This document shows, one piece after another, positions 1 to 53,011 of a stretch of DNA of 53,011 nucleotides. Each line of letters begins with the position of its first letter. The first letter of the stretch is position 1. The stretch lies in contig JAHJDH010000009.1 of assembly GCA_018812625.1 (NCBI GenBank), positions 1-53,011 on the forward strand, read 5' to 3'. The translations under genes and the position numbers were made by a program. This DNA comes from Microcaldota archaeon (GTDB lineage: Archaea > Micrarchaeota > Micrarchaeia > Anstonellales > Bilamarchaeaceae). The notes under the pieces were generated by a model. That model was not told the origin of the DNA. It ran no database searches and saw nothing but the letters and a program-made list of their open reading frames with translations.

Positions 1-251
1 AAGAATTTTGCTGCAAACGTAGATAGAGTTGCTTCCCATACGGATTTTCCATCTGTTTTCTTTGATTCCTCGGAAATGTGAATACCAAGTGAATCTGAGA
101 GCGCATCTCCGACTGCAATCATCAGGATTCCCCCAAGAACTACTACTTTGGAATGGGTTGTGGAATCAAGACCTACCATTAACCCAAGAGTAGTAATGAT
201 TGCAGAAGTTAATCCGAATGCGATACCTGTTCGGATCGAATTTTTTAACAT
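1..251 (-). CDS. VIT1/CCC1-like membrane protein (N-terminal part, cut by window edge)
   Basis: I translated this by hand from the minus strand; 83 codons are visible before the window ends. The protein opens MLKNSIRTGIAFGL, followed by a hydrophobic helix, a short loop and a second helix, then the motif GDALSDSLGIHISEES. This GDA-SD-LGIHISEES pattern is typical of archaeal proteins of the VIT1/CCC1 family, which move iron or manganese across membranes; small archaeal members have no proven substrate. The ATG at 251 is used; an in-frame GTG two codons upstream is possible. The gene runs in the same direction as the lipoprotein gene but lies downstream of its stop. The C-terminal part is outside the window, so completeness is unknown. 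Confidence 0.72.
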   Translation of the reverse strand, partial: MLKNSIRTGIAFGLTSAIITTLGLMVGLDSTTHSKVVVLGGILMIAVGDALSDSLGIHISEESKKTDGKSVWEATLSTFAAKF

Positions 252-299
252 CGGCACTATAACGTGGGGAAGATTATTAATTTTAAGTCAGAGCGAAAA

Positions 300-1490
300 C
301 TACATTTGGCATCCATTCTTGAGCCAATAATATGCACTAAGTACTCGCTCTCCAATATCATTTCCAGTTCTAACTATTGGCTGGAAACAATCTTGTGCAT
401 AATTCAAAATATCCTGATATCCATAACATGCTTCTGGAGGATCCATCCTTGGTCTTCCATTGGTGCATCTTACTTCATCTGTTGATCCTGAATCTGATTG
501 GCAATAATCAGCATTAATCGTCCAGCTCTCGAAAAATCCATATGTTAAACACTGTCCATTTGAAAATGCAACTGGGCATGATCCAACTCCGCCATCTGTA
601 TCTCTATTCGAAGAATGCCATGATCCTTCATAAGAACGTGCTGCGATATATACTGCCAGATCGTCATTTTTTGCGTGGTCTCCGGAGTCCCAGTTCAGCA
701 TTCCCTTGCTGTGCAGATCATCTATCTCAAGGTATGCCAAATCAAGCTGTGCTTTCAGGATTGCTGTTCCAAGGCAGATTGAGTCATCTGCCTTGAATGG
801 ATTAAATTCGCCGCTGCATTCCTTTGCCGGATGCAGATTCAGGTTTTTTCCAATTCTACTTCTTCTAAATATGTCAACATAAGCTCCATCAGTACCATCA
901 CTTCTTGCTTTTGCTGGCCAGAATTCATGGGGTGGTGTGAGTGTTTGCATTATTCCAAGTCCAAGCCATCTCCAGTCCGGTGGATTGCTTGAGCTGTTTA
1001 CTATTTTTGCACTGCAAGTTCCTGACGGATCCCACATCTCATCATATCCCTGGTCATAGCCATCATCCTTGCCCGGCCCTGGCTGGAAGCATCCATGTCC
1101 GTCATAACCGCTGCGACATACCTTTGCAGCAGCGCATGAATCAAAGCCGCTTTGAACAATTATCATTGCCCTGACAAGAATTGGATCTAGGTTATGGGCC
1201 TTTGCATGATGTTCAATGTCATAAGAGTAATCCATACAATATCTTACTGGCACAGGTCCATCTATAACTTTTAAATTAAAAGCAGGTATTAATCGCCTTC
1301 TCTCAGGTTCTTCCACTTCACGTCCTTTAGTATTTCCTGGCCGCTCTATCTGAACAACCGGCACCTGCGCATCCGGCTGCCTGTTTGCAGCGCCATTGCT
1401 GCAACTATTGCTGCAGCTCATCAGGGCAGCTGTTGCAAACAGGGCTGCTGCCTTCTTCGCCCTTGAAAATCTCCTACTTCTCTGTCTCAT
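300..1490 (-). CDS. Predicted lipoprotein with degenerate lytic-transglycosylase (SLT)-like domain
   Basis: This is a 396-residue secreted protein. An Arg-rich start (MRQRSRRFSRAKK) precedes a hydrophobic stretch ending in LMSC, a lipobox with Cys26 as the likely lipid-anchored residue. A Ser/Asn/Pro linker follows, then a helical domain whose core NLDPILVRAMIIVQSGF, followed by LGLGIMQTLTPP, matches the lysozyme-like SLT pattern (AhxxExSF then GhMQ). The catalytic Glu position is Gln112 (codon CAA; GAA would restore Glu). The Cys-rich C-terminal half suggests disulfides outside the cell. The ATG at 1490 is preferred over a GTG two codons upstream because an AGGGG site lies at good spacing. 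It may be a substrate-binding or structural relative of lysozyme; archaea lack murein. The fold call is inference. Confidence 0.6.
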   Translation of the reverse strand: MRQRSRRFSRAKKAAALFATAALMSCSNSCSNGAANRQPDAQVPVVQIERPGNTKGREVEEPERRRLIPAFNLKVIDGPVPVRYCMDYSYDIEHHAKAHNLDPILVRAMIIVQSGFDSCAAAKVCRSGYDGHGCFQPGPGKDDGYDQGYDEMWDPSGTCSAKIVNSSSNPPDWRWLGLGIMQTLTPPHEFWPAKARSDGTDGAYVDIFRRSRIGKNLNLHPAKECSGEFNPFKADDSICLGTAILKAQLDLAYLEIDDLHSKGMLNWDSGDHAKNDDLAVYIAARSYEGSWHSSNRDTDGGVGSCPVAFSNGQCLTYGFFESWTINADYCQSDSGSTDEVRCTNGRPRMDPPEACYGYQDILNYAQDCFQPIVRTGNDIGERVLSAYYWLKNGCQM

Positions 1491-1496
1491 AAGCAC

Positions 1497-1716
1497 GACC
1501 CCTAATAACCATTAGAGTACTATATTTACAACACTTTATATTGATTGTGCTTGCCTTTCGCCGTGAAAAAAGAAGAAATTTTATCCGTAAAGCCTAACGA
1601 TTAGTTCATCATCTGGGGGATGAATGAGCAAGCCGGCAGACTTTACTCTGGACAAGTATTAACACAATATATGTCTTTATATAAATTAGCTTTCCAATAC
1701 CTCCTAGGGTGAATAT
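1497..1716. other. Divergent intergenic region
   Basis: This 220-nt region separates the divergent lipoprotein and ACT genes. A minus-strand TATAAA-like element near 1537-1546 could serve the lipoprotein gene. A short inverted repeat TTCATC/GATGAA lies near 1612-1632. No tRNA or convincing small RNA is seen. Confidence 0.4.
1676..1685 (+). promoter_or_regulatory. TATA box of the ACT-domain gene
   Basis: The sequence TTTATATAAA lies about 36 nt upstream of the ATG at 1717, so the leader is short. An AGGGTGA-like ribosome site (about 1705-1712) sits just before the start. Confidence 0.55.
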
Positions 1717-2100
1717 ATGAACCGAATTGTGACGGAACTTTTTTTAGAAAAACCAAGTTTTGAGGAGGCTTCTAAAGTAGCAAAATCTTTGGAAGAGGTG
1801 CAAGTAAAAACAATTTTGCTTCCACCGGAAAATCGTGGAATTAATACTCATCTTGTAGTGGAACAAGCTGATATTGAAAAAGTCAGAGAAAAATTAAAAT
1901 CTCTATCCGTAGCATTTCAGGAAAAAGATGTCATGCTGATCAGACTTGAAAACAAGCCAGGAACTATGGCTGAAGTTGCTATGAAAGTTTCAAACTCCGG
2001 AGTGAACTTGACCTATGCGTTCTCAGTTACCATGGATGAAGCATATTCGTTTGTACTTCTAGGTTCTGATGACAATGAAAAGGCTTTGAGCGTACTCTAA
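1717..2100 (+). CDS. ACT domain-containing protein
   Basis: This 127-residue protein ends with a recognisable ACT domain from about residue 72. The strand VMLIRLENKPGTMAEV is followed by a helix and SNSGVNLTYAFS. The LxNKPGxhAEh pattern is the ligand-binding turn of ACT domains, which sense amino acids or related small molecules. The first 70 residues have alternating charged helices and strands and may be a second, diverged ACT-like unit. No catalytic domain is attached, so this is probably a stand-alone regulator. The stop TAA overlaps the TAG of purA on the other strand, so the two genes are convergent with interlocked stops. The effector cannot be told from sequence. Confidence 0.75.
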   Translation: MNRIVTELFLEKPSFEEASKVAKSLEEVQVKTILLPPENRGINTHLVVEQADIEKVREKLKSLSVAFQEKDVMLIRLENKPGTMAEVAMKVSNSGVNLTYAFSVTMDEAYSFVLLGSDDNEKALSVL

Positions 2101-3086
2101 GTCCTTTTATCTATTATTTCTTCAGCATCTGGTCCAGTTCCGATTAACGTGACTGGAACATCTAATTCTTTTTCAACCTTCTCGATAAATGCTTTTGCTT
2201 CATTTGTAAGTTCGTCGTATTTCTTGACTCCTGCGTTTCCTGGGAATCTGATATCTATTTTTGTAATTGCGATTTGAGTCGCTCCATTAACATTTGCGGC
2301 TAATCTAAGTTCGTCATAGTGAAGATCTGGAGAAGTTCTCCTTGGTCTTCCAGTTACTGTTCCGTATTCCTGCATATCCTTTGACTTTGCTTCTTCTTCT
2401 TTTATCTCGCCGTCAAATGGACCTTCTCCAACTCTTGTTGTGTATGATTTTATGACCATGATAACATCATCGATTTTTGTTGGTCCAATCCCAACATCTG
2501 CTGCAATTGTTGAAGCAGATACATCTTTTGAAGTGACAAATGGATATGTTCCATAAAGAAGTGAGAGCATGAATCCCTGACTGCCTTCAACTAGGACATT
2601 CTTTGCCTTGTTTACTTCCTCAACAACATCTGTCATGTATGGCTTTAGCTCTGGACAGTCCATAACTCGTGCTGCAGTTCTTCGAGTTCTATCTGCAACT
2701 GCAGGGCCGCATCCTGTTTTTGTTGTTCCGATTTTTTTAGATAAGCTTGATTTGCTGTCTTCTTCAATATGTTCTGGAGTAATAAGTCCTGCTCGAAAAT
2801 CAATTCCGCATCTTTCTTTCCCATTGATCAGCTCTATCTCCTTGAGAAAAACTTCCGGATTAACATAAACCCCCGCTCCAATCAAAAGCCTTGCATTCTC
2901 GTTGACAAATCCGCATGAGAGCATTCTCATTGGGTATCTTTTTCCTTTATAGTGAACCTCATGGCCAGCATTTGGACCAACCCCGCCTCTTGCAATAACC
3001 TCTGGATCATCTGCCAGTGCAAGGTGTGAGATAATCTTTCCTTTTCCTTCATCTCCAAATTGTCCGCCAACAAGTATGTTCTTCAT
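2097..3086 (-). CDS. purA: Adenylosuccinate synthetase
   Basis: PurA joins IMP and aspartate using GTP to make adenylosuccinate, the first committed step to AMP. The N-terminus carries the family signature GQFGDEGKGK at residues 8-17, with the catalytic Asp12, and GPNAGHEV with His42. Further signatures are VEGSQGFMLSLLYGTYPFVTS and TGRPRR. At 329 residues it is the short archaeal form; bacterial PurA is about 430. Its ATG overlaps the DHH stop by 4 nt (ATGA), so it is the last gene of the long exosome operon and is probably translationally coupled. The placement is common operon packing rather than a functional link to RNA decay. Confidence 0.95.
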   Translation of the reverse strand: MKNILVGGQFGDEGKGKIISHLALADDPEVIARGGVGPNAGHEVHYKGKRYPMRMLSCGFVNENARLLIGAGVYVNPEVFLKEIELINGKERCGIDFRAGLITPEHIEEDSKSSLSKKIGTTKTGCGPAVADRTRRTAARVMDCPELKPYMTDVVEEVNKAKNVLVEGSQGFMLSLLYGTYPFVTSKDVSASTIAADVGIGPTKIDDVIMVIKSYTTRVGEGPFDGEIKEEEAKSKDMQEYGTVTGRPRRTSPDLHYDELRLAANVNGATQIAITKIDIRFPGNAGVKKYDELTNEAKAFIEKVEKELDVPVTLIGTGPDAEEIIDKRT

Positions 3087-4036
3087 ATTTTTTCACTCTC
3101 TTTTTTCTCTGCCTTTTCAATAAATACTTCAACGCATTTTTTAAGAGCCTCATCACTATGTGTCTTTAGTGCTGCTCCAGCAGCCTTTGGATGTCCTCCT
3201 CCGGCACCACCAAACATTTTTCCAACTTCTCCCATGACCTCATTTAATGGAACTTTGACACTTTTCCTGGCTCTTGCAGAAATCCTTGTTTCCTGCTCTC
3301 TATTCTTCCATTTTGCAACAAATGCAACATCTGCTGCGTCTGCAATTATTGATGCTGCATCTGATTCATTACTCCCAACCTCAGTTGTTGCAATGACATA
3401 GCCAGCAGCATAAACAAATTCAACTCTTTTCATTGCAGTGAGCATGGCAATTTTTGCTTCTTGTCTTGGTTCTGGCTCTGCATATTCCAAGAGCTCTTCA
3501 TATTCTGCGCCTGCAATTTCCATTAGCATTGCAAGTGTTTTGAAACTTCCTGCTCTTGAAGATTTAAATCTTGCACCGTCTGAAATAATCCCAACAGATA
3601 GTGCAAATGCCATTTCCTTGTCAATTTCTGGGAGCAAGTTTGCAATGATTTCAGCAGCAGATGGAGAGCTGGTTTCAATAATCTCAAACTCTCCTTTCAT
3701 ATCCCGTCCATCGCTTCTATGGTGATCTATAATTGCAAGAATTTTCCACCCAGCTGCTTCTGGAACCAAAGTATATGCGCTTGTATCAACAACTACAATT
3801 CCCTCAAATTCTTCTTTTTTCAGTGAACTGAGTTCGTGGGTTTCAATACTAAATTTGTCTGCAAGCATTTGCGCTCCGAGGCGCATCTCTTCATGAGTGC
3901 AAATAATGCTCTTTGGAAGAATTTTATTTAGTGCATATGCACTAGAAATAGAATCAGCATCAGCTTTATTGTGAGTTACAATCGCAATTCTGCTGTTGCC
4001 GTATTTTGAAAAAAAATCCTGAAATTTATTCTTCAT
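3083..4036 (-). CDS. DHH-family phosphoesterase (RecJ/NrnA-like)
   Basis: The 317-residue protein has the complete DHH layout. Motif I is HNKADAD (His22, Asp26, Asp28), motif II VVVDTS with Asp84, motif III DHH at 104-106, and the C-terminal DHHA1 domain carries GGAGGGHPKAAGAA. These residues bind Mn2+ for hydrolysis of phosphodiester bonds. Archaeal relatives degrade short oligonucleotides, pAp or single-stranded nucleic acid. Its place directly below exosome and prefoldin genes fits a role in clearing short RNA products, but that is inferred from context. Its start lies inside the prefoldin gene end (about 11 nt overlap). Alternatives are a 5'-3' exonuclease of the archaeal RecJ type or a cyclic dinucleotide hydrolase. 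Confidence 0.85.
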   Translation of the reverse strand: MKNKFQDFFSKYGNSRIAIVTHNKADADSISSAYALNKILPKSIICTHEEMRLGAQMLADKFSIETHELSSLKKEEFEGIVVVDTSAYTLVPEAAGWKILAIIDHHRSDGRDMKGEFEIIETSSPSAAEIIANLLPEIDKEMAFALSVGIISDGARFKSSRAGSFKTLAMLMEIAGAEYEELLEYAEPEPRQEAKIAMLTAMKRVEFVYAAGYVIATTEVGSNESDAASIIADAADVAFVAKWKNREQETRISARARKSVKVPLNEVMGEVGKMFGGAGGGHPKAAGAALKTHSDEALKKCVEVFIEKAEKKESEKI

Positions 4037-4367
4037 GCCCCTTCATTCTCTCCTGAAGGCTTTTTTGGCTTTCCATGACAGTTGCACGAAGCTTTTCTTC
4101 TTGTTTTGCAATTGCATTGACCTTTACTTGAATTAGTTCTTGTCTCTCAGAAAGATCATTATCTGCATCTTCCTTGGTTGTGTGCAGGATTATTGATCCT
4201 ACGCTTTTGTATACCTCGCCCTTTGCCTTCTTTAATTGACCAAGTGCGTGATTTATCTCATTCAATTGAATCTGCAATTGATGTTTTTGAATTAGTAATA
4301 CTTCCAATTGTTTTTCTAGATTTTCGTATTCAACTAAATCCTTTCCCAAATCGCTATCTTTTTTCAT
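4026..4367 (-). CDS. pfdB: Prefoldin beta subunit
   Basis: This 113-residue protein has two long coiled-coil arms joined by a short beta hairpin, the form of prefoldin beta. The first helix covers about residues 10-50, then VYKSVGSIILHTT forms the hairpin strands, then a second helix runs to the end. Archaeal prefoldin is an alpha2-beta4 jellyfish-shaped chaperone that hands nascent chains to the thermosome. I use the ATG at 4367, not a codon six residues upstream, because a GAGGTG ribosome site precedes it and the upstream pcc1 stop is only 4 nt away. Placement after pcc1 is the usual archaeal gene order. Confidence 0.88.
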   Translation of the reverse strand: MKKDSDLGKDLVEYENLEKQLEVLLIQKHQLQIQLNEINHALGQLKKAKGEVYKSVGSIILHTTKEDADNDLSERQELIQVKVNAIAKQEEKLRATVMESQKSLQERMKGHEE

Positions 4368-4371
4368 TGTC

Positions 4372-4596
4372 CTACACCTCTTCAATAACCTGCAATGCCC
4401 TCAAAAATGCATTTGCAGTTGCCCTTAGAGCAACTACGTCCTTAGCTTCGATATCAAGCTGAAGAATATTATTATTTTCTGTTATGTTAACGCTTGATCT
4501 ATTTCCGATTGCTCCTTCATGAGAAATCGCAGATTTTCCAGCATCAAGTGTTTTTTTGTCTGGGAATACAAATTCCATTCTACATTTGGATATCAT
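4372..4596 (-). CDS. pcc1: KEOPS complex subunit Pcc1
   Basis: This 74-residue protein is a small alpha/beta unit ending in the Pcc1-type helix VALRATANAFLRALQVIEE. Pcc1 dimerises and bridges Kae1 in KEOPS, which makes the t6A modification at position 37 of ANN-decoding tRNAs. The N-terminal strand is MISKCRMEFVFPD, and the central ITENNNILQLDIEA strand pair is also typical. It overlaps the end of the Brix gene by 4 nt and lies 4 nt before prefoldin beta, matching the conserved archaeal order. The other KEOPS genes (kae1, bud32, cgi121) are not in this window. Confidence 0.85.
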   Translation of the reverse strand: MISKCRMEFVFPDKKTLDAGKSAISHEGAIGNRSSVNITENNNILQLDIEAKDVVALRATANAFLRALQVIEEV

Positions 4597-4841
4597 AATT
4601 CATCCTCTCCAGACCATTCCCAGTTCCCTAGTTCGGAAACCGATATCACTGCAATTTTTTTTGGTGTGCCCTTTTCTTCTTCAACTATTGAAATCTTTTT
4701 CTCGCCTTTTTTACGGGCGATTTCAACAAGGGCAGCTATTGTATGTTTACCGCGACAAATAAAAAGTTCTTTCTTTTCTTTGGCAAGTCTATGTGCCAGT
4801 TTCCTGCTCTTTTCTGATGCATATCTGCTAGTAGTGAACAT
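4593..4841 (-). CDS. Short Brix-domain protein (ribosome biogenesis)
   Basis: The opening MFTTSRYASEKSRKLAHRLA and the later FICRGKHTIAALVEIA match the start of archaeal Brix proteins (hTTSRxPS...; NRGKxS). Archaeal Brix is related to eukaryotic Imp4 and is thought to help rRNA folding during subunit assembly. Family members are usually about 150-190 residues; this one has 82 and stops soon after the strand KKIAVISVSELG. The gene context (rpo12, pcc1, prefoldin beta) is the canonical one, so it is a reduced orthologue rather than a random ORF. No frameshifted remainder is present, since pcc1 follows at once with a 4-nt overlap. Confidence 0.72.
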   Translation of the reverse strand: MFTTSRYASEKSRKLAHRLAKEKKELFICRGKHTIAALVEIARKKGEKKISIVEEEKGTPKKIAVISVSELGNWEWSGEDEL

Positions 4842-4975
4842 CAGTCACTTGATACCTCTTTAGCAACAGGAGGTCTTGATTTGAGTAGCATCTTTGCACC
4901 GCTTGTTGGAAAAGTAAATTTGTCTCCAGTAATTGTGACAATGTCTCCGGTTTTCATATCTTTATATTCTCCCAT
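4841..4975 (-). CDS. rpo12: RNA polymerase subunit Rpo12 (RpoP) lacking all zinc-ligand cysteines
   Basis: This 44-residue gene was found by hand translation. It starts MGEYKDMKTGDIV and ends MLLKSRPPVAKEVSSD. Rpo12 proteins normally read EYKCxxCGxxI, then CPYCG, then ILhKxRPPVhKxV. The frame and the RPPV tail align fully, but the four cysteines are Asp6, Thr9 and, in the FPTSG segment, Phe and Ser. Rpo12 bridges Rpo2 and Rpo3/Rpo10 in the polymerase core through its C-terminal tail, which is retained. The gene lies between eL43 and Brix, the canonical site. A GAGGGATC ribosome site precedes the ATG, and the stop overlaps the Brix ATG (TGATG). Confidence 0.82.
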   Translation of the reverse strand: MGEYKDMKTGDIVTITGDKFTFPTSGAKMLLKSRPPVAKEVSSD

Positions 4976-4993
4976 AATTGATCCCTCTGAAAA

Positions 4994-5230
4994 TTATGAT
5001 GATTTAGAATATTCTGCTACAAGTCTTTTGGCGATTTCGCCACTTTCACTACTAAAGGAATATGCTCCTCCAGCGAATGTGCCGTCGCATCCCTTACAGT
5101 TCCAAAGAGCATTTCCCTTTCGAACTAATTTGTACTTTTTACATTTAGGGCATTCGTAGCGTGTTTTCTTTGCTTTGATTGCTTTGTCAACAAGCTTTCT
5201 GTTTGAAGCTCCATATCTAGGCGTTTGCAT
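4994..5230 (-). CDS. rpl37ae: Large-subunit ribosomal protein eL43 (L37Ae)
   Basis: This is a 78-residue zinc-ribbon ribosomal protein. The N-terminus is MQTPRYGASNRKLVDKA; the zinc site is intact as CPKC (Cys27, Cys30) and CKGC (Cys45, Cys48), followed by FAGGAYSF, a family signature. L37Ae binds 23S rRNA of the large subunit. It begins 4 nt after the rrp42 stop and is followed 18 nt later by rpo12, as in many archaea. Its intact zinc site is a useful contrast to the cysteine-free Rpo12 next door, because it shows that the organism has not lost zinc ribbons in general. Confidence 0.93.
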   Translation of the reverse strand: MQTPRYGASNRKLVDKAIKAKKTRYECPKCKKYKLVRKGNALWNCKGCDGTFAGGAYSFSSESGEIAKRLVAEYSKSS

Positions 5231-5234
5231 ATTC

Positions 5235-6023
5235 CTACCTCGTTAATATTTTTCTTATATCGTTACCAGTTTTAAAAGCTATGTCTATGTTCGAGAGAAA
5301 CTCCTCTTTGGTAAGTGATCCATTTCTCTTTTGTACTGAGCAGACATGCTCTTCTGTTGTAGTAATTGTTATTGATGTTTCTGCAACTCTCTCCTCATCT
5401 CTTGTTGGGTCTACCAGCCAGTTTTCTCCGATCTTGACAAATGTTGTTGCAATTGGGAGTGATTTTGGATTAAGTGGTCCGGCAGATTCTCCTCGAACTA
5501 TTGAACATCCTTCTATTTTTGGAAGGTTTGTATTCTGAAGAGCTGCGCTTGCGGCTAGTGCTGCGGTATCTGTTAAGTTTCCTGCATGGTTCAAAACATA
5601 AATGTCAAGGAACATGCCAAGAACCTTATCCTCTTCAATATAGAATGATTTCACATCTACCAGCTCTGCACTCCTAAGACCTCGGTCAACGACACGGGCA
5701 AGTTCAATTGAATTCTCATTAGGAGGTCCGGTTTCAAATGTTGGAGATGCTGTTGGAAGCAATTCCGCATTCATCATCATCACTCCTTCTTTTGGTCTGT
5801 CTGGAAATGGCTTTAGCACATCGAATTTAACTGCAACAAGAACTGCTGTTTTTCCGATTTTAGCAATTGCAGAACCTTCTGCTGTAGTAATTACACCTGT
5901 TTGGACATCTATTGGCCTTACTTCTTGAAATCCTCTCTCGTCAAACCTAATTCCAGTTGCAAGGGTTTTGTTCATGACTTCTCGTCTAACATGAGCCATA
6001 ATTATATCTTTTGAATCTGCCAT
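5235..6023 (-). CDS. rrp42: Exosome subunit Rrp42 (non-catalytic RNase PH fold)
   Basis: This 262-residue protein has the RNase PH fold: GIRFDERGFQEVRPIDVQTGV near the N-terminus, then AEGSAIAKIGKTAVLVAVK, and SPTFETGPPNENSIELARVVDRGLR in the middle. Rrp42 pairs with Rrp41 to form the hexameric ring of the archaeal exosome; it helps bind RNA but does not carry the phosphorolytic site. I chose the ATG at 6023 because the GGTGA site overlapping the rrp41 stop lies at normal spacing; a start four codons upstream would sit inside that stop region. It is followed 4 nt later by eL43. Length is close to family norm. Confidence 0.92.
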   Translation of the reverse strand: MADSKDIIMAHVRREVMNKTLATGIRFDERGFQEVRPIDVQTGVITTAEGSAIAKIGKTAVLVAVKFDVLKPFPDRPKEGVMMMNAELLPTASPTFETGPPNENSIELARVVDRGLRSAELVDVKSFYIEEDKVLGMFLDIYVLNHAGNLTDTAALAASAALQNTNLPKIEGCSIVRGESAGPLNPKSLPIATTFVKIGENWLVDPTRDEERVAETSITITTTEEHVCSVQKRNGSLTKEEFLSNIDIAFKTGNDIRKILTR

Positions 6024-6028
6024 AAAAT

Positions 6029-6772
6029 TCACCATTTGAAATTCTCGTTTCCTCCATTTTCATAGAATCTCTTGAGAGCATCAACTTGTTTTTCATGTAT
6101 CTGCTCAGTAGCTTTTTCTGCCATATCGATCATATCTGCAATCTCATCTTTTGTTAAAAGTCCATCCATCTGAATGAGGTGGAGTTTTTTGTCTTTGTGA
6201 GACATTGCAAGAGGAACATCTGATTGACCGAAATTGTCTTCTGTTTTTCCAAGATCCACAAGAAGAACGTCTGCTGCCTTTCCAAGTGCAATTGCAGAAA
6301 CCATGTCTTTCATTGGAATGCCTGCATTAACCAGAGCCACTGCAGCTGCGGTAACCGAAGCAGTACGTGTTCCTCCCTCAGCTTGAAGAACGTCGATATA
6401 AACATCAATTTGAGTGTTTGGGAATCTTTCTGCTACAACCAGGTTTTCAAACACTTCACGAATAACCTTCGAAAGTTCTGTACTCCTTCTTGATGGGCCA
6501 GATCTTCCATGTTCTTCTTTTGAAGAGAATGGAGACATCATATATCTGCATTTTATTGTTGCTCGGTATGGGTTTGCGCCATGCCTTGGAATGCATTCTC
6601 TTGGTCCATATACCCCGCAGAGAATTTTGTTCCCTCCCCATTCAACGAATGCAGATCCATCTGCTTCTGGAATAATTCCAGCTTCAATCCTGACATTTCT
6701 CATTTCATCAGGTGCTCTTCCATCTACTCTTTTTCCGTCAACTATAAGTTGTATATCTGTCGATCCGCCCAT
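6029..6772 (-). CDS. rrp41: Exosome catalytic subunit Rrp41
   Basis: This 247-residue RNase PH family protein carries out phosphorolytic 3'-5' RNA decay and 3' tailing in the archaeal exosome. Typical segments are DGKRVDGRAPDEMRNVRIEAG, GGNKILCGVYGPREC, RSGPSRRSTELSKVIREV, and LQAEGGTRTASVTAA, which contribute RNA- and phosphate-binding arginines. The start is the ATG at 6772: it follows an AAGGTGA site, whereas the upstream GTG lies within that site. The stop falls 5 nt before rrp42. Together with Rrp4, Rrp42 and the separate Csl4 gene at 17382, the window holds a complete exosome core. Confidence 0.94.
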   Translation of the reverse strand: MGGSTDIQLIVDGKRVDGRAPDEMRNVRIEAGIIPEADGSAFVEWGGNKILCGVYGPRECIPRHGANPYRATIKCRYMMSPFSSKEEHGRSGPSRRSTELSKVIREVFENLVVAERFPNTQIDVYIDVLQAEGGTRTASVTAAAVALVNAGIPMKDMVSAIALGKAADVLLVDLGKTEDNFGQSDVPLAMSHKDKKLHLIQMDGLLTKDEIADMIDMAEKATEQIHEKQVDALKRFYENGGNENFKW

Positions 6773-6777
6773 TTTTT

Positions 6778-7380
6778 TCACCTTGAGCTCTTCAAAAACT
6801 TTGCCATTTCATCTGTTAATCCAGATGTATGTGCCTTAACATCAATCATCTCGATTGCCTTGAGAAGAAGCGGCATGTTATTTTTTTCACTAATCCAAAC
6901 ATATCCGTTGTTCCCTACCATAATATCTCCGCCTGCATTTTCTTTCAAAAGAGCAACCATGCTACTTTTTCTTCCGATTAGCCTAGGTACTTTTGCAGGT
7001 GGGAATCTTACTATTTTTCCCATTGGAAGTCTTTTCACTTCCCCAAGATCCACATCTCCGACCTCGCTGACTAGTTTGATCTTGCAAATAACATAGTCTC
7101 CAAGCTGAAGTGCGACTCTTATGTCTCTAGAAGGAATAAATCCTCCTTTTGGGAGATTCAAATCTACTTCATACCCTGCGTGCCTGACATCAACAACCAT
7201 ACCGACTACCAAATCACCTACTTGTGGTTTGTATGGATTTTCAAGAGGAATGTATCTTCCTGTTTCATCAAGCGTGCCAATTACTGTAGCAAACGTTGCT
7301 TCTCCTTCGTAAAACGTATTCGGGGCTCTGATTCGAGAATCAGCTATTTTTTCCCCTGGCATAACAATTTTTTTGTCCAT
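6778..7380 (-). CDS. rrp4: Exosome RNA-binding subunit Rrp4
   Basis: This 200-residue cap subunit has three parts. The N-terminal domain holds MPGEKIADSRIRAPNTF, the S1 domain runs from about GDLVVGMVVDVRHAGYEVDLN to VGDVDLG, and the KH-type domain contains VPRLIGRKSSMVALL and GDIMVGNNGYVWI. The KH signature lacks the usual GXXG loop form but matches Rrp4 proteins. Three Rrp4 or Csl4 copies cap the ring and feed RNA in. An AAAAGGTGA ribosome site precedes the ATG. It is the first gene of the packed operon that runs to purA; the 135-nt gap before it carries an AT-rich inverted repeat. Confidence 0.93.
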   Translation of the reverse strand: MDKKIVMPGEKIADSRIRAPNTFYEGEATFATVIGTLDETGRYIPLENPYKPQVGDLVVGMVVDVRHAGYEVDLNLPKGGFIPSRDIRVALQLGDYVICKIKLVSEVGDVDLGEVKRLPMGKIVRFPPAKVPRLIGRKSSMVALLKENAGGDIMVGNNGYVWISEKNNMPLLLKAIEMIDVKAHTSGLTDEMAKFLKSSR

Positions 7381-7515
7381 TCAAAATTCACCTTTTATTA
7401 GGGACACTAATATTCACATCTAATTTACCAGAAAAAGTTTGTTCCGGTTTTTCTCTCTTTAACTGTATAGTAATAATAGAAAGCTTTTTAATTAAAGCAT
7501 CTACTTTGGATTTTA
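7381..7515 (-). promoter_or_regulatory. Upstream region of the exosome operon
   Basis: This 135-nt gap lies between the SBDS stop and rrp4. An AT-rich palindrome-like element (GCTTTAATTAAAAAGC on the minus strand, 7483-7498) could serve as terminator or TATA region. An AAGGTGA ribosome site lies 6-13 nt before the rrp4 ATG. A separate promoter for the operon is likely but the exact TATA box is uncertain. Confidence 0.45.
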
Positions 7516-8211
7516 CTAATTTTCCACAATTCTTGTTTCAATATCCCCATTTGTCATCTTGTTTAGCTTATCATAAACTTCTCCCTGCATTCCTGCAAAA
7601 ATTTCAATGACTACAATAAGGTCTCCCTCCTTTGTCCATTGCTCCTTCTTTATCCCATAATTCTTCAAATTTCCATAGCATTTGTGTGAAAATGCTGCTG
7701 GAACTTTTACTGCAATCTTTATCTTTTCGAATTTCATTGGCAAAATTGGCCTAAGTGTTTTTACGATATCATCAATTTGCTCTCTCGCATCCTTGAATGG
7801 CTCAACATGGATTCTTGCCTGTTCAATGGCATTTTCAAGTCTGATCTGAGTATGCGGTGCTTTAGTTCTTGGATCAATTGCCTCCCGAAGCAATATTGCA
7901 ATTATTTGTTTCCTCTTTTCAGCTATTTTTTTCCTTCTTTGTTCTGTTGTGAGCTGAACTTCTCCTTTTCTTAGCATGAACTCCAGAATCTGCATCATAT
8001 CCTGCGTTCCAAATACCTTTTCAACATCAGTTGCCTTTGCCCTTTCTCCTTTTTTGGCATCTGCATATATCTCATCTGCAACAAGAATATTTTTCAAATC
8101 TTTTTTGCTGCCATCCAAAAATGCATATGTTCCATCTGGATCGATATATATCTCGAAATGTTTTCCGTCTCTATCATAAGTCGCGAGTATTGCCTTATCA
8201 AGTGATGTCAT
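7516..8211 (-). CDS. sbds: Ribosome maturation protein SBDS (Sdo1)
   Basis: This 231-residue orthologue of the Shwachman-Bodian-Diamond protein removes the anti-association factor aIF6 from 50S subunits. The N-terminal FYSH domain includes MTSLDKAILATY, HFEIYIDPDG and FGTQDMMQILEFMLRKGEVQLTTEQR. The middle helical domain carries RKQIIAILLREAIDPRTKAPHTQIRLENA, and the C-terminal ferredoxin-like domain follows. The ATG at 8211 lies 27 nt from a TATTTAAAT box, so the mRNA is probably leaderless; an ATG three codons upstream fits the promoter less well. SBDS commonly sits just upstream of exosome genes in archaea, as here. Confidence 0.93.
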   Translation of the reverse strand: MTSLDKAILATYDRDGKHFEIYIDPDGTYAFLDGSKKDLKNILVADEIYADAKKGERAKATDVEKVFGTQDMMQILEFMLRKGEVQLTTEQRRKKIAEKRKQIIAILLREAIDPRTKAPHTQIRLENAIEQARIHVEPFKDAREQIDDIVKTLRPILPMKFEKIKIAVKVPAAFSHKCYGNLKNYGIKKEQWTKEGDLIVVIEIFAGMQGEVYDKLNKMTNGDIETRIVEN

Positions 8212-8233
8212 AACTACCATACAAATTCAAAAC

Positions 8234-8242
8234 ATTTAAATA
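8234..8242 (-). promoter_or_regulatory. TATA box of SBDS
   Basis: The minus-strand sequence TATTTAAAT is centred about 27 nt upstream of the ATG at 8211, the expected distance for a leaderless archaeal transcript. Confidence 0.6.
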
Positions 8243-8289
8243 ATGCCTTTTAGACAATCCAATCAAAACTTATCTTATTAGGTGATTAT

Positions 8290-9159
8290 TTGGGAGATGA
8301 AAATAAAGTAACACTAAGCAAAGATGTGCTATACGGCGCTCTAATTGCTGTTTTAGTATTAATTGTAGTAGTGTCAGTTTTTACTCAAGGTTTTGGTGTA
8401 GTCCAATGTGCGTCTGCAGTTTGTCCAGTTTGTAAAAACACAACTGTGCCAACAGAACCTGTTGTACCAACTGAGCCTACTGTACCAACAGAACCAACTG
8501 TGCCAGAAGGTTTACCTACGTTGACAGTTGATGCAGGAACAAATCCTGTTCTAGGAAATGCAAGTGCAGTAGTTGCAATTGTTGAGTTTTCTGATTTCCA
8601 GTGTCCATACTGCGGTAAACTATACAATGAAGGAGGCGCTGAAGTGAAAACCAACTATGTTGATACTGGAAAAGTAAGATACTATTTCAGAGACTTCCCA
8701 CTTGGATTCCATCCAAATGCATGGCCAACTTCCATCGCAGCAAGATGTGCAGCTGACCAGGGCAAATACTGGGAAATGCACGATAAGCTCTTTGATACAC
8801 AAAGTTCATGGAGTGGTCTTGGCGATGTTGGGGATACTGTGAAGGGATATGCAGTTGAGCTTGGTCTTGACAATGCAACTTTCAATGCATGCTATGATGC
8901 AGATGAGCACACAAGCGAAATCAACGATGATTTCAATGCTGGACAAGTATATGGTGTTCGTGGAACTCCAAGCAACTTTGTTGTGATTTCCAAGAACAAT
9001 GTAGACGAGGCTTCTTTGAAATCTGCAGTCGCTCTTCTTAATTCTCAATACGGAGACGGGATAGTTCTCTTTGAGAATGATAATGAGTATACTGTGATGA
9101 TTCCTGGAGCTTACCCATACGCAGCATTTGATACCGTACTCAGCGTAGTCAATTACTAA
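8290..9159 (+). CDS. Membrane-anchored DsbA-like thioredoxin-fold protein
   Basis: This 289-residue protein has a transmembrane anchor at about 14-31, a short cysteine pair CPVC (45-48), a linker of repeated VPTEP units (about 53-72), and a thioredoxin-fold domain with VEFSDFQCPYCGK (redox Cys105 and Cys108) and the cis-Pro loop GTPSNF. It is a DsbA/BDBD-type oxidoreductase that would act on disulfides outside the membrane. No ATG is available, so a TTG start at 8290 is used, behind an AGGTGAT site with short spacing. The extra CPVC could relay electrons to the active site, but this is inference. A substrate might be the Cys-rich lipoprotein at 300-1490. Confidence 0.85.
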   Translation: MGDENKVTLSKDVLYGALIAVLVLIVVVSVFTQGFGVVQCASAVCPVCKNTTVPTEPVVPTEPTVPTEPTVPEGLPTLTVDAGTNPVLGNASAVVAIVEFSDFQCPYCGKLYNEGGAEVKTNYVDTGKVRYYFRDFPLGFHPNAWPTSIAARCAADQGKYWEMHDKLFDTQSSWSGLGDVGDTVKGYAVELGLDNATFNACYDADEHTSEINDDFNAGQVYGVRGTPSNFVVISKNNVDEASLKSAVALLNSQYGDGIVLFENDNEYTVMIPGAYPYAAFDTVLSVVNY

Positions 9160-9180
9160 TTTTTTTTATTCTTTCTTTTT
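9160..9180. terminator. T-rich termination region between convergent genes
   Basis: A run of eight T, then ATTCTTTCTTTTT, follows the dsbA-like stop. Archaeal RNA polymerase terminates at such T tracts on the plus strand; the convergent transporter gene ends just beyond. Confidence 0.5.
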
Positions 9181-10021
9181 ACAAAACAAAAATCATAATC
9201 AGTCCAATTACTATCAAAATTATTGCAGAATATTTTTGCAGATCTAATTTTTCTTTCAGAAGAATGTACGAGCCGATTGTGTTGATTATCGGGCCCCCTG
9301 CACTAACTGTTGCTGTGAGAGCTGCACCTATCTCATTGATTGACATGCTATAGAAAACTGTTCCAATGAAAATCAGAATTCCAGGAATAATCGGGTATTT
9401 CATGTCGCTTAATTTTGGTGGGTATAAGTCTCTTCCGCGAAGGAAGTGGAACGCAACTACAAATCCTGCAACTCCAAGCTCTAGCAAAAGTGTTGCTGGG
9501 TAAACTCCAAGTTCACTTACAAAAGTTTTGATGAATGTGTAATAGTATGTTCTGCATAGAATTGCAATTGCAAGATATATCATCCATTTTTCCAGCTTTA
9601 TCTTTCCTGTTTTTCCAATGGCAATTATCACTGTTGATCCGACCATCAATACTGCTCCCATGATCTGGCCTATTGACAATTGTTCTCCAAGGAAAAATAT
9701 GCTGCTCGCAAGAACAAGAAGAACATATGTTTTTCCAACAGCAGCTGTGATACTAACCTTTCCATAGTCCAGTGCCTTGTACCATGCAATCACTCCAAGT
9801 GCGCCCATTGCCACCTGTGCTGCATACAAAGGCATCATCTCAATTGGAAAACTAATTGACTGGCCAAGAACAACTGCTCCAACAATTAAGAGAAAAACAA
9901 GAACAATATATGCATAGACAATTGCCTTGTGCCTTCCAATAATATCGATCGACTTCTTTGAACTAACCCCTACCAAACCGAATGATATTACTGAAACAAT
10001 TGAAGGTATGAAATCAAGCAT
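9179..10021 (-). CDS. EamA/DMT-family transporter
   Basis: This 280-residue protein has about ten hydrophobic helices in two EamA-type halves. The first half ends near FFLGEQLSIGQIMGAVLMVGSTVIIAI and the second near SYILLKEKLDLQKYSAIILIVIGLIMIF; this repeated end pattern (hhhGExhxxxxhxGhhhIhhGh) is the hallmark of the drug/metabolite transporter superfamily. The substrate cannot be predicted. The start overlaps the end of thpR by 8 nt, so the two genes are co-transcribed from the thpR promoter. It converges with the dsbA-like gene across a T-rich terminator. Confidence 0.85.
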   Translation of the reverse strand: MLDFIPSIVSVISFGLVGVSSKKSIDIIGRHKAIVYAYIVLVFLLIVGAVVLGQSISFPIEMMPLYAAQVAMGALGVIAWYKALDYGKVSITAAVGKTYVLLVLASSIFFLGEQLSIGQIMGAVLMVGSTVIIAIGKTGKIKLEKWMIYLAIAILCRTYYYTFIKTFVSELGVYPATLLLELGVAGFVVAFHFLRGRDLYPPKLSDMKYPIIPGILIFIGTVFYSMSINEIGAALTATVSAGGPIINTIGSYILLKEKLDLQKYSAIILIVIGLIMIFVL

Positions 10022-10541
10022 CTATATCATCTGCATGGAATTTTTCAACAACTGAATATTCCGGGCCTTGTGGCAACAGAGTACTTTTTATCAGCTCAAA
10101 GCTGTCAACTTCAAACTTTCCAAACTCTCCGCAATTTTTTTCAATAAAGTTTTTCAAATCAATTCTCTTCCTAACTCTGGCAATAGTAATGTGCGCTGAA
10201 AATCTTTCATCTCCTGGAAACCCTTCCAGAGCAGCATTGACTTTTGCTGCAAGGTTTTCAAGTTTTTCTTTGCTTTCAATCCCTGCCCAAATTACCTTGA
10301 CATGATTTTGGTTTGGAAAAGCCCCTACTCCCTTCATGGTGCAACTGATCTTTTCGAATTTTACTCTTCTGAGTTTTTCTACAATTTCATTTTCATCTGG
10401 AACTTCTCCTAAAAATCTCAGTGTGATGTGCATGTTTTTCGGATCTACTAACTTTATTCCATCTTGATTTAGTTCCTTTGACTTTTCTCCAAGTTTGTTT
10501 CGTAATTCTACTGGAATTGGAACTGCAACAAAAAGTCTCAT
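10014..10541 (-). CDS. thpR: RNA 2',3'-cyclic phosphodiesterase (2'-5' RNA ligase family)
   Basis: This 175-residue protein belongs to the 2H phosphoesterase superfamily. Both catalytic HxT motifs are present: HIT at 38-40 and HIT at 117-119. The N-terminus MRLFVAVPIP is typical of ThpR. Members hydrolyse 2',3'-cyclic phosphates on RNA ends or join tRNA halves. The same organism has RtcA at 23321, which makes the 2',3'-cyclic ends that this family opens, so the two may belong to one RNA end-processing set; that link is inferred. The gene starts in a 33-nt divergent gap with tldE and has a TATA-like CTTTTAATTTAAAAG about 27 nt upstream. Confidence 0.92.
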   Translation of the reverse strand: MRLFVAVPIPVELRNKLGEKSKELNQDGIKLVDPKNMHITLRFLGEVPDENEIVEKLRRVKFEKISCTMKGVGAFPNQNHVKVIWAGIESKEKLENLAAKVNAALEGFPGDERFSAHITIARVRKRIDLKNFIEKNCGEFGKFEVDSFELIKSTLLPQGPEYSVVEKFHADDIDA

Positions 10542-10542
10542 G

Positions 10543-10571
10543 GATTTTAAATCTCTCTTTTAAATTAAAAG
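10543..10571. promoter_or_regulatory. Interleaved divergent promoters of thpR and tldE
   Basis: Only 33 nt separate the two start codons. GATTTTAAATC (10543-10553) lies about 27 nt before the plus-strand ATG at 10575, and TTTTAAATTAAAAG (about 10559-10571) lies about 27 nt before the minus-strand ATG at 10541. Both transcripts would be leaderless, and each TATA box abuts the start codon of the other gene. Confidence 0.6.
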
Positions 10572-10574
10572 CAT

Positions 10575-11792
10575 ATGTCTGATTCAGAAATATTTTTTCA
10601 AAATTCAGAGTCCACAAGCCTAACTTTTACTGGCAATGAACTCAAAATAAAAGAAAACTCCGAGTTTTCTGGCTATGGGGTTCGGGTACTTGATGACAAG
10701 AGGGTTGGTTTTTCCTATTGCCAGGAGGAAAAAGAACTTGATTCAACAATTGAAAAAGCAAAAAAGATTTCAAAGTTTTCTCCAGAAAGTGATTTTTCCT
10801 TTGCACCAAAGGCAAGTTATGAAACTCTTGATATTTTTGACCCTTCTCTTGATCCAAGTGATTTTAGCAAGCTTAAGGATCTCCTTTACCTGGCAAAGGA
10901 ATCTGCAGAATCATTTGGCGGAAGGTCCAAAATAATTTTATCTGCATCTAAATCTCATCAAAAACTTTACAACAGCTCTGGTTTTTCTGGAGAATATGGG
11001 GATACTGGATTTGCCATGTATGTTGAGTGCATGCATGGAGATGGACTTGGGGTGTCCTATCTCAGTTCAAATAAACTTCCAAAAGATGTTTCAGAAGTTG
11101 GCCTTAAGGCAGCTGGCCTTGCAAAAGATATGCAAGGAGCACAAAAGCCTTCTGCTGGAAAATATCCCGTAGTAGTTCAGATAGAAGCTCTTGATAGTTT
11201 ACTTGATGTACTTCTTCCATCATTTTCTGGAGATTGGAAAAGGCGCAACATAACAAATTTACCGAACAAGAAGTTTTCAGAAAGCTTTACTCTTTGTGAG
11301 GATGGGCGAGCAAAAGGAACTTCTGCAAGGCCATTTGATGATGAGGGCATAGTATCCAAAAAACATTATCTTGTTAATCAGGGAAAAGTTGAAACTTATC
11401 TTTATGACAGGGAGATTGCAGCACTTGCAAAGACTGATCAATGCGGTTTCTGCTCTCGCAGTTCCTATGATGATAATCCATCTATAGGCTCATCAAATCT
11501 GGTAATCTCCCCAGGGGACTGGAATGATCTTGGGGAAATTGATAAATATATTGAACTTCACTCTGCCCATGGTTCTCACACTGCAAATATCACAACTGGG
11601 GATATTGGGCTTGAAGTCAGTTCAGCGTTTCTCGTTGAAGGCGAAAAACGCACTCCTCTCAAGGGATTTATGATAACTGGAAATGTGTTTGATATGTTTG
11701 CAAACATCGAGGGGGTAGAAAGCAAACAAAGAACTCTGGGGTCCCTCATTGCTCCTAGGATTGCCTTTTCGGATTTGAGAATTGTTTCTTGA
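10575..11792 (+). CDS. pmbA: TldE/PmbA-family protein
   Basis: This 405-residue protein matches the TldD/PmbA superfamily along its length: the N-terminal GYGVRVLDDKRVGFSYC region, the central VVVQIEALDSLLDVLLPSFSGDW, then SFTLCEDGRAKGTSARPFDDEG, and the C-terminal TGDIGLEVSSAFLVEGEK and LKGFMITGNVFDMFANI. TldD and TldE form a heterodimeric protease that degrades unfolded peptides or trims modified ones. The HExxxH zinc motif of TldD is absent, so this is the TldE-type partner. A TldD gene is not in the window and would be expected elsewhere in the genome. Translation is probably leaderless. It is slightly shorter than bacterial PmbA (about 450). Confidence 0.88.
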   Translation: MSDSEIFFQNSESTSLTFTGNELKIKENSEFSGYGVRVLDDKRVGFSYCQEEKELDSTIEKAKKISKFSPESDFSFAPKASYETLDIFDPSLDPSDFSKLKDLLYLAKESAESFGGRSKIILSASKSHQKLYNSSGFSGEYGDTGFAMYVECMHGDGLGVSYLSSNKLPKDVSEVGLKAAGLAKDMQGAQKPSAGKYPVVVQIEALDSLLDVLLPSFSGDWKRRNITNLPNKKFSESFTLCEDGRAKGTSARPFDDEGIVSKKHYLVNQGKVETYLYDREIAALAKTDQCGFCSRSSYDDNPSIGSSNLVISPGDWNDLGEIDKYIELHSAHGSHTANITTGDIGLEVSSAFLVEGEKRTPLKGFMITGNVFDMFANIEGVESKQRTLGSLIAPRIAFSDLRIVS

Positions 11793-11802
11793 GGTAATTT
11801 AT

Positions 11803-12231
11803 ATGGAGACCCTTGTTGTGAAAATAGCAAGAAGCAAGAAAGATCTTCAGGAAGTTATGCGTATTCGGATTACTGTTTTTGTAAATGAACAAAAAGTTCC
11901 AAAACATCTTGAAATGGATGGCCTTGATGGTGCTGCAAAACATGTTATTGCAATTTATGGCAATACACCTGTTGGTTGTGCAAGAATAAGATTCACAAGA
12001 AAAAAAGCAAAGCTTGAACGTCTTGCAATTCTTAAAAAATTTCGAGGCAAGGGATTTGGAAAATTAATCATGTTCTACATGGTTGATTATTGCAAGAGGC
12101 AAAAATCTTCCGAGATAATCATCCATGCCCAATATTATCTAAAAGAATTTTATGAGAACCTAGATTTCAAGATACGGGGCCAAGCTTTCATGGAAGCTGG
12201 AATAAAACACATAGAGATGTATAAAATATAG
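11803..12231 (+). CDS. GNAT-family N-acetyltransferase
   Basis: This 142-residue protein has the GNAT fold. The N-terminus is followed by RIRITVFVNEQKVPKHLEMDG, GCARIRF, and the acetyl-CoA site LERLAILKKFRGKGFGKLIM (the RxxGxG/A pattern as RGKGFG), then AQYYLKEFYENLDFKIRG. The pattern resembles the ElaA branch (YxxVRxxVFxxEQ). The substrate is unknown. The ATG at 11803 is chosen because a GAGGTAA ribosome site precedes it; a TTG seven codons upstream lies inside tldE. It follows tldE closely and is likely in the same transcript. Confidence 0.85.
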   Translation: METLVVKIARSKKDLQEVMRIRITVFVNEQKVPKHLEMDGLDGAAKHVIAIYGNTPVGCARIRFTRKKAKLERLAILKKFRGKGFGKLIMFYMVDYCKRQKSSEIIIHAQYYLKEFYENLDFKIRGQAFMEAGIKHIEMYKI

Positions 12232-12243
12232 TTTTTCGATTTG

Positions 12244-12252
12244 TATTTAATA
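12244..12252 (+). promoter_or_regulatory. TATA box of the ABC exporter operon
   Basis: TATTTAATA is centred about 30 nt upstream of the ATG at 12278, with no clear ribosome site between, consistent with a leaderless or very short leader. Confidence 0.5.
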
Positions 12253-12277
12253 TTTCTTTTTTCTATTCTGTCTTGTT

Positions 12278-13201
12278 ATGGAATCTATTGTATCAGTAAA
12301 AAATCTTTCTCGTTCATTTTCTTCGGGCGGCAAGTTGCTTATGGCACTTGATTCAGTAGATCTCAGTATAAGCAAGGGCGAAATCTTTGGCCTTCTTGGT
12401 CCAAATGGCGCTGGAAAAACAACATTGATTTCAGTTCTCTGCGGATTTTTGATTCCAGATCAGGGCAGTGCAACCATCTTTGGTCTAGACTGCAGGAATG
12501 ACAGCAAAAAAATTGCAAAGAAGATGAATCTTGCTTCTGGCTTTAGCGGAATATCTGACTTTTTTAGTGCAGAAGAGCTTTTGAGATTCTTTTGCTATCT
12601 TTACGGACTTGATAATATTGAAAATAGAATTGAGAATGCACTAACTATTACTGGGCTTCTAGAACACCGAAAAAGAAGGCCTGCAGATTTTTCTTCTGGT
12701 CTTGGGAGGAGGTTCCTTATTGCAAAAGCAATTCTCAATGATCCAGAGGTTCTTCTTCTTGATGAGCCTACTGTCGGGCTGGATGTTGAATCTGCTGTTT
12801 CTCTTCGAAAGCACATAAAAACCATGAAAAAAAGCGGAACGACAATTCTCCTTACAACCCATAACATGCCAGAGGCTCAATCTCTCTGCGATAGAATCGC
12901 ATTAATAAAAAATGGAAAAATCATTGCATGCGGGACTTTTGAACAACTTAGGCAGCAATATTTCCCAAACACAGTTCTTCAGGTCCGTTGCAAATATCCT
13001 AAAAAGGTTCAGAAAGTGCTCTCTAAAGTTAAATCTGTTATAAAGATCAAATCAGATGCTAGCTCGATCAAGGTCTATCTAGATTCTGAAAAAGATTTAG
13101 ATGGAATTTTCAAGCTGGTTGCTTCTTCTGGGGCTGAAATTAGCAATATGGATCTATTGGAAGTTGAACTTGAAGAGCTATACTCAAAAATAATGGATTG
13201 A
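12278..13201 (+). CDS. ABC transporter ATP-binding protein
   Basis: This 307-residue ATPase powers an ABC-2-type exporter. Visible motifs are Walker A GPNGAGKTT (41-49), signature SSGLGRR at about 139-145 (a variant of LSGGQ), Walker B VLLLDEPT around 158-165 with the D-loop GLDV, and the switch His in TTHNMPEA. The C-terminal 100 residues form the regulatory tail common in DrrA/CcmA-type exporters. The signature motif has Leu-Gly in place of Gly-Gln, a change seen among exporters. The stop overlaps the start of the permease (TGATG). The exported substrate is not predictable. Confidence 0.93.
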   Translation: MESIVSVKNLSRSFSSGGKLLMALDSVDLSISKGEIFGLLGPNGAGKTTLISVLCGFLIPDQGSATIFGLDCRNDSKKIAKKMNLASGFSGISDFFSAEELLRFFCYLYGLDNIENRIENALTITGLLEHRKRRPADFSSGLGRRFLIAKAILNDPEVLLLDEPTVGLDVESAVSLRKHIKTMKKSGTTILLTTHNMPEAQSLCDRIALIKNGKIIACGTFEQLRQQYFPNTVLQVRCKYPKKVQKVLSKVKSVIKIKSDASSIKVYLDSEKDLDGIFKLVASSGAEISNMDLLEVELEELYSKIMD

Positions 13202-13971
13202 TGATTATGTTTTCTAGGATCAAAGGAGTTGTGTATCGAAATATTCTATGGGCTTTTCGAAGTCCGTTTAGATTATTTGATGTCATCTTCTGGCCATTCA
13301 TCCTGTTTTTCATGCTCACTTTATTCTTGTCTTCAGTTGGTGGAAATGAGGAATTCTTTGGCGTGATTGTTCTATCTGTAATTGCATGGAGAGCGATATA
13401 CTTCGTATCTTTTGAAACAACTGCGATTTTTATTGAGGATCATTGGGATCGATCTCTTCCAAATATGCTTGTCAGCCCGATTCGGGTGCATGAGCTTGCA
13501 ATAGGAGGTGCAATTACCGGAGTTCTCAAAACTATTGTAGTTATTTTCCTTGTCCTGACTGTTGGTTCACTTTTTTACAATGTGGCTCTAGATGATCCAC
13601 TTACTTTTCTTATCGGAGTTCTTTTCTTGTCAATCGTAGGATTTTCTGTTGGCCTTGTTCATTTTGGTCTTGCATGCGTATTTGATAAGAGGAATGTATT
13701 CACATTGAGTTTTCTGGTTCCAGAACTTGTAGGTTTAATCTCTGGTCCTTACTTTAATATCGAGGACATGTTTCCAGAATGGCTCGTTGCAATCCTTAAT
13801 TTGTTTCCAACTACTCATGCGTTTAATGTAATAAAATCCATTTTTGGGATGGCCAAAGCAGATTATCAAATGCTCTTTATCACTACTTTCTTCTGGCTTG
13901 CAATAGCTCTTTTAGTAAATAGATATTTGTATGATCTTGGAAGGAAAAAAGGAACTTTGACAAAAGTATGA
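13201..13971 (+). CDS. ABC-2-type transport permease
   Basis: This 256-residue membrane protein has six predicted helices and the ABC-2 family layout. An amphipathic start (RIKGVVYRNILWAFRSPFRL) precedes the first helix, and helices 5-6 flank GPYFNIEDMFPEWLVAILNLFPTTHAFNVIKSI, a region that resembles the conserved loop of ABC-2 permeases. It partners the ATPase just upstream; the ATG at 13201 overlaps the ATPase stop by one base. A second ATG two codons on is an alternative start. One half-size ATPase and one permease would form a homodimeric exporter, perhaps for lipids, peptides or drugs. Confidence 0.88.
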   Translation: MIMFSRIKGVVYRNILWAFRSPFRLFDVIFWPFILFFMLTLFLSSVGGNEEFFGVIVLSVIAWRAIYFVSFETTAIFIEDHWDRSLPNMLVSPIRVHELAIGGAITGVLKTIVVIFLVLTVGSLFYNVALDDPLTFLIGVLFLSIVGFSVGLVHFGLACVFDKRNVFTLSFLVPELVGLISGPYFNIEDMFPEWLVAILNLFPTTHAFNVIKSIFGMAKADYQMLFITTFFWLAIALLVNRYLYDLGRKKGTLTKV

Positions 13972-13972
13972 T

Positions 13973-13982
13973 CTTTTTTATT
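13973..13982 (+). terminator. T-rich terminator after the ABC exporter operon
   Basis: A short T tract (ATCTTTTTTA) follows the permease stop and precedes the lonB promoter, consistent with archaeal intrinsic termination. Confidence 0.35.
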
Positions 13983-14014
13983 ATGACGTTGCTTGCTGAT
14001 GGCCGAAGCAAAGT

Positions 14015-14024
14015 AATTTATATC
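14015..14024 (+). promoter_or_regulatory. TATA box of lonB
   Basis: ATTTATATCC is centred about 27 nt upstream of the ATG at 14046 and no ribosome site is seen, so the mRNA is probably leaderless. Another ATG at 14042 is out of frame. Confidence 0.6.
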
Positions 14025-14045
14025 CCCTGCCTTCTGGTATAATGG

Positions 14046-16010
14046 ATGAAGAAAATAAAGACTACGGCAGAAGTTAAAGTTCCAAAAAAACTCATAGATC
14101 AGATTATTGGTCAAGAAAAAGCTGTTGCAATCGTAAAAAAGGCTGCCAAACAACGAAGAAATGTTCTGCTTATAGGTACTCCTGGTACTGGAAAAAGTAT
14201 GATGGCTCAGGCCATGGCAGAGTTGATGACCGCCGAAGATCTTGAAGATGTTCTTATTTATCCAAATAAAGTAAATGAAAACCAGCCTCTTGTTCGGACT
14301 GTTAGGACATATCCAACATATGAACATCTGTCCAAAAATAAGGGCTTGATGAGGTTTTATTCCCCGCAGGAACTTGCGTTTCTAAAAAAATATGGTGACA
14401 AGTCTGCAAAAAAACTTCGTGCAGGACTCGGACGAAGGATTGCAAATTTCAAGAAACAAAAATCAGATGAGCGCAGAATAAATCCAATGATCATAATAGC
14501 AATAATCGGCGCCGCCCTTCTTGCAATAGCATTTTTTGCAGAGATTGAAGACACTATAAAATGGTTCATAATTGCAGTTGTTCTTGGTCTTGGACTTTTG
14601 TATATCTTATCAAATGCAACTGCCGGACTTGGCAAAAGGCTCATGCCCACTGAATCAAAACAACCAAAATTACTCATTGACAATACTGAAAAACCAACAG
14701 CACCATTCATTGATGCGACTGGCTCAAGAGCAGGGTCTCTTCTTGGTGACATTAAACACGATCCACTTCAAAGCGGTGGTCTTGGAACTCCTGCACATGT
14801 TCGTGTTGAGGCTGGAGCAATACACCAGGCAAGCAAGGGTGTTTTGTTTATTGATGAAATTGCTTCTCTTAAACTAAATTGGCAGCAGGAAATTTTAACT
14901 GCAATGCAGGAAAAAAAATACTCCATTACAGGACAAAGTGAAATGAGCTCTGGCGCACTTGTGAAAACACAACCCGTTCCAACTGATTTTGTTCTTGTTG
15001 CTGCTGGAAACCTTCCAGATATGCAGAATATCCATCCGGCACTTCGATCTAGAATCCGTGGTGGTGGTTATGAAATATTTGTCGAGGATTCAATGGAAGA
15101 TAGTTCTGAGAATGAAGAAAAACTTGTTCAGTTTGTTGCGCAGGAAATTCTTCGTGATGGGAAAATTCCACATTTTGATCATGATGCAGTAGAGGAAATA
15201 ATAGAAGAAGCAAGGAGAATGTCAGGACGTAGAAAAAGATTCACATTAAACCTGAGAGAACTTGGTGGCCTTGTTCGAGCAGCAGGGGATGTTGCAAGAG
15301 ACCATAGTGCTGATCTTGTTACCAAAAAAGAAGTAAATGAAGCAAAGAAAATCTTCCGGTCAATCGAATCACAGCTCGGATCAAAAATGATCGAGAGGAA
15401 AAAAGAATATCAGACTATTTCCGTTAAAGGTGCTGAAGTTGGCCGAGTTAATGGTCTTGCAGTTTTGGGCAATTCAATGGCAGGGCTTGTTCTTCCAATT
15501 GTAGCAGAGGCAACTCCTGCATCATCTAAAAGCGAAGGAAAAGTAATTGCAACTGGGAAACTTGGCGTAATTGCCAAGGAAGCCGTTGACAATGTTTCTG
15601 CAATTTTCAAAAAATACATCGGAAATTCAATTGTTGGAAAAGATCTTCACATCCAATTTTTGCAAACCTATGAAGGTGTTGAGGGAGATAGCGCATCCAT
15701 TTCAATAGCAGTTGCAGTAATCTCTTCACTATCAAATATTCCAGTTCTTCAAAACGTTGCCATGACAGGTTCCCTTGATGTTAGGGGAAGAGTTCTTCCT
15801 GTTGGTGGAATTAATGGTAAGATAGAAGCTGCAATCGAATCAGGAATAACAAAAGTTTTAATCCCCAAAGCCAATTCTCAGGATGTTATTCTAAAGAAAA
15901 TGACCATAGAAATTATCGAAGTTGAGAATATTGCACAAGTGCTTGAGCAAGCGCTTAAGGATTGTGCTGAAAAGAAAAAGCTTCTGAGGAAAATGAGGTC
16001 TAAGACCTGA
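14046..16010 (+). CDS. lonB: Archaeal membrane-anchored Lon protease LonB
   Basis: LonB is the ATP-dependent membrane protease of archaea that removes misfolded and regulatory proteins. This 654-residue protein has Walker A GTPGTGKS (44-51), then two transmembrane helices inserted in the AAA+ domain (about 147-165 and 172-189), a feature unique to LonB, then Walker B VLFIDEIA, an arginine finger region [10 protein letters not shown], and the C-terminal S16 protease domain. The catalytic dyad is Ser549 in EGDSAS and Lys592 in [10 protein letters not shown], 43 residues apart as in E. coli Lon. It converges with the DUF373 gene, overlapping it by 11 nt. Length is normal. Confidence 0.97.
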
Positions 16011-17235
16011 GAATTACATTTTCATCGATTGAGTTTACTGCGGAAAGTGGCATGACATATCTTTTGTCAAACACAGTTTGGATGATTATTTTTCCTCTTT
16101 TGGCATCAATGCCAACTATTTTTCCAAGATAGCTGCCATGTTCTGAAATAGCTTCCTTTCCTTCTATTTTCATGTTTACGAGAAGTTCTTTCCTATACCA
16201 ATTGACAAATGTCGTTACGAAATATCCTGCTACCAGTGATATTCCAATGCTAAAGAGGAACCCTCCAAAGTCAACATATGGTTCGCTGATATTGACTATC
16301 CAGCTGCTTCCAACTAACATTACAAATGTTGCAAGTCCTGCTGCAGCAGAATAAAGAATGTATTTTGTGATTCTGAATTTTTTCTTTTCCATTATGGCAT
16401 CGATGCTTTTTCCAACCATAATCAGCAGCAGCCCAACAAAGATAATCCAGATACTATTGCCAATCACATGTGCAACTAACTTTTCGTTTCCAAGATTCAT
16501 TCCAACGCCTCCTTGGAAGGTTTGGTATGCTACAAAAATACCTATAGAAAATATTGCAAATGCACCAATATAGCTAATCCAGCTGGTTCGCTCAAATGAG
16601 AATCTAAAGTCATTGAAAATATCAAATACAATATTGTCAATTCCAAGTATTCTCGTCAAAAGATACATTCCGATAATTATTCCAACTGGCTCAAGTCCGT
16701 ATCCAAAGTAACTGGACAGCGAGAGCAGAATTATCAAAATTGCAGGAATTCCAAGAAGTGTTTTTGAAAAATACGGATCCCGAAGCTTTTCAAGAAGTAC
16801 GAAATATGTTTTTTCAAGTTCTTTTGCCTGCTTAATGAATACGATTTTTGTCGAGTCTATTTTTATCCTCGATTTGATTATTGGTATTATTTCCTCATCT
16901 GCAGCTCCATCTGAAACCAGCACGCATGAAACTGGATTAATCTCAGCGCAAATTTTGTCAAGCTGAGAACTTATTTCCTTATCAGCAGTATATCCAAGGC
17001 GTTTGTCTCCGGTTAATGTTACTACTTCGACATTATGGCCATCTGCCCGCATTTGATCGAATATTTTTATTGAATAATAAATTGCATTGGAATCCGGGTC
17101 TTCCGGATCTGCAAGAGAAAGTGCAACTGCGCCTTCAAGGTTTTTCTCTCTTCCGATAAGAGGACCACTAACCTTTCCTTTTTCGTATAGGTCATTGTCC
17201 CTGTCTATACAAAGAACCAATATCGGACGCTTCAT
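16000..17235 (-). CDS. DUF373-family membrane protein
   Basis: This 411-residue protein fits the archaeal DUF373 family. The soluble N-terminal domain (about 1-150) begins [19 protein letters not shown] and contains [24 protein letters not shown] and [17 protein letters not shown], all family hallmarks. About seven membrane helices follow, and a short C-terminal domain (about 360-411) with [30 protein letters not shown] looks like a small beta fold. The function is unknown; the Asp-rich N-terminal motifs (CIDRDND, DPEDPD) suggest metal or nucleotide binding, which is inference. A strong GGAGGTAG site precedes the ATG and a TATTTAAATA box lies at 17269-17279. Confidence 0.85.
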
Positions 17236-17268
17236 CTGCTACCTCCTATAAAATGTATCTTTGATGGG

Positions 17269-17279
17269 ATATTTAAATA
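17269..17279 (-). promoter_or_regulatory. TATA box of the DUF373 gene
   Basis: The minus strand carries TATTTAAATA about 38 nt before the ATG, giving a short leader that contains the GGAGGTAG ribosome site. The plus-strand csl4 promoter lies in the same 146-nt gap, probably around ACTTTAAAAAC (17341-17351). Confidence 0.5.
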
Positions 17280-17381
17280 GGTGATTGTTTGAAAATGTGT
17301 TTTTATAAGTATGTATGTGTTTGTTTAACTTTGGGAAAGTACTTTAAAAACTTCTCATCAATCACTAATAAGTGAATTTTA

Positions 17382-17855
17382 ATGGATAAGAAAAAGCTAG
17401 TTTTACCTGGAGATCATTTACTTAGCTGTGAAGAAGCAGTTCCAGGTGAAAATACATATTCGGAAAATGATGAGATTTATTCAGCATCCTTTGGAGCTGA
17501 GAATGTCAATGCTGGCACTGTTTCTGTAGAGAGGGCAGGAAAGTCTATCGTACTCCCACATGTTGGCATGGAAGTTTATTGCATGGTAATTAAAACTTCA
17601 ACCAACAAAGCAATCTGCACATGCATGTCAGTAAATGAAATGGATGGTAAAGAGCGCTCTTCGGATATAGTTGCTGTTCTTCCTGTAAATGCAATTAGAA
17701 AAGGTTATGTTGATTTTCTTCGTGATGAAATCAAAATCGGAGATATAATCAAAGCAAAAATATCAAAAATGTCTAAGATGGGCATTGATATCAGTATGAT
17801 AGGCCCTGGCCTTGGCATTATCTATGCAAGACCAGGAGGAAGACGAAAAAGGTGA
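17382..17855 (+). CDS. csl4: Exosome subunit Csl4 without C-terminal zinc ribbon
   Basis: Csl4 caps the archaeal exosome and recruits DnaG. This 157-residue protein shows the N-terminal domain (KLVLPGDHLLSCEEAVPGENTY) and an S1 domain (from about VGMEVYCMVIKTSTNKAICTC to KIGDIIKAKISKM). Archaeal Csl4 usually continues with MGVhxAxC..C and a CxxC...CxxC zinc ribbon of about 45 residues. Here the chain ends GLGIIYARPGGRRKR, replacing the ribbon with a short basic tail. The stop lies 4 nt before rpo11, so this is not a frameshift with a readable remainder. The gene heads an operon with rpo11, a signal peptidase and csaA. Confidence 0.85.
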   Translation: MDKKKLVLPGDHLLSCEEAVPGENTYSENDEIYSASFGAENVNAGTVSVERAGKSIVLPHVGMEVYCMVIKTSTNKAICTCMSVNEMDGKERSSDIVAVLPVNAIRKGYVDFLRDEIKIGDIIKAKISKMSKMGIDISMIGPGLGIIYARPGGRRKR

Positions 17856-17859
17856 ACTC

Positions 17860-18138
17860 ATGGAAATTAATATTTTAGTTAAAGAAAAAAATGTTCTTGA
17901 ATTGGAACTTGTTGGTGTGGACCAATCTCTTGCACAAATAATATCTGAAAAACTCAATACTAACAAAGATGTTGAATTTGCATCCTTTAAGGTAGAGCAT
18001 CCAACCCAAGCCGAGCCAAAACTATATATCAGAACAAAGAGTGGAGACCCTTCTAAATTGGTGCTTGAAGCAATTGCAGAGGTCAAAAAAGATATCGGAG
18101 ATTTCAGAAAACAATTTACTGACATCTCAAGTGAATGA
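17860..18138 (+). CDS. rpo11: RNA polymerase subunit Rpo11 (RpoL)
   Basis: This 92-residue subunit forms the Rpo3-Rpo11 heterodimer that nucleates assembly of archaeal RNA polymerase. Typical segments are LELELVGVDQSLAQIISEKLN, then VEFASFKVEHPTQAEPKLYIRTK, and the C-terminal helix. The ATG at 17860 is selected because an AGGTGA ribosome site lies just before it at the csl4 stop; a longer form would start inside csl4. The csl4-rpo11 pairing is common in archaea. The sequence is full length and unremarkable. Confidence 0.93.
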   Translation: MEINILVKEKNVLELELVGVDQSLAQIISEKLNTNKDVEFASFKVEHPTQAEPKLYIRTKSGDPSKLVLEAIAEVKKDIGDFRKQFTDISSE

Positions 18139-18139
18139 C

Positions 18140-19132
18140 ATGTTTGATCTAAAAAAAATGAAGAAGATGCATCTTCAAGCCGGAGTGCTATTAGGTACTC
18201 TTCTCATTTTTCTAATTGCTAATTTTATTTTTGCAGATAGTTCACTTAGTTTTATTCCGCCTTTGATTGGGGCGGTTATTGTTATTGAAATATTTGTTTT
18301 TGTTGGCATGGAGGTTAAGGCCGGGGCCATCAAGCATGGCTGGAAACACGAAGTTCTCGATACTCTTGTTGCACTTCTTGTTGCTGTTTGCATCTGGTAT
18401 GGTGCATCATTCATACTCAATACTGAAACTCCAATATCCGGGGTTGTTTCATGCAGCATGCTTCCAAATCTTCAACGTGGAGATTTTGTACTTGTTCATG
18501 GAGGTCCCATCAATGCATATGAACTTGAGATGACTCAACAAGAGCTCGAGTCACTAAATGGCAAATCAGAAATTACATATGGCAATAAAAGCGCTACAAT
18601 AAAGGGATCCATTTTCTCCTATTGTGTTTTCAATCGTCATACTGATATGTGCCAGGCATTTGTGAACTCCCCAGATGAATTTGTTGAAGAAAAAGGTGCA
18701 TTTACCTACACTTATGATCGCTGTCCATTGACCTATTCAAATGATACTCAAGTTTCACAGCCATGTGTCACTTCAGTAATATTCCATGGCCAAGAATATT
18801 TGACAAATTTCTCCAATGACATCATGATCTACAATCCCCCGCAAACAGACTATTATTCGCTAATTGGGGATATTGTTCACCGGACAATGTTCAAAATCAA
18901 TGTCGATGACAAGTCTTATTATCTTACTCGCGGAGACAACAATCCGATACTTGACATTCAGATTTACAATTATCAGAATAATCTTGAAAACAGGCCGGTT
19001 CCAGAAGAACATGTTCGTGGAAAAGTGATTTTGAGAATCCCTATCCTTGGATATTTCAAGCTATTTTTATCCGGATATCTCCAGGAAGATCCACAGTGCA
19101 GAACTCAATTGGAATTTCCAACAGCTGGTTGA
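18140..19132 (+). CDS. Signal peptidase I, archaeal/ER type (S26B)
   Basis: This 330-residue membrane protease removes signal peptides outside the membrane. Three hydrophobic segments (about 12-31, 36-56 and 72-92) precede the catalytic domain. The catalytic Ser is in CSMLP (Ser106). Instead of the bacterial Lys, a His appears in GDIVHR (His247), as in archaeal and Sec11 enzymes, with the Asp pair in [11 protein letters not shown] (Asp266, Asp272). An insert of about 100 residues (roughly 122-225, four or more Cys) separates the Ser and His boxes and makes it much longer than Sec11. The start at 18140 is one base after the rpo11 stop. Confidence 0.9.
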
Positions 19133-19133
19133 A

Positions 19134-19463
19134 ATGACAATTTCGTGGAATGATTTTGAAAAGGTTGAACTTCGAGTTGGGACTATTGTATCAGTTGAAG
19201 ATTTTCCAGAAGCAAAAGTTCCTGCATACAAGCTGAAAATTGATTTTGGAGAATTTGGAATCAAAAAATCAAGCGCGCAAATAACAAAATTATACAAAAA
19301 AGAGGATCTGTTTGGGCGCCAGGTAATATGCGTGACTAATTTTGCTCCAAAACAAATCGGTCCATTCATTTCAGAGGTTTTGACTACTGGTTTTTACACT
19401 GAAGATGGAGTTGTCTTATCTGGACCAGATAAAACTGTTCCAAACGGTTCTAAACTAGCCTAG
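19134..19463 (+). CDS. csaA: CsaA-like tRNA-binding domain protein
   Basis: This 109-residue protein is a stand-alone OB fold of the tRNA-binding type, also found at the C-terminus of methionyl-tRNA synthetase. Signatures are [33 protein letters not shown], then [31 protein letters not shown]. CsaA proteins dimerise; a chaperone role in protein export was reported in Bacillus, and tRNA binding is known for relatives. Being next to a signal peptidase fits an export role, but that is context only. The start is one base after the peptidase stop. It converges with a GNAT gene, with a 4-nt overlap. Confidence 0.9.
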
Positions 19464-19987
19464 AGCTTCATGTAAATCATATCGCAGTATTTTCCTCTAT
19501 GCTTTATCCACTTTGGAAATCTTGCAAATTCTCTGAACCCGACTTTTGAATAGAGGTTATGTGCAATTTTGTTTGTTGAAAATACTGTTAGAACCATGTT
19601 CTTTGGATTATATATCTTTCTTGCCTTCCTAATGTTCAGTCGCAACAGCGCTTCTCCAAGGCCAATCCCGCGAAACTCCTTTGCAATTGCAATTCCAAGA
19701 GAAGCATTTCCTTTTTCTTTGAATTTTCCAAGATTTGCTCCAGAAGTTCCGGCAATTTTTCCAGAGATTCTAGCAACCAGAGTATATCCTATCCTTTTCT
19801 TTTGATTTTCAATTTGCATTTTTTTCCATTCTTCCTCTTGTTTCAAATTGAATTTTTTATCGGCTAATATATTTGTTTTCTCATCAATCAATCTATTGAT
19901 AAATCTGAGGTATTCTGCAGTACTATCATCTTTTTTGACAAATGATACTATTGCAACTCTCCCGTCATCAAGTATTAACTTATCCAT
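19460..19987 (-). CDS. GNAT-family N-acetyltransferase
   Basis: This 175-residue protein has the GNAT core: [50 protein letters not shown] with the acetyl-CoA motif RGIGLG, and [21 protein letters not shown]. It resembles RimI/RimJ-type protein or small-molecule acetyltransferases, substrate unknown. I use the ATG at 19987; a GTG four codons upstream lies within a GGTGG site. The start overlaps the end of the helical orphan gene by 8 nt, so the pair is one transcript. Confidence 0.85.
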
Positions 19988-20654
19988 AATGCCGTCCACC
20001 AGTTTCTTCGGTCATGGTATCTTGAAGTCTTTCTTTGATTTTTTCCTTTTCTTTAGTGCTAATTTTCATTTTGTCTATTTTTTCATTCCATTTAGCGAGT
20101 GCGGAACTTATTGATTTCATGCTTCTATCACTATCAACAATCTTCACATACTCCAGGAGTGCGTTCAGTGCATATATGGAGTCAGAATCTCCAAGTGATC
20201 TGATTATTGCTGCTCTGAGCATGTGATTTACTTCATTTTCCATTGTGCAGAGTCTGGTGTAGTGATATGTCAGCAGTTTTGCAGCATCATCCTTGTTTAG
20301 CTTTCCAAGGAGATAATACAGCTCACATGCCCCTTCAATTGAGGTATTGTAGTTGAATATTGCACGATAAACCCCCATCCTTACCTGGGAAGGGTCCTTG
20401 TCAGCATTTTTCATTTTCATATATTCGTGCGTATGCATAATCCGAAATTCTGATGTTTTTGCAAGTGTTTCATGCACCATGTAAATAAGCAGCTGCCTTA
20501 CTGTATCATCTCCAGAATTGTGGATTTTTATCAGTTTTTTTACTGCGTCCTTCTTTGCCTTCTCATCTACTGCAACTGGATAAAATCTGATTGCAAATAA
20601 TGCCTTTTCAATTTCCTTTAGTGATTCTTCTGCAATTTTATTCTGTTCTGTCAC
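19980..20654 (-). CDS. Conserved-looking helical protein of unknown function
   Basis: I do not recognise this 224-residue protein. It is almost all helical and carries repeated amphipathic helices of about 30-40 residues (for example AVKKLIKIHNSGDDTVRQLLIYMVHE and AAIIRSLGDSDSIYALNALLEYVKI), which suggests a HEAT- or ARM-like solenoid. Lys, Glu and Met are abundant. It starts with GTG after a GAGGTGG ribosome site. The downstream GNAT gene overlaps its end, so the two may act together, for example as scaffold and enzyme, but that is only a guess. Confidence 0.7.
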   Translation of the reverse strand: MTEQNKIAEESLKEIEKALFAIRFYPVAVDEKAKKDAVKKLIKIHNSGDDTVRQLLIYMVHETLAKTSEFRIMHTHEYMKMKNADKDPSQVRMGVYRAIFNYNTSIEGACELYYLLGKLNKDDAAKLLTYHYTRLCTMENEVNHMLRAAIIRSLGDSDSIYALNALLEYVKIVDSDRSMKSISSALAKWNEKIDKMKISTKEKEKIKERLQDTMTEETGGRHYG

Positions 20655-20706
20655 CCAACCACCTCATTATAAATCTAGCATATCATAGCTAGTTTAGGGT
20701 GTGTGA

Positions 20707-21249
20707 TTGATATTTGCAACAAGTAATATAAACAAATTCAATGAGGCAAAAGAAATTCTCAAAAATTACGAACTAACTCATCTTCAATTTGATTATACTG
20801 AGATTCGTTCTGATTCTCTCGAAGAGATCGCAAGAATCTCTGTTCGTGCAGCATACCGTATGTGCAAAGAAGCTGTTTTTGTAGAAGATACTGGACTTTT
20901 TATCAATCATCTCTCGGGGTTCCCAGGAACATACTCCGGATGGGTGCAAAAAAAAATTGGGAATGCTGGCATTTTGAAACTTATGGAAGGGGTTGAGGAT
21001 CGTACTGCAACTTTTGATACCATTATTGCATATATGATGGATAAGGAGCATGTTTCGTTTGTTCGAGGAAAATGCGAAGGAACAATATCCCTTGAACCTC
21101 GTGGAACAAATGGATTTGATTATGATTCTATCTTTGTTCCAGACGGGGAACATCAGACGTTCGCTGAAAGCATAGAATTAAAAAACAAGCTATCACATAG
21201 ATATAACGCGCTTCTAGAATTCTCTAAGAGAATACCTCTTAGAACTTAA
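20707..21249 (+). CDS. rdgB: XTP/dITP diphosphatase (RdgB/HAM1 family)
   Basis: This 180-residue house-cleaning enzyme hydrolyses non-canonical purine triphosphates to monophosphates. Motifs are FATSNINKFNEAKEIL (substrate entry), VEDTGLFINHLSGFPGTYSGWV (metal and base binding), GFDYDSIFVPDG, and the C-terminal SHRYNAL. It starts with TTG behind an AGGGTG site; no closer ATG exists. It is divergent from the helical orphan gene, with 52 nt between them and an ATTATAAAT element (20666-20674) as its likely TATA box. It lies just upstream of ribosomal genes uS15 and eS1. Confidence 0.92.
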   Translation: MIFATSNINKFNEAKEILKNYELTHLQFDYTEIRSDSLEEIARISVRAAYRMCKEAVFVEDTGLFINHLSGFPGTYSGWVQKKIGNAGILKLMEGVEDRTATFDTIIAYMMDKEHVSFVRGKCEGTISLEPRGTNGFDYDSIFVPDGEHQTFAESIELKNKLSHRYNALLEFSKRIPLRT

Positions 21250-21302
21250 TCTATATTTTAGATGTATTGACCGCTCTAGGTCAGTAAAATTCGGATGATT
21301 TT

Positions 21303-21758
21303 ATGGCAAGATTACATTCAAAGAAAAAAGGTAAGTCTGGGACAAAACGTCCAAAGAGTACTGATAAGCCTTCTTGGGTTACTATGAGTAAAGATGATCT
21401 TCAGGAGCTTATTATTAAAAACGCCAGAGAAGGTGTTTCTACAGCCAAGATTGGTTTGCTTTTGCGAGATCAGCATGGAATTGCAAATGTTAGAACCATT
21501 CTCGGAATGCCCATCGGAGCATTCCTTGCAAAGGAGAATGTTTCTCCAGAATATCCAGATGATCTTCTCAACCTAATCAAAAAGGCAGTAAGAATGTCTG
21601 CTCATTTAAAGGGAACAAAAAACGATACACACAACAATGTTAAACTTGGTCATGTCGAATCAAAGATTAACAGGCTTGTGAAATACTATTCTGGAAAGGG
21701 AAGAATCCCACAAGGATGGAAATACGAGCGCGACAAAGCAGCGCTACTTGTAAAGTGA
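21303..21758 (+). CDS. rps15: Small-subunit ribosomal protein uS15
   Basis: This is the 151-residue archaeal/eukaryotic form of S15 (eukaryotic S13). The extended N-terminus MARLHSKKKGKSGTKRP and the segment SAKIGLLLRDQHGI-like (STAKIGLLLRDQHGIANV) are typical, and the core LGHVESKINRLVKYY binds the central domain of 16S rRNA. A GGATGAT ribosome site precedes the ATG, and a CTATATTTTA box about 45 nt upstream is the likely promoter. It is followed 10 nt later by eS1, a frequent archaeal arrangement. Confidence 0.96.
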   Translation: MARLHSKKKGKSGTKRPKSTDKPSWVTMSKDDLQELIIKNAREGVSTAKIGLLLRDQHGIANVRTILGMPIGAFLAKENVSPEYPDDLLNLIKKAVRMSAHLKGTKNDTHNNVKLGHVESKINRLVKYYSGKGRIPQGWKYERDKAALLVK

Positions 21759-21768
21759 TGGTGATTTT

Positions 21769-22362
21769 GTGGGCGGAAGAAAAGTTAAAGCAGTAGATAA
21801 GTGGAAATCAAAGAAATGGTATACTGTTAAAGCACCAGCTTTGTTTGATGGTAAAGATATTGGAGAACTTGTTGCATCAGATCCAAAGAAGCTTACGGAC
21901 AGAATTGTCCGAACAAGTCTCTTTGAACTTGGGTCTGGTGGGTCTTCACAAATAGCAATGTTTACAACATTGAAATTCAGAATCACCAATGTTAGTGGTG
22001 TTGAGGCAACGACCAAACTTCTTGGTCATGAGATTGCCCCATCATTTATCAAAACATTTGCACGACGTGGAAAATCACTTATTCATCAGGTTGTTGATGA
22101 GAAAACAAAAGATGGTGAGGGACTCCGGCTAAAGCTTATTGCAGTTACAAGTTCTGGTGTTAGTCAAAATACTAGAAGAAACCTCAGAGAAATTCTTGTT
22201 GAAGAAACCTTGGCAGCAATCAAGGAAAAACCATACGATGAGATAATGCAGGATGTTGTTTTTGGTAGACTTTCATCTAGAATCTTCTCAAGACTTAAGA
22301 AAATCACTAAAATGCGAAGAGTTGAAATTCGAAAGTCTGAACGTGGAGAAACCTTTAACTAA
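21769..22362 (+). CDS. rps3ae: Small-subunit ribosomal protein eS1 (S3Ae)
   Basis: This 197-residue protein has the S3Ae pattern: KVKAVDKWKSKKWYTVKAP at the start, FTTLKFRITNVSGVEATTKLLGHE, and the C-terminal RVEIRKSE. It binds the platform of the 30S subunit near the mRNA exit. It starts with GTG after a GGTGATTTT site that overlaps the uS15 stop region. A T-rich stretch follows the stop, yet NAC begins 30 nt later, so partial read-through is possible. Confidence 0.95.
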   Translation: MGGRKVKAVDKWKSKKWYTVKAPALFDGKDIGELVASDPKKLTDRIVRTSLFELGSGGSSQIAMFTTLKFRITNVSGVEATTKLLGHEIAPSFIKTFARRGKSLIHQVVDEKTKDGEGLRLKLIAVTSSGVSQNTRRNLREILVEETLAAIKEKPYDEIMQDVVFGRLSSRIFSRLKKITKMRRVEIRKSERGETFN

Positions 22363-22379
22363 TTTTTTTCTTAATTTTA
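22363..22379 (+). terminator. Possible T-rich terminator after eS1
   Basis: A run of seven T, then CTTAATTTTAT, follows the eS1 stop. It could lower read-through into nac, which has its own GGGGGAT ribosome site. Confidence 0.35.
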
Positions 22380-22392
22380 TCGGGGGATAATT

Positions 22393-22728
22393 ATGATACC
22401 TGGCGCAATGGATCCAAAAAAAATGCAGGCAATGATGAAACAAATGGGAATTCAATCTGATGATATTCCCGCAACTTCTGTAGTTATTGAAACAGAATCA
22501 GAAAAAATGACAATTCTAAATCCTCAAGTGGTAAAAATCACCATGCAGGGGCAGGAATCATTCCAGATCACTGGTTCTGTTCAAGTTGAAGAAAAAACTT
22601 CTTCTGAAGATCTTAAAATGGTCATGGAACAGGCTGGCTGCAGCGAAGAAGAGGCCCAGAGCGCGCTTGAGCAGACTAATGGGGATATTGCAGAGGCAAT
22701 TCTTCTAATTGCTGATGGGAAGGAATAA
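22393..22728 (+). CDS. nac: Archaeal nascent polypeptide-associated complex protein
   Basis: This 111-residue protein has the NAC dimerisation domain (about 24-70: ATSVVIETESEKMTILNPQVVKITMQGQESFQITG) and a C-terminal UBA domain (about 73-110: DLKMVMEQAGCSEEEAQSALEQTNGDIAEAILLI). Archaeal NAC is a homodimer that binds nascent chains at the ribosome exit. The Met-rich N-terminus (DPKKMQAMMKQMGI) is typical. A strong GGGGGATAA site precedes the ATG. Its place after two ribosomal protein genes fits co-expression with the translation machinery. Confidence 0.95.
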   Translation: MIPGAMDPKKMQAMMKQMGIQSDDIPATSVVIETESEKMTILNPQVVKITMQGQESFQITGSVQVEEKTSSEDLKMVMEQAGCSEEEAQSALEQTNGDIAEAILLIADGKE

Positions 22729-22752
22729 AAATTTTAGGTCGTTAACCTCCTT

Positions 22753-23334
22753 ATGGGAATTCGGCGGGAACTATTGCTAATTGTTATACTGATAGTCATT
22801 GTTGCAGTTCTTGCAATGGCAGTTCGTTTCTTCAATGTCAATGTTGTTGAGGCAGATGCCAGCAACTTTGTGATGGAAGATCTACAGAGCAAATATCCTT
22901 ATGCAGATATTGGAATCATGGCTATTTCTTCTCAGTATAATGAGGCCGGAGGAAAGTATTTTGAGGTTAAAGCAAAAGTGACTGCTGCACCAGAAACAAA
23001 ATGTCCTGAGCGCTCTCACATATACTATAATTATCCTGCTCAGAATTTCGTTCCACAGCCCCCAGAAGTAATTACCAAAAATTGTGTTGTTTGCAGCAAG
23101 GGAATCTGCAATATTGCATTCCCAGAAGAAGCAATCATTGCATCTCATACTTTTGAGGGAACTGAAAATGTTCGTAGTTATCTTCAGGCAAATCAGAATG
23201 CAATCCCATATGTAAATGAGAATAATAACTCTTGGGAAGTGGTTTGGAACTCTCAAACTGCAGATTCATATTATGCAGTTACGCTACATCGAAATGGGAC
23301 TATCCTAGGACTTGGGTCGATTAGCAAATCTTGA
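22753..23334 (+). CDS. Membrane-anchored extracytoplasmic protein of unknown function
   Basis: I do not recognise this 193-residue protein. A single hydrophobic helix (about 6-25, LLLIVILIVIVAVLAMAV) anchors the N-terminus, and the rest appears to lie outside the membrane. The exposed part carries Cys residues in KCPER, CVVC and GICN, so it may be held by disulfides. The last part (SWEVVWNSQTADSYYAVTLHRNGTILGLG) reads like a PepSY-like strand-helix-strand unit. The gene overlaps the rtcA 3' end (convergent) by 14 nt. Confidence 0.65.
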   Translation: MGIRRELLLIVILIVIVAVLAMAVRFFNVNVVEADASNFVMEDLQSKYPYADIGIMAISSQYNEAGGKYFEVKAKVTAAPETKCPERSHIYYNYPAQNFVPQPPEVITKNCVVCSKGICNIAFPEEAIIASHTFEGTENVRSYLQANQNAIPYVNENNNSWEVVWNSQTADSYYAVTLHRNGTILGLGSISKS

Positions 23335-24283
23335 TTTTATTTTCTTTTATTTCTATTTTTCTATCTAAAAATCTCGAGACAACATCTATATTCGTTCTCA
23401 AATGACTGCTTAACTCACTTGTCGAGTATTCTGTTTCTCCTTTTGCAAGGGCTCCATATATCACTAGTTGGTCTGCAAGATGGAGGTCTACTTCTGCAGT
23501 TTCCTTATTCAAATTATCAAGGGCCTCTTGTGCCACAATCTCTGCTCTTTTTCCTTTTTCTCCAGGGACATATGAGCCTCTAAGCCCCTTGAAACATGTT
23601 ATCGCGTTTCCAACAGAAAGTGATTGTTCCTCGTGAATCTTGACATTTTCAATTTTATTTTGTACAAATATCTTCTTTTCCCGAATTGCAATGCTTTGGT
23701 CTAAGCCTGCAATCCTTATAATAGCTTGAATTTCATCATCTGATGTCCAGGTTTTGCATCCATGCAATTCTACTCGCTCTATTGAAAATTCAATAATCCC
23801 GCCGCCTTTTGGATAAAATCCAGTTTTGATCATTTTGCAATCCATCTGCACTCCAAATCTCTTAATTGCAGTTGCAAATACCTTTTCAAAATAATCATAG
23901 CTTGGAGCTTTCATTACATGCGTGCCTCCGATAATTCTAATCTGGCTTTTTTTCTGTGCTCTGATTAAAATTGGCAATATGGTTTGTGCAACAAGAATGA
24001 CTGATCCTGCAGTTCCAATATTAAACTCGTATTTTCCACCGACTATCTTTCCAGGAGAAAATATCAGTTCTGTGCTTCCAAGCTCTGCACCTTCAATGGT
24101 GCCTCTGCAGATTTTTCTAACTGAATTACATGCCATCAAATGCTGGGGTCTTAGGCCTGGGTTGTTTCGGCCTGCTCGAATATTGTAAATCCTAACTTTT
24201 TTTCCTGTTATTGATGCTAAGCTGAGTGCTGATCGGATTATCTGTCCGCCACCTTCTCCTTTTGATCCATCTATTTCAATCAT
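23321..24283 (-). CDS. rtcA: RNA 3'-terminal phosphate cyclase
   Basis: RtcA uses ATP to convert RNA 3'-phosphates to 2',3'-cyclic phosphates through an adenylated histidine. This 320-residue protein has the family start EIDGSKGEGGGQIIRSALSL, the GLRPQHL motif, KGGG in GFYPKGGGIIEF, and the catalytic His268 in HLADQL. It is a little shorter than the E. coli enzyme (338) but complete. A GAGGTA ribosome site precedes the ATG. The start overlaps by one base (TAATG) a 27-codon reading frame that duplicates the first 12 codons of rtcA. Promoter elements lie upstream at 24511-24520. Confidence 0.95.
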   Translation of the reverse strand: MIEIDGSKGEGGGQIIRSALSLASITGKKVRIYNIRAGRNNPGLRPQHLMACNSVRKICRGTIEGAELGSTELIFSPGKIVGGKYEFNIGTAGSVILVAQTILPILIRAQKKSQIRIIGGTHVMKAPSYDYFEKVFATAIKRFGVQMDCKMIKTGFYPKGGGIIEFSIERVELHGCKTWTSDDEIQAIIRIAGLDQSIAIREKKIFVQNKIENVKIHEEQSLSVGNAITCFKGLRGSYVPGEKGKRAEIVAQEALDNLNKETAEVDLHLADQLVIYGALAKGETEYSTSELSSHLRTNIDVVSRFLDRKIEIKENKIKIC

Positions 24284-24286
24284 TAG
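24249..24286. repeat. Direct repeat, copy 1 (5' end of rtcA)
   Basis: These 38 bp covering the rtcA start are repeated exactly at 24332-24369, 83 bp upstream of the gene. The adjoining ribosome-site bases (TACCTC on the plus strand) are also shared. Confidence 0.9.
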
Positions 24287-24366
24287 AGTACCTCTGGATA
24301 TGAAGGTGGGTATTGAACTTGTTCAATTTGACCACCTTCTCCTTTTGATCCATCTATTTCAATCAT
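24283..24366 (-). CDS. 27-residue leader reading frame duplicating the RtcA N-terminus
   Basis: The frame starts with an ATG behind GAGGTAA and reads the same first 12 residues as RtcA (MIEIDGSKGEGG), then QIEQVQYPPSYPEVL, and stops with TAA whose last two bases begin the rtcA ATG. A ribosome ending here could re-initiate on rtcA. It is either the scar of a recent partial tandem duplication or a functional upstream frame. Whether it is translated is unknown. Confidence 0.45.
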   Translation of the reverse strand: MIEIDGSKGEGGQIEQVQYPPSYPEVL

Positions 24367-24369
24367 TAG
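24332..24369. repeat. Direct repeat, copy 2 (upstream duplicate of rtcA start)
   Basis: This copy is identical over 38 bp to 24249-24286 and preserves the ATG, the first 12 codons and a GAGGTAA ribosome site. After GEGG the reading diverges from RtcA. Confidence 0.9.
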
Positions 24370-24423
24370 TTTACCTCGTGAAAGTTAGAAATACTTCTGC
24401 ACCAGAAACGTAAACAGAAATAG

Positions 24424-24445
24424 GCCAGCGCATCTCTGCGCTGGC
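24424..24445 (-). ncRNA. Perfect 9-bp hairpin with GAGA tetraloop (leader structure or small RNA)
   Basis: On the minus strand GCCAGCGCA, loop GAGA, TGCGCTGGC forms a perfect GC-rich stem with a GNRA loop in an otherwise AT-rich region. It lies downstream of the minus-strand TATA box, in the presumed rtcA leader. No T tract follows, so it does not look like a terminator. It could be part of a small RNA or a regulatory or processing element. No known RNA family was recognised. Confidence 0.45.
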
Positions 24446-24510
24446 AAGGCGACCAGTTATCCTCCCATGCACTAAAAAAAGAGCGTGATGTTATGATTAA
24501 GATTAGGAAT

Positions 24511-24520
24511 CTATATAAAT
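24511..24520 (-). promoter_or_regulatory. TATA box upstream of rtcA leader
   Basis: ATTTATATAG on the minus strand would start transcription near 24488, giving a leader that contains the hairpin and the 27-codon frame before rtcA. Confidence 0.5.
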
Positions 24521-24633
24521 GTTCTTTGATTCTGTGGTATATATTCACAATAAATGTCTATAATTCTGATTTTTTATCCTCGTTTTTCCTCATTTATTAA
24601 CTTTTATGCGATATTCTCTCTATGGCGCTTGGC

Positions 24634-24644
24634 TATTTTTAAAC
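24634..24644 (+). promoter_or_regulatory. TATA box of orphan gene 24665
   Basis: TATTTTTAAAC is centred 26 nt upstream of the ATG at 24665, and no ribosome site is present, so the transcript is probably leaderless. Confidence 0.55.
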
Positions 24645-24664
24645 ATTGACTTCTTATATTTAGT

Positions 24665-25258
24665 ATGGCTAAAAAATCCGCTTCTCCGGGAGCAGAAGCG
24701 CCACCTGGAATTCCTCGTGGCTTAAAAATCGGTAATCCTATGACATCACAAGCTAGCAGAACTATTAAACCTACTGAAGTACTCGCAAGACTCAGTGGGC
24801 TAGGTAAAGGATTTAATGAAGAAACTCAATCTTTACTCTCAGTTCCTGGACTTCTTTTTGAAAGATCAGGAAATACTTCTGTTTATTACTCCGTAGATCT
24901 TGATTTTGGAGTGGCAGATATCACTAGCCAGATCCTTCACAGTATCCCTCCAACTCCATCTAAAAATGATTATGGAATCGCACTTTATGAAAGAGCAAAT
25001 ACAACCTATTTTGTTCTTGTGGATATGAGAAAACGCATCATTGTCCATGAGAGACTGAGTTCTTACCAAACTGATTCTTCTGATATCTCCTGGGAGCATA
25101 TTAATGAGACTATCAAATCCGCAATAGCATTAGCTAAAAAAACTCCTGATGGTGGTTCTTTTGTTCTTTTCAACGGCACATTGAAGGTGATTCGTCCAAG
25201 AAAAAGCTCTCCGTCAGAGAAACCTGCTTTTGATCCAACTGTTCCAAAAAACCTCTGA
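24665..25258 (+). CDS. Orphan protein, 197 residues
   Basis: I do not recognise this protein. The first 45 residues are disordered-looking and basic (Ala, Pro, Gly, Lys, Ser). A folded core follows, with alternating strands: VYYSVDLDFGVADITSQILHSI, YGIALYERANTTYFVLVDMRKRIIVHERL, and GGSFVLFNGTLKVIRP. The end is again Pro/Lys-rich. There is no signal peptide or membrane helix. It is the first of three orphan genes in a row, each with its own TATA box, lying between rtcA and the giant gene. Confidence 0.65.
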   Translation: MAKKSASPGAEAPPGIPRGLKIGNPMTSQASRTIKPTEVLARLSGLGKGFNEETQSLLSVPGLLFERSGNTSVYYSVDLDFGVADITSQILHSIPPTPSKNDYGIALYERANTTYFVLVDMRKRIIVHERLSSYQTDSSDISWEHINETIKSAIALAKKTPDGGSFVLFNGTLKVIRPRKSSPSEKPAFDPTVPKNL

Positions 25259-25297
25259 ACAGTTGTTTAGTCTCAATTTCTGGTCTAATGTGGTTTC

Positions 25298-25310
25298 TTT
25301 TTAATATTTA
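25298..25310 (+). promoter_or_regulatory. TATA box of orphan gene 25329
   Basis: TTTTTAATATTTA is centred about 26 nt upstream of the ATG at 25329, again fitting a leaderless mRNA. Confidence 0.5.
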
Positions 25311-25328
25311 CGCATTAAAGTATGTTTC

Positions 25329-25919
25329 ATGTCAAGTAGGGGAACCTCCCACAAAAAATTACATCATATTACTCAAGCAAAGCGAGTTGGATATGTAAGA
25401 AGACCCAAGGCCGAGCCTCCAATTGAAGTTGCTGAACTTTGGGCAACCTCTGTTTCTGAAAACTCTCGTGCGATTATAGTCGAGGCTGATCTTAAAGCTG
25501 ACATGTCAATTGGCGACCCTGGATTTAAGGTTTTGAGGAAATCCAGGTATGTTCTAACACATGTTTCTGCTGCATTCAAAACTCAACGTGATCGCCTTGA
25601 TCTTGTTTCTCGTGTTATTGGTGTAATTCGGGATTACGGAGAGCCTGAAGGCATCGCATTACTTAGAACAGCAAGGTATATTTTTGGTTATGATAAATCA
25701 ATTAACGAGAAAATCGCAATGACTGTTGCACAGTTTGGCCTTGAGTCTGATTTTGATATTCTTATTTCTGTTTTGGAAGACTTCAAAAGCATGACTGCTG
25801 CAAGATCAGTGCAAAATTTCCTCGATAGATTCCCAGAGCAAAGACCAGTTTTTGAGCAGCGGCTTAGAGACTCATCCGTTCCACATCATATTACCGACAG
25901 AATCTGCACTGGCAACTGA
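25329..25919 (+). CDS. Orphan helical protein, 196 residues
   Basis: I do not recognise this protein. A basic N-terminal tail (SSRGTSHKKLHHITQAKRVGYVRRPK) precedes a helical body with HEAT-like helices: LVSRVIGVIRDYGEPEGIALLRTARYIFGY, EKIAMTVAQFGLESDFDILISVLEDF and AARSVQNFLDRFPEQRPVFEQRL. The tail could bind nucleic acid or an acidic partner. An earlier ATG at 25322 is out of frame and stops at once. The composition matches the rest of the genome and differs sharply from the lysine-poor giant protein downstream. Confidence 0.65.
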   Translation: MSSRGTSHKKLHHITQAKRVGYVRRPKAEPPIEVAELWATSVSENSRAIIVEADLKADMSIGDPGFKVLRKSRYVLTHVSAAFKTQRDRLDLVSRVIGVIRDYGEPEGIALLRTARYIFGYDKSINEKIAMTVAQFGLESDFDILISVLEDFKSMTAARSVQNFLDRFPEQRPVFEQRLRDSSVPHHITDRICTGN

Positions 25920-25920
25920 G

Positions 25921-25929
25921 TTTTAAATG
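25921..25929 (+). promoter_or_regulatory. TATA box of orphan gene 25952
   Basis: TTTTAAATG begins right after the stop of the previous gene and is centred 27 nt upstream of the ATG at 25952. This spacing favours that ATG over a TTG three codons upstream. Confidence 0.55.
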
Positions 25930-25951
25930 ATTTGCTTCCCAATTGGATTAT

Positions 25952-26455
25952 ATGAACAGGCGTGGATATACAGTAACTGGTCTTGCAGAACGTAGAGATA
26001 GTATGCGTTCTTTTGGATCGCTTCGTGTACTTCTCTCTGAAATGAAATCCAGAACTCCTACAAAAGAAGAAAACCTGCTTTTAATCGAGGAAGTATCTGA
26101 AAAAATCAGGAAACTGGACAGTGACTTGGATAAAAAAGGAGAACAATTGCGTGCGCATGTTAAGAGCCATGTGGAGACAATTGCAGGAAGCCGCGAGGAT
26201 GAACTTTCTGGCATGGGTCTTATTTTTGATGATGGCAAAACTAGGATTGTTTTTGAAGCTGGGGAAGCTGATACTACTGGAGACAAAATAAGTAATGTAG
26301 TTGAAGCTTGTTTAAAGGTTGCAGAATCTGATAGAAAATTCCTTAAAGAAATCCTCCCTCAACTTGAAAGCAATTCCCTGCCTGGAGATAAAGTTCCAAA
26401 ACTTGGCGAGATCTTAGGCAATAATACTTATTGGAGATTTTTGGAAGAGACCTGA
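25952..26455 (+). CDS. Orphan coiled-coil protein, 167 residues
   Basis: I do not recognise this protein. Residues about 25-75 form a long charged helix (LLSEMKSR, then NLLLIEEVSEKIRKLDSDLDK) that is likely a coiled coil. A short strand pair follows (MGLIFDDGKTRIVFEAGEA), then a helical C-terminal half. Lys, Glu and Asp are frequent. The start at 25952 is set by the TATA distance. It converges with the giant gene; 48 nt of T-rich sequence separate the stops. Confidence 0.65.
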   Translation: MNRRGYTVTGLAERRDSMRSFGSLRVLLSEMKSRTPTKEENLLLIEEVSEKIRKLDSDLDKKGEQLRAHVKSHVETIAGSREDELSGMGLIFDDGKTRIVFEAGEADTTGDKISNVVEACLKVAESDRKFLKEILPQLESNSLPGDKVPKLGEILGNNTYWRFLEET

Positions 26456-26503
26456 TTCTTTTTCTTTATCTCTCGTTGTTATCATCTGATTTTATTATTA
26501 CCT
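26456..26503. terminator. T-rich gap between convergent orphan gene and giant gene
   Basis: ATTCTTTTTCTTTATC follows the plus-strand stop and could end transcription. On the minus strand no clear T tract follows the giant gene's stop. Confidence 0.35.
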
Positions 26504-29500
26504 TTAGCTATCTCCAGATTCTCCTATCACTCTGCTCAATTCACTTCTGAAATATGCTTGTCGTGCAGCAGGATCCATTGTCGCATGATTTTCTGGCATG
26601 CGCATTTCGTATATCGGACCGCCTTTGCCCCTTTGGAATCTTACTACTCTGGTCTCTCCAACCTCAAATGTTCCGCGGTAAGCAAGTGTCCTTGGCGTTA
26701 TTCCTTCAATTCCAAGTGAAGAGACGAAATCTCTTGGGTTTGCTCCGATGATGTCTATCGGATTTGCAGCTAATCTTGTTTCACCTGGCGGAGCAGCCTG
26801 GCGTCTTGGTCTTGCAGAAGCCGCTGGCAACTGACCTGGAGCCTCTCTAGGCCTTGGTCTTCCTACCATAATCTTAATTACAAGTGTTGGATGTGCCATT
26901 CCATCTGCGCCAATAATATTTTGGACCATTGCAAAGCAGTTGGCTCTTGCTTCTGAAGTGTCCGGAATCTCATGGCTATGCACTGCCTGTGCGACGAGGT
27001 CATCAAAGGTAAGCTGATCTGCAGTTCTTCCAGTTCGCTCCATTGCTTCATGTACAATTGGCGATCTTGTAAACTCAGGATCTGCTATGAGTCTATGTAT
27101 TCTGTCCATCCTTCTTTGTGCAACACCGATACGCAATCCAGGAGCCCCACCAAGAATTCTTCCAACTTCCCTAATTGGTACAATGGCAGCACCATGCCTC
27201 AGTGCAATTGCTGCAGGCCTTCCGGATACATTGCCAAAGTAGCCAGGCTCTTCAGCAACTCTTTGCAGTACTGTTCTTATTGCAGTTCTTCCTTCCCTGC
27301 TGCTTGGATCAGCTCCAAGAAGCGCAAGTCTCAGTCCGCGTGGTGAGTCACTGAATGTTGCAAATCCAACAATCTGCCCCTGCGCATCTCTTGCTACAAG
27401 CAGATGCGGCATTCTTGAAATAAGATCTCGTGGATTTTCATATCTCAATCCTACTCCTCCATAAGATGCTTCATAAACTGCAAGAACATCATCCATTATT
27501 GCGCTTCTTTGATCTGCCGGTACTGCTTCCCATGGTCGTCGGGTAGTTTGCTCAACAGTAACATCAAGACTAGTCAGTCCGCTTACCAGCGCCCCTGTAT
27601 CATGTGCTGCAATATCAGCGACAGCTGGCTGAACAGTTGTTGCATCTACAGCTCCAGGAGCAGCTGGCCTTTCAACTTGCAATCCTACAAGATCTGTTAT
27701 GTGCGGACTTACTGAACCATCTGCCTGAGCAACTGCTGAAATTCTTCCAGTTGTGGTGTCTAAGGTTAATCTAAACTGCCTGCTTTGCGCTCTGATTTCT
27801 GCAGGCACTGATGCTTCTGCTCCAAATGCCCGAATTCTTCCGGTTGTTCTATCAGCATATCCAGTAACCTCGATAGTATTGCCAACTCGTCTTCCAGCTA
27901 GCATAGCTTCACTGAATGTGCCAGTTACTCCATGTGCTGCTGTGATGCTTCCATCATTCATTACAATAAATGCATTATCTAGGCTAACTCTTGTTGGAAG
28001 TCCATGCTCTGGTTCTCTTGAATCAAAATGTTGCCTTACTGGTCTTCTTGCGCTCATATCTGATCCTGCAAGTGCAGTTACATAATCAGTTCTGCTCAGT
28101 AATGGCGATGTAACTTCTGTACTTGCAGGTATGGTTGTAGTGCTTGCTGCTTCTGGAACTGGGGGAGGAACTGCTCTTGGAGCAGCATGCTGCTCTTCAA
28201 GCACCTGCCTTGCAACTCCTTCAAGGAATCTTCTTCTTGATGCTGGATCTGTTGGAAGTCTTCTGCTTCCAATAATCCTCCGCATTCTCATTATTTCTGG
28301 CTGATGGATTCTTGCTCCGCCTCTTCCTTCTGCAGCTATATACCCTTCATATCTTCTTACTGTCTGGGCAATATCTTCAGGTCTAATTGTTGCCGCTGCT
28401 TCTGGAACTGGTGGAGGTACTGCCCTGGTTCTTCTTGCTGCCTCTGGAACTGGAGGCGGAATTACTCTTACTCTTTCTCTTCTTGCAATAACTGCAGATG
28501 CCTCATCAGCAATAATTCTTGCACGTGCTTCTTCTGAAAATACAGGGTTTTGAAGTCCTTCTCTAATTCTTCCAACTGCTGCCCTGTATTCTCCAGGTAT
28601 TTCTGCAGTTGGAATTTCTGATCTTGCAATTGTATCTAGTGATCTGCTAACCCTGCTAAGTGGACTCATTGGATCATATGTTCTGCCACCAGTGCTTCCC
28701 CTACTAACAAGTGCCACTTCCAGCGGCATATTTGATCGTATTCTTCCAGCAGCATTCTCAAATTCTATTGCAGTTCTAGCTTGTCCAGGAATTCTCTCAA
28801 GACTGTGTCCTGCAAGGTGCTGCAGCAGAGCAGGCCCAGTAAGTTCTGCTGGAATGTATGTTGCTACTTCTGCTCCTGCAACATTTATGAAATATCTGTG
28901 AGCTCTTCTTCCTCCACTTTCATATGTTCTGATTGCTCCGCTTGGATCAACTTCTGCCCGTACGCCAACTTGTGCAAGAGCACCTTCAGCAATTCCAAGA
29001 ACTGTTTCAGGTGTTTGCAATACTCCTAATCTATGCATCCTGTCAGTTGCAATTCCAATTCTGTTTGTGAGTACCATTCCTGTTGCATCGACCTGGTGTG
29101 CTGTTCCATCAGTTGTAATGATCCGGACAGGTGCCTCACGAGCTGGATCAACATGCATAACTCCTGGAGTCTCAGTTCCACTTCTCCTATAAACTCTGCT
29201 CCAGCTGCTGTCATGATTATAAACGCCTGGCATCTGTTCTCTTACTGCACCGCCTCGCTCATGACCAATATGCAATTGCAGTCTTGTTCCCTCTGGCAAG
29301 CCAAGTGAATCTGCCATTGAACTCATCCAACCTGCTGCTTCTGGTGTGAGCTGCCCATCTGCACCCTGGAATCTTGATTCCCAGTGGCTTCCATAAGTTG
29401 TAGTGAAATTTCCGCTTGAATAAGCTCCACGCATCACTTCCATGGCAAGTCCCACTGGAACAACCACATTGCTTCCCCATGGATTATGAACTGTTGAAAA

Positions 29501-32500
29501 CATGTCTCCAAATGCCTGGCTCATCGCCTCTGGACTTCCCGCAGCAAGGTTTGGTCCTGCATGTGTATATAAATTATTATCTATGATCACCGCTCCTTGT
29601 GTTTCCTGTATGAATCCGATTAGGCCGCTATCTCTCATTTCTCCCATTGCAAATCTCCAGATATCCATCTGGCCACTTTCTGTCAATGTTCTAAATGCAG
29701 GATCGCTCTGAACTCTTTGATCATATGCTGCCTGATATCTGGTTGTAATCTCTTCAACTGTTTCAGCAATACCAACTCTGTTAAGTTCAAGTCCAATTTC
29801 TGCAAGTGTTGTATCGCTAACATCCACTCCATGCCTTGCATAGGCTGCTGCTTCTGCTTCTGTGAAATGAGAACTCAAATCAAATCTCTCAAGTCCGCTT
29901 ACTGCTGCCTGTATATCTGCTGGGGTTCTAGCTGCCATAAGAGCTTCAGTAACCGAACTATCCAATGGTGCAAGAGCTCTTTGAACATCTGCAAATGAAC
30001 TGTTTCCAAACATTTCATGGAATCTCAGGAACAGTGATTCATGATTTCCACGAAGAGTATGCACTCTGATTCCACGTGCTCCAGCTTCTTCCTGCAATTG
30101 TCTAACTACTTGAAGGACATCTAAACTGGATGGTCCTCTGTCAATATAATCTCCTAAGAAAACAATATCTGTTCCTTGAGGAAGGTCTGGATGAAGTGAG
30201 TATCTTTCTGCAATTGGAAGATGTGCTCCGCCATCTTGAAGTATCCCAATATTCACCATATGATCAAACACCTGGTGCTCTCCATGAATATCTCCAACAA
30301 CAAATGTTTGACGGGAATCCTGAACTACAGTAACATAATTATGCTCAACTCCTTGTGCATCAACGTATACCAAATCTCTGCTTGTTGATTCTACACTTGC
30401 AACATATTGTTCAAATTCTGCTCTGCTTCTGAATTGTTCTGGCGGCAGTCTTCTTGTACTTTGCTGATATGTTCTTACATAGTCTGCTGGAGGAACTCTG
30501 CTTCCTGCCTGTCTCATTAAAGTATAAAATCTTCCATAAGCCCGCGCTTCTCCTGCTGAAAATATCAATGCCTGTTGATCTAATGTTCTGCGAGCTTGAG
30601 CCCTTTCAGTTTCATTTCCATGAACCATTTGATCTGCAAGTCTTGCAAGCTCATTGAGTCTGCCAGTACCTGGAATATCTCTTGTTCCAGTGCTGATTTC
30701 AAGGTCTATATGTTCTCCAAATTGCTCTGCAATAAGAAGCCGATCTTCTCTTGTCCCTCTGAGATATTCACCGCCATCTGCAAGCATGTATTCAACTGCT
30801 TCTTTTTCTGCCTGGGTCAATCCGCGGTACCTTTCCTGTGCAGCTGCTCTTTGATCTGGAATTAGCAGTCCTTCTGCAATTTCATATAGTGCTCTTGCTC
30901 TTGTGGATAATTCGTAAATATTTGCTGGAGGTCTTTCACTAATTGCAATTCCAGCAGCATCTTCCAGGCTGCGACCTTGCTGCATCAATTCTCTAACGCG
31001 CGCAATATCCCTTCCTCCTCTTGTTGATATGTCCACTGGCTGACCACTAAGTCTCTCCACATTTGCTACTAATCCCGCAACTGCATCTGGCTGAACTCTG
31101 GCTCGATCTCCGCTCATTGCACGTGGTCCTGTGATTTCTGTTACTTCATGAACCTGATCCGGACGAACTACAACTCCAACAACATCTCCTTCTGCTCCAA
31201 TTGCAATTGGAACTTCCATTATCTGTGCTTCGGCTTCCGGAGCACCGGTATGCCTTTGTATTCTTTGGGCTCGTTGCTCAAGAAGTTGTTGGTGCTGCTG
31301 CAAATATCTTCGATAAGGTAAACCCAGACTTACCTCTCCAGAACTGCCTGCTGTTCTTGCTGCTGCAACAAATTCTCCATCTCTCAACAATCCCCTAACT
31401 TCTCCGCGAACCATTGGCTCCATATGTTCTGATCTGAGTATTGCTATTGCACTTTCATCTCCCTGCACGATTCTTCTGGCAAAGTCTGCAACCAAACTTC
31501 CTGTTGTCAAACTATCTGCAAGTGCTTGAACATCACTACTTCTTGCCTCAGGAACAATCCTAACTGTTGGTGCTCCAGTATCACTTCCAGGCCCGCTGCC
31601 TCTTCTTCTAGGTCCACCTCCACTTGGAGGAGTTGGTGGTCTTGGTTCGGTTACCTGCATGCCAACTAATCCAGTTAATGCAGCATGACTTGTCTCTGTT
31701 ACTCCTGCTGTTACTAATCTATTTGGCCTCTGCAAAATCCTTGTTATCCTTCCAGTTGTTCTGTCAACTGAAATATCGATTACTGCAAGATCTCCATTTT
31801 CTCTAATGCTTCTTGGTATGCTACTAAGGCTTCCAGTTTCTTCAATAATTGCAACTATTCTTCCGCTTTGTGGATCAAAGTATGCTCCGACTGGAATTCC
31901 AGTATCTTCAGTTGCTCCTGCTGGAACTGGTCTTTGCATTCCATGCGCAATTGCCTGATCAAGTTCTCCAACAATTCCGCTTCTTGCTCCGCTTCGGTCT
32001 CCAAACAGAATCTGTGCATTTTCAAGTGTTCCAAGATTTAATTCAGTTCCTTGCTGATGCGCGCGTAAATATTGTGCTCTTCTTGGATCCAAATTTGCTT
32101 GCTGCACATGCCTCTCCAATGTTCCAGTAGAAACTCTTGCAGTGCTATCCGGTGCCAGCGGAACAACAGGTTCCACTCTTCTTCTTGTTGTTCTTGGCAT
32201 TGTTGGAATTGATTCTGGTGAAATTAACATCTCAGGTAAAGGCGCAGTTGCTGCTGTATGTATTCCTGCTGCTTCTCTTGGAGCTGCCACTGGTCTTGGG
32301 ACTGAGGGTGGTGTTACTGACTCCTGCAATATATCTGCACTTGTAACCTCAATCGGAGGTGGAGATACATCTCCTGACCCAGGAAGAATATCTGCACTTC
32401 CAACTTCCATTGTTGGCTCTGGGTGCATTGCTCTTGTTGGTCCTCCATATTCTGGTGGAAGTTGTTCAACGGCTCTAGGGTTTGGTACTCTCCTAGTGAG

Positions 32501-35500
32501 GAATCCTGGGTCTCCTGTTCCAGCATCTGCTCTTGCCCTTGCTTCTTCGGATAAGAGTCCATCGCGAACTCCTTGCCAAAGCCCGCCCCATTCTGCTTCT
32601 CCCATTCCTCTCATATGCTGGAATATTCTTTGCGCGCCTGCTTCCCTTGTATTTAGAATTCCTAATCTTGCTTGCAGATGCTCGCTGCCAATAATATCAT
32701 TTCCTTGTCTTCTTATTGGTTCTGCAGCTCCTCTGCGGGCTTCTGGAATATCCTCAGCTCTTCTAAATACAAGATATTCAGAATCCCTTGAAATTCCAAG
32801 ATTCAAATCAGTTGCTCCTTCTATTCTCCGAAGGCGCGCAACTTCTCGCCTTGGTATTCCTGATAATGGAAGTATATGTACTTCTACTCCCTCAGGTATT
32901 ACTGCAAGTGCAGGAATGTTTCTAACAGAAATTAATTCCCCTTCTCTTCTAACTCCAATAACTCCTGATTGTTGGGCATCAGGAATTCTTCCAAGGTCAT
33001 CTACTACCAAATATCTTCTTCCACCTGCAGTTCTAAGATCTCTAACTTCTCCGCTTTGGCGAAGTTCACTGGCAAGTGCCCTTCTTTGTCTAAATGAAAG
33101 ATGGTCTACTGGAACCAAATACCTTGCCTGCCCTTCTGGTAAAACTCCTCTCATTGCTCGTGTTGCAGTTTCCCTTATGATTGGTGAAGATGAGATTCTT
33201 GTTCTTGATCTGAATGTGCTTCTTCCATCAACTCCATCTATTGTTGTTGATCCCTCACCATTGAGTGGACGTCCATATGCATAGTACCCATTACTTTCCA
33301 TCCGTCCAAGGTTTTGTCCAGAAACTTCATCTCCCATTCCTGATCGCTGTCCATTATATCCATCAATCAGGCTTGTCATTGCTTCGCTAAATACTCTTCC
33401 CTGTTCCGTTGTTGGTGCAAACTCACTGATCCATCTTCTCATTCCACGGACAAATGGGCCATCCATACCCGCTCCAAATGCCTGTTGAATAACACCCTCA
33501 ACTGTTCTGATTACTGGCTCTCTTCCAGCTGCAGTTGCTGTTCTTAGTTCAGCAGAATTCATTGCATATGTCATGTGCACAAATAATCTGTGAAGATCCT
33601 GAGTGAACTGATCTCTCATTGCACTTAGGTCAACAGTTCCATCCTGCCTGACTCGTGCTCTGTATGAACCAAACGTATCTGTATCAATTGCACCGAACCT
33701 GAAGAAACTATAGCTTCCATCATCATTTTGTCTTACTCTGTACCCTTGACTTTCCAAACTATGTGCTACTCTAGCTGCTTCTGCTGGAGGCGTGTTTCCA
33801 ATTCTAAGCCACATTGTCCATACGTTTAATTCGTGACGGTCATAGAATCCTGCTGCTGCAAATCCTGTTTGTGAATAGCCAAGCTCTTCAAGGAAATTTT
33901 CTGGATGCGCTGCAAGTTCTGCAAATAAGGTCTCTCTTCTTGCCTGGGTTGTTGGGTCACTAGAATCAAATGGAATACTATGGAATTCATCTGCAGCATC
34001 CACAGTTACCTGAATCCGTTCACCACCTGCAGCAATTTCGCCATGGAAATCACGAAGGTCTCTCATTATTCCATATTCTACTCTTCGGCCTAGTGCTCCA
34101 GTATATGAATAGTCTGTTCCATCTGCTTGCTCTACATGTGTTCTTGGAGCAGGAGCACCAGTCAATACTGTTCCTTCAGCACCAATAGAATCCGGACGAA
34201 GTCCCTGGCGTTTTGCAAACACCATCATACTGGTTCGCTCAACCCCTCCAGCATCTGTAAATGTTCTTACCTGACCTGCAGCATCAACAACTTGTATCCG
34301 CATTCTGTATGCTCCAACAAGACCGTTTTGGAAATTGACCTGATTAATTATTATCCTATCAGTTGGAGCAAGGCCTTGGATGTCTGGGCGCACTAATGTT
34401 TCTACTTGATGAAGGAGATCTCCACTGAGAATCATTCCAGCAAGGAACGGATCATCTGCAAGAGTGGTGAAAGATTGGTAATCTCTACTTCTTACTGATG
34501 TGGGCGGAAGTTCTCCCAACCTGATTCCAAGAGTATTATAAAGTTCTGCGCGAGCTTCAGTTGTGTCTATCCCTCTTGCATATGCTGCTTCAAGCTGTTC
34601 TCTTGGAACTCCATACATTCTTGAAAGCTCCTGCCCAACTTCTCCATGAAGTCCGCGAAGTTCAGTAAAGTATCTTGCTTCAGAGTGATAATAATCTGCA
34701 TTGGCGCGCAGTGCAGTAGCGTGGAGTAATCTTGAGCTTACAGGAGCTCTTAATGTTTCAATTTGTTCGTGTAATACTCTTGCCTGGCGTCTTAATTCCT
34801 GTGGTTGCAGCATAAGTTCTCCCGCTTCCTGGCGCAATCTTTGAGCTTCTGCTATGTTTCCAGCTCCTTCTGCTACATCTGCCCTTCTTCTAAGTTCTCT
34901 GATTTGCGGATCCATCTGGGCGCTAAGCTGTTCTGCCTGTGCCTCTAATTGTGTTGCTTCTCCATTTAGTCTAGTTAGTTCACTTTGCATTTGCTGTTCC
35001 AGTTGTCTTGCTTCTTGCTCCAGTCTTGTTGCTTCCTGCTCTGCCGGTCTTGCCCGCTCGCGCAAGCTACGTATTACTGTTTCTCGATCTGCTACGCTCA
35101 TTTCTCTAAATGATTGAACTGCTCTTCGTCTTCCTGAACCAAGGTCTCCAGTTCTAATTATTCTAACTGCTTCTTCCGCAGTTACTGGCGCATTCATTCT
35201 CATTGGAGCTCCATCACTTAGCATGACTTCTGCTCCCTGGAATCTTTGTAAAACTGGTGTCCATTGTTCTGCAGGAGCTCCTTCCTGAGTTGGTATCCTT
35301 GAAATTTCCCTACGGAACCTGCTTCTTATTGTTGTCTCTAATCTTGATCTGGCATATGCTGCAAATGCATCTCTCATCCTTGATGTTGGCCAGCTCACTT
35401 CTCCAATTGCTGTTTGCGGATCAACATTTGTTAATGTTACTCTGTCCCTGAAAATTCTCACTTCAAATGTTTGCTCTCCCATCCGTACTTGTGCAACAAT

Positions 35501-38500
35501 ATGCTGTTCAATTGCACCATGAGTTTCTCCTGCAAATTCGCTGGCATACACAATCCTTATTGTCTGTGGAGCTGCCTGACTTTCAAATTGTCTTAGCATC
35601 ACTGCTCCATGCAGATAATCCAAAGGAGTTGGAGTATCAGAACCACTTTGCTCAGCACTTGCTCTTGCAAGTTCCTGGACCATTTCATATCTGTTTCCTG
35701 CATCTACTTGCCTTGGCCTTCTTCCTGTTCTAACTTGCTCTGCATAAGTTCTTGCTTCTGCAATTACATCTGTTGATCCTGTTTGTTCAACCAGTCTTCT
35801 TGCAATTCTTCTAAACTGTGCTGCTCCTTCAATTATTCTTCGCCCCTCTGGACTTGAAACATCTGGCACTCCTCTTGGAGTTACAACTACTCCCCCGACT
35901 ATCGTTCGTCCTCCTGGAATTGTTGAGGCTGCCGGATCCATTCCTCTTGCTCTTAAGTATTCAATTACTACAACATCAACCGGGTCAGTTGGCACATGTC
36001 CTTCTTGTGCAGATCTATATATCCCCTGGACAGTTTCAGCTTCCAATGCCCGAGCTACTCGTTCTGTATGTTCCGGAGCTATCCTATGTCTTTGACCCCA
36101 ACCAGATCCGCTGATGGCCTGTGCAAATTCAACAACCTGTTCTCTGACTCTTGGAGGCAGGTTATTCAGTTCTCTTCGCCGAACTTCTGGAGCGCTATCT
36201 ACTCCATATCTGAAATGATATGCAAATTCTATCAAACCATCTGGATTATGTGCAAGTTGTGCTGCACGAACCCTTCCTGCATATTCTGTAATTATTGCTT
36301 GTTGTGCAGTCGTATCGCTTCCAGCTTCTCCCATTCTTCGAACGAAACTGTGCATCTGATCTCGCACTTCAGGAATCATATCATTTATTTCTAAAACTAC
36401 TGTATCTCTTGTAGCAGGATTTGCATATCTTCCTGCAATATCTGTTAAGTTTCCTTCCATTGCAACTACTGCATCAGGCTCTGCAACTGGAGCTGCACGC
36501 CTTCGATCACCTGGAGCTCTTCTTGCTGCTTCCGGAAGTGGGGGTGGTGTTGCTGGTGCAGGTTCAACCAATTCAACATCTGCACTTGTTAATGTAATTG
36601 GTTCTGCGTCGGTTGGTGTTCTAATTGCTTCTGGCTCAACAACAGTAGCTCTTCTTCTTGTTGGTCTGGCGTGTTCTGGTACTGCGTCTGATGGAACCTC
36701 AGCATCTTGTCTTAGTGTAACTTCCGCATCCGGTCTTCTTACTGTTGGCCGGGCATGTTCTGCTACTGCTTCAGGTGGAACTTCGACTGATCTTCTTGGA
36801 GTTGGTATCTGATCTGGCGGGACTGCAGTTGGTTCTCTTGGTGCAAGGCTTGCTTCTGCATGGGCAAGCGCAACCTGAGGATCAGTTCCTCCTGCGATTT
36901 CTTCAAACATTCTGTGTGTTGCTTGCCAGTTTGCTCTTTGTTCTGCGCTCATATGCGGCAGAACAGTTTCAAGAGTTGGTGCGCTCATTTCAATTCCAAA
37001 GTGAGTTGCAAGTGCCATGTCATGCGTGAAACTTCCTTCTGCTCCAATATCGCCCAAAAATCTGTGAGTTCCAGAAAGCATATCAAATCCAGTTTCTGTT
37101 CCAAGTCCCTGTACTGATCGAAGTGCCTCTGCAGGACTTCTGAAATACCAGCTTGATTTATCTGAATATTCTGAAAGCATTGCTCCTTCTCTCAAAACAA
37201 ATGCACGATCTTCTGCGCTCATTCCCTCGAGCATTGTCCTGTATCTTCCAAGAGGGGAAGGATCAACACTAGATCCTTCTGTTCTATCATAATAAGTATG
37301 AACTCTTTGTGCAGCTGCATCTCCAATTACTGCAGCATCTCCAGCATGTACTGGTGGCTGGGCTCTTGGTCCAAACAAACTTTGTTGTCCTGCAGCAGCA
37401 CCATCAAATGGAAATTCTGTTCTCTGGATCATTGCTTCTGCCATTGCAATTTCCCGGTCTCCCCATCCGAATCTTTCTCTTAACATCTGCTGTCCGCTTT
37501 CACTTCTCATCCATTCCAGAGTGGCAGGAACACGCGGCGGCCTTCCAGCTGCTCTTCCTGGATCAATATCATGAATCAGTGCAACCTGGCTTAGGAACTG
37601 TGCTTGTTCTGGTGAAAGCCCTCTTGCAATTGCAAGCTCATGTGTCATCTGCGCAGCGTTTCCAGTGTGCGCCCTATCATGATATACTGGAGTTCCATCT
37701 GTAGGCTCAACATGCAAAGCGCCATCTCCAGCTGTTGTACTCAAAGCTTCAAATTCTGGATATCTTCCTCGTGTAAATGGACGAACTTCTCCAACTGAAA
37801 GCGGTCCTGTTGCTTCCTGAATTGGAACTGCTGTTGGTTCTCTTGGAGTTCTGCTCGGTGCTCTTCTGGGTGCTCTAGGTGCAGGCCGCGAAGCTCCAAC
37901 TGCTACTGCTTGTTCTACTGGAATGACACTGCTTCTTCGAGGAATTATATGTATTCCAGACTGCTCTCCAATCTGGTGCAATACTCTTGTAACTCTTCTT
38001 GCTTCTGCTCGGTCACTCATGCCGGCAATATAATCTGCAACTCTGCCTCTTCTCTCTGCTGCTGAAAGTCCTGGACTTCTTTGGCCTGCAACTTCCATAC
38101 TAAGGAAGTTGTTTAACAGCTCCCGGGTTGTTATTGTCTGCCCCTCAGGTATTTGCAGTACTCCTCGCAAAACAGTATCAAGTGCTGCATATTCCTCTGG
38201 CGCTCTTCTTGGCACTGTTACTCCATCTCTTCTTGTCCAAAGATGCTCTGTTAGAACAATTCCTTCGGCCATTCTCTCTGCCATATTTACCTGAACATCT
38301 GCAGTAACAGGACCTTCATATGGAAGCACATCGCCTGCATTTATTCTCATCTGTACTTGTGTTTCAAATCCTCCAACATCAAATATTACAACATCTCCAG
38401 CTTGTCTTTGCACCCCACCAATAACCTGATCGCGTGTCAAAACTGCAAACTGGAAATCGTCAATATCATGTCCTGAAGCTGTGACTGCATCCCACATTGT

Positions 38501-41500
38501 TCTAAGCTGCTCATAAGTATCTGGTGTTACATGTGCCTGAATTTCTGATGGAGTCATTTCATCAATTGATCTTCCATGAATTCTATCCATTGCAATTGCA
38601 ATATTTCCATCAACTTCTACAAATCCATGGACTGCTGGCCCAAGTGTTACTTCTCTGCCATCTGGCAAAGTAACTCTCATTTCCGAAAGTGTTCTAAATG
38701 CATTAACTTCGCGTTGTGCAACTCCCAGTAAATGTGTCCAGTCTGCATCTGTACGGCCAGCGCTTGAATCCGCAGGAGTCGGATCACGGAAAACTTTTAC
38801 TGCAACTTCTGTTGGAACTCCATCAACCATTGCCTCTGCGCGGAATATGGCTGCAGAGGATCCTCCGCTTTCCGGAGTGTTGTCTATTCTGGAAAGTATC
38901 CTTGCTCTTGGAGCATCTCCTAATCTTACTGTTGAGCCATCTCCTTGTGTTACTTCCCCATCAAGTATTGCTCTTGGAGCCCCACTAAATTCTGCATCTC
39001 CAGATGCCCTGGTTGCCATGGGACTTGTGACATCTGGCCTTACCTGAATATCTGCAACACGTGCAATAGCAGCTTCTCTGCTCATTCCAGTTGCCATAAG
39101 CTCTGAAATTGCGCTATGAAGAGCTTGTCTTTCTACACTTGTTACTGTTGCTTGGTCAAGTGCAGTAATTCTTTGAACTTCAGCACTGATTCTTTGCTGC
39201 GCTCCTGCATCAGACAATGTAATTCTGTGATCGTCAAATCTTGCTCTGATCTGGTCGCCATCCTGGATTACCAATCTTCTGAATATTCCTTCCATCTCGC
39301 GTCCGCGTGCCCCGCTAACTCTGCGGCGAAGTACGCCTATAAGATCTTCAAAGTGTCTTATTGTTCCAGGCTCAATATATCTTCCGCCGCCTAAAGCTCC
39401 TGGTATTCTTAGTTGTCCATGGATAAGATCAATAATTCCACTATCTCTAAGCTGCCTGTAACCTTCTGCTCCAAATATTCTTGAAGCTGCAACTTCATCA
39501 CCAAGAGCTATTGTACTTATTATTGCATTGGCAAGTTCATAATGTCTTGAATGTCCGTTCCAGTCTGTTCTTCTTGCTGGATCAGTTCTTCTGTCAACTA
39601 CATGATCGACTAAATGAGTATTCATAACATGCGCAAGCGCCTCTTCTCCTGTGATGCCATGTATTGTGCTTGAAGCTGGAGCCTCGCCTGTTGCTGTTGT
39701 TCTGACACGGAAACCTATTCCATCTCCTGATAACTGTGCATTGATAGCTGCGTGCAGTCTTGCAGTATCTGCAGCAGTTCCGCCTTCTACTACATATTTC
39801 ATGGTTCCAAGTCTTCGGACTCGAAGTCCTCTGCTTCTTGCATATTCAGAGCTTTGGAAACTTGCAACTCCTGCTTCTACAGATGTAATTACCATATTTG
39901 TTCCAGGATGTCCAAAGAACGTGTTCAGTCCGCGGATACCAAAGCTGTTTGCCAAAACCTCTGCAATTCCTTTGTGTGTTTGCGGAACATACCCTTCAAT
40001 TTCTGCAAGAAGAGTATTCAATTCAGTTACATCCTCTCTATGAACACTCAAACGAATTTCAAGTGCTTCACCAGATACTATTTCATCTGGTCTGACATTT
40101 ACTCTTTCTCTTGCAACCTGTTCAATTGCACGCTCTGCACTCATTCCTGTTTCTGTCAGTTCATTTACTCTTGCAACTATTGCAGCATCTGCTGGAGTCA
40201 GCGTTCCCTCTCTTCTTGCATAAATTCCTGTTACTCTCTCTACTTCTACTGGTTCAAGTCCGCGAACCATATCCATGCTTTCGCCAACGCCCATCCTTGC
40301 TCTAAGTCCATCTGGTCCGCTTGCAAAGCTTGGATCATCAGCCCTACTTAATGCAGGTCCGATAATTTCAGAAACAGGTGCCCCATCTACTCCAGGCCTT
40401 ATTACTGCTGCATCTGCTACTTGTCCATCTGCTCTTGTGTATGTTGCACTTACCGAACCATCACCTGACCTTCGTAATCTTACAACTCCTCCATATTCCA
40501 AAGATGCAGAAACAATGTCTCTGGGGTTTGCCATCAGGTGTCTAAGATGCCCTAGACTTTCTGGGTGATCTGGGGCCATACGCTCGGCCATTACTCTTGT
40601 TGTTGCCTGATCAACTGCAGCTGGCAGCGCATCAAGAACTTCCTGACCTCTTCCCCGCGGGACAATGATTATTCCCATTGCTTCATCGCTGTTAGCAGGC
40701 CTAACAAGGAATGCATGTCCGCCTTCTCCAACAGCATCACGTGCTGCTTGCTGCAATATTGATCTGTAAGCTTCAAGACCAGATGTTCCATTATCAAATC
40801 CAATAAGTTCATTGATCTGGCCCAGCCTGTGTTTGTCTCCGGTAAATACAACTATGTCTACTTCCTGTCCAGCTTCAATCTGACTGCGTGCATATGCATC
40901 AATTTGTGAAAGTGCCATTCTTGTTGAAACCGAAACCTCGCCAATTCTCTCTCCAGCAACAATCCATTCAACATCTCGTTCAGTTGTTCCAGAGCGTCTT
41001 AGTAATTCTTGTGCAATTACAGAGTCTCCAAGAGCAGTTGCTGGAACTGCTTGTTCTACTACTGTTACGCGGCGTGCAGAGCCTACTTGTTGTTCTGGCG
41101 TTGCCACAACTGTTCTTCTTCTTGCTGCTTCAGTATGCAACATTTCTCCAGTTTGTTCCAGTGCAGCAGCAGCACGTCTTCCATATGCTGTTCCGCCTTC
41201 ACGAAGAGCCTGTGCTTGTACATGTCTGCTTTCAGCAATATGATCAAGATCTGCTGGAGCTAATTCCGTATCTCTCATATATCCAATTGCTTCTGCTCTT
41301 GCATTTGCGATTATTACTTCTGGTTCATTTGCAATTGCATCCAAGTTACCTGCCCGTCTCAAACCAAGTTCAAGCTGTGCAGTTCTATTGGGCCCGCCCT
41401 CAGCAGTAGTTGCCCGAATAAAATCTCCACTAATTGCAAGTTCAATTGCACTATCCCTCATCTCTGGCCTTACATGTCCTAGTGCATCTCTAATTAGTGC

Positions 41501-44500
41501 TTCTCTTCTTGCTGTACTGTATTGTGCAAGGTTTGGATGGTCATGCAGCACTTGGGAAATTGCAGCATCTGCATGATAAACAAGTTCATTTCCTGCAGTA
41601 ACATGTGCTGGTATATAATCTATTGCCTGGTCTCCAGAGCCTAGAACATATCTTCTTCCAGTTCCTTCTCCGGTTATTGTGAATTGCTCTGCTTGAGCAT
41701 GTTCAAATAATCTCAATCCTTGTGCATCTAAGTATGTGGCACTTTCTCTAAGTGCAGCAACACGATCAGGATTGGTCATGGTATCGGCTTGTTCTCTTCT
41801 TTGTCTTGCAAATGTTTGAAGCTGTTCTGCAGAAGCGCCTCCTTCAACCAGTCTAATTGCTTCCCCTCTGGCAGTTGCCCGGATTACTTCTGGTCTTCCT
41901 GCAATTGCCGGAACGTAACCTGCCCGATCAAGTGCTACTCCAAGTTGCATTCTTCTATTTGGAGTTTCTCCAGAAGCTGCAATAAACGTACGATCCTGAG
42001 CAAGCTGTCCTGCCTGGTCTCGCATCGCAGCAGGTACTGATCCAAGTACTTCTTGTAATACCTCTGCTCTTCTTTGCGGAGGAAGTTCATGATAATTTGG
42101 ATGTGCTGTTCGAAGTGCTTCTGCATGCCTCACAAGTTCTACTCCTGCTCTAAAGTGAATTTCTTCATATGCAATTGCAGCAGGTCCATCTCCTAGTGTA
42201 TATCTCGTTCCAAGTCCTTCGCCACTGCGCTGTACAAGCGGTTCAAACTGTCTTCTATAAGCTACTGCAGGAGTATCCACTGTTGTTGTGACTGCTGGTT
42301 GTGGTGCAACTTGTGGCTGTGCAGGTGTGGCTGTTCTTCGTGCTCTGATTCTTAATCTCTGAACTGTCTGGTATGTTGCTCTGGTTGCAATTTCATTTGC
42401 GATATTTAGTTCTGCTTCACTGCCAAGTCTTTGCAGGAATTGCATGTCTCCTCTTAATATTCCAAGTCTATTTCTATCATCAATACTTATCCCAGGACCA
42501 AGTTCATATGCTTCTGCAAGTTGCTGCGCTCTTGTAACTACCTGTCCTTCTGTTAAACCTGGAGTAGTATTTCTCTCGACCACTTCATGAACTCTTGTGC
42601 CAAGTGCCTCGTGGTCAAGTGCCGGGCGTGTTTCCGTACCCTCTGTTCTTCTTAATGCTGGAACTGCTTCTGCTGCAAGTTCCATTTGTCTTGCACGATT
42701 AGGACTGCTTCCAGTAACACTATCACGGAACTCACTTCTTGCCGCAAGTGCTCTGACAACTCTCTCTGCTTCTGGAGGCATTCCTGCTGGCACATCTCCA
42801 TGTCTTATAAGTCTCTCTGCAAGAACAGCAACTGTTCCATGAACATTCAGCTCTTCTTGTGTGAGTCCTGCTCCAACCTCTCCAACTGGAGTTCCCAATC
42901 TTTGCATTTCTGTTGCTTCGCGTCTTAGTGCAACGACTTCTCTTGTGAGTCTTGCTGCTTCAGTTCTGCTTTCGGCAGTTCCTTCTGCAGTAAGCATGCT
43001 TGCGCGCTCTGAAAGCACTTCTGCTCTTTGTCTTAGTGTAGCTGGATTTCTTGGATGATATCTTGCTCCTTCTCCATCTCCTATTACAACATGGCTTCTG
43101 CTAAGCTCTCTCTGCCAAATAATCATTTCGCCGAGAATTCTCTGCTCGCGGATTGCAGCACTAACTCTGCTTGCTGCAGCAACTCCAGCAACTACTGTTT
43201 CTGATCCTGGCGCTGTTACTTCTGCTTCAGCACGAATCCGAACTGCTTCTGCTTCATATGCACCAGCCTGTTCCCGCAGTCTTTGCACTTCTAGTCTTCT
43301 TGAACTTGTTTCTGCTGCAACATATGCTGGTCTTTCTGCTGCTGGCATGCTTTCTGGTGCAGTAACTGGAGTTCTTTGCGGATCAATCGCATCTGCTCGT
43401 TGCCTGCTTGAAAGAGCTAGCTGATCAAGATGTTCTGCTCCTTGTCCTGCTTCCATTCTTGCCCGAGCTTGCGGAAGAGAGCCTGCATGATCAAGTGCTG
43501 CGCTCAATTGCTGCAGATTAGTAAGTGGTGCTCCTTGTTCATTTGCTCCTGCTATTCTTGAGGCAACATCACTAGCTGCTCTTTGCATTGCAGGACTATC
43601 AGGGAACAGTGATGCTGCTGTTATTGTATCATCTGCTGCCATTCTTCTTGCAGCAATAACAATCTCAGCACCAACTTCCATGCTTGCTCTGCTGTGTCTG
43701 GTTTCAATAGTTGAACTTCTGCTAACAACATATTCTCCAGTTCCAGAATCCTGTCTTGCAAAAGAAATAAGCGCATGTGTTTCATCAAGCCTACTTTGTC
43801 TTGCCCGCATCCTGCTAACTCTGCTTTCAGTTGTCAGCATTGCTTCTGTTCCAATTGCAATAATTCTTATTGAGTCTTCTCCATTTGCAGCTCGAGCAAG
43901 CAAGCTTTGAACAAGCGGTCTGTGTTCTATTGGAATATCTGCTTCTCCAGCAAGCATTGCCCGAAGCCGTCCTCCTGCTTCTATTAATTGAGGAGTAACT
44001 TCTCCATCTCCATGAAGAACTAGTGCATCCTGAACATCATGTGCGGTCATTCCGGTATATGTTTCATTAACACGATCTGCATCTCTCATTTGCCTAGCTA
44101 AACGGAATGATGCTTCTTCTCTTGTAATTCCAAGTCCATGTGCAACCTGATCAATTTCCATTGCAGCAGGCGAGCCTGCAGCTGCATCTGATAATTCTCT
44201 TGCAACCATGCTGGTTCCTGAAATATCCTGAGCAGCATCTCTATAATCTCCAGCAGTTGGCTCTTCTCTTCCTGCACTTCTTGCTCGTCTTCTTGCCTGC
44301 TGATCAAGATGTTGTATTGCCGGAGCATCTGCTGCTGGAACTTCTCCCTGGCCGCGCAATTGCAAAAGTCTTCCTGCTTCTGCATCAACCAAACGCTGTC
44401 TTGTAATTGGACTTTCTGTAATTACAATTGCAGCGCGCTCATCCCTTGTTAGTCTTCCGCCGCTTGCTTGTTTTTCACGTGCGCTTGCAGCAAGCTCTGC

Positions 44501-47500
44501 AATTCTTCCAGACGGATTTGCCGGATCATAACCATCAACTGTATCTCTTCCAAGTCTGTGTGTTGCAGATGCGTGTTCACTTAGCACTCCAACAAGACCT
44601 TCTTCGCCCATAACTCTTGCAGCATGTGTTTGTTCAAAATGAACAAGAGCATCAGCATCTCTTCCTGATAGTCTTCTGACTGATCTGGTTCTCTCTACCA
44701 TGAGTCCAGTAGTTGCAGCTGGGCTTCCGCTATCAAGAGAAACTCCAATGTTTCCATAAAGAATTCTTCGAGCAAGACTTGGCCGAAGTACGCTTCGAAC
44801 CGCAGCTGGATTATTGATATCAATATCAGCCATTGTACGTGCACGTATTCCCAAAGCAGGTCCCAAATGCGCAAGGCCCATCTGCACAAACTGCATGCTC
44901 ACTCCGATCCCAGCAGCAAACACATCCATGCCGCTAACTCCCTGCTGAAGTTGCATTCCCCCAGACATAATTGAACTCCATGCACTTCCAGAACCTGCTC
45001 TTGCCATGGCATCCCAGTCAAGCATCTGGGTCATCTGCAATCCACCAAGTGCAATACCAGGAACAATCTGTCCAATACCAATTACTCCATGAGCTGTTCT
45101 TGAAATGGCAAGTTCTGGTGTTGCAAGCGCTCCGAAAAATGCAAGTCCAAGTTCTGCATACATAAGTCCGCGAACTGCGCTTCCAGCGCCTTCATGGCTC
45201 ATTCCAAAAGTGTGTCTCCAGAATCCTGTTTCTGCATAAGAAGTTCCAATATATTCTGCACCACGTGCATGGGAAACTCTCTCTACTGTTCCATGAGCAG
45301 TCATTGTAAAGAAATACGCACCTGCTGCAAGTGGATTAATTGGCATCAAAGCAATACCAATTCCAATATCTCCAACTGTTTCAAGGAGCTGGTTTCCTGA
45401 TCTTTGAATATTTCCAGATTGAACATATCTGTGTAGCAATCCCTCTTCGCTTTCACCTATTCTTGGAGTACTGCTAGGAGTTGCTGCTCTCATTCTCATT
45501 CTAAGTCTTCCAAGCTCACTACTAACTCTTCCGGTAACCTCAGTATTTGTAAGATCCAAATCATTTGCAGCTCTTACTGCGAGATATGTGTCTCGCGCTT
45601 GATCAGCAAGAGCTCCAAACATCATATCTGCATCTACTCTCTCAGCTTGATCTACCTGCTGCTGATCTCTTTCTGCGCTTTCCCTTACATCTCCAGTTCT
45701 CCACTCGCGTCCTCCAAACAAATCAATTGCTCCAACAACAAGCGGCATACTGGCATATGCCCAGTCGCTTGAAAACGCTTCCTTTGCTCCTGCCCAGGCT
45801 GTTGTTCCGGCCATTCCCATTCTTGACCATCGGTATGCTTCAATGTTCATCAGCGCTCCCATCAGCATTTCGCTCTGCTCACTAACATCCGTGCGAACCT
45901 GCCTCGCAAGGGCAAGACTTGCAGGTGTTTCTGGCATTAGAAGTGCATGTGCTGCAGCTCTTCCTAGTGTTCCAGTTAATGCTGCTGTTCTTGCCATGTT
46001 CCACTGAGGGGTATCTCTTACATATCCTCGCCCCTCAAGAAACTCTTCTACCATGGTGCTTCTCTCATCATGGCTAAGTGGAGAAACTCCAAGCGATCTC
46101 CATGCAGCCTGAAGATGAGATCTATATAATCCATAATATGCAGCGCGCTCTTCGGGAACCCATTCGCTCTCAGGCCTTGCGCTTCCATCACGATATCTGT
46201 CACTGAACAGTGTCCATCTTGATGCGGATTCATCTGCCAAAAATGAAAGCGGACCAGTTGATCCTGATGTGAGCATAATTCTTGTGCGGGCTCCTCGCAG
46301 TACCTGTTCCTCGATTTCCGGAACAAGGAAAACTTCTTCTACACCTGAATGTGCATGTGTCCGTGCGCTCTCAGGGCCATATGCAATTCTTAATTCACCA
46401 AGACGCAAGCTCATTGTTCCTTCTCGGGCATCTCTGAATTGTCTAACCGAACGTTCTTGTTCCTCGGTAGTTTGATCTTGTGTAGTTAAAAATCCGCCAA
46501 GGCTATCTGCCAGTGCCCAGAATCTTGCTCCAGTACCCGCAAGACCGCTCAGGTCAACCGAACCGCCTGTTCTCCTCATTGAATCAAGGCCAGCAACAAG
46601 TGTATCATGATCTCTGAATGCAGATTCTCCTTCAGTAGCAGTCCATTCAACTGCAAGCCAAACCGGTTCATTTCTCTGTTGTATTGCCTGTCCTGATGCT
46701 GCAGATAATCTTGCTCTAAGGTCACTAAATGCAGCTCCACGGGATCCAAATCTTGGAAGAAGTCCTCCTGGCCATGCACTTGTTCCAGCTGTTGTAAGTG
46801 CTCTGTCAAATGCTTCTCCATGATTTTGTGCAAGCCATTCAACTGCTCCAAGTTCACTTCCTCCTTCTGTGCGAGCTTGCTCAAGAAGTTCTGCACTAAG
46901 GTGTCCCTCCTCTGCAACTCTAAGAACCTCTGGCGCCAGCGCTACTCGAGCTTCTCCAAATGCACTATTCCCTTCATATCTTTCTCTTGCTCCTCTATAA
47001 TCTCTAGCAGCATCAAGATGCTCTTGACCTGCTAGCCTCATATCATCTGCTGTTGCCCGAATGCCGCCTACACTTGTCATTGCACGCATTCTTCCAATTT
47101 CCTGTTCTGCTTCTCCTATCCCCATTTGTGGATTTGTTGCCTGCAGCTCTGCTACTGTTGGTATGCGCGATGGAAGCAGCTCATCTCCACGTTGTCTAAG
47201 TCCACTTCCAGTAAGCCAGCTGATTCCTTCCTGAATGTAAAGCCTTTCTCTTCCTGCTCTGCTTCTAACTAATTCCGTTGAATCTGCAATTGCAGTATCA
47301 GCTGCATCTCCAGTTAATGTTCCTGCTGAAATATGATCTGCGATTCCAAAGTTTACAGCAAGCACTCCTTCAAGATCCAAGATTGTAGCATCGGGATCAT
47401 ATGGTGCTTCTGCACCACCCAATAATGGAGTGGTTCTATATCCTGCTCTTACTACTGGTCCTGTTCCAGGTGGTCTTCTTTGATCTCTAAATGGACTCGG

Positions 47501-50500
47501 ATCAATTCTACCATCAGGACGAGGCCGTCCAAGTCCTCCTCTAAGTATTCCAAGTTCTTCAGCAGTAGCTAAAGCTTCAAGACTTGAATCTCCCGCTGCA
47601 AGCAGCTGTGATGCTGTTCTTTGAAGACCGCTTGCATAACTAAAGTTAAGTGAATATGTTGCAGAAAGAGCGCGTCTTAATGTTGGAACAATATCATCAC
47701 TGTAAATTCCTCTTGTTTCTGCTGGTGGTTGGACTGGTCCTTGGAATTCAAATGGGCTGCTTTGGCCTTCGACCCACATGCTTCCTCCATCCACTGTAGG
47801 TGCCCAGTATCCGCCTTCCGCAACTGCAATGGCGCCTTCTTCCTCTTCTGGCGCTACTGTTCCTGGAACTGGAACCTGGAAGTTACTTGCAACTCCTGGT
47901 TGCGGATCTCCTGTTTCTTGCCTTCGTGCAGCAGCTTCTCTTCTTGCCCGCTGTACTGCAGAAGGACTTGCATCTTCTGCAGGAGCTGCAGTTGTTTGTT
48001 CTGCTGCAGTGATCTGTTGCCTCAGTGAATGTGCGCTTGCATCTCTTGCACGCTGTGCTGCAAATTGGCGATCAACCATCCGAGATCCCATGACCATTCT
48101 TCGGGTTGCTAGTCTGCTTAGTGCAGCAGAGCGCCGGTCGCTCAGTTCTCCTTCTATTACTTCTCCAGTCTGCGGATCAATGTTTTGTCCTCTTTGAACA
48201 GCCAGAACAATATCAATACCTGATCGAAGCTCTTCCCTTCCTTCTGTTCTGTGCATCCATGGTGTGTTAAGCTGCCTGATGCTTCGATCTAAATCCTCAA
48301 GTGCAGTAACAGGAGCATCTGCCTGATCTCCTATTGCTTCAGATTGCCTGAATAGTGAAACCGAAAGCTCATCATGACCTGCCTCTTCTTCAGCAAGCGC
48401 TCTTCTTTGAACTTGCGCCACTTGCAAAAACTGTTCTGTTGAACTATCACGAAGTCCACTAACAGCCCCTTCAAGCCAGCTTCGGTCAACAAGTTCAAGT
48501 TGTCTTCTTAATCTGACAACACGTTCTCTTCTCTGCTGCGCGCTTCTTGTATGGCGCTCGCGTGTTGCTCCAGAGCTTCGCTCTGCAAGCCTTTCATATC
48601 TTACTGCTGCTGCTTCCTCTTGCGCTATTGATCTCTCAAGTCTTTGTTGCTCGCGTCCATATTGGGTTTCCGGATGCTCCAAAATTCTGTCAAGTCTTCT
48701 TCCTACTCCTGAAATCTGAATCGTGCTTCTTCTTGTAATTAATTCGGAACGAAGTCTTCTGCTTCGAGCTGCTGTTGCTTCGGCTGATTCAGGTTCTCCC
48801 AAAACTACTGCAGTGTATTCTCCTGGAATTCTTGATGGATCAACTTCCCATGCTGATCGCCCTGGCCTTCCTGGAAGTCCTGCTGTTGCATGACCTATAT
48901 CAGTAAATCTTCTTGTTCTAAGCTCGCGTACACTGCTTAGATCTCCAAGTTGTCTGTAAACAAAAGCAATATTTTCATCTGCAGCACTAGTATCTCCGCC
49001 AGCTGCTCGCGCTTCAATTGCATCTCCATAAAGTCCGATGAGCATAATTACTGCACGTGCTTGTTGTGGTTGTCCACTTCGCTGCGCGTGGAATGCAAGA
49101 TCAAAGTATGCTGCCATATTCCTTTCATATATCTGTCTTTGCGCTCTCGGAATTCCAGTAACTCCACGAAGCTCTTCAACTGCTTGTGTTTTTGCAATTA
49201 GTATGTCCATTTGCGATTGGTAATCTGCCTGCTCTATGTCCCCAGACATCCGTGCATTTATGAGTGTACTCATCAAATCGCGATCAACTGCATCGCGGCA
49301 AGTTTCAACTGCAGCAGCAGCATCAAGAAGAGATAGTCCAAGCTGCAAACTTCCCGGCTCATCAAAATTTGCAAGTGTTGAAATTCCATTTTGATAAGCA
49401 GTTCGAACATCTTCTCTATGTCTTCTATCTCTAATTCCTCGAACTCGGCTCAGAAGATCTGGGGCGCCTGTTTGTCTATCTCCAAGCATTGCTGTTTCTA
49501 TTGCTCCGGTTCTTCTATTCAATTCTTCAGAAATATAATCTCCATTTGCAAGTCTGGTTCTAATTGTTTCAAATGATCCTCGTGCTTCAATAATTGCTGA
49601 AGAAATTAATCCTGGCGGACGTGATCTGTCCATTGTTGCCATTCTCTCAAGCCCTCTCCCAAGCCTGAAATATGTAGCAACTTCACTTACTGCACGAGTG
49701 CCTGACATTGCCATTCCGCGTGCAAATACATCAAACTCGCTTTGATATAAATTAGCAAAAAACATTACTTGCTCTCGGGACGCTTCTTCTCCAAGAACTT
49801 CCTGGATTATATTTCCGATTGCAGCTGCGCTCAATGCCTGGCCTGGATGTTCTTCTGTTCCATCTGTCAGAGCCATGACTCTGGTATGTATTTGATCAAG
49901 AACTTCAGATGCCTGCTGCCATTCTGTGCGAGCTACCTGCGCCTCACTTAAGACTCTTGGCCTGACACTTTCTCTTATATCTCCAAGTGTTCCTTCTCTT
50001 CTTCTTCGATATGCAGCAATTGCTCTTTGTGCTCCCTCTTCACCAGCAACTCTTCTTGCAGCTTCCTCAATTGTAACTGCTTCCTGTCCCTGAGGTGGGG
50101 TTATCAGAATCTGCATCAGTCCAACGTGCATTGCATCCTGCTGCCGGTCTGAGAGCATTGCAATCTGCTCTCGCTCTTCCGGAGAACTGACATATTCTTT
50201 TGCAAGCATAATCTGGGATGCAGATATTGAAAGCAATCCTTGTGCTAGTGCATCTATTGCGCGATTCACCATTCTGTATGCGCTTTGCCTGATTCCAACA
50301 TCCTCTTCAGTTTGAATATCCTGAACTACTGATTCTGCAAGAGTAATTGCCTGCCTTGCTAAAAAGAGATTTCTGATATTTACCTCGCCCTCATCTGGAA
50401 TAAGTCCCTGTAATCTCTCCCGAATTGCAGGGTCCTGGATATTTCCCAAGACTGATTCTGCCTGAGCAGCAAGTCTTGTTCTAAGTGCCTGCAATACTGC

Positions 50501-52303
50501 GGGGAGATGATCCGGATGCTCTGCAAGGTCTGCTCCAAGAGCGGCAAGGTCTGTTCTGTATTCACTATCACCATGCATGAATTCGTCTGCAATAAATTGA
50601 AGTGTTTTTGTTCTGTCACTATCTCCTTCTTGTAAATATGAATCAAGAACAGCACCAAAAAGTCCTGATGCAGTTGCTTTAGCCGCCTGTTGTTCTGCTG
50701 TTGCAGTTGGCATGTCTGCAAGAGTTCCTGCAATCTGCACTGCAAGTTCAAGTGCTCCTTCAAGTCTTTCATATTCCTCGCGTGTTACTGAACTTGGATC
50801 TGTTTCAAGCCTTTGCCGAAGGGCTTCCATTGCATCTCTCAAGTTCGTGTATGCGCTGGCTAATTGTTCACTATCAGTTTCTTCTATTGTTGCATTTACA
50901 TCTGCAATGTTGTTTGCAAGAGTTTGTATCCTCTCATCTGCTCCGGCAGCTGCTCCGGTTCGAAGTTCTCCAAGTCTTCTTGAAATTGCATCAATCAATC
51001 CTGAAATTCTCAGTCTGGTTTCTCTTGTATACTCAGTTCCAGGAGCAATTATTTGTTCTGCCAGCTGGACAAGTGATTGGCGCATTCTTTCTGCTGCTTC
51101 TGTTCCAAGTATCTCATGATTTTGAAGATAAGCTATTCCAATATTGAGCAACTGTCCTGCTCTGGAATTTGTGCCGAATCTTTCAATTCCGGTTCTTATT
51201 GCCGCAACAAGCTCAGCAGGAGCATTAGCTTGCTCAAGCAGTCCTGGAACAACACTGTTTTCAAATGTTCTAATGTCATGTGCAAGTTGTCTTAGTTCTT
51301 CTTCTGTTACTTCATCTGCAGTTTCTGCTTCACTCAATTCTTCAAGCATGTCTTCGGTTCTTTGCTGAAGTTCATGAAGGCGCCGTTGTTGTTCTTCAGT
51401 TAATTGCTGTGTTGCTAAAAAACCTAATTGCTCGTGATATGTTTCTACGTATCCCATTCTTCTGCTTGTGATATTCCCATGAGCAGTGCGATAATCTGTT
51501 TCAATTGCACGAAGTCCAATTTGCACATCTCCAGCAGTCATTGTTCTTGATGCATCTACAAAAGTTCCTAAAGTAGCTAAAAGATCAGTTCTTTGTTGTT
51601 GGTTATTCGGATGATCATAAACTGCCCGGTTGGCTAAATAGTGATTGATTCCTTGTATTGCACCTTCAACACGATGTTCTGCCCGCGGAGGGCCATCTTC
51701 ACTAGTTCCAAGAAATTGTGCTGCTCCAACTACTGCCTGATTAAGTACTACTCCTGGTTCTCCACCAACAGTTGCAGTTTGCCTGTGCAATTCCATAAGA
51801 GAAGTTACGCCAGCAACATCCCGTCTTAAAGTTTCGAACTGGCCAATTGCTTCTGTTCTGACTTCCTGGTCTCTTGATCCAGATGATTCTATGATTTGTT
51901 GGGCTCTCTGGTCAAGAAAATTAATCTCTGCACTCCAGTTGTGTCCTGCTATAACCGGTCCCTGAATTGCTCCGCCTTCTTCTCGTGTTCCCAATTGCTC
52001 AAGGCCTTCACGAAGGCTTCGTGCTACTCTTGGCAATTGTCCTGATGTGATCGGTGTTGTGCCAGGCTGCCTTAGCCATTCACTTTGCTCTCTTAATTCA
52101 ACAAGTCCCTGCTCAAGATCTGCAACTACCAAATCCATTGGCCTTTGTCCTGGAGCAACTCTCTCCGGAACAATCGGAGCAATTGTTGTTGCTGCTGCTC
52201 CCAAATCTCTAAGTGCCTGGTCTACTGGTGGTGCTTGATCCACAGGTGCTGTTTGATCTGGTCTTTCTCTTGTTGCCTGTGCCATCGAATCACTGGTAGG
52301 CAT
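26504..52303 (-). CDS. Giant multidomain protein, about 8,599 residues, lysine- and cysteine-depleted
   Basis: One open frame of 25.8 kb. Residue ranges are approximate. Residues 1-2150 are helical, rich in Ala, Glu, Gln and Arg. Hydrophobic segments lie at about 2165-2195, 2305-2335, 2377-2431 and 2454-2488. Then come tandem 188-residue repeats (3353-3727), GGDEF-like folds (about 3771-3890 and 4080-4190), a kinase-like fold (4465-4668), an HD domain (4868-5020), a coiled coil (5735-5888), a PPP phosphatase (7328-7706) and a GNAT-like segment (8257-8391), separated by Pro-rich linkers. No signal peptide is seen. I count about 15 Lys and 2 Cys (near 1002 and 8456). The start may be the second Met (52285), 4 nt after the upstream stop. 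The overall function is unknown. Confidence 0.9.
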   Translation of the reverse strand: MPTSDSMAQATRERPDQTAPVDQAPPVDQALRDLGAAATTIAPIVPERVAPGQRPMDLVVADLEQGLVELREQSEWLRQPGTTPITSGQLPRVARSLREGLEQLGTREEGGAIQGPVIAGHNWSAEINFLDQRAQQIIESSGSRDQEVRTEAIGQFETLRRDVAGVTSLMELHRQTATVGGEPGVVLNQAVVGAAQFLGTSEDGPPRAEHRVEGAIQGINHYLANRAVYDHPNNQQQRTDLLATLGTFVDASRTMTAGDVQIGLRAIETDYRTAHGNITSRRMGYVETYHEQLGFLATQQLTEEQQRRLHELQQRTEDMLEELSEAETADEVTEEELRQLAHDIRTFENSVVPGLLEQANAPAELVAAIRTGIERFGTNSRAGQLLNIGIAYLQNHEILGTEAAERMRQSLVQLAEQIIAPGTEYTRETRLRISGLIDAISRRLGELRTGAAAGADERIQTLANNIADVNATIEETDSEQLASAYTNLRDAMEALRQRLETDPSSVTREEYERLEGALELAVQIAGTLADMPTATAEQQAAKATASGLFGAVLDSYLQEGDSDRTKTLQFIADEFMHGDSEYRTDLAALGADLAEHPDHLPAVLQALRTRLAAQAESVLGNIQDPAIRERLQGLIPDEGEVNIRNLFLARQAITLAESVVQDIQTEEDVGIRQSAYRMVNRAIDALAQGLLSISASQIMLAKEYVSSPEEREQIAMLSDRQQDAMHVGLMQILITPPQGQEAVTIEEAARRVAGEEGAQRAIAAYRRRREGTLGDIRESVRPRVLSEAQVARTEWQQASEVLDQIHTRVMALTDGTEEHPGQALSAAAIGNIIQEVLGEEASREQVMFFANLYQSEFDVFARGMAMSGTRAVSEVATYFRLGRGLERMATMDRSRPPGLISSAIIEARGSFETIRTRLANGDYISEELNRRTGAIETAMLGDRQTGAPDLLSRVRGIRDRRHREDVRTAYQNGISTLANFDEPGSLQLGLSLLDAAAAVETCRDAVDRDLMSTLINARMSGDIEQADYQSQMDILIAKTQAVEELRGVTGIPRAQRQIYERNMAAYFDLAFHAQRSGQPQQARAVIMLIGLYGDAIEARAAGGDTSAADENIAFVYRQLGDLSSVRELRTRRFTDIGHATAGLPGRPGRSAWEVDPSRIPGEYTAVVLGEPESAEATAARSRRLRSELITRRSTIQISGVGRRLDRILEHPETQYGREQQRLERSIAQEEAAAVRYERLAERSSGATRERHTRSAQQRRERVVRLRRQLELVDRSWLEGAVSGLRDSSTEQFLQVAQVQRRALAEEEAGHDELSVSLFRQSEAIGDQADAPVTALEDLDRSIRQLNTPWMHRTEGREELRSGIDIVLAVQRGQNIDPQTGEVIEGELSDRRSAALSRLATRRMVMGSRMVDRQFAAQRARDASAHSLRQQITAAEQTTAAPAEDASPSAVQRARREAAARRQETGDPQPGVASNFQVPVPGTVAPEEEEGAIAVAEGGYWAPTVDGGSMWVEGQSSPFEFQGPVQPPAETRGIYSDDIVPTLRRALSATYSLNFSYASGLQRTASQLLAAGDSSLEALATAEELGILRGGLGRPRPDGRIDPSPFRDQRRPPGTGPVVRAGYRTTPLLGGAEAPYDPDATILDLEGVLAVNFGIADHISAGTLTGDAADTAIADSTELVRSRAGRERLYIQEGISWLTGSGLRQRGDELLPSRIPTVAELQATNPQMGIGEAEQEIGRMRAMTSVGGIRATADDMRLAGQEHLDAARDYRGARERYEGNSAFGEARVALAPEVLRVAEEGHLSAELLEQARTEGGSELGAVEWLAQNHGEAFDRALTTAGTSAWPGGLLPRFGSRGAAFSDLRARLSAASGQAIQQRNEPVWLAVEWTATEGESAFRDHDTLVAGLDSMRRTGGSVDLSGLAGTGARFWALADSLGGFLTTQDQTTEEQERSVRQFRDAREGTMSLRLGELRIAYGPESARTHAHSGVEEVFLVPEIEEQVLRGARTRIMLTSGSTGPLSFLADESASRWTLFSDRYRDGSARPESEWVPEERAAYYGLYRSHLQAAWRSLGVSPLSHDERSTMVEEFLEGRGYVRDTPQWNMARTAALTGTLGRAAAHALLMPETPASLALARQVRTDVSEQSEMLMGALMNIEAYRWSRMGMAGTTAWAGAKEAFSSDWAYASMPLVVGAIDLFGGREWRTGDVRESAERDQQQVDQAERVDADMMFGALADQARDTYLAVRAANDLDLTNTEVTGRVSSELGRLRMRMRAATPSSTPRIGESEEGLLHRYVQSGNIQRSGNQLLETVGDIGIGIALMPINPLAAGAYFFTMTAHGTVERVSHARGAEYIGTSYAETGFWRHTFGMSHEGAGSAVRGLMYAELGLAFFGALATPELAISRTAHGVIGIGQIVPGIALGGLQMTQMLDWDAMARAGSGSAWSSIMSGGMQLQQGVSGMDVFAAGIGVSMQFVQMGLAHLGPALGIRARTMADIDINNPAAVRSVLRPSLARRILYGNIGVSLDSGSPAATTGLMVERTRSVRRLSGRDADALVHFEQTHAARVMGEEGLVGVLSEHASATHRLGRDTVDGYDPANPSGRIAELAASAREKQASGGRLTRDERAAIVITESPITRQRLVDAEAGRLLQLRGQGEVPAADAPAIQHLDQQARRRARSAGREEPTAGDYRDAAQDISGTSMVARELSDAAAGSPAAMEIDQVAHGLGITREEASFRLARQMRDADRVNETYTGMTAHDVQDALVLHGDGEVTPQLIEAGGRLRAMLAGEADIPIEHRPLVQSLLARAANGEDSIRIIAIGTEAMLTTESRVSRMRARQSRLDETHALISFARQDSGTGEYVVSRSSTIETRHSRASMEVGAEIVIAARRMAADDTITAASLFPDSPAMQRAASDVASRIAGANEQGAPLTNLQQLSAALDHAGSLPQARARMEAGQGAEHLDQLALSSRQRADAIDPQRTPVTAPESMPAAERPAYVAAETSSRRLEVQRLREQAGAYEAEAVRIRAEAEVTAPGSETVVAGVAAASRVSAAIREQRILGEMIIWQRELSRSHVVIGDGEGARYHPRNPATLRQRAEVLSERASMLTAEGTAESRTEAARLTREVVALRREATEMQRLGTPVGEVGAGLTQEELNVHGTVAVLAERLIRHGDVPAGMPPEAERVVRALAARSEFRDSVTGSSPNRARQMELAAEAVPALRRTEGTETRPALDHEALGTRVHEVVERNTTPGLTEGQVVTRAQQLAEAYELGPGISIDDRNRLGILRGDMQFLQRLGSEAELNIANEIATRATYQTVQRLRIRARRTATPAQPQVAPQPAVTTTVDTPAVAYRRQFEPLVQRSGEGLGTRYTLGDGPAAIAYEEIHFRAGVELVRHAEALRTAHPNYHELPPQRRAEVLQEVLGSVPAAMRDQAGQLAQDRTFIAASGETPNRRMQLGVALDRAGYVPAIAGRPEVIRATARGEAIRLVEGGASAEQLQTFARQRREQADTMTNPDRVAALRESATYLDAQGLRLFEHAQAEQFTITGEGTGRRYVLGSGDQAIDYIPAHVTAGNELVYHADAAISQVLHDHPNLAQYSTARREALIRDALGHVRPEMRDSAIELAISGDFIRATTAEGGPNRTAQLELGLRRAGNLDAIANEPEVIIANARAEAIGYMRDTELAPADLDHIAESRHVQAQALREGGTAYGRRAAAALEQTGEMLHTEAARRRTVVATPEQQVGSARRVTVVEQAVPATALGDSVIAQELLRRSGTTERDVEWIVAGERIGEVSVSTRMALSQIDAYARSQIEAGQEVDIVVFTGDKHRLGQINELIGFDNGTSGLEAYRSILQQAARDAVGEGGHAFLVRPANSDEAMGIIIVPRGRGQEVLDALPAAVDQATTRVMAERMAPDHPESLGHLRHLMANPRDIVSASLEYGGVVRLRRSGDGSVSATYTRADGQVADAAVIRPGVDGAPVSEIIGPALSRADDPSFASGPDGLRARMGVGESMDMVRGLEPVEVERVTGIYARREGTLTPADAAIVARVNELTETGMSAERAIEQVARERVNVRPDEIVSGEALEIRLSVHREDVTELNTLLAEIEGYVPQTHKGIAEVLANSFGIRGLNTFFGHPGTNMVITSVEAGVASFQSSEYARSRGLRVRRLGTMKYVVEGGTAADTARLHAAINAQLSGDGIGFRVRTTATGEAPASSTIHGITGEEALAHVMNTHLVDHVVDRRTDPARRTDWNGHSRHYELANAIISTIALGDEVAASRIFGAEGYRQLRDSGIIDLIHGQLRIPGALGGGRYIEPGTIRHFEDLIGVLRRRVSGARGREMEGIFRRLVIQDGDQIRARFDDHRITLSDAGAQQRISAEVQRITALDQATVTSVERQALHSAISELMATGMSREAAIARVADIQVRPDVTSPMATRASGDAEFSGAPRAILDGEVTQGDGSTVRLGDAPRARILSRIDNTPESGGSSAAIFRAEAMVDGVPTEVAVKVFRDPTPADSSAGRTDADWTHLLGVAQREVNAFRTLSEMRVTLPDGREVTLGPAVHGFVEVDGNIAIAMDRIHGRSIDEMTPSEIQAHVTPDTYEQLRTMWDAVTASGHDIDDFQFAVLTRDQVIGGVQRQAGDVVIFDVGGFETQVQMRINAGDVLPYEGPVTADVQVNMAERMAEGIVLTEHLWTRRDGVTVPRRAPEEYAALDTVLRGVLQIPEGQTITTRELLNNFLSMEVAGQRSPGLSAAERRGRVADYIAGMSDRAEARRVTRVLHQIGEQSGIHIIPRRSSVIPVEQAVAVGASRPAPRAPRRAPSRTPREPTAVPIQEATGPLSVGEVRPFTRGRYPEFEALSTTAGDGALHVEPTDGTPVYHDRAHTGNAAQMTHELAIARGLSPEQAQFLSQVALIHDIDPGRAAGRPPRVPATLEWMRSESGQQMLRERFGWGDREIAMAEAMIQRTEFPFDGAAAGQQSLFGPRAQPPVHAGDAAVIGDAAAQRVHTYYDRTEGSSVDPSPLGRYRTMLEGMSAEDRAFVLREGAMLSEYSDKSSWYFRSPAEALRSVQGLGTETGFDMLSGTHRFLGDIGAEGSFTHDMALATHFGIEMSAPTLETVLPHMSAEQRANWQATHRMFEEIAGGTDPQVALAHAEASLAPREPTAVPPDQIPTPRRSVEVPPEAVAEHARPTVRRPDAEVTLRQDAEVPSDAVPEHARPTRRRATVVEPEAIRTPTDAEPITLTSADVELVEPAPATPPPLPEAARRAPGDRRRAAPVAEPDAVVAMEGNLTDIAGRYANPATRDTVVLEINDMIPEVRDQMHSFVRRMGEAGSDTTAQQAIITEYAGRVRAAQLAHNPDGLIEFAYHFRYGVDSAPEVRRRELNNLPPRVREQVVEFAQAISGSGWGQRHRIAPEHTERVARALEAETVQGIYRSAQEGHVPTDPVDVVVIEYLRARGMDPAASTIPGGRTIVGGVVVTPRGVPDVSSPEGRRIIEGAAQFRRIARRLVEQTGSTDVIAEARTYAEQVRTGRRPRQVDAGNRYEMVQELARASAEQSGSDTPTPLDYLHGAVMLRQFESQAAPQTIRIVYASEFAGETHGAIEQHIVAQVRMGEQTFEVRIFRDRVTLTNVDPQTAIGEVSWPTSRMRDAFAAYARSRLETTIRSRFRREISRIPTQEGAPAEQWTPVLQRFQGAEVMLSDGAPMRMNAPVTAEEAVRIIRTGDLGSGRRRAVQSFREMSVADRETVIRSLRERARPAEQEATRLEQEARQLEQQMQSELTRLNGEATQLEAQAEQLSAQMDPQIRELRRRADVAEGAGNIAEAQRLRQEAGELMLQPQELRRQARVLHEQIETLRAPVSSRLLHATALRANADYYHSEARYFTELRGLHGEVGQELSRMYGVPREQLEAAYARGIDTTEARAELYNTLGIRLGELPPTSVRSRDYQSFTTLADDPFLAGMILSGDLLHQVETLVRPDIQGLAPTDRIIINQVNFQNGLVGAYRMRIQVVDAAGQVRTFTDAGGVERTSMMVFAKRQGLRPDSIGAEGTVLTGAPAPRTHVEQADGTDYSYTGALGRRVEYGIMRDLRDFHGEIAAGGERIQVTVDAADEFHSIPFDSSDPTTQARRETLFAELAAHPENFLEELGYSQTGFAAAGFYDRHELNVWTMWLRIGNTPPAEAARVAHSLESQGYRVRQNDDGSYSFFRFGAIDTDTFGSYRARVRQDGTVDLSAMRDQFTQDLHRLFVHMTYAMNSAELRTATAAGREPVIRTVEGVIQQAFGAGMDGPFVRGMRRWISEFAPTTEQGRVFSEAMTSLIDGYNGQRSGMGDEVSGQNLGRMESNGYYAYGRPLNGEGSTTIDGVDGRSTFRSRTRISSSPIIRETATRAMRGVLPEGQARYLVPVDHLSFRQRRALASELRQSGEVRDLRTAGGRRYLVVDDLGRIPDAQQSGVIGVRREGELISVRNIPALAVIPEGVEVHILPLSGIPRREVARLRRIEGATDLNLGISRDSEYLVFRRAEDIPEARRGAAEPIRRQGNDIIGSEHLQARLGILNTREAGAQRIFQHMRGMGEAEWGGLWQGVRDGLLSEEARARADAGTGDPGFLTRRVPNPRAVEQLPPEYGGPTRAMHPEPTMEVGSADILPGSGDVSPPPIEVTSADILQESVTPPSVPRPVAAPREAAGIHTAATAPLPEMLISPESIPTMPRTTRRRVEPVVPLAPDSTARVSTGTLERHVQQANLDPRRAQYLRAHQQGTELNLGTLENAQILFGDRSGARSGIVGELDQAIAHGMQRPVPAGATEDTGIPVGAYFDPQSGRIVAIIEETGSLSSIPRSIRENGDLAVIDISVDRTTGRITRILQRPNRLVTAGVTETSHAALTGLVGMQVTEPRPPTPPSGGGPRRRGSGPGSDTGAPTVRIVPEARSSDVQALADSLTTGSLVADFARRIVQGDESAIAILRSEHMEPMVRGEVRGLLRDGEFVAAARTAGSSGEVSLGLPYRRYLQQHQQLLEQRAQRIQRHTGAPEAEAQIMEVPIAIGAEGDVVGVVVRPDQVHEVTEITGPRAMSGDRARVQPDAVAGLVANVERLSGQPVDISTRGGRDIARVRELMQQGRSLEDAAGIAISERPPANIYELSTRARALYEIAEGLLIPDQRAAAQERYRGLTQAEKEAVEYMLADGGEYLRGTREDRLLIAEQFGEHIDLEISTGTRDIPGTGRLNELARLADQMVHGNETERAQARRTLDQQALIFSAGEARAYGRFYTLMRQAGSRVPPADYVRTYQQSTRRLPPEQFRSRAEFEQYVASVESTSRDLVYVDAQGVEHNYVTVVQDSRQTFVVGDIHGEHQVFDHMVNIGILQDGGAHLPIAERYSLHPDLPQGTDIVFLGDYIDRGPSSLDVLQVVRQLQEEAGARGIRVHTLRGNHESLFLRFHEMFGNSSFADVQRALAPLDSSVTEALMAARTPADIQAAVSGLERFDLSSHFTEAEAAAYARHGVDVSDTTLAEIGLELNRVGIAETVEEITTRYQAAYDQRVQSDPAFRTLTESGQMDIWRFAMGEMRDSGLIGFIQETQGAVIIDNNLYTHAGPNLAAGSPEAMSQAFGDMFSTVHNPWGSNVVVPVGLAMEVMRGAYSSGNFTTTYGSHWESRFQGADGQLTPEAAGWMSSMADSLGLPEGTRLQLHIGHERGGAVREQMPGVYNHDSSWSRVYRRSGTETPGVMHVDPAREAPVRIITTDGTAHQVDATGMVLTNRIGIATDRMHRLGVLQTPETVLGIAEGALAQVGVRAEVDPSGAIRTYESGGRRAHRYFINVAGAEVATYIPAELTGPALLQHLAGHSLERIPGQARTAIEFENAAGRIRSNMPLEVALVSRGSTGGRTYDPMSPLSRVSRSLDTIARSEIPTAEIPGEYRAAVGRIREGLQNPVFSEEARARIIADEASAVIARRERVRVIPPPVPEAARRTRAVPPPVPEAAATIRPEDIAQTVRRYEGYIAAEGRGGARIHQPEIMRMRRIIGSRRLPTDPASRRRFLEGVARQVLEEQHAAPRAVPPPVPEAASTTTIPASTEVTSPLLSRTDYVTALAGSDMSARRPVRQHFDSREPEHGLPTRVSLDNAFIVMNDGSITAAHGVTGTFSEAMLAGRRVGNTIEVTGYADRTTGRIRAFGAEASVPAEIRAQSRQFRLTLDTTTGRISAVAQADGSVSPHITDLVGLQVERPAAPGAVDATTVQPAVADIAAHDTGALVSGLTSLDVTVEQTTRRPWEAVPADQRSAIMDDVLAVYEASYGGVGLRYENPRDLISRMPHLLVARDAQGQIVGFATFSDSPRGLRLALLGADPSSREGRTAIRTVLQRVAEEPGYFGNVSGRPAAIALRHGAAIVPIREVGRILGGAPGLRIGVAQRRMDRIHRLIADPEFTRSPIVHEAMERTGRTADQLTFDDLVAQAVHSHEIPDTSEARANCFAMVQNIIGADGMAHPTLVIKIMVGRPRPREAPGQLPAASARPRRQAAPPGETRLAANPIDIIGANPRDFVSSLGIEGITPRTLAYRGTFEVGETRVVRFQRGKGGPIYEMRMPENHATMDPAARQAYFRSELSRVIGESGDS
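27130..27535 (-). other. Giant protein: GNAT-like segment near the C-terminus
   Basis: Residues about 8257-8391. HLLVARDAQGQIVGFATFSD, then LRLALLGADPSSREGRTAIRTVL, fits the central strands and acetyl-CoA helix of GNAT enzymes, but the RxxGxG/A motif is weak (SSREGR). The call is tentative. Confidence 0.4.
27676..27985 (-). repeat. Giant protein: TTGRI-type domain, copy 2
   Basis: A beta-rich unit starting LDNAFIVMNDGS, with ADRTTGRIRAFG, then LDTTTGRISAVA and ending HITDLVGLQV. It is clearly related to 31655-32040 and flanks the PPP phosphatase region on the C-terminal side. Confidence 0.55.
29185..30320 (-). other. Giant protein: PPP-family (calcineurin-like) phosphatase domain
   Basis: Residues about 7328-7706. 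All metal and phosphate motifs are present: FVVGDIHGEH (Asp7338, His7340), FLGDYIDRGPSS, TLRGNHESLF, LYTHAGPN and HIGHERGG. The first three match the GDxHG, GDxxDRG and GNHE set of Ser/Thr protein phosphatases and bis-tetraphosphatases. A long helical insert sits between GNHE and THAG. This is the best conserved catalytic domain in the protein and is probably active. Confidence 0.8.
31655..32040 (-). repeat. Giant protein: TTGRI-type domain, copy 1
   Basis: A beta-rich unit starting LENAQILFGDRSG, with DPQSGRIVAI, then VDRTTGRITRIL and ending ALTGLVGMQV. The same order occurs near 27676-27985. Confidence 0.55.
34640..35100 (-). other. Giant protein: coiled coil
   Basis: Residues about 5735-5888 are a continuous helix with heptad-like Leu and Ala spacing, for example EATRLEQEARQLEQQMQ and LTRLNGEATQLEAQAEQL. 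Arg takes every place where a Lys might be expected. Confidence 0.65.
36480..36850 (-). other. Giant protein: Pro-rich linker with short repeats
   Basis: About residues 5152-5275. The linker repeats EHARPTVRR and EHARPTRRR, PDAEV and QDAEV, and ends PPPLPEAARR. Closely similar PPPVPEAA units recur near 28130-28450, and PREPTAVP occurs at both ends of the HD region. The linkers separate folded units. Confidence 0.6.
37240..37700 (-). other. Giant protein: HD-type phosphohydrolase domain
   Basis: Residues about 4868-5021. VYHDRAHTGNA supplies the first His, and ALIHDIDPG carries the HD pair (His4911, Asp4912); a later Asp in HAGDAAVIGDAAAQRVHTYY fits the last ligand. The order H...HD...D is that of the HD superfamily, which hydrolyses phosphate esters, often nucleotides. 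The metal site looks intact. Confidence 0.6.
38300..38910 (-). other. Giant protein: protein-kinase-like fold
   Basis: Residues about 4465-4668. The N-lobe has a Gly/Ser-rich loop (ESGGSSAAIFRAE) and VAVKVFRD with Lys4503 at the ATP-binding position. A C-lobe follows with MDRIHGRSIDEM, a catalytic-loop-like GHDIDDFQFAVL, and VVIFDVGGFE in place of DFG. It resembles atypical or aminoglycoside-type kinases. Activity is uncertain because the loop residues are shifted from HxDxxxxN. Confidence 0.5.
39730..40075 (-). other. Giant protein: GGDEF-like fold 2 (degenerate)
   Basis: Residues about 4077-4192. IRGLNTFFGHPGTNMVI matches the GGDEF segment that reads FKxLNDxxGHxxGDxhL (Asn4127), and 40 residues on, in the normal place, RLGTMKYVVEGG replaces R-x-GGDEF-hhhhxG (Thr-Met-Lys at 4167-4169). 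Asp/Glu of the signature are lost, so diguanylate cyclase activity is not expected. A nucleotide-binding or purely structural role is more likely. Confidence 0.5.
40640..40990 (-). other. Giant protein: GGDEF-like fold 1 (degenerate)
   Basis: Residues about 3771-3888. VDIVVFTGDKHRLGQINELIGFDNGTSGLEAYRSI matches the GGDEF pattern in which a metal-binding Asp and FxxxN are followed by a G-(H/F)-x-x-x-x-x-L helix (Asp3823, Asn3831). The signature position reads GGHAF (3861-3865). The spacing from Asn is about 30 residues, shorter than usual, so the call is tentative. Confidence 0.4.
41123..41683 (-). repeat. Giant protein: 188-residue tandem repeat, copy 2
   Basis: Residues about 3541-3727. It opens FTITGEGTGRRYVLGSGD and contains EMRDSAIELAISGDFIRA, then GPNRTAQLELGLRRAGNL and PEVIIANARAEAIG. 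Two more diverged copies may lie upstream, around FRDSVTGSSPNRARQMELA and NLQQLSAALDHAGSLPQA. Confidence 0.7.
41684..42247 (-). repeat. Giant protein: 188-residue tandem repeat, copy 1
   Basis: Residues about 3353-3540. It opens FEPLVQRSGEGLGTRYTLGDG and contains AMRDQAGQLAQDRTFIAA, then TPNRRMQLGVALDRAGYV and PEVIRATARGEAIR. The same order occurs in the adjoining copy. Confidence 0.7.
44840..45375 (-). other. Giant protein: cluster of likely membrane segments
   Basis: Around residues 2305-2490, long runs free of charge appear: IGIALMPINPLAAGAYFF, then GLMYAELGLAFFGALATPE, then GVIGIGQIVPGIALGGLQM, and VFAAGIGVSMQFVQMGLAHL. This could be a membrane hairpin set that splits the protein into two soluble parts of about 2,200 and 6,100 residues. 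Gly and Met content is high, so buried helices in a soluble domain remain possible. Confidence 0.5.
45715..45810 (-). other. Giant protein: first hydrophobic segment
   Basis: The segment AYASMPLVVGAIDLFGG (about residues 2180-2196) is moderately hydrophobic and marks the start of the membrane-like region. Alone it is too short to be sure of membrane insertion. Confidence 0.35.
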
Positions 52304-52625
52304 AACAAATATTAGCGAACTCGCCCAAGCGTTCTACGCGTGCATAAAAATCCATTCCCTTTCCCGGATTTTTGAGCATTTTCTTTTCCCATTGTGCAAG
52401 CGCATCATGATATCTTTTGTATTTCATAAATTTTGGAGCAAGATCTTCTGGTTTGTCTTGTGCACCATCCCATTTTGCAATTGCAGTTTCAAGTGCAGAG
52501 AGTGCCCTGTTTACTTTTTGTATCGTGTCTTTTTCAATAAGTTCAATGTTCTTTTCAGTAACTTTTGTTGCTCCGCCAGGCCCGCGCAATTTTTTATTTT
52601 TTTCAGAGGTAGAAGATTTAACCAT
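52290..52625 (-). CDS. Small lysine-rich helical protein overlapping the giant gene
   Basis: I do not recognise this 111-residue protein. The first 20 residues are basic and probably disordered (SSTSEKNKKLRGPGG), then helices follow, including IQKVNRALSALETAIAKWDG and YHDALAQWEKKMLKNPGKG. It has about 17 lysines, the opposite of the giant protein whose ATG lies 14 nt inside its end. An AGGGTG ribosome site precedes the ATG. The overlap implies one transcript and coupled translation, so the product may be a partner of the giant protein, for example a chaperone or regulator. That is inference. Confidence 0.65.
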   Translation of the reverse strand: MVKSSTSEKNKKLRGPGGATKVTEKNIELIEKDTIQKVNRALSALETAIAKWDGAQDKPEDLAPKFMKYKRYHDALAQWEKKMLKNPGKGMDFYARVERLGEFANICYAYQ

Positions 52626-52797
52626 AAAAGCACCCTATCAAGCATATAGTAATATAATATAAGAAACAATACGCAATATAAAAATGTTTTGTTTTGGAAA
52701 ATTTTGTTCTAGTCGATATTTTTACGAGATTGTTATAGAAAAAGTATTACCGTGTAAAAGTCTTCCCTATTTAAAAATTACCTGGCATAATCTGATC
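52626..52797. promoter_or_regulatory. Divergent promoter region upstream of the giant operon
   Basis: This AT-rich 172-nt gap has a minus-strand TTTTTATATT near 52675-52684, which with the AGGGTG site at about 52632-52637 gives a leadered mRNA for the small gene and the giant gene. On the plus strand TATTTAAAAA (52768-52777) lies 26 nt before the ATG at 52798, so that gene is probably leaderless. Confidence 0.55.
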
Positions 52798-53011
52798 ATG
52801 GGGAAGGTCCTAAATCAAAGGGAAATGCAAGCGATTCAAGATCATCACAGACACGTCAATTCTATTGTTACAGGATTTAAATCTGCTGTTGATCACGACA
52901 CAACAATTGCTCCAGCTGCCTTCAGAAATCGAGTTCTTCGAGGAATGTGGAACTTTGCTTCTGTGCGATCTGCAATGAAAGAACAAATGAAAGTTTTTGC
53001 AGGTTATGCCA
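52798..53011 (+). CDS. Unknown protein, N-terminal 71 residues (cut by window edge)
   Basis: Translated by hand: MGKVLNQREMQAIQDHHRHV at the start, then a helical segment with AAFRNRVLRGMWNFASVRSA. No known family is recognised. It is divergent from the giant operon and starts with a leaderless-type promoter. The rest is beyond the window. Confidence 0.6.
   Translation, partial: MGKVLNQREMQAIQDHHRHVNSIVTGFKSAVDHDTTIAPAAFRNRVLRGMWNFASVRSAMKEQMKVFAGYA

Follow-up and report, generated by a model that had tools for sequence, protein, structure and literature searches.

We report here a giant archaeal protein of 8,599 residues in which, as judged by comparison of sequences, the avoidance of lysine is shown to act at the level of the protein, to spare those lysines that are invariant among homologues, and to recur across the genus. 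Its gene lies in a window (the whole stretch of DNA that was analysed, 53,011 nucleotides) that is contig 32 of a 1.27 Mb draft assembly from a Microcaldota archaeon (85% complete, with an estimated contamination of 1.3%); open reading frames were called mechanically throughout, and the features discussed are collected in Table 1. The archaeal Lon protein of this genome matches Micrarchaeota, with 75% identity at best, and the genus is probably Bilamarchaeum. The initial annotation had judged by eye that the protein holds about 15 lysines and 2 cysteines with arginine very common, an estimate matched by the exact count of 15, 2 and 929 (arginine making up 10.8%). The lysines sit at residues 542, 566, 702, 1038, 2174, 2611, 3824, 4111, 4169, 4503, 5049, 6031, 7167, 8477 and 8560, and the cysteines at 1002 and 8456.

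Typical genes of the genome encode 7.9% lysine, 4.5% arginine and 1.2% cysteine (1.23 of the 1.27 Mb compared), against which the giant is an outlier; an ordinary lysine content, which would have refuted the annotation, is not what we find. A genome-wide bias from lysine towards arginine would have been equally damaging, and fails in turn, with the median K/(K+R) standing at 0.66 and some 620 lysines thus expected among the giant's 944 lysines and arginines. The binomial probability of such a deficit (log10 P of about -402) should be taken to mean ‘not chance’ and nothing more, as residues are not independent. The longest runs without lysine extend over 1,309, 1,212, 1,135 and 1,135 residues, satisfying the published definition of a lysine desert as at least 150 residues that lack it (PMC10665810); by a definition based on half of the sequence, no single run spans half of the giant.

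Table 1. Features of the window, lysine-free proteins with signal peptides elsewhere in the genome, and lysine-free giants of sister genomes
Feature	Position	Strand	Extent	Remarks
Giant gene	26504..52303	minus (complement)	8,599 codons plus stop	single open frame
Partner gene	52290..52625	minus	111 aa	15% Lys; overlaps the start of the giant by 14 bases
Domain A	39224..41041	minus	residues 3755-4360	probably tandem GGDEF-like; K3824, K4111 and K4169 invariant
Kinase-like region	38264..38896	minus	residues ~4470-4680	K4503 in VAVK; inferred, motif by eye
HD-phosphohydrolase-like region	36854..37711	minus	residues 4865-5150	K5049; inferred, HD motif by eye
Domain C, predicted atypical kinase fold	33194..34726	minus	residues 5860-6370	K6031, DRHxxN, IDxD
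PPP/calcineurin-like phosphoesterase domain	29189..30340	minus	residues 7322-7705	Pfam PF00149 (E=1.9e-7) and homologues
Domain D	26852..27538	minus	residues 8256-8484	by eye acetyltransferase-like; all three homologues have lysine at K8477
C-terminal domain	26537..26782	minus	residues 8508-8589	FHA-like by eye; common to the G001 lysine-free giant
Lysine-free protein	C35:49934		420 aa	6 Lys in signal peptide, then 0
Lysine-free protein	C8:6429		700 aa	6 Lys in signal peptide, then 2
Lysine-free protein	C13:26061		640 aa	7 Lys in signal peptide, then 4
Lysine-free protein	C28:5631		1,026 aa	3 Lys in signal peptide, then 1
Lysine-free protein	C35:5877			5 Lys in signal peptide, then 5 in 2,825 aa
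G001 giant			4,507 aa	5 Lys
G015 giant			7,297 aa	38 Lys; orthologue at ~30% identity
G005 giant			3,377 aa	11 Lys
G008 giant			3,101 aa	10 Lys

The deficit does not originate in the nucleotides. Out-of-frame AAA and AAG triplets are at least as frequent in the gene as expected from codon shuffling, and its synonymous codon use correlates with that of the rest of the genome at 0.97, while a second giant of the genome contains 6.3% lysine, from which it follows that the amino acid and not the DNA is being avoided; the earlier assertion that AT or GC drift cannot account for the lack of lysine therefore stands. An origin in mutational bias, avoidance of AAA and AAG, shortage of tRNA-Lys, recoding or foreign descent is scarcely credible, given that lysine codons are also present in the adjoining partner gene (17 in 111 residues, just as had been claimed) and in the signal peptides of other lysine-free proteins, and that invariant lysines are kept; no evidence in support of such a cause was found. 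Composition and codon tests rule out foreign codon usage, AAA/AAG avoidance and a genome-wide Lys-to-Arg bias, whilst loss or shortage of tRNA-Lys is excluded by the lysines in the signal peptides of the very same proteins. From its codon usage the gene looks resident, and since sister species carry such giants too, a foreign contig is unlikely. Lysine auxotrophy is also unlikely: the genome uses 8% lysine, and related lineages are reported to synthesise lysine, arginine and cysteine (PMC8561730), as is the order Anstonellales (PMC12892359).

Selectivity is most evident in the columns that could be aligned to at least three lysine-normal homologues. Where lysine is optional in these homologues the giant has it in 0 of 227 columns, and where lysine is invariant it has it in 4 of 5 (residues 3824, 4111, 4169 and 6031); for arginine, serving as the control, 95 of 289 optional and 10 of 11 invariant columns are retained. 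Lysines that avoidance spares in this way are probably catalytic. Outside the test, K4503 is matched by lysine in its single aligned homologue and K5049 in both of its own, residues 542, 566 and 702 are lysine in two lysine-normal homologues and not in the lysine-free orthologue, and K2174, K2611 and K8560 look incidental. The initial annotation had placed some of the survivors in motifs, which is supported for K3824 and K4169 (invariant) and, on one homologue, for K4503, but does not extend to the three incidental residues. Positions that are lysine in the lysine-normal homologues are arginine in the giant in 20% of cases, the rest being mostly E, Q, A, T, S or G; across the lysine-free proteins the corresponding share is only 20-25%, which rules out replacement of lysine by arginine as the full explanation.

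The domains that hold these residues are recognisable to differing degrees. Pfam returned nothing above its cut-off for the giant except the metallophosphoesterase, in which the GDIHG, GDYIDRG and GNHE motifs are present (GDxHG, GDxxDRG and GNHE being expected); remote versions of other domains are not excluded. Domain A gave only a weak structural match without a significant E-value, its best neighbours being GGDEF domains, and the HD-phosphohydrolase-like region has homologues at 34-49% identity. Domain C is the most widely shared among giants, with K6031, DRHxxN and IDxD invariant in 12 sequences. Its predicted structure (pLDDT 80) has PI3K, VPS34, CotH, PI4K, CtkA and APH as neighbours, all at low TM-scores, including the PI3K-like structures, for which E is nevertheless about 1e-3. 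If this model is correct, K6031 is likely to be the ATP-binding lysine of a kinase fold, with DRHxxN and IDxD fitting its catalytic loops. Neither Rfam nor a tRNA scan gave any match in the window.

Lysine-free giants are encoded by at least four sister genomes (Table 1), so that the desert is shared by the G015 orthologue and by giants of G001, G005 and G008, which answers the check suggested earlier of whether giants in sister genomes have it too; because these relatives were picked for their homology to the giant, the counts give no genus-wide frequencies. Cysteine behaves differently: all giants of the family lack it (about 0.1-0.2%), lysine-normal ones included, and only some lack lysine. 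The joint depletion described earlier is thus real for both residues, but that of cysteine is a separate trait and a coupling to lysine loss is unsupported.

In G015 a lysine-free and a lysine-normal giant share one contig and are sisters in the domain A tree (support 100/99). The two are 64% identical over an alignment of 740 columns, yet 18 of the 22 lysines of the normal copy are not lysine in the other (12 are arginine), compared with a change of 33% at other residues (Fisher P 6e-6); lysine content therefore follows the protein and not the ancestry of its domains. When polarised with an outgroup, six informative sites indicate gain of lysine in the normal copy and one its loss from the desert copy, although this rests on the single pair that has an outgroup. 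The earlier suggestion that all free lysines had been removed accordingly survives as to their absence and is doubtful as to ‘removed’; the pattern suggests, on these few sites, an exclusion that is maintained and not necessarily a recent removal, for which ‘kept out’ is the safer expression. A species tree built from a single protein was weakly supported, and no claim made here rests on it. The family also contains a mirror image, a protein of 2,004 residues (G031:C116:7282-13293, L069) with 258 lysines (13%) and 21 arginines (1%), encoded amongst ordinary neighbours.

The giant is not alone in its own genome. Among 777 proteins of at least 150 residues, encoded on 1.01 Mb, about a dozen form a separate tail of low K/(K+R); these include a protein of 2,888 residues and a GDSL hydrolase of 799, their genes 3 bases apart, further proteins of 2,874, 700, 641, 297, 257 and 221 residues, a piece of 1,026 residues at a contig end, and others. 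Pfam, run on most but not all of the lysine-free proteins and on both giants of the genome, found mostly nothing, the exceptions being PPP phosphoesterase, GDSL lipase, HEAT and TPR matches. No earlier report of such a class was found in the open-access literature.

Several members begin with a lysine-rich Sec or lipoprotein signal peptide (called by a hydrophobicity rule of our own, not by a trained predictor), after which lysine nearly stops (Table 1), and in a protein from sister species G001 four of five lysines fall within the first 50 residues. Single reading frames hence display both states, divided near the expected cleavage point, which argues against a cause in translation, and because lysine is confined almost wholly to the signal peptides the constraint concerns the mature exported chain. 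Saying this, 135 of 149 predicted exported proteins contain at least 1% lysine, which rules out any rule that all exported proteins lack it. The giant itself begins MPTSDSMAQATRERPDQ, with the second ATG (52285) as an alternative start, and has no signal peptide, there being no hydrophobic stretch near this N-terminus.

Some smaller features of the class, and of proteins outside it, may be recorded here. Seven of 12 lysine-free proteins have MAQ among their first 70 residues, compared with 7 of 931 others; it stands either at the beginning or just after a signal peptide (for example at 52285 in the window and at C28:858, C34:2778 and C8:4449). Two lysine-free proteins, C8:4449-8528 (L098) and C13:26061-27980 (L127), are possibly beta-barrel-like, with and without signal peptides; one of them has a sub-threshold match to an outer-membrane beta-barrel family, in an archaeon. 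Large surface-type proteins at C6:3-9092, C25:7187-12106 and C30:8528-15931, with 12-13% asparagine and little lysine or arginine, belong to a different composition class.

The gene that overlaps the start of the giant belongs to a family of its own, with no Pfam match, 21 matches in the contigs sampled and a median of 11.5% lysine. In 18 of the 21 the next gene encodes a giant or a lysine-free protein at -37 to +17 bases (161 in G001), in two (G015 and G008) a giant follows whose chosen start overlaps the partner, and one, at the end of contig 15, immediately precedes the start of a lysine-free protein whose remainder lies on contig 4. Whilst the relatives' contigs were chosen for holding giants, the giant's own genome, searched almost whole, shows the same pattern, with further copies at C6:14386-14742, C35:28062-28379 and C15:72809-73084. 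Chaperone-effector pairs of bacterial secretion systems likewise place a small gene immediately before that of a large protein with many domains; that the partner here may be a dedicated chaperone or export partner is an inference. Unlike those pairs, the partner matches no known chaperone (none by Pfam), no secretion system has been identified, and the family precedes lysine-normal as well as lysine-free giants.

That lysine is selected against in the mature chains of a partly exported class suggests an agent acting on lysine at their place of work. We propose, tentatively, that these proteins do their work away from the cell that makes them, probably on a host or inside it, where they avoid lysine-directed tagging or cleavage; this may well be right, but we stop short of expecting it to be, and both destination and agent are inferred. 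The giant, in which no signal peptide can be recognised, would need a different way out, perhaps with the aid of its small partner, most likely to a host or a neighbouring archaeal cell; there, ordinary proteins would be marked by SAMP/Urm1-type ubiquitin-like conjugation and passed to the proteasome, a fate that an almost lysine-free chain would escape. The PPP phosphatase and the kinase-like, GGDEF-like, HD-like and acetyltransferase-like domains would be in keeping with an effector of several activities, one that rewires signalling in its recipient. We favour evasion in a recipient archaeal cell because archaea are known to couple ubiquitin-like isopeptide tagging to proteasomal degradation (PMC4895103, PMC4569737) and because pupylation and ubiquitylation have been connected with lysine deserts (PMC10665810, PMC10169902). 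The column test with its arginine control, the division at the signal peptide (including that of the sister-species protein), the deserts of at least four sister genomes, the tie of lysine content to the protein, the normal codon use and out-of-frame triplets, and the partner beside the giants are all in keeping with this. Against it, export of the giant has not been shown, the same genome also encodes giants of normal lysine content that have this partner and related domains, an outside location is evidently insufficient given the many exported proteins that keep lysine, and the arginine-poor G031 giant is left unexplained by lysine tagging.

That last protein would be better accommodated by the main rival, escape from a lysine-specific protease (of the Lys-C or Lys-gingipain type) that is met at the cell surface or comes from a neighbour, as its composition (21 arginines, 258 lysines) could answer an arginine-specific protease. 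Such an enzyme would also account for the tolerance of arginine and for the confinement of the desert to mature exported chains; we nonetheless hold it to be unlikely, as lysine-only specificity is uncommon and lysine is retained by most of the genome's exported proteins. Tagging might instead be avoided in the producer's own cytosol, where a slow-folding giant would otherwise be tagged and destroyed, and the genome does encode proteasome subunits of alpha and beta type and an E1/ThiF-like protein; a search of it for an E2 gave no match, but no control matched either, making the result uninformative. This we regard as quite improbable, since a second giant of the same genome (C6, 6,342 residues) contains 400 lysines (6.3%) with almost no cysteine, the class includes small exported proteins, and the signal peptides, whose first location is the cytosol, are rich in lysine.

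A biophysical or chemical cause, in which arginine-rich chains poor in amines and thiols bind or assemble better, pass more readily through an export channel or better withstand electrophiles, aldehydes or cross-linking, would fit the high arginine content and the near absence of cysteine. N-terminal glutamine, which is able to cyclise, would fit as well, being preceded by an xA site in 4 of the 9 exported proteins that lack lysine and in 8 of 192 others. We see little likelihood in it all the same: the low share of arginine at homologous lysine positions implies that arginine is not the aim, and cysteine is equally rare in lysine-normal giants. Tagging evasion could be widened to a ‘delivery proteome’ of giants and smaller proteins, poor in both lysine and cysteine, with almost no primary amine or thiol, and acting in or on a host where ordinary proteins are tagged, cross-linked or cut, its N-termini perhaps blocked and its giants made together with the small lysine-rich partner; we offer this only as a doubtful extension. 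If it were true, composition alone would mark the destination of a protein.

Lysine deserts are known from components of the ubiquitin-proteasome system and from pupylating bacteria and phages (PMC10665810, PMC10169902), and resemble the giant in their long, conserved lysine-free stretches, in which arginine and other residues take its place and which are believed to guard against tagging of lysine. The present case differs in that it concerns an archaeon (archaea are not mentioned in PMC10665810), spans thousands of residues and includes proteins with signal peptides of which only the mature chain is affected, and in that a tagging system has not been demonstrated. The SPEARE giants of Nanohaloarchaeota (PMC10266531) are comparable in belonging to DPANN archaea, in their size (8,880-9,409 residues) and in being thought to act on a host; they differ in their Sec signal, Ig-like domains and VirB4/TraG-like ATPase, and lysine depletion has not been reported for them. 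Our giant lacks an N-terminal Sec signal peptide and carries signalling-enzyme domains instead, Pfam finding neither the ATPase nor Ig-like domains in it (remote versions are not excluded). The giant open reading frames of Omnitrophota (PMC10066038) are also enormous and poorly conserved and belong to ultra-small, probably host-associated cells, but are bacterial, with transmembrane and adhesion domains and no mention of lysine.

Lysine avoidance turns composition into a label that can be read: it singles out a group of proteins, in an uncultured archaeon of symbiont type, for which a common destination or a common enemy is probable. This would make the action of DPANN archaea on their hosts testable, in terms of which proteins leave and what attacks them, would carry lysine deserts into the archaea and up to thousands of residues, and would provide giant enzymes that are naturally almost free of lysine.

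A separate locus of the genome (C23:16348-22345, L106 and L223) holds an E1/ThiF-like gene followed by genes for a 95-residue protein and a PHP-type protein; it lies near membrane proteins and a VirB4/HerA-like ATPase (identified by eye), possibly representing a secretion system.
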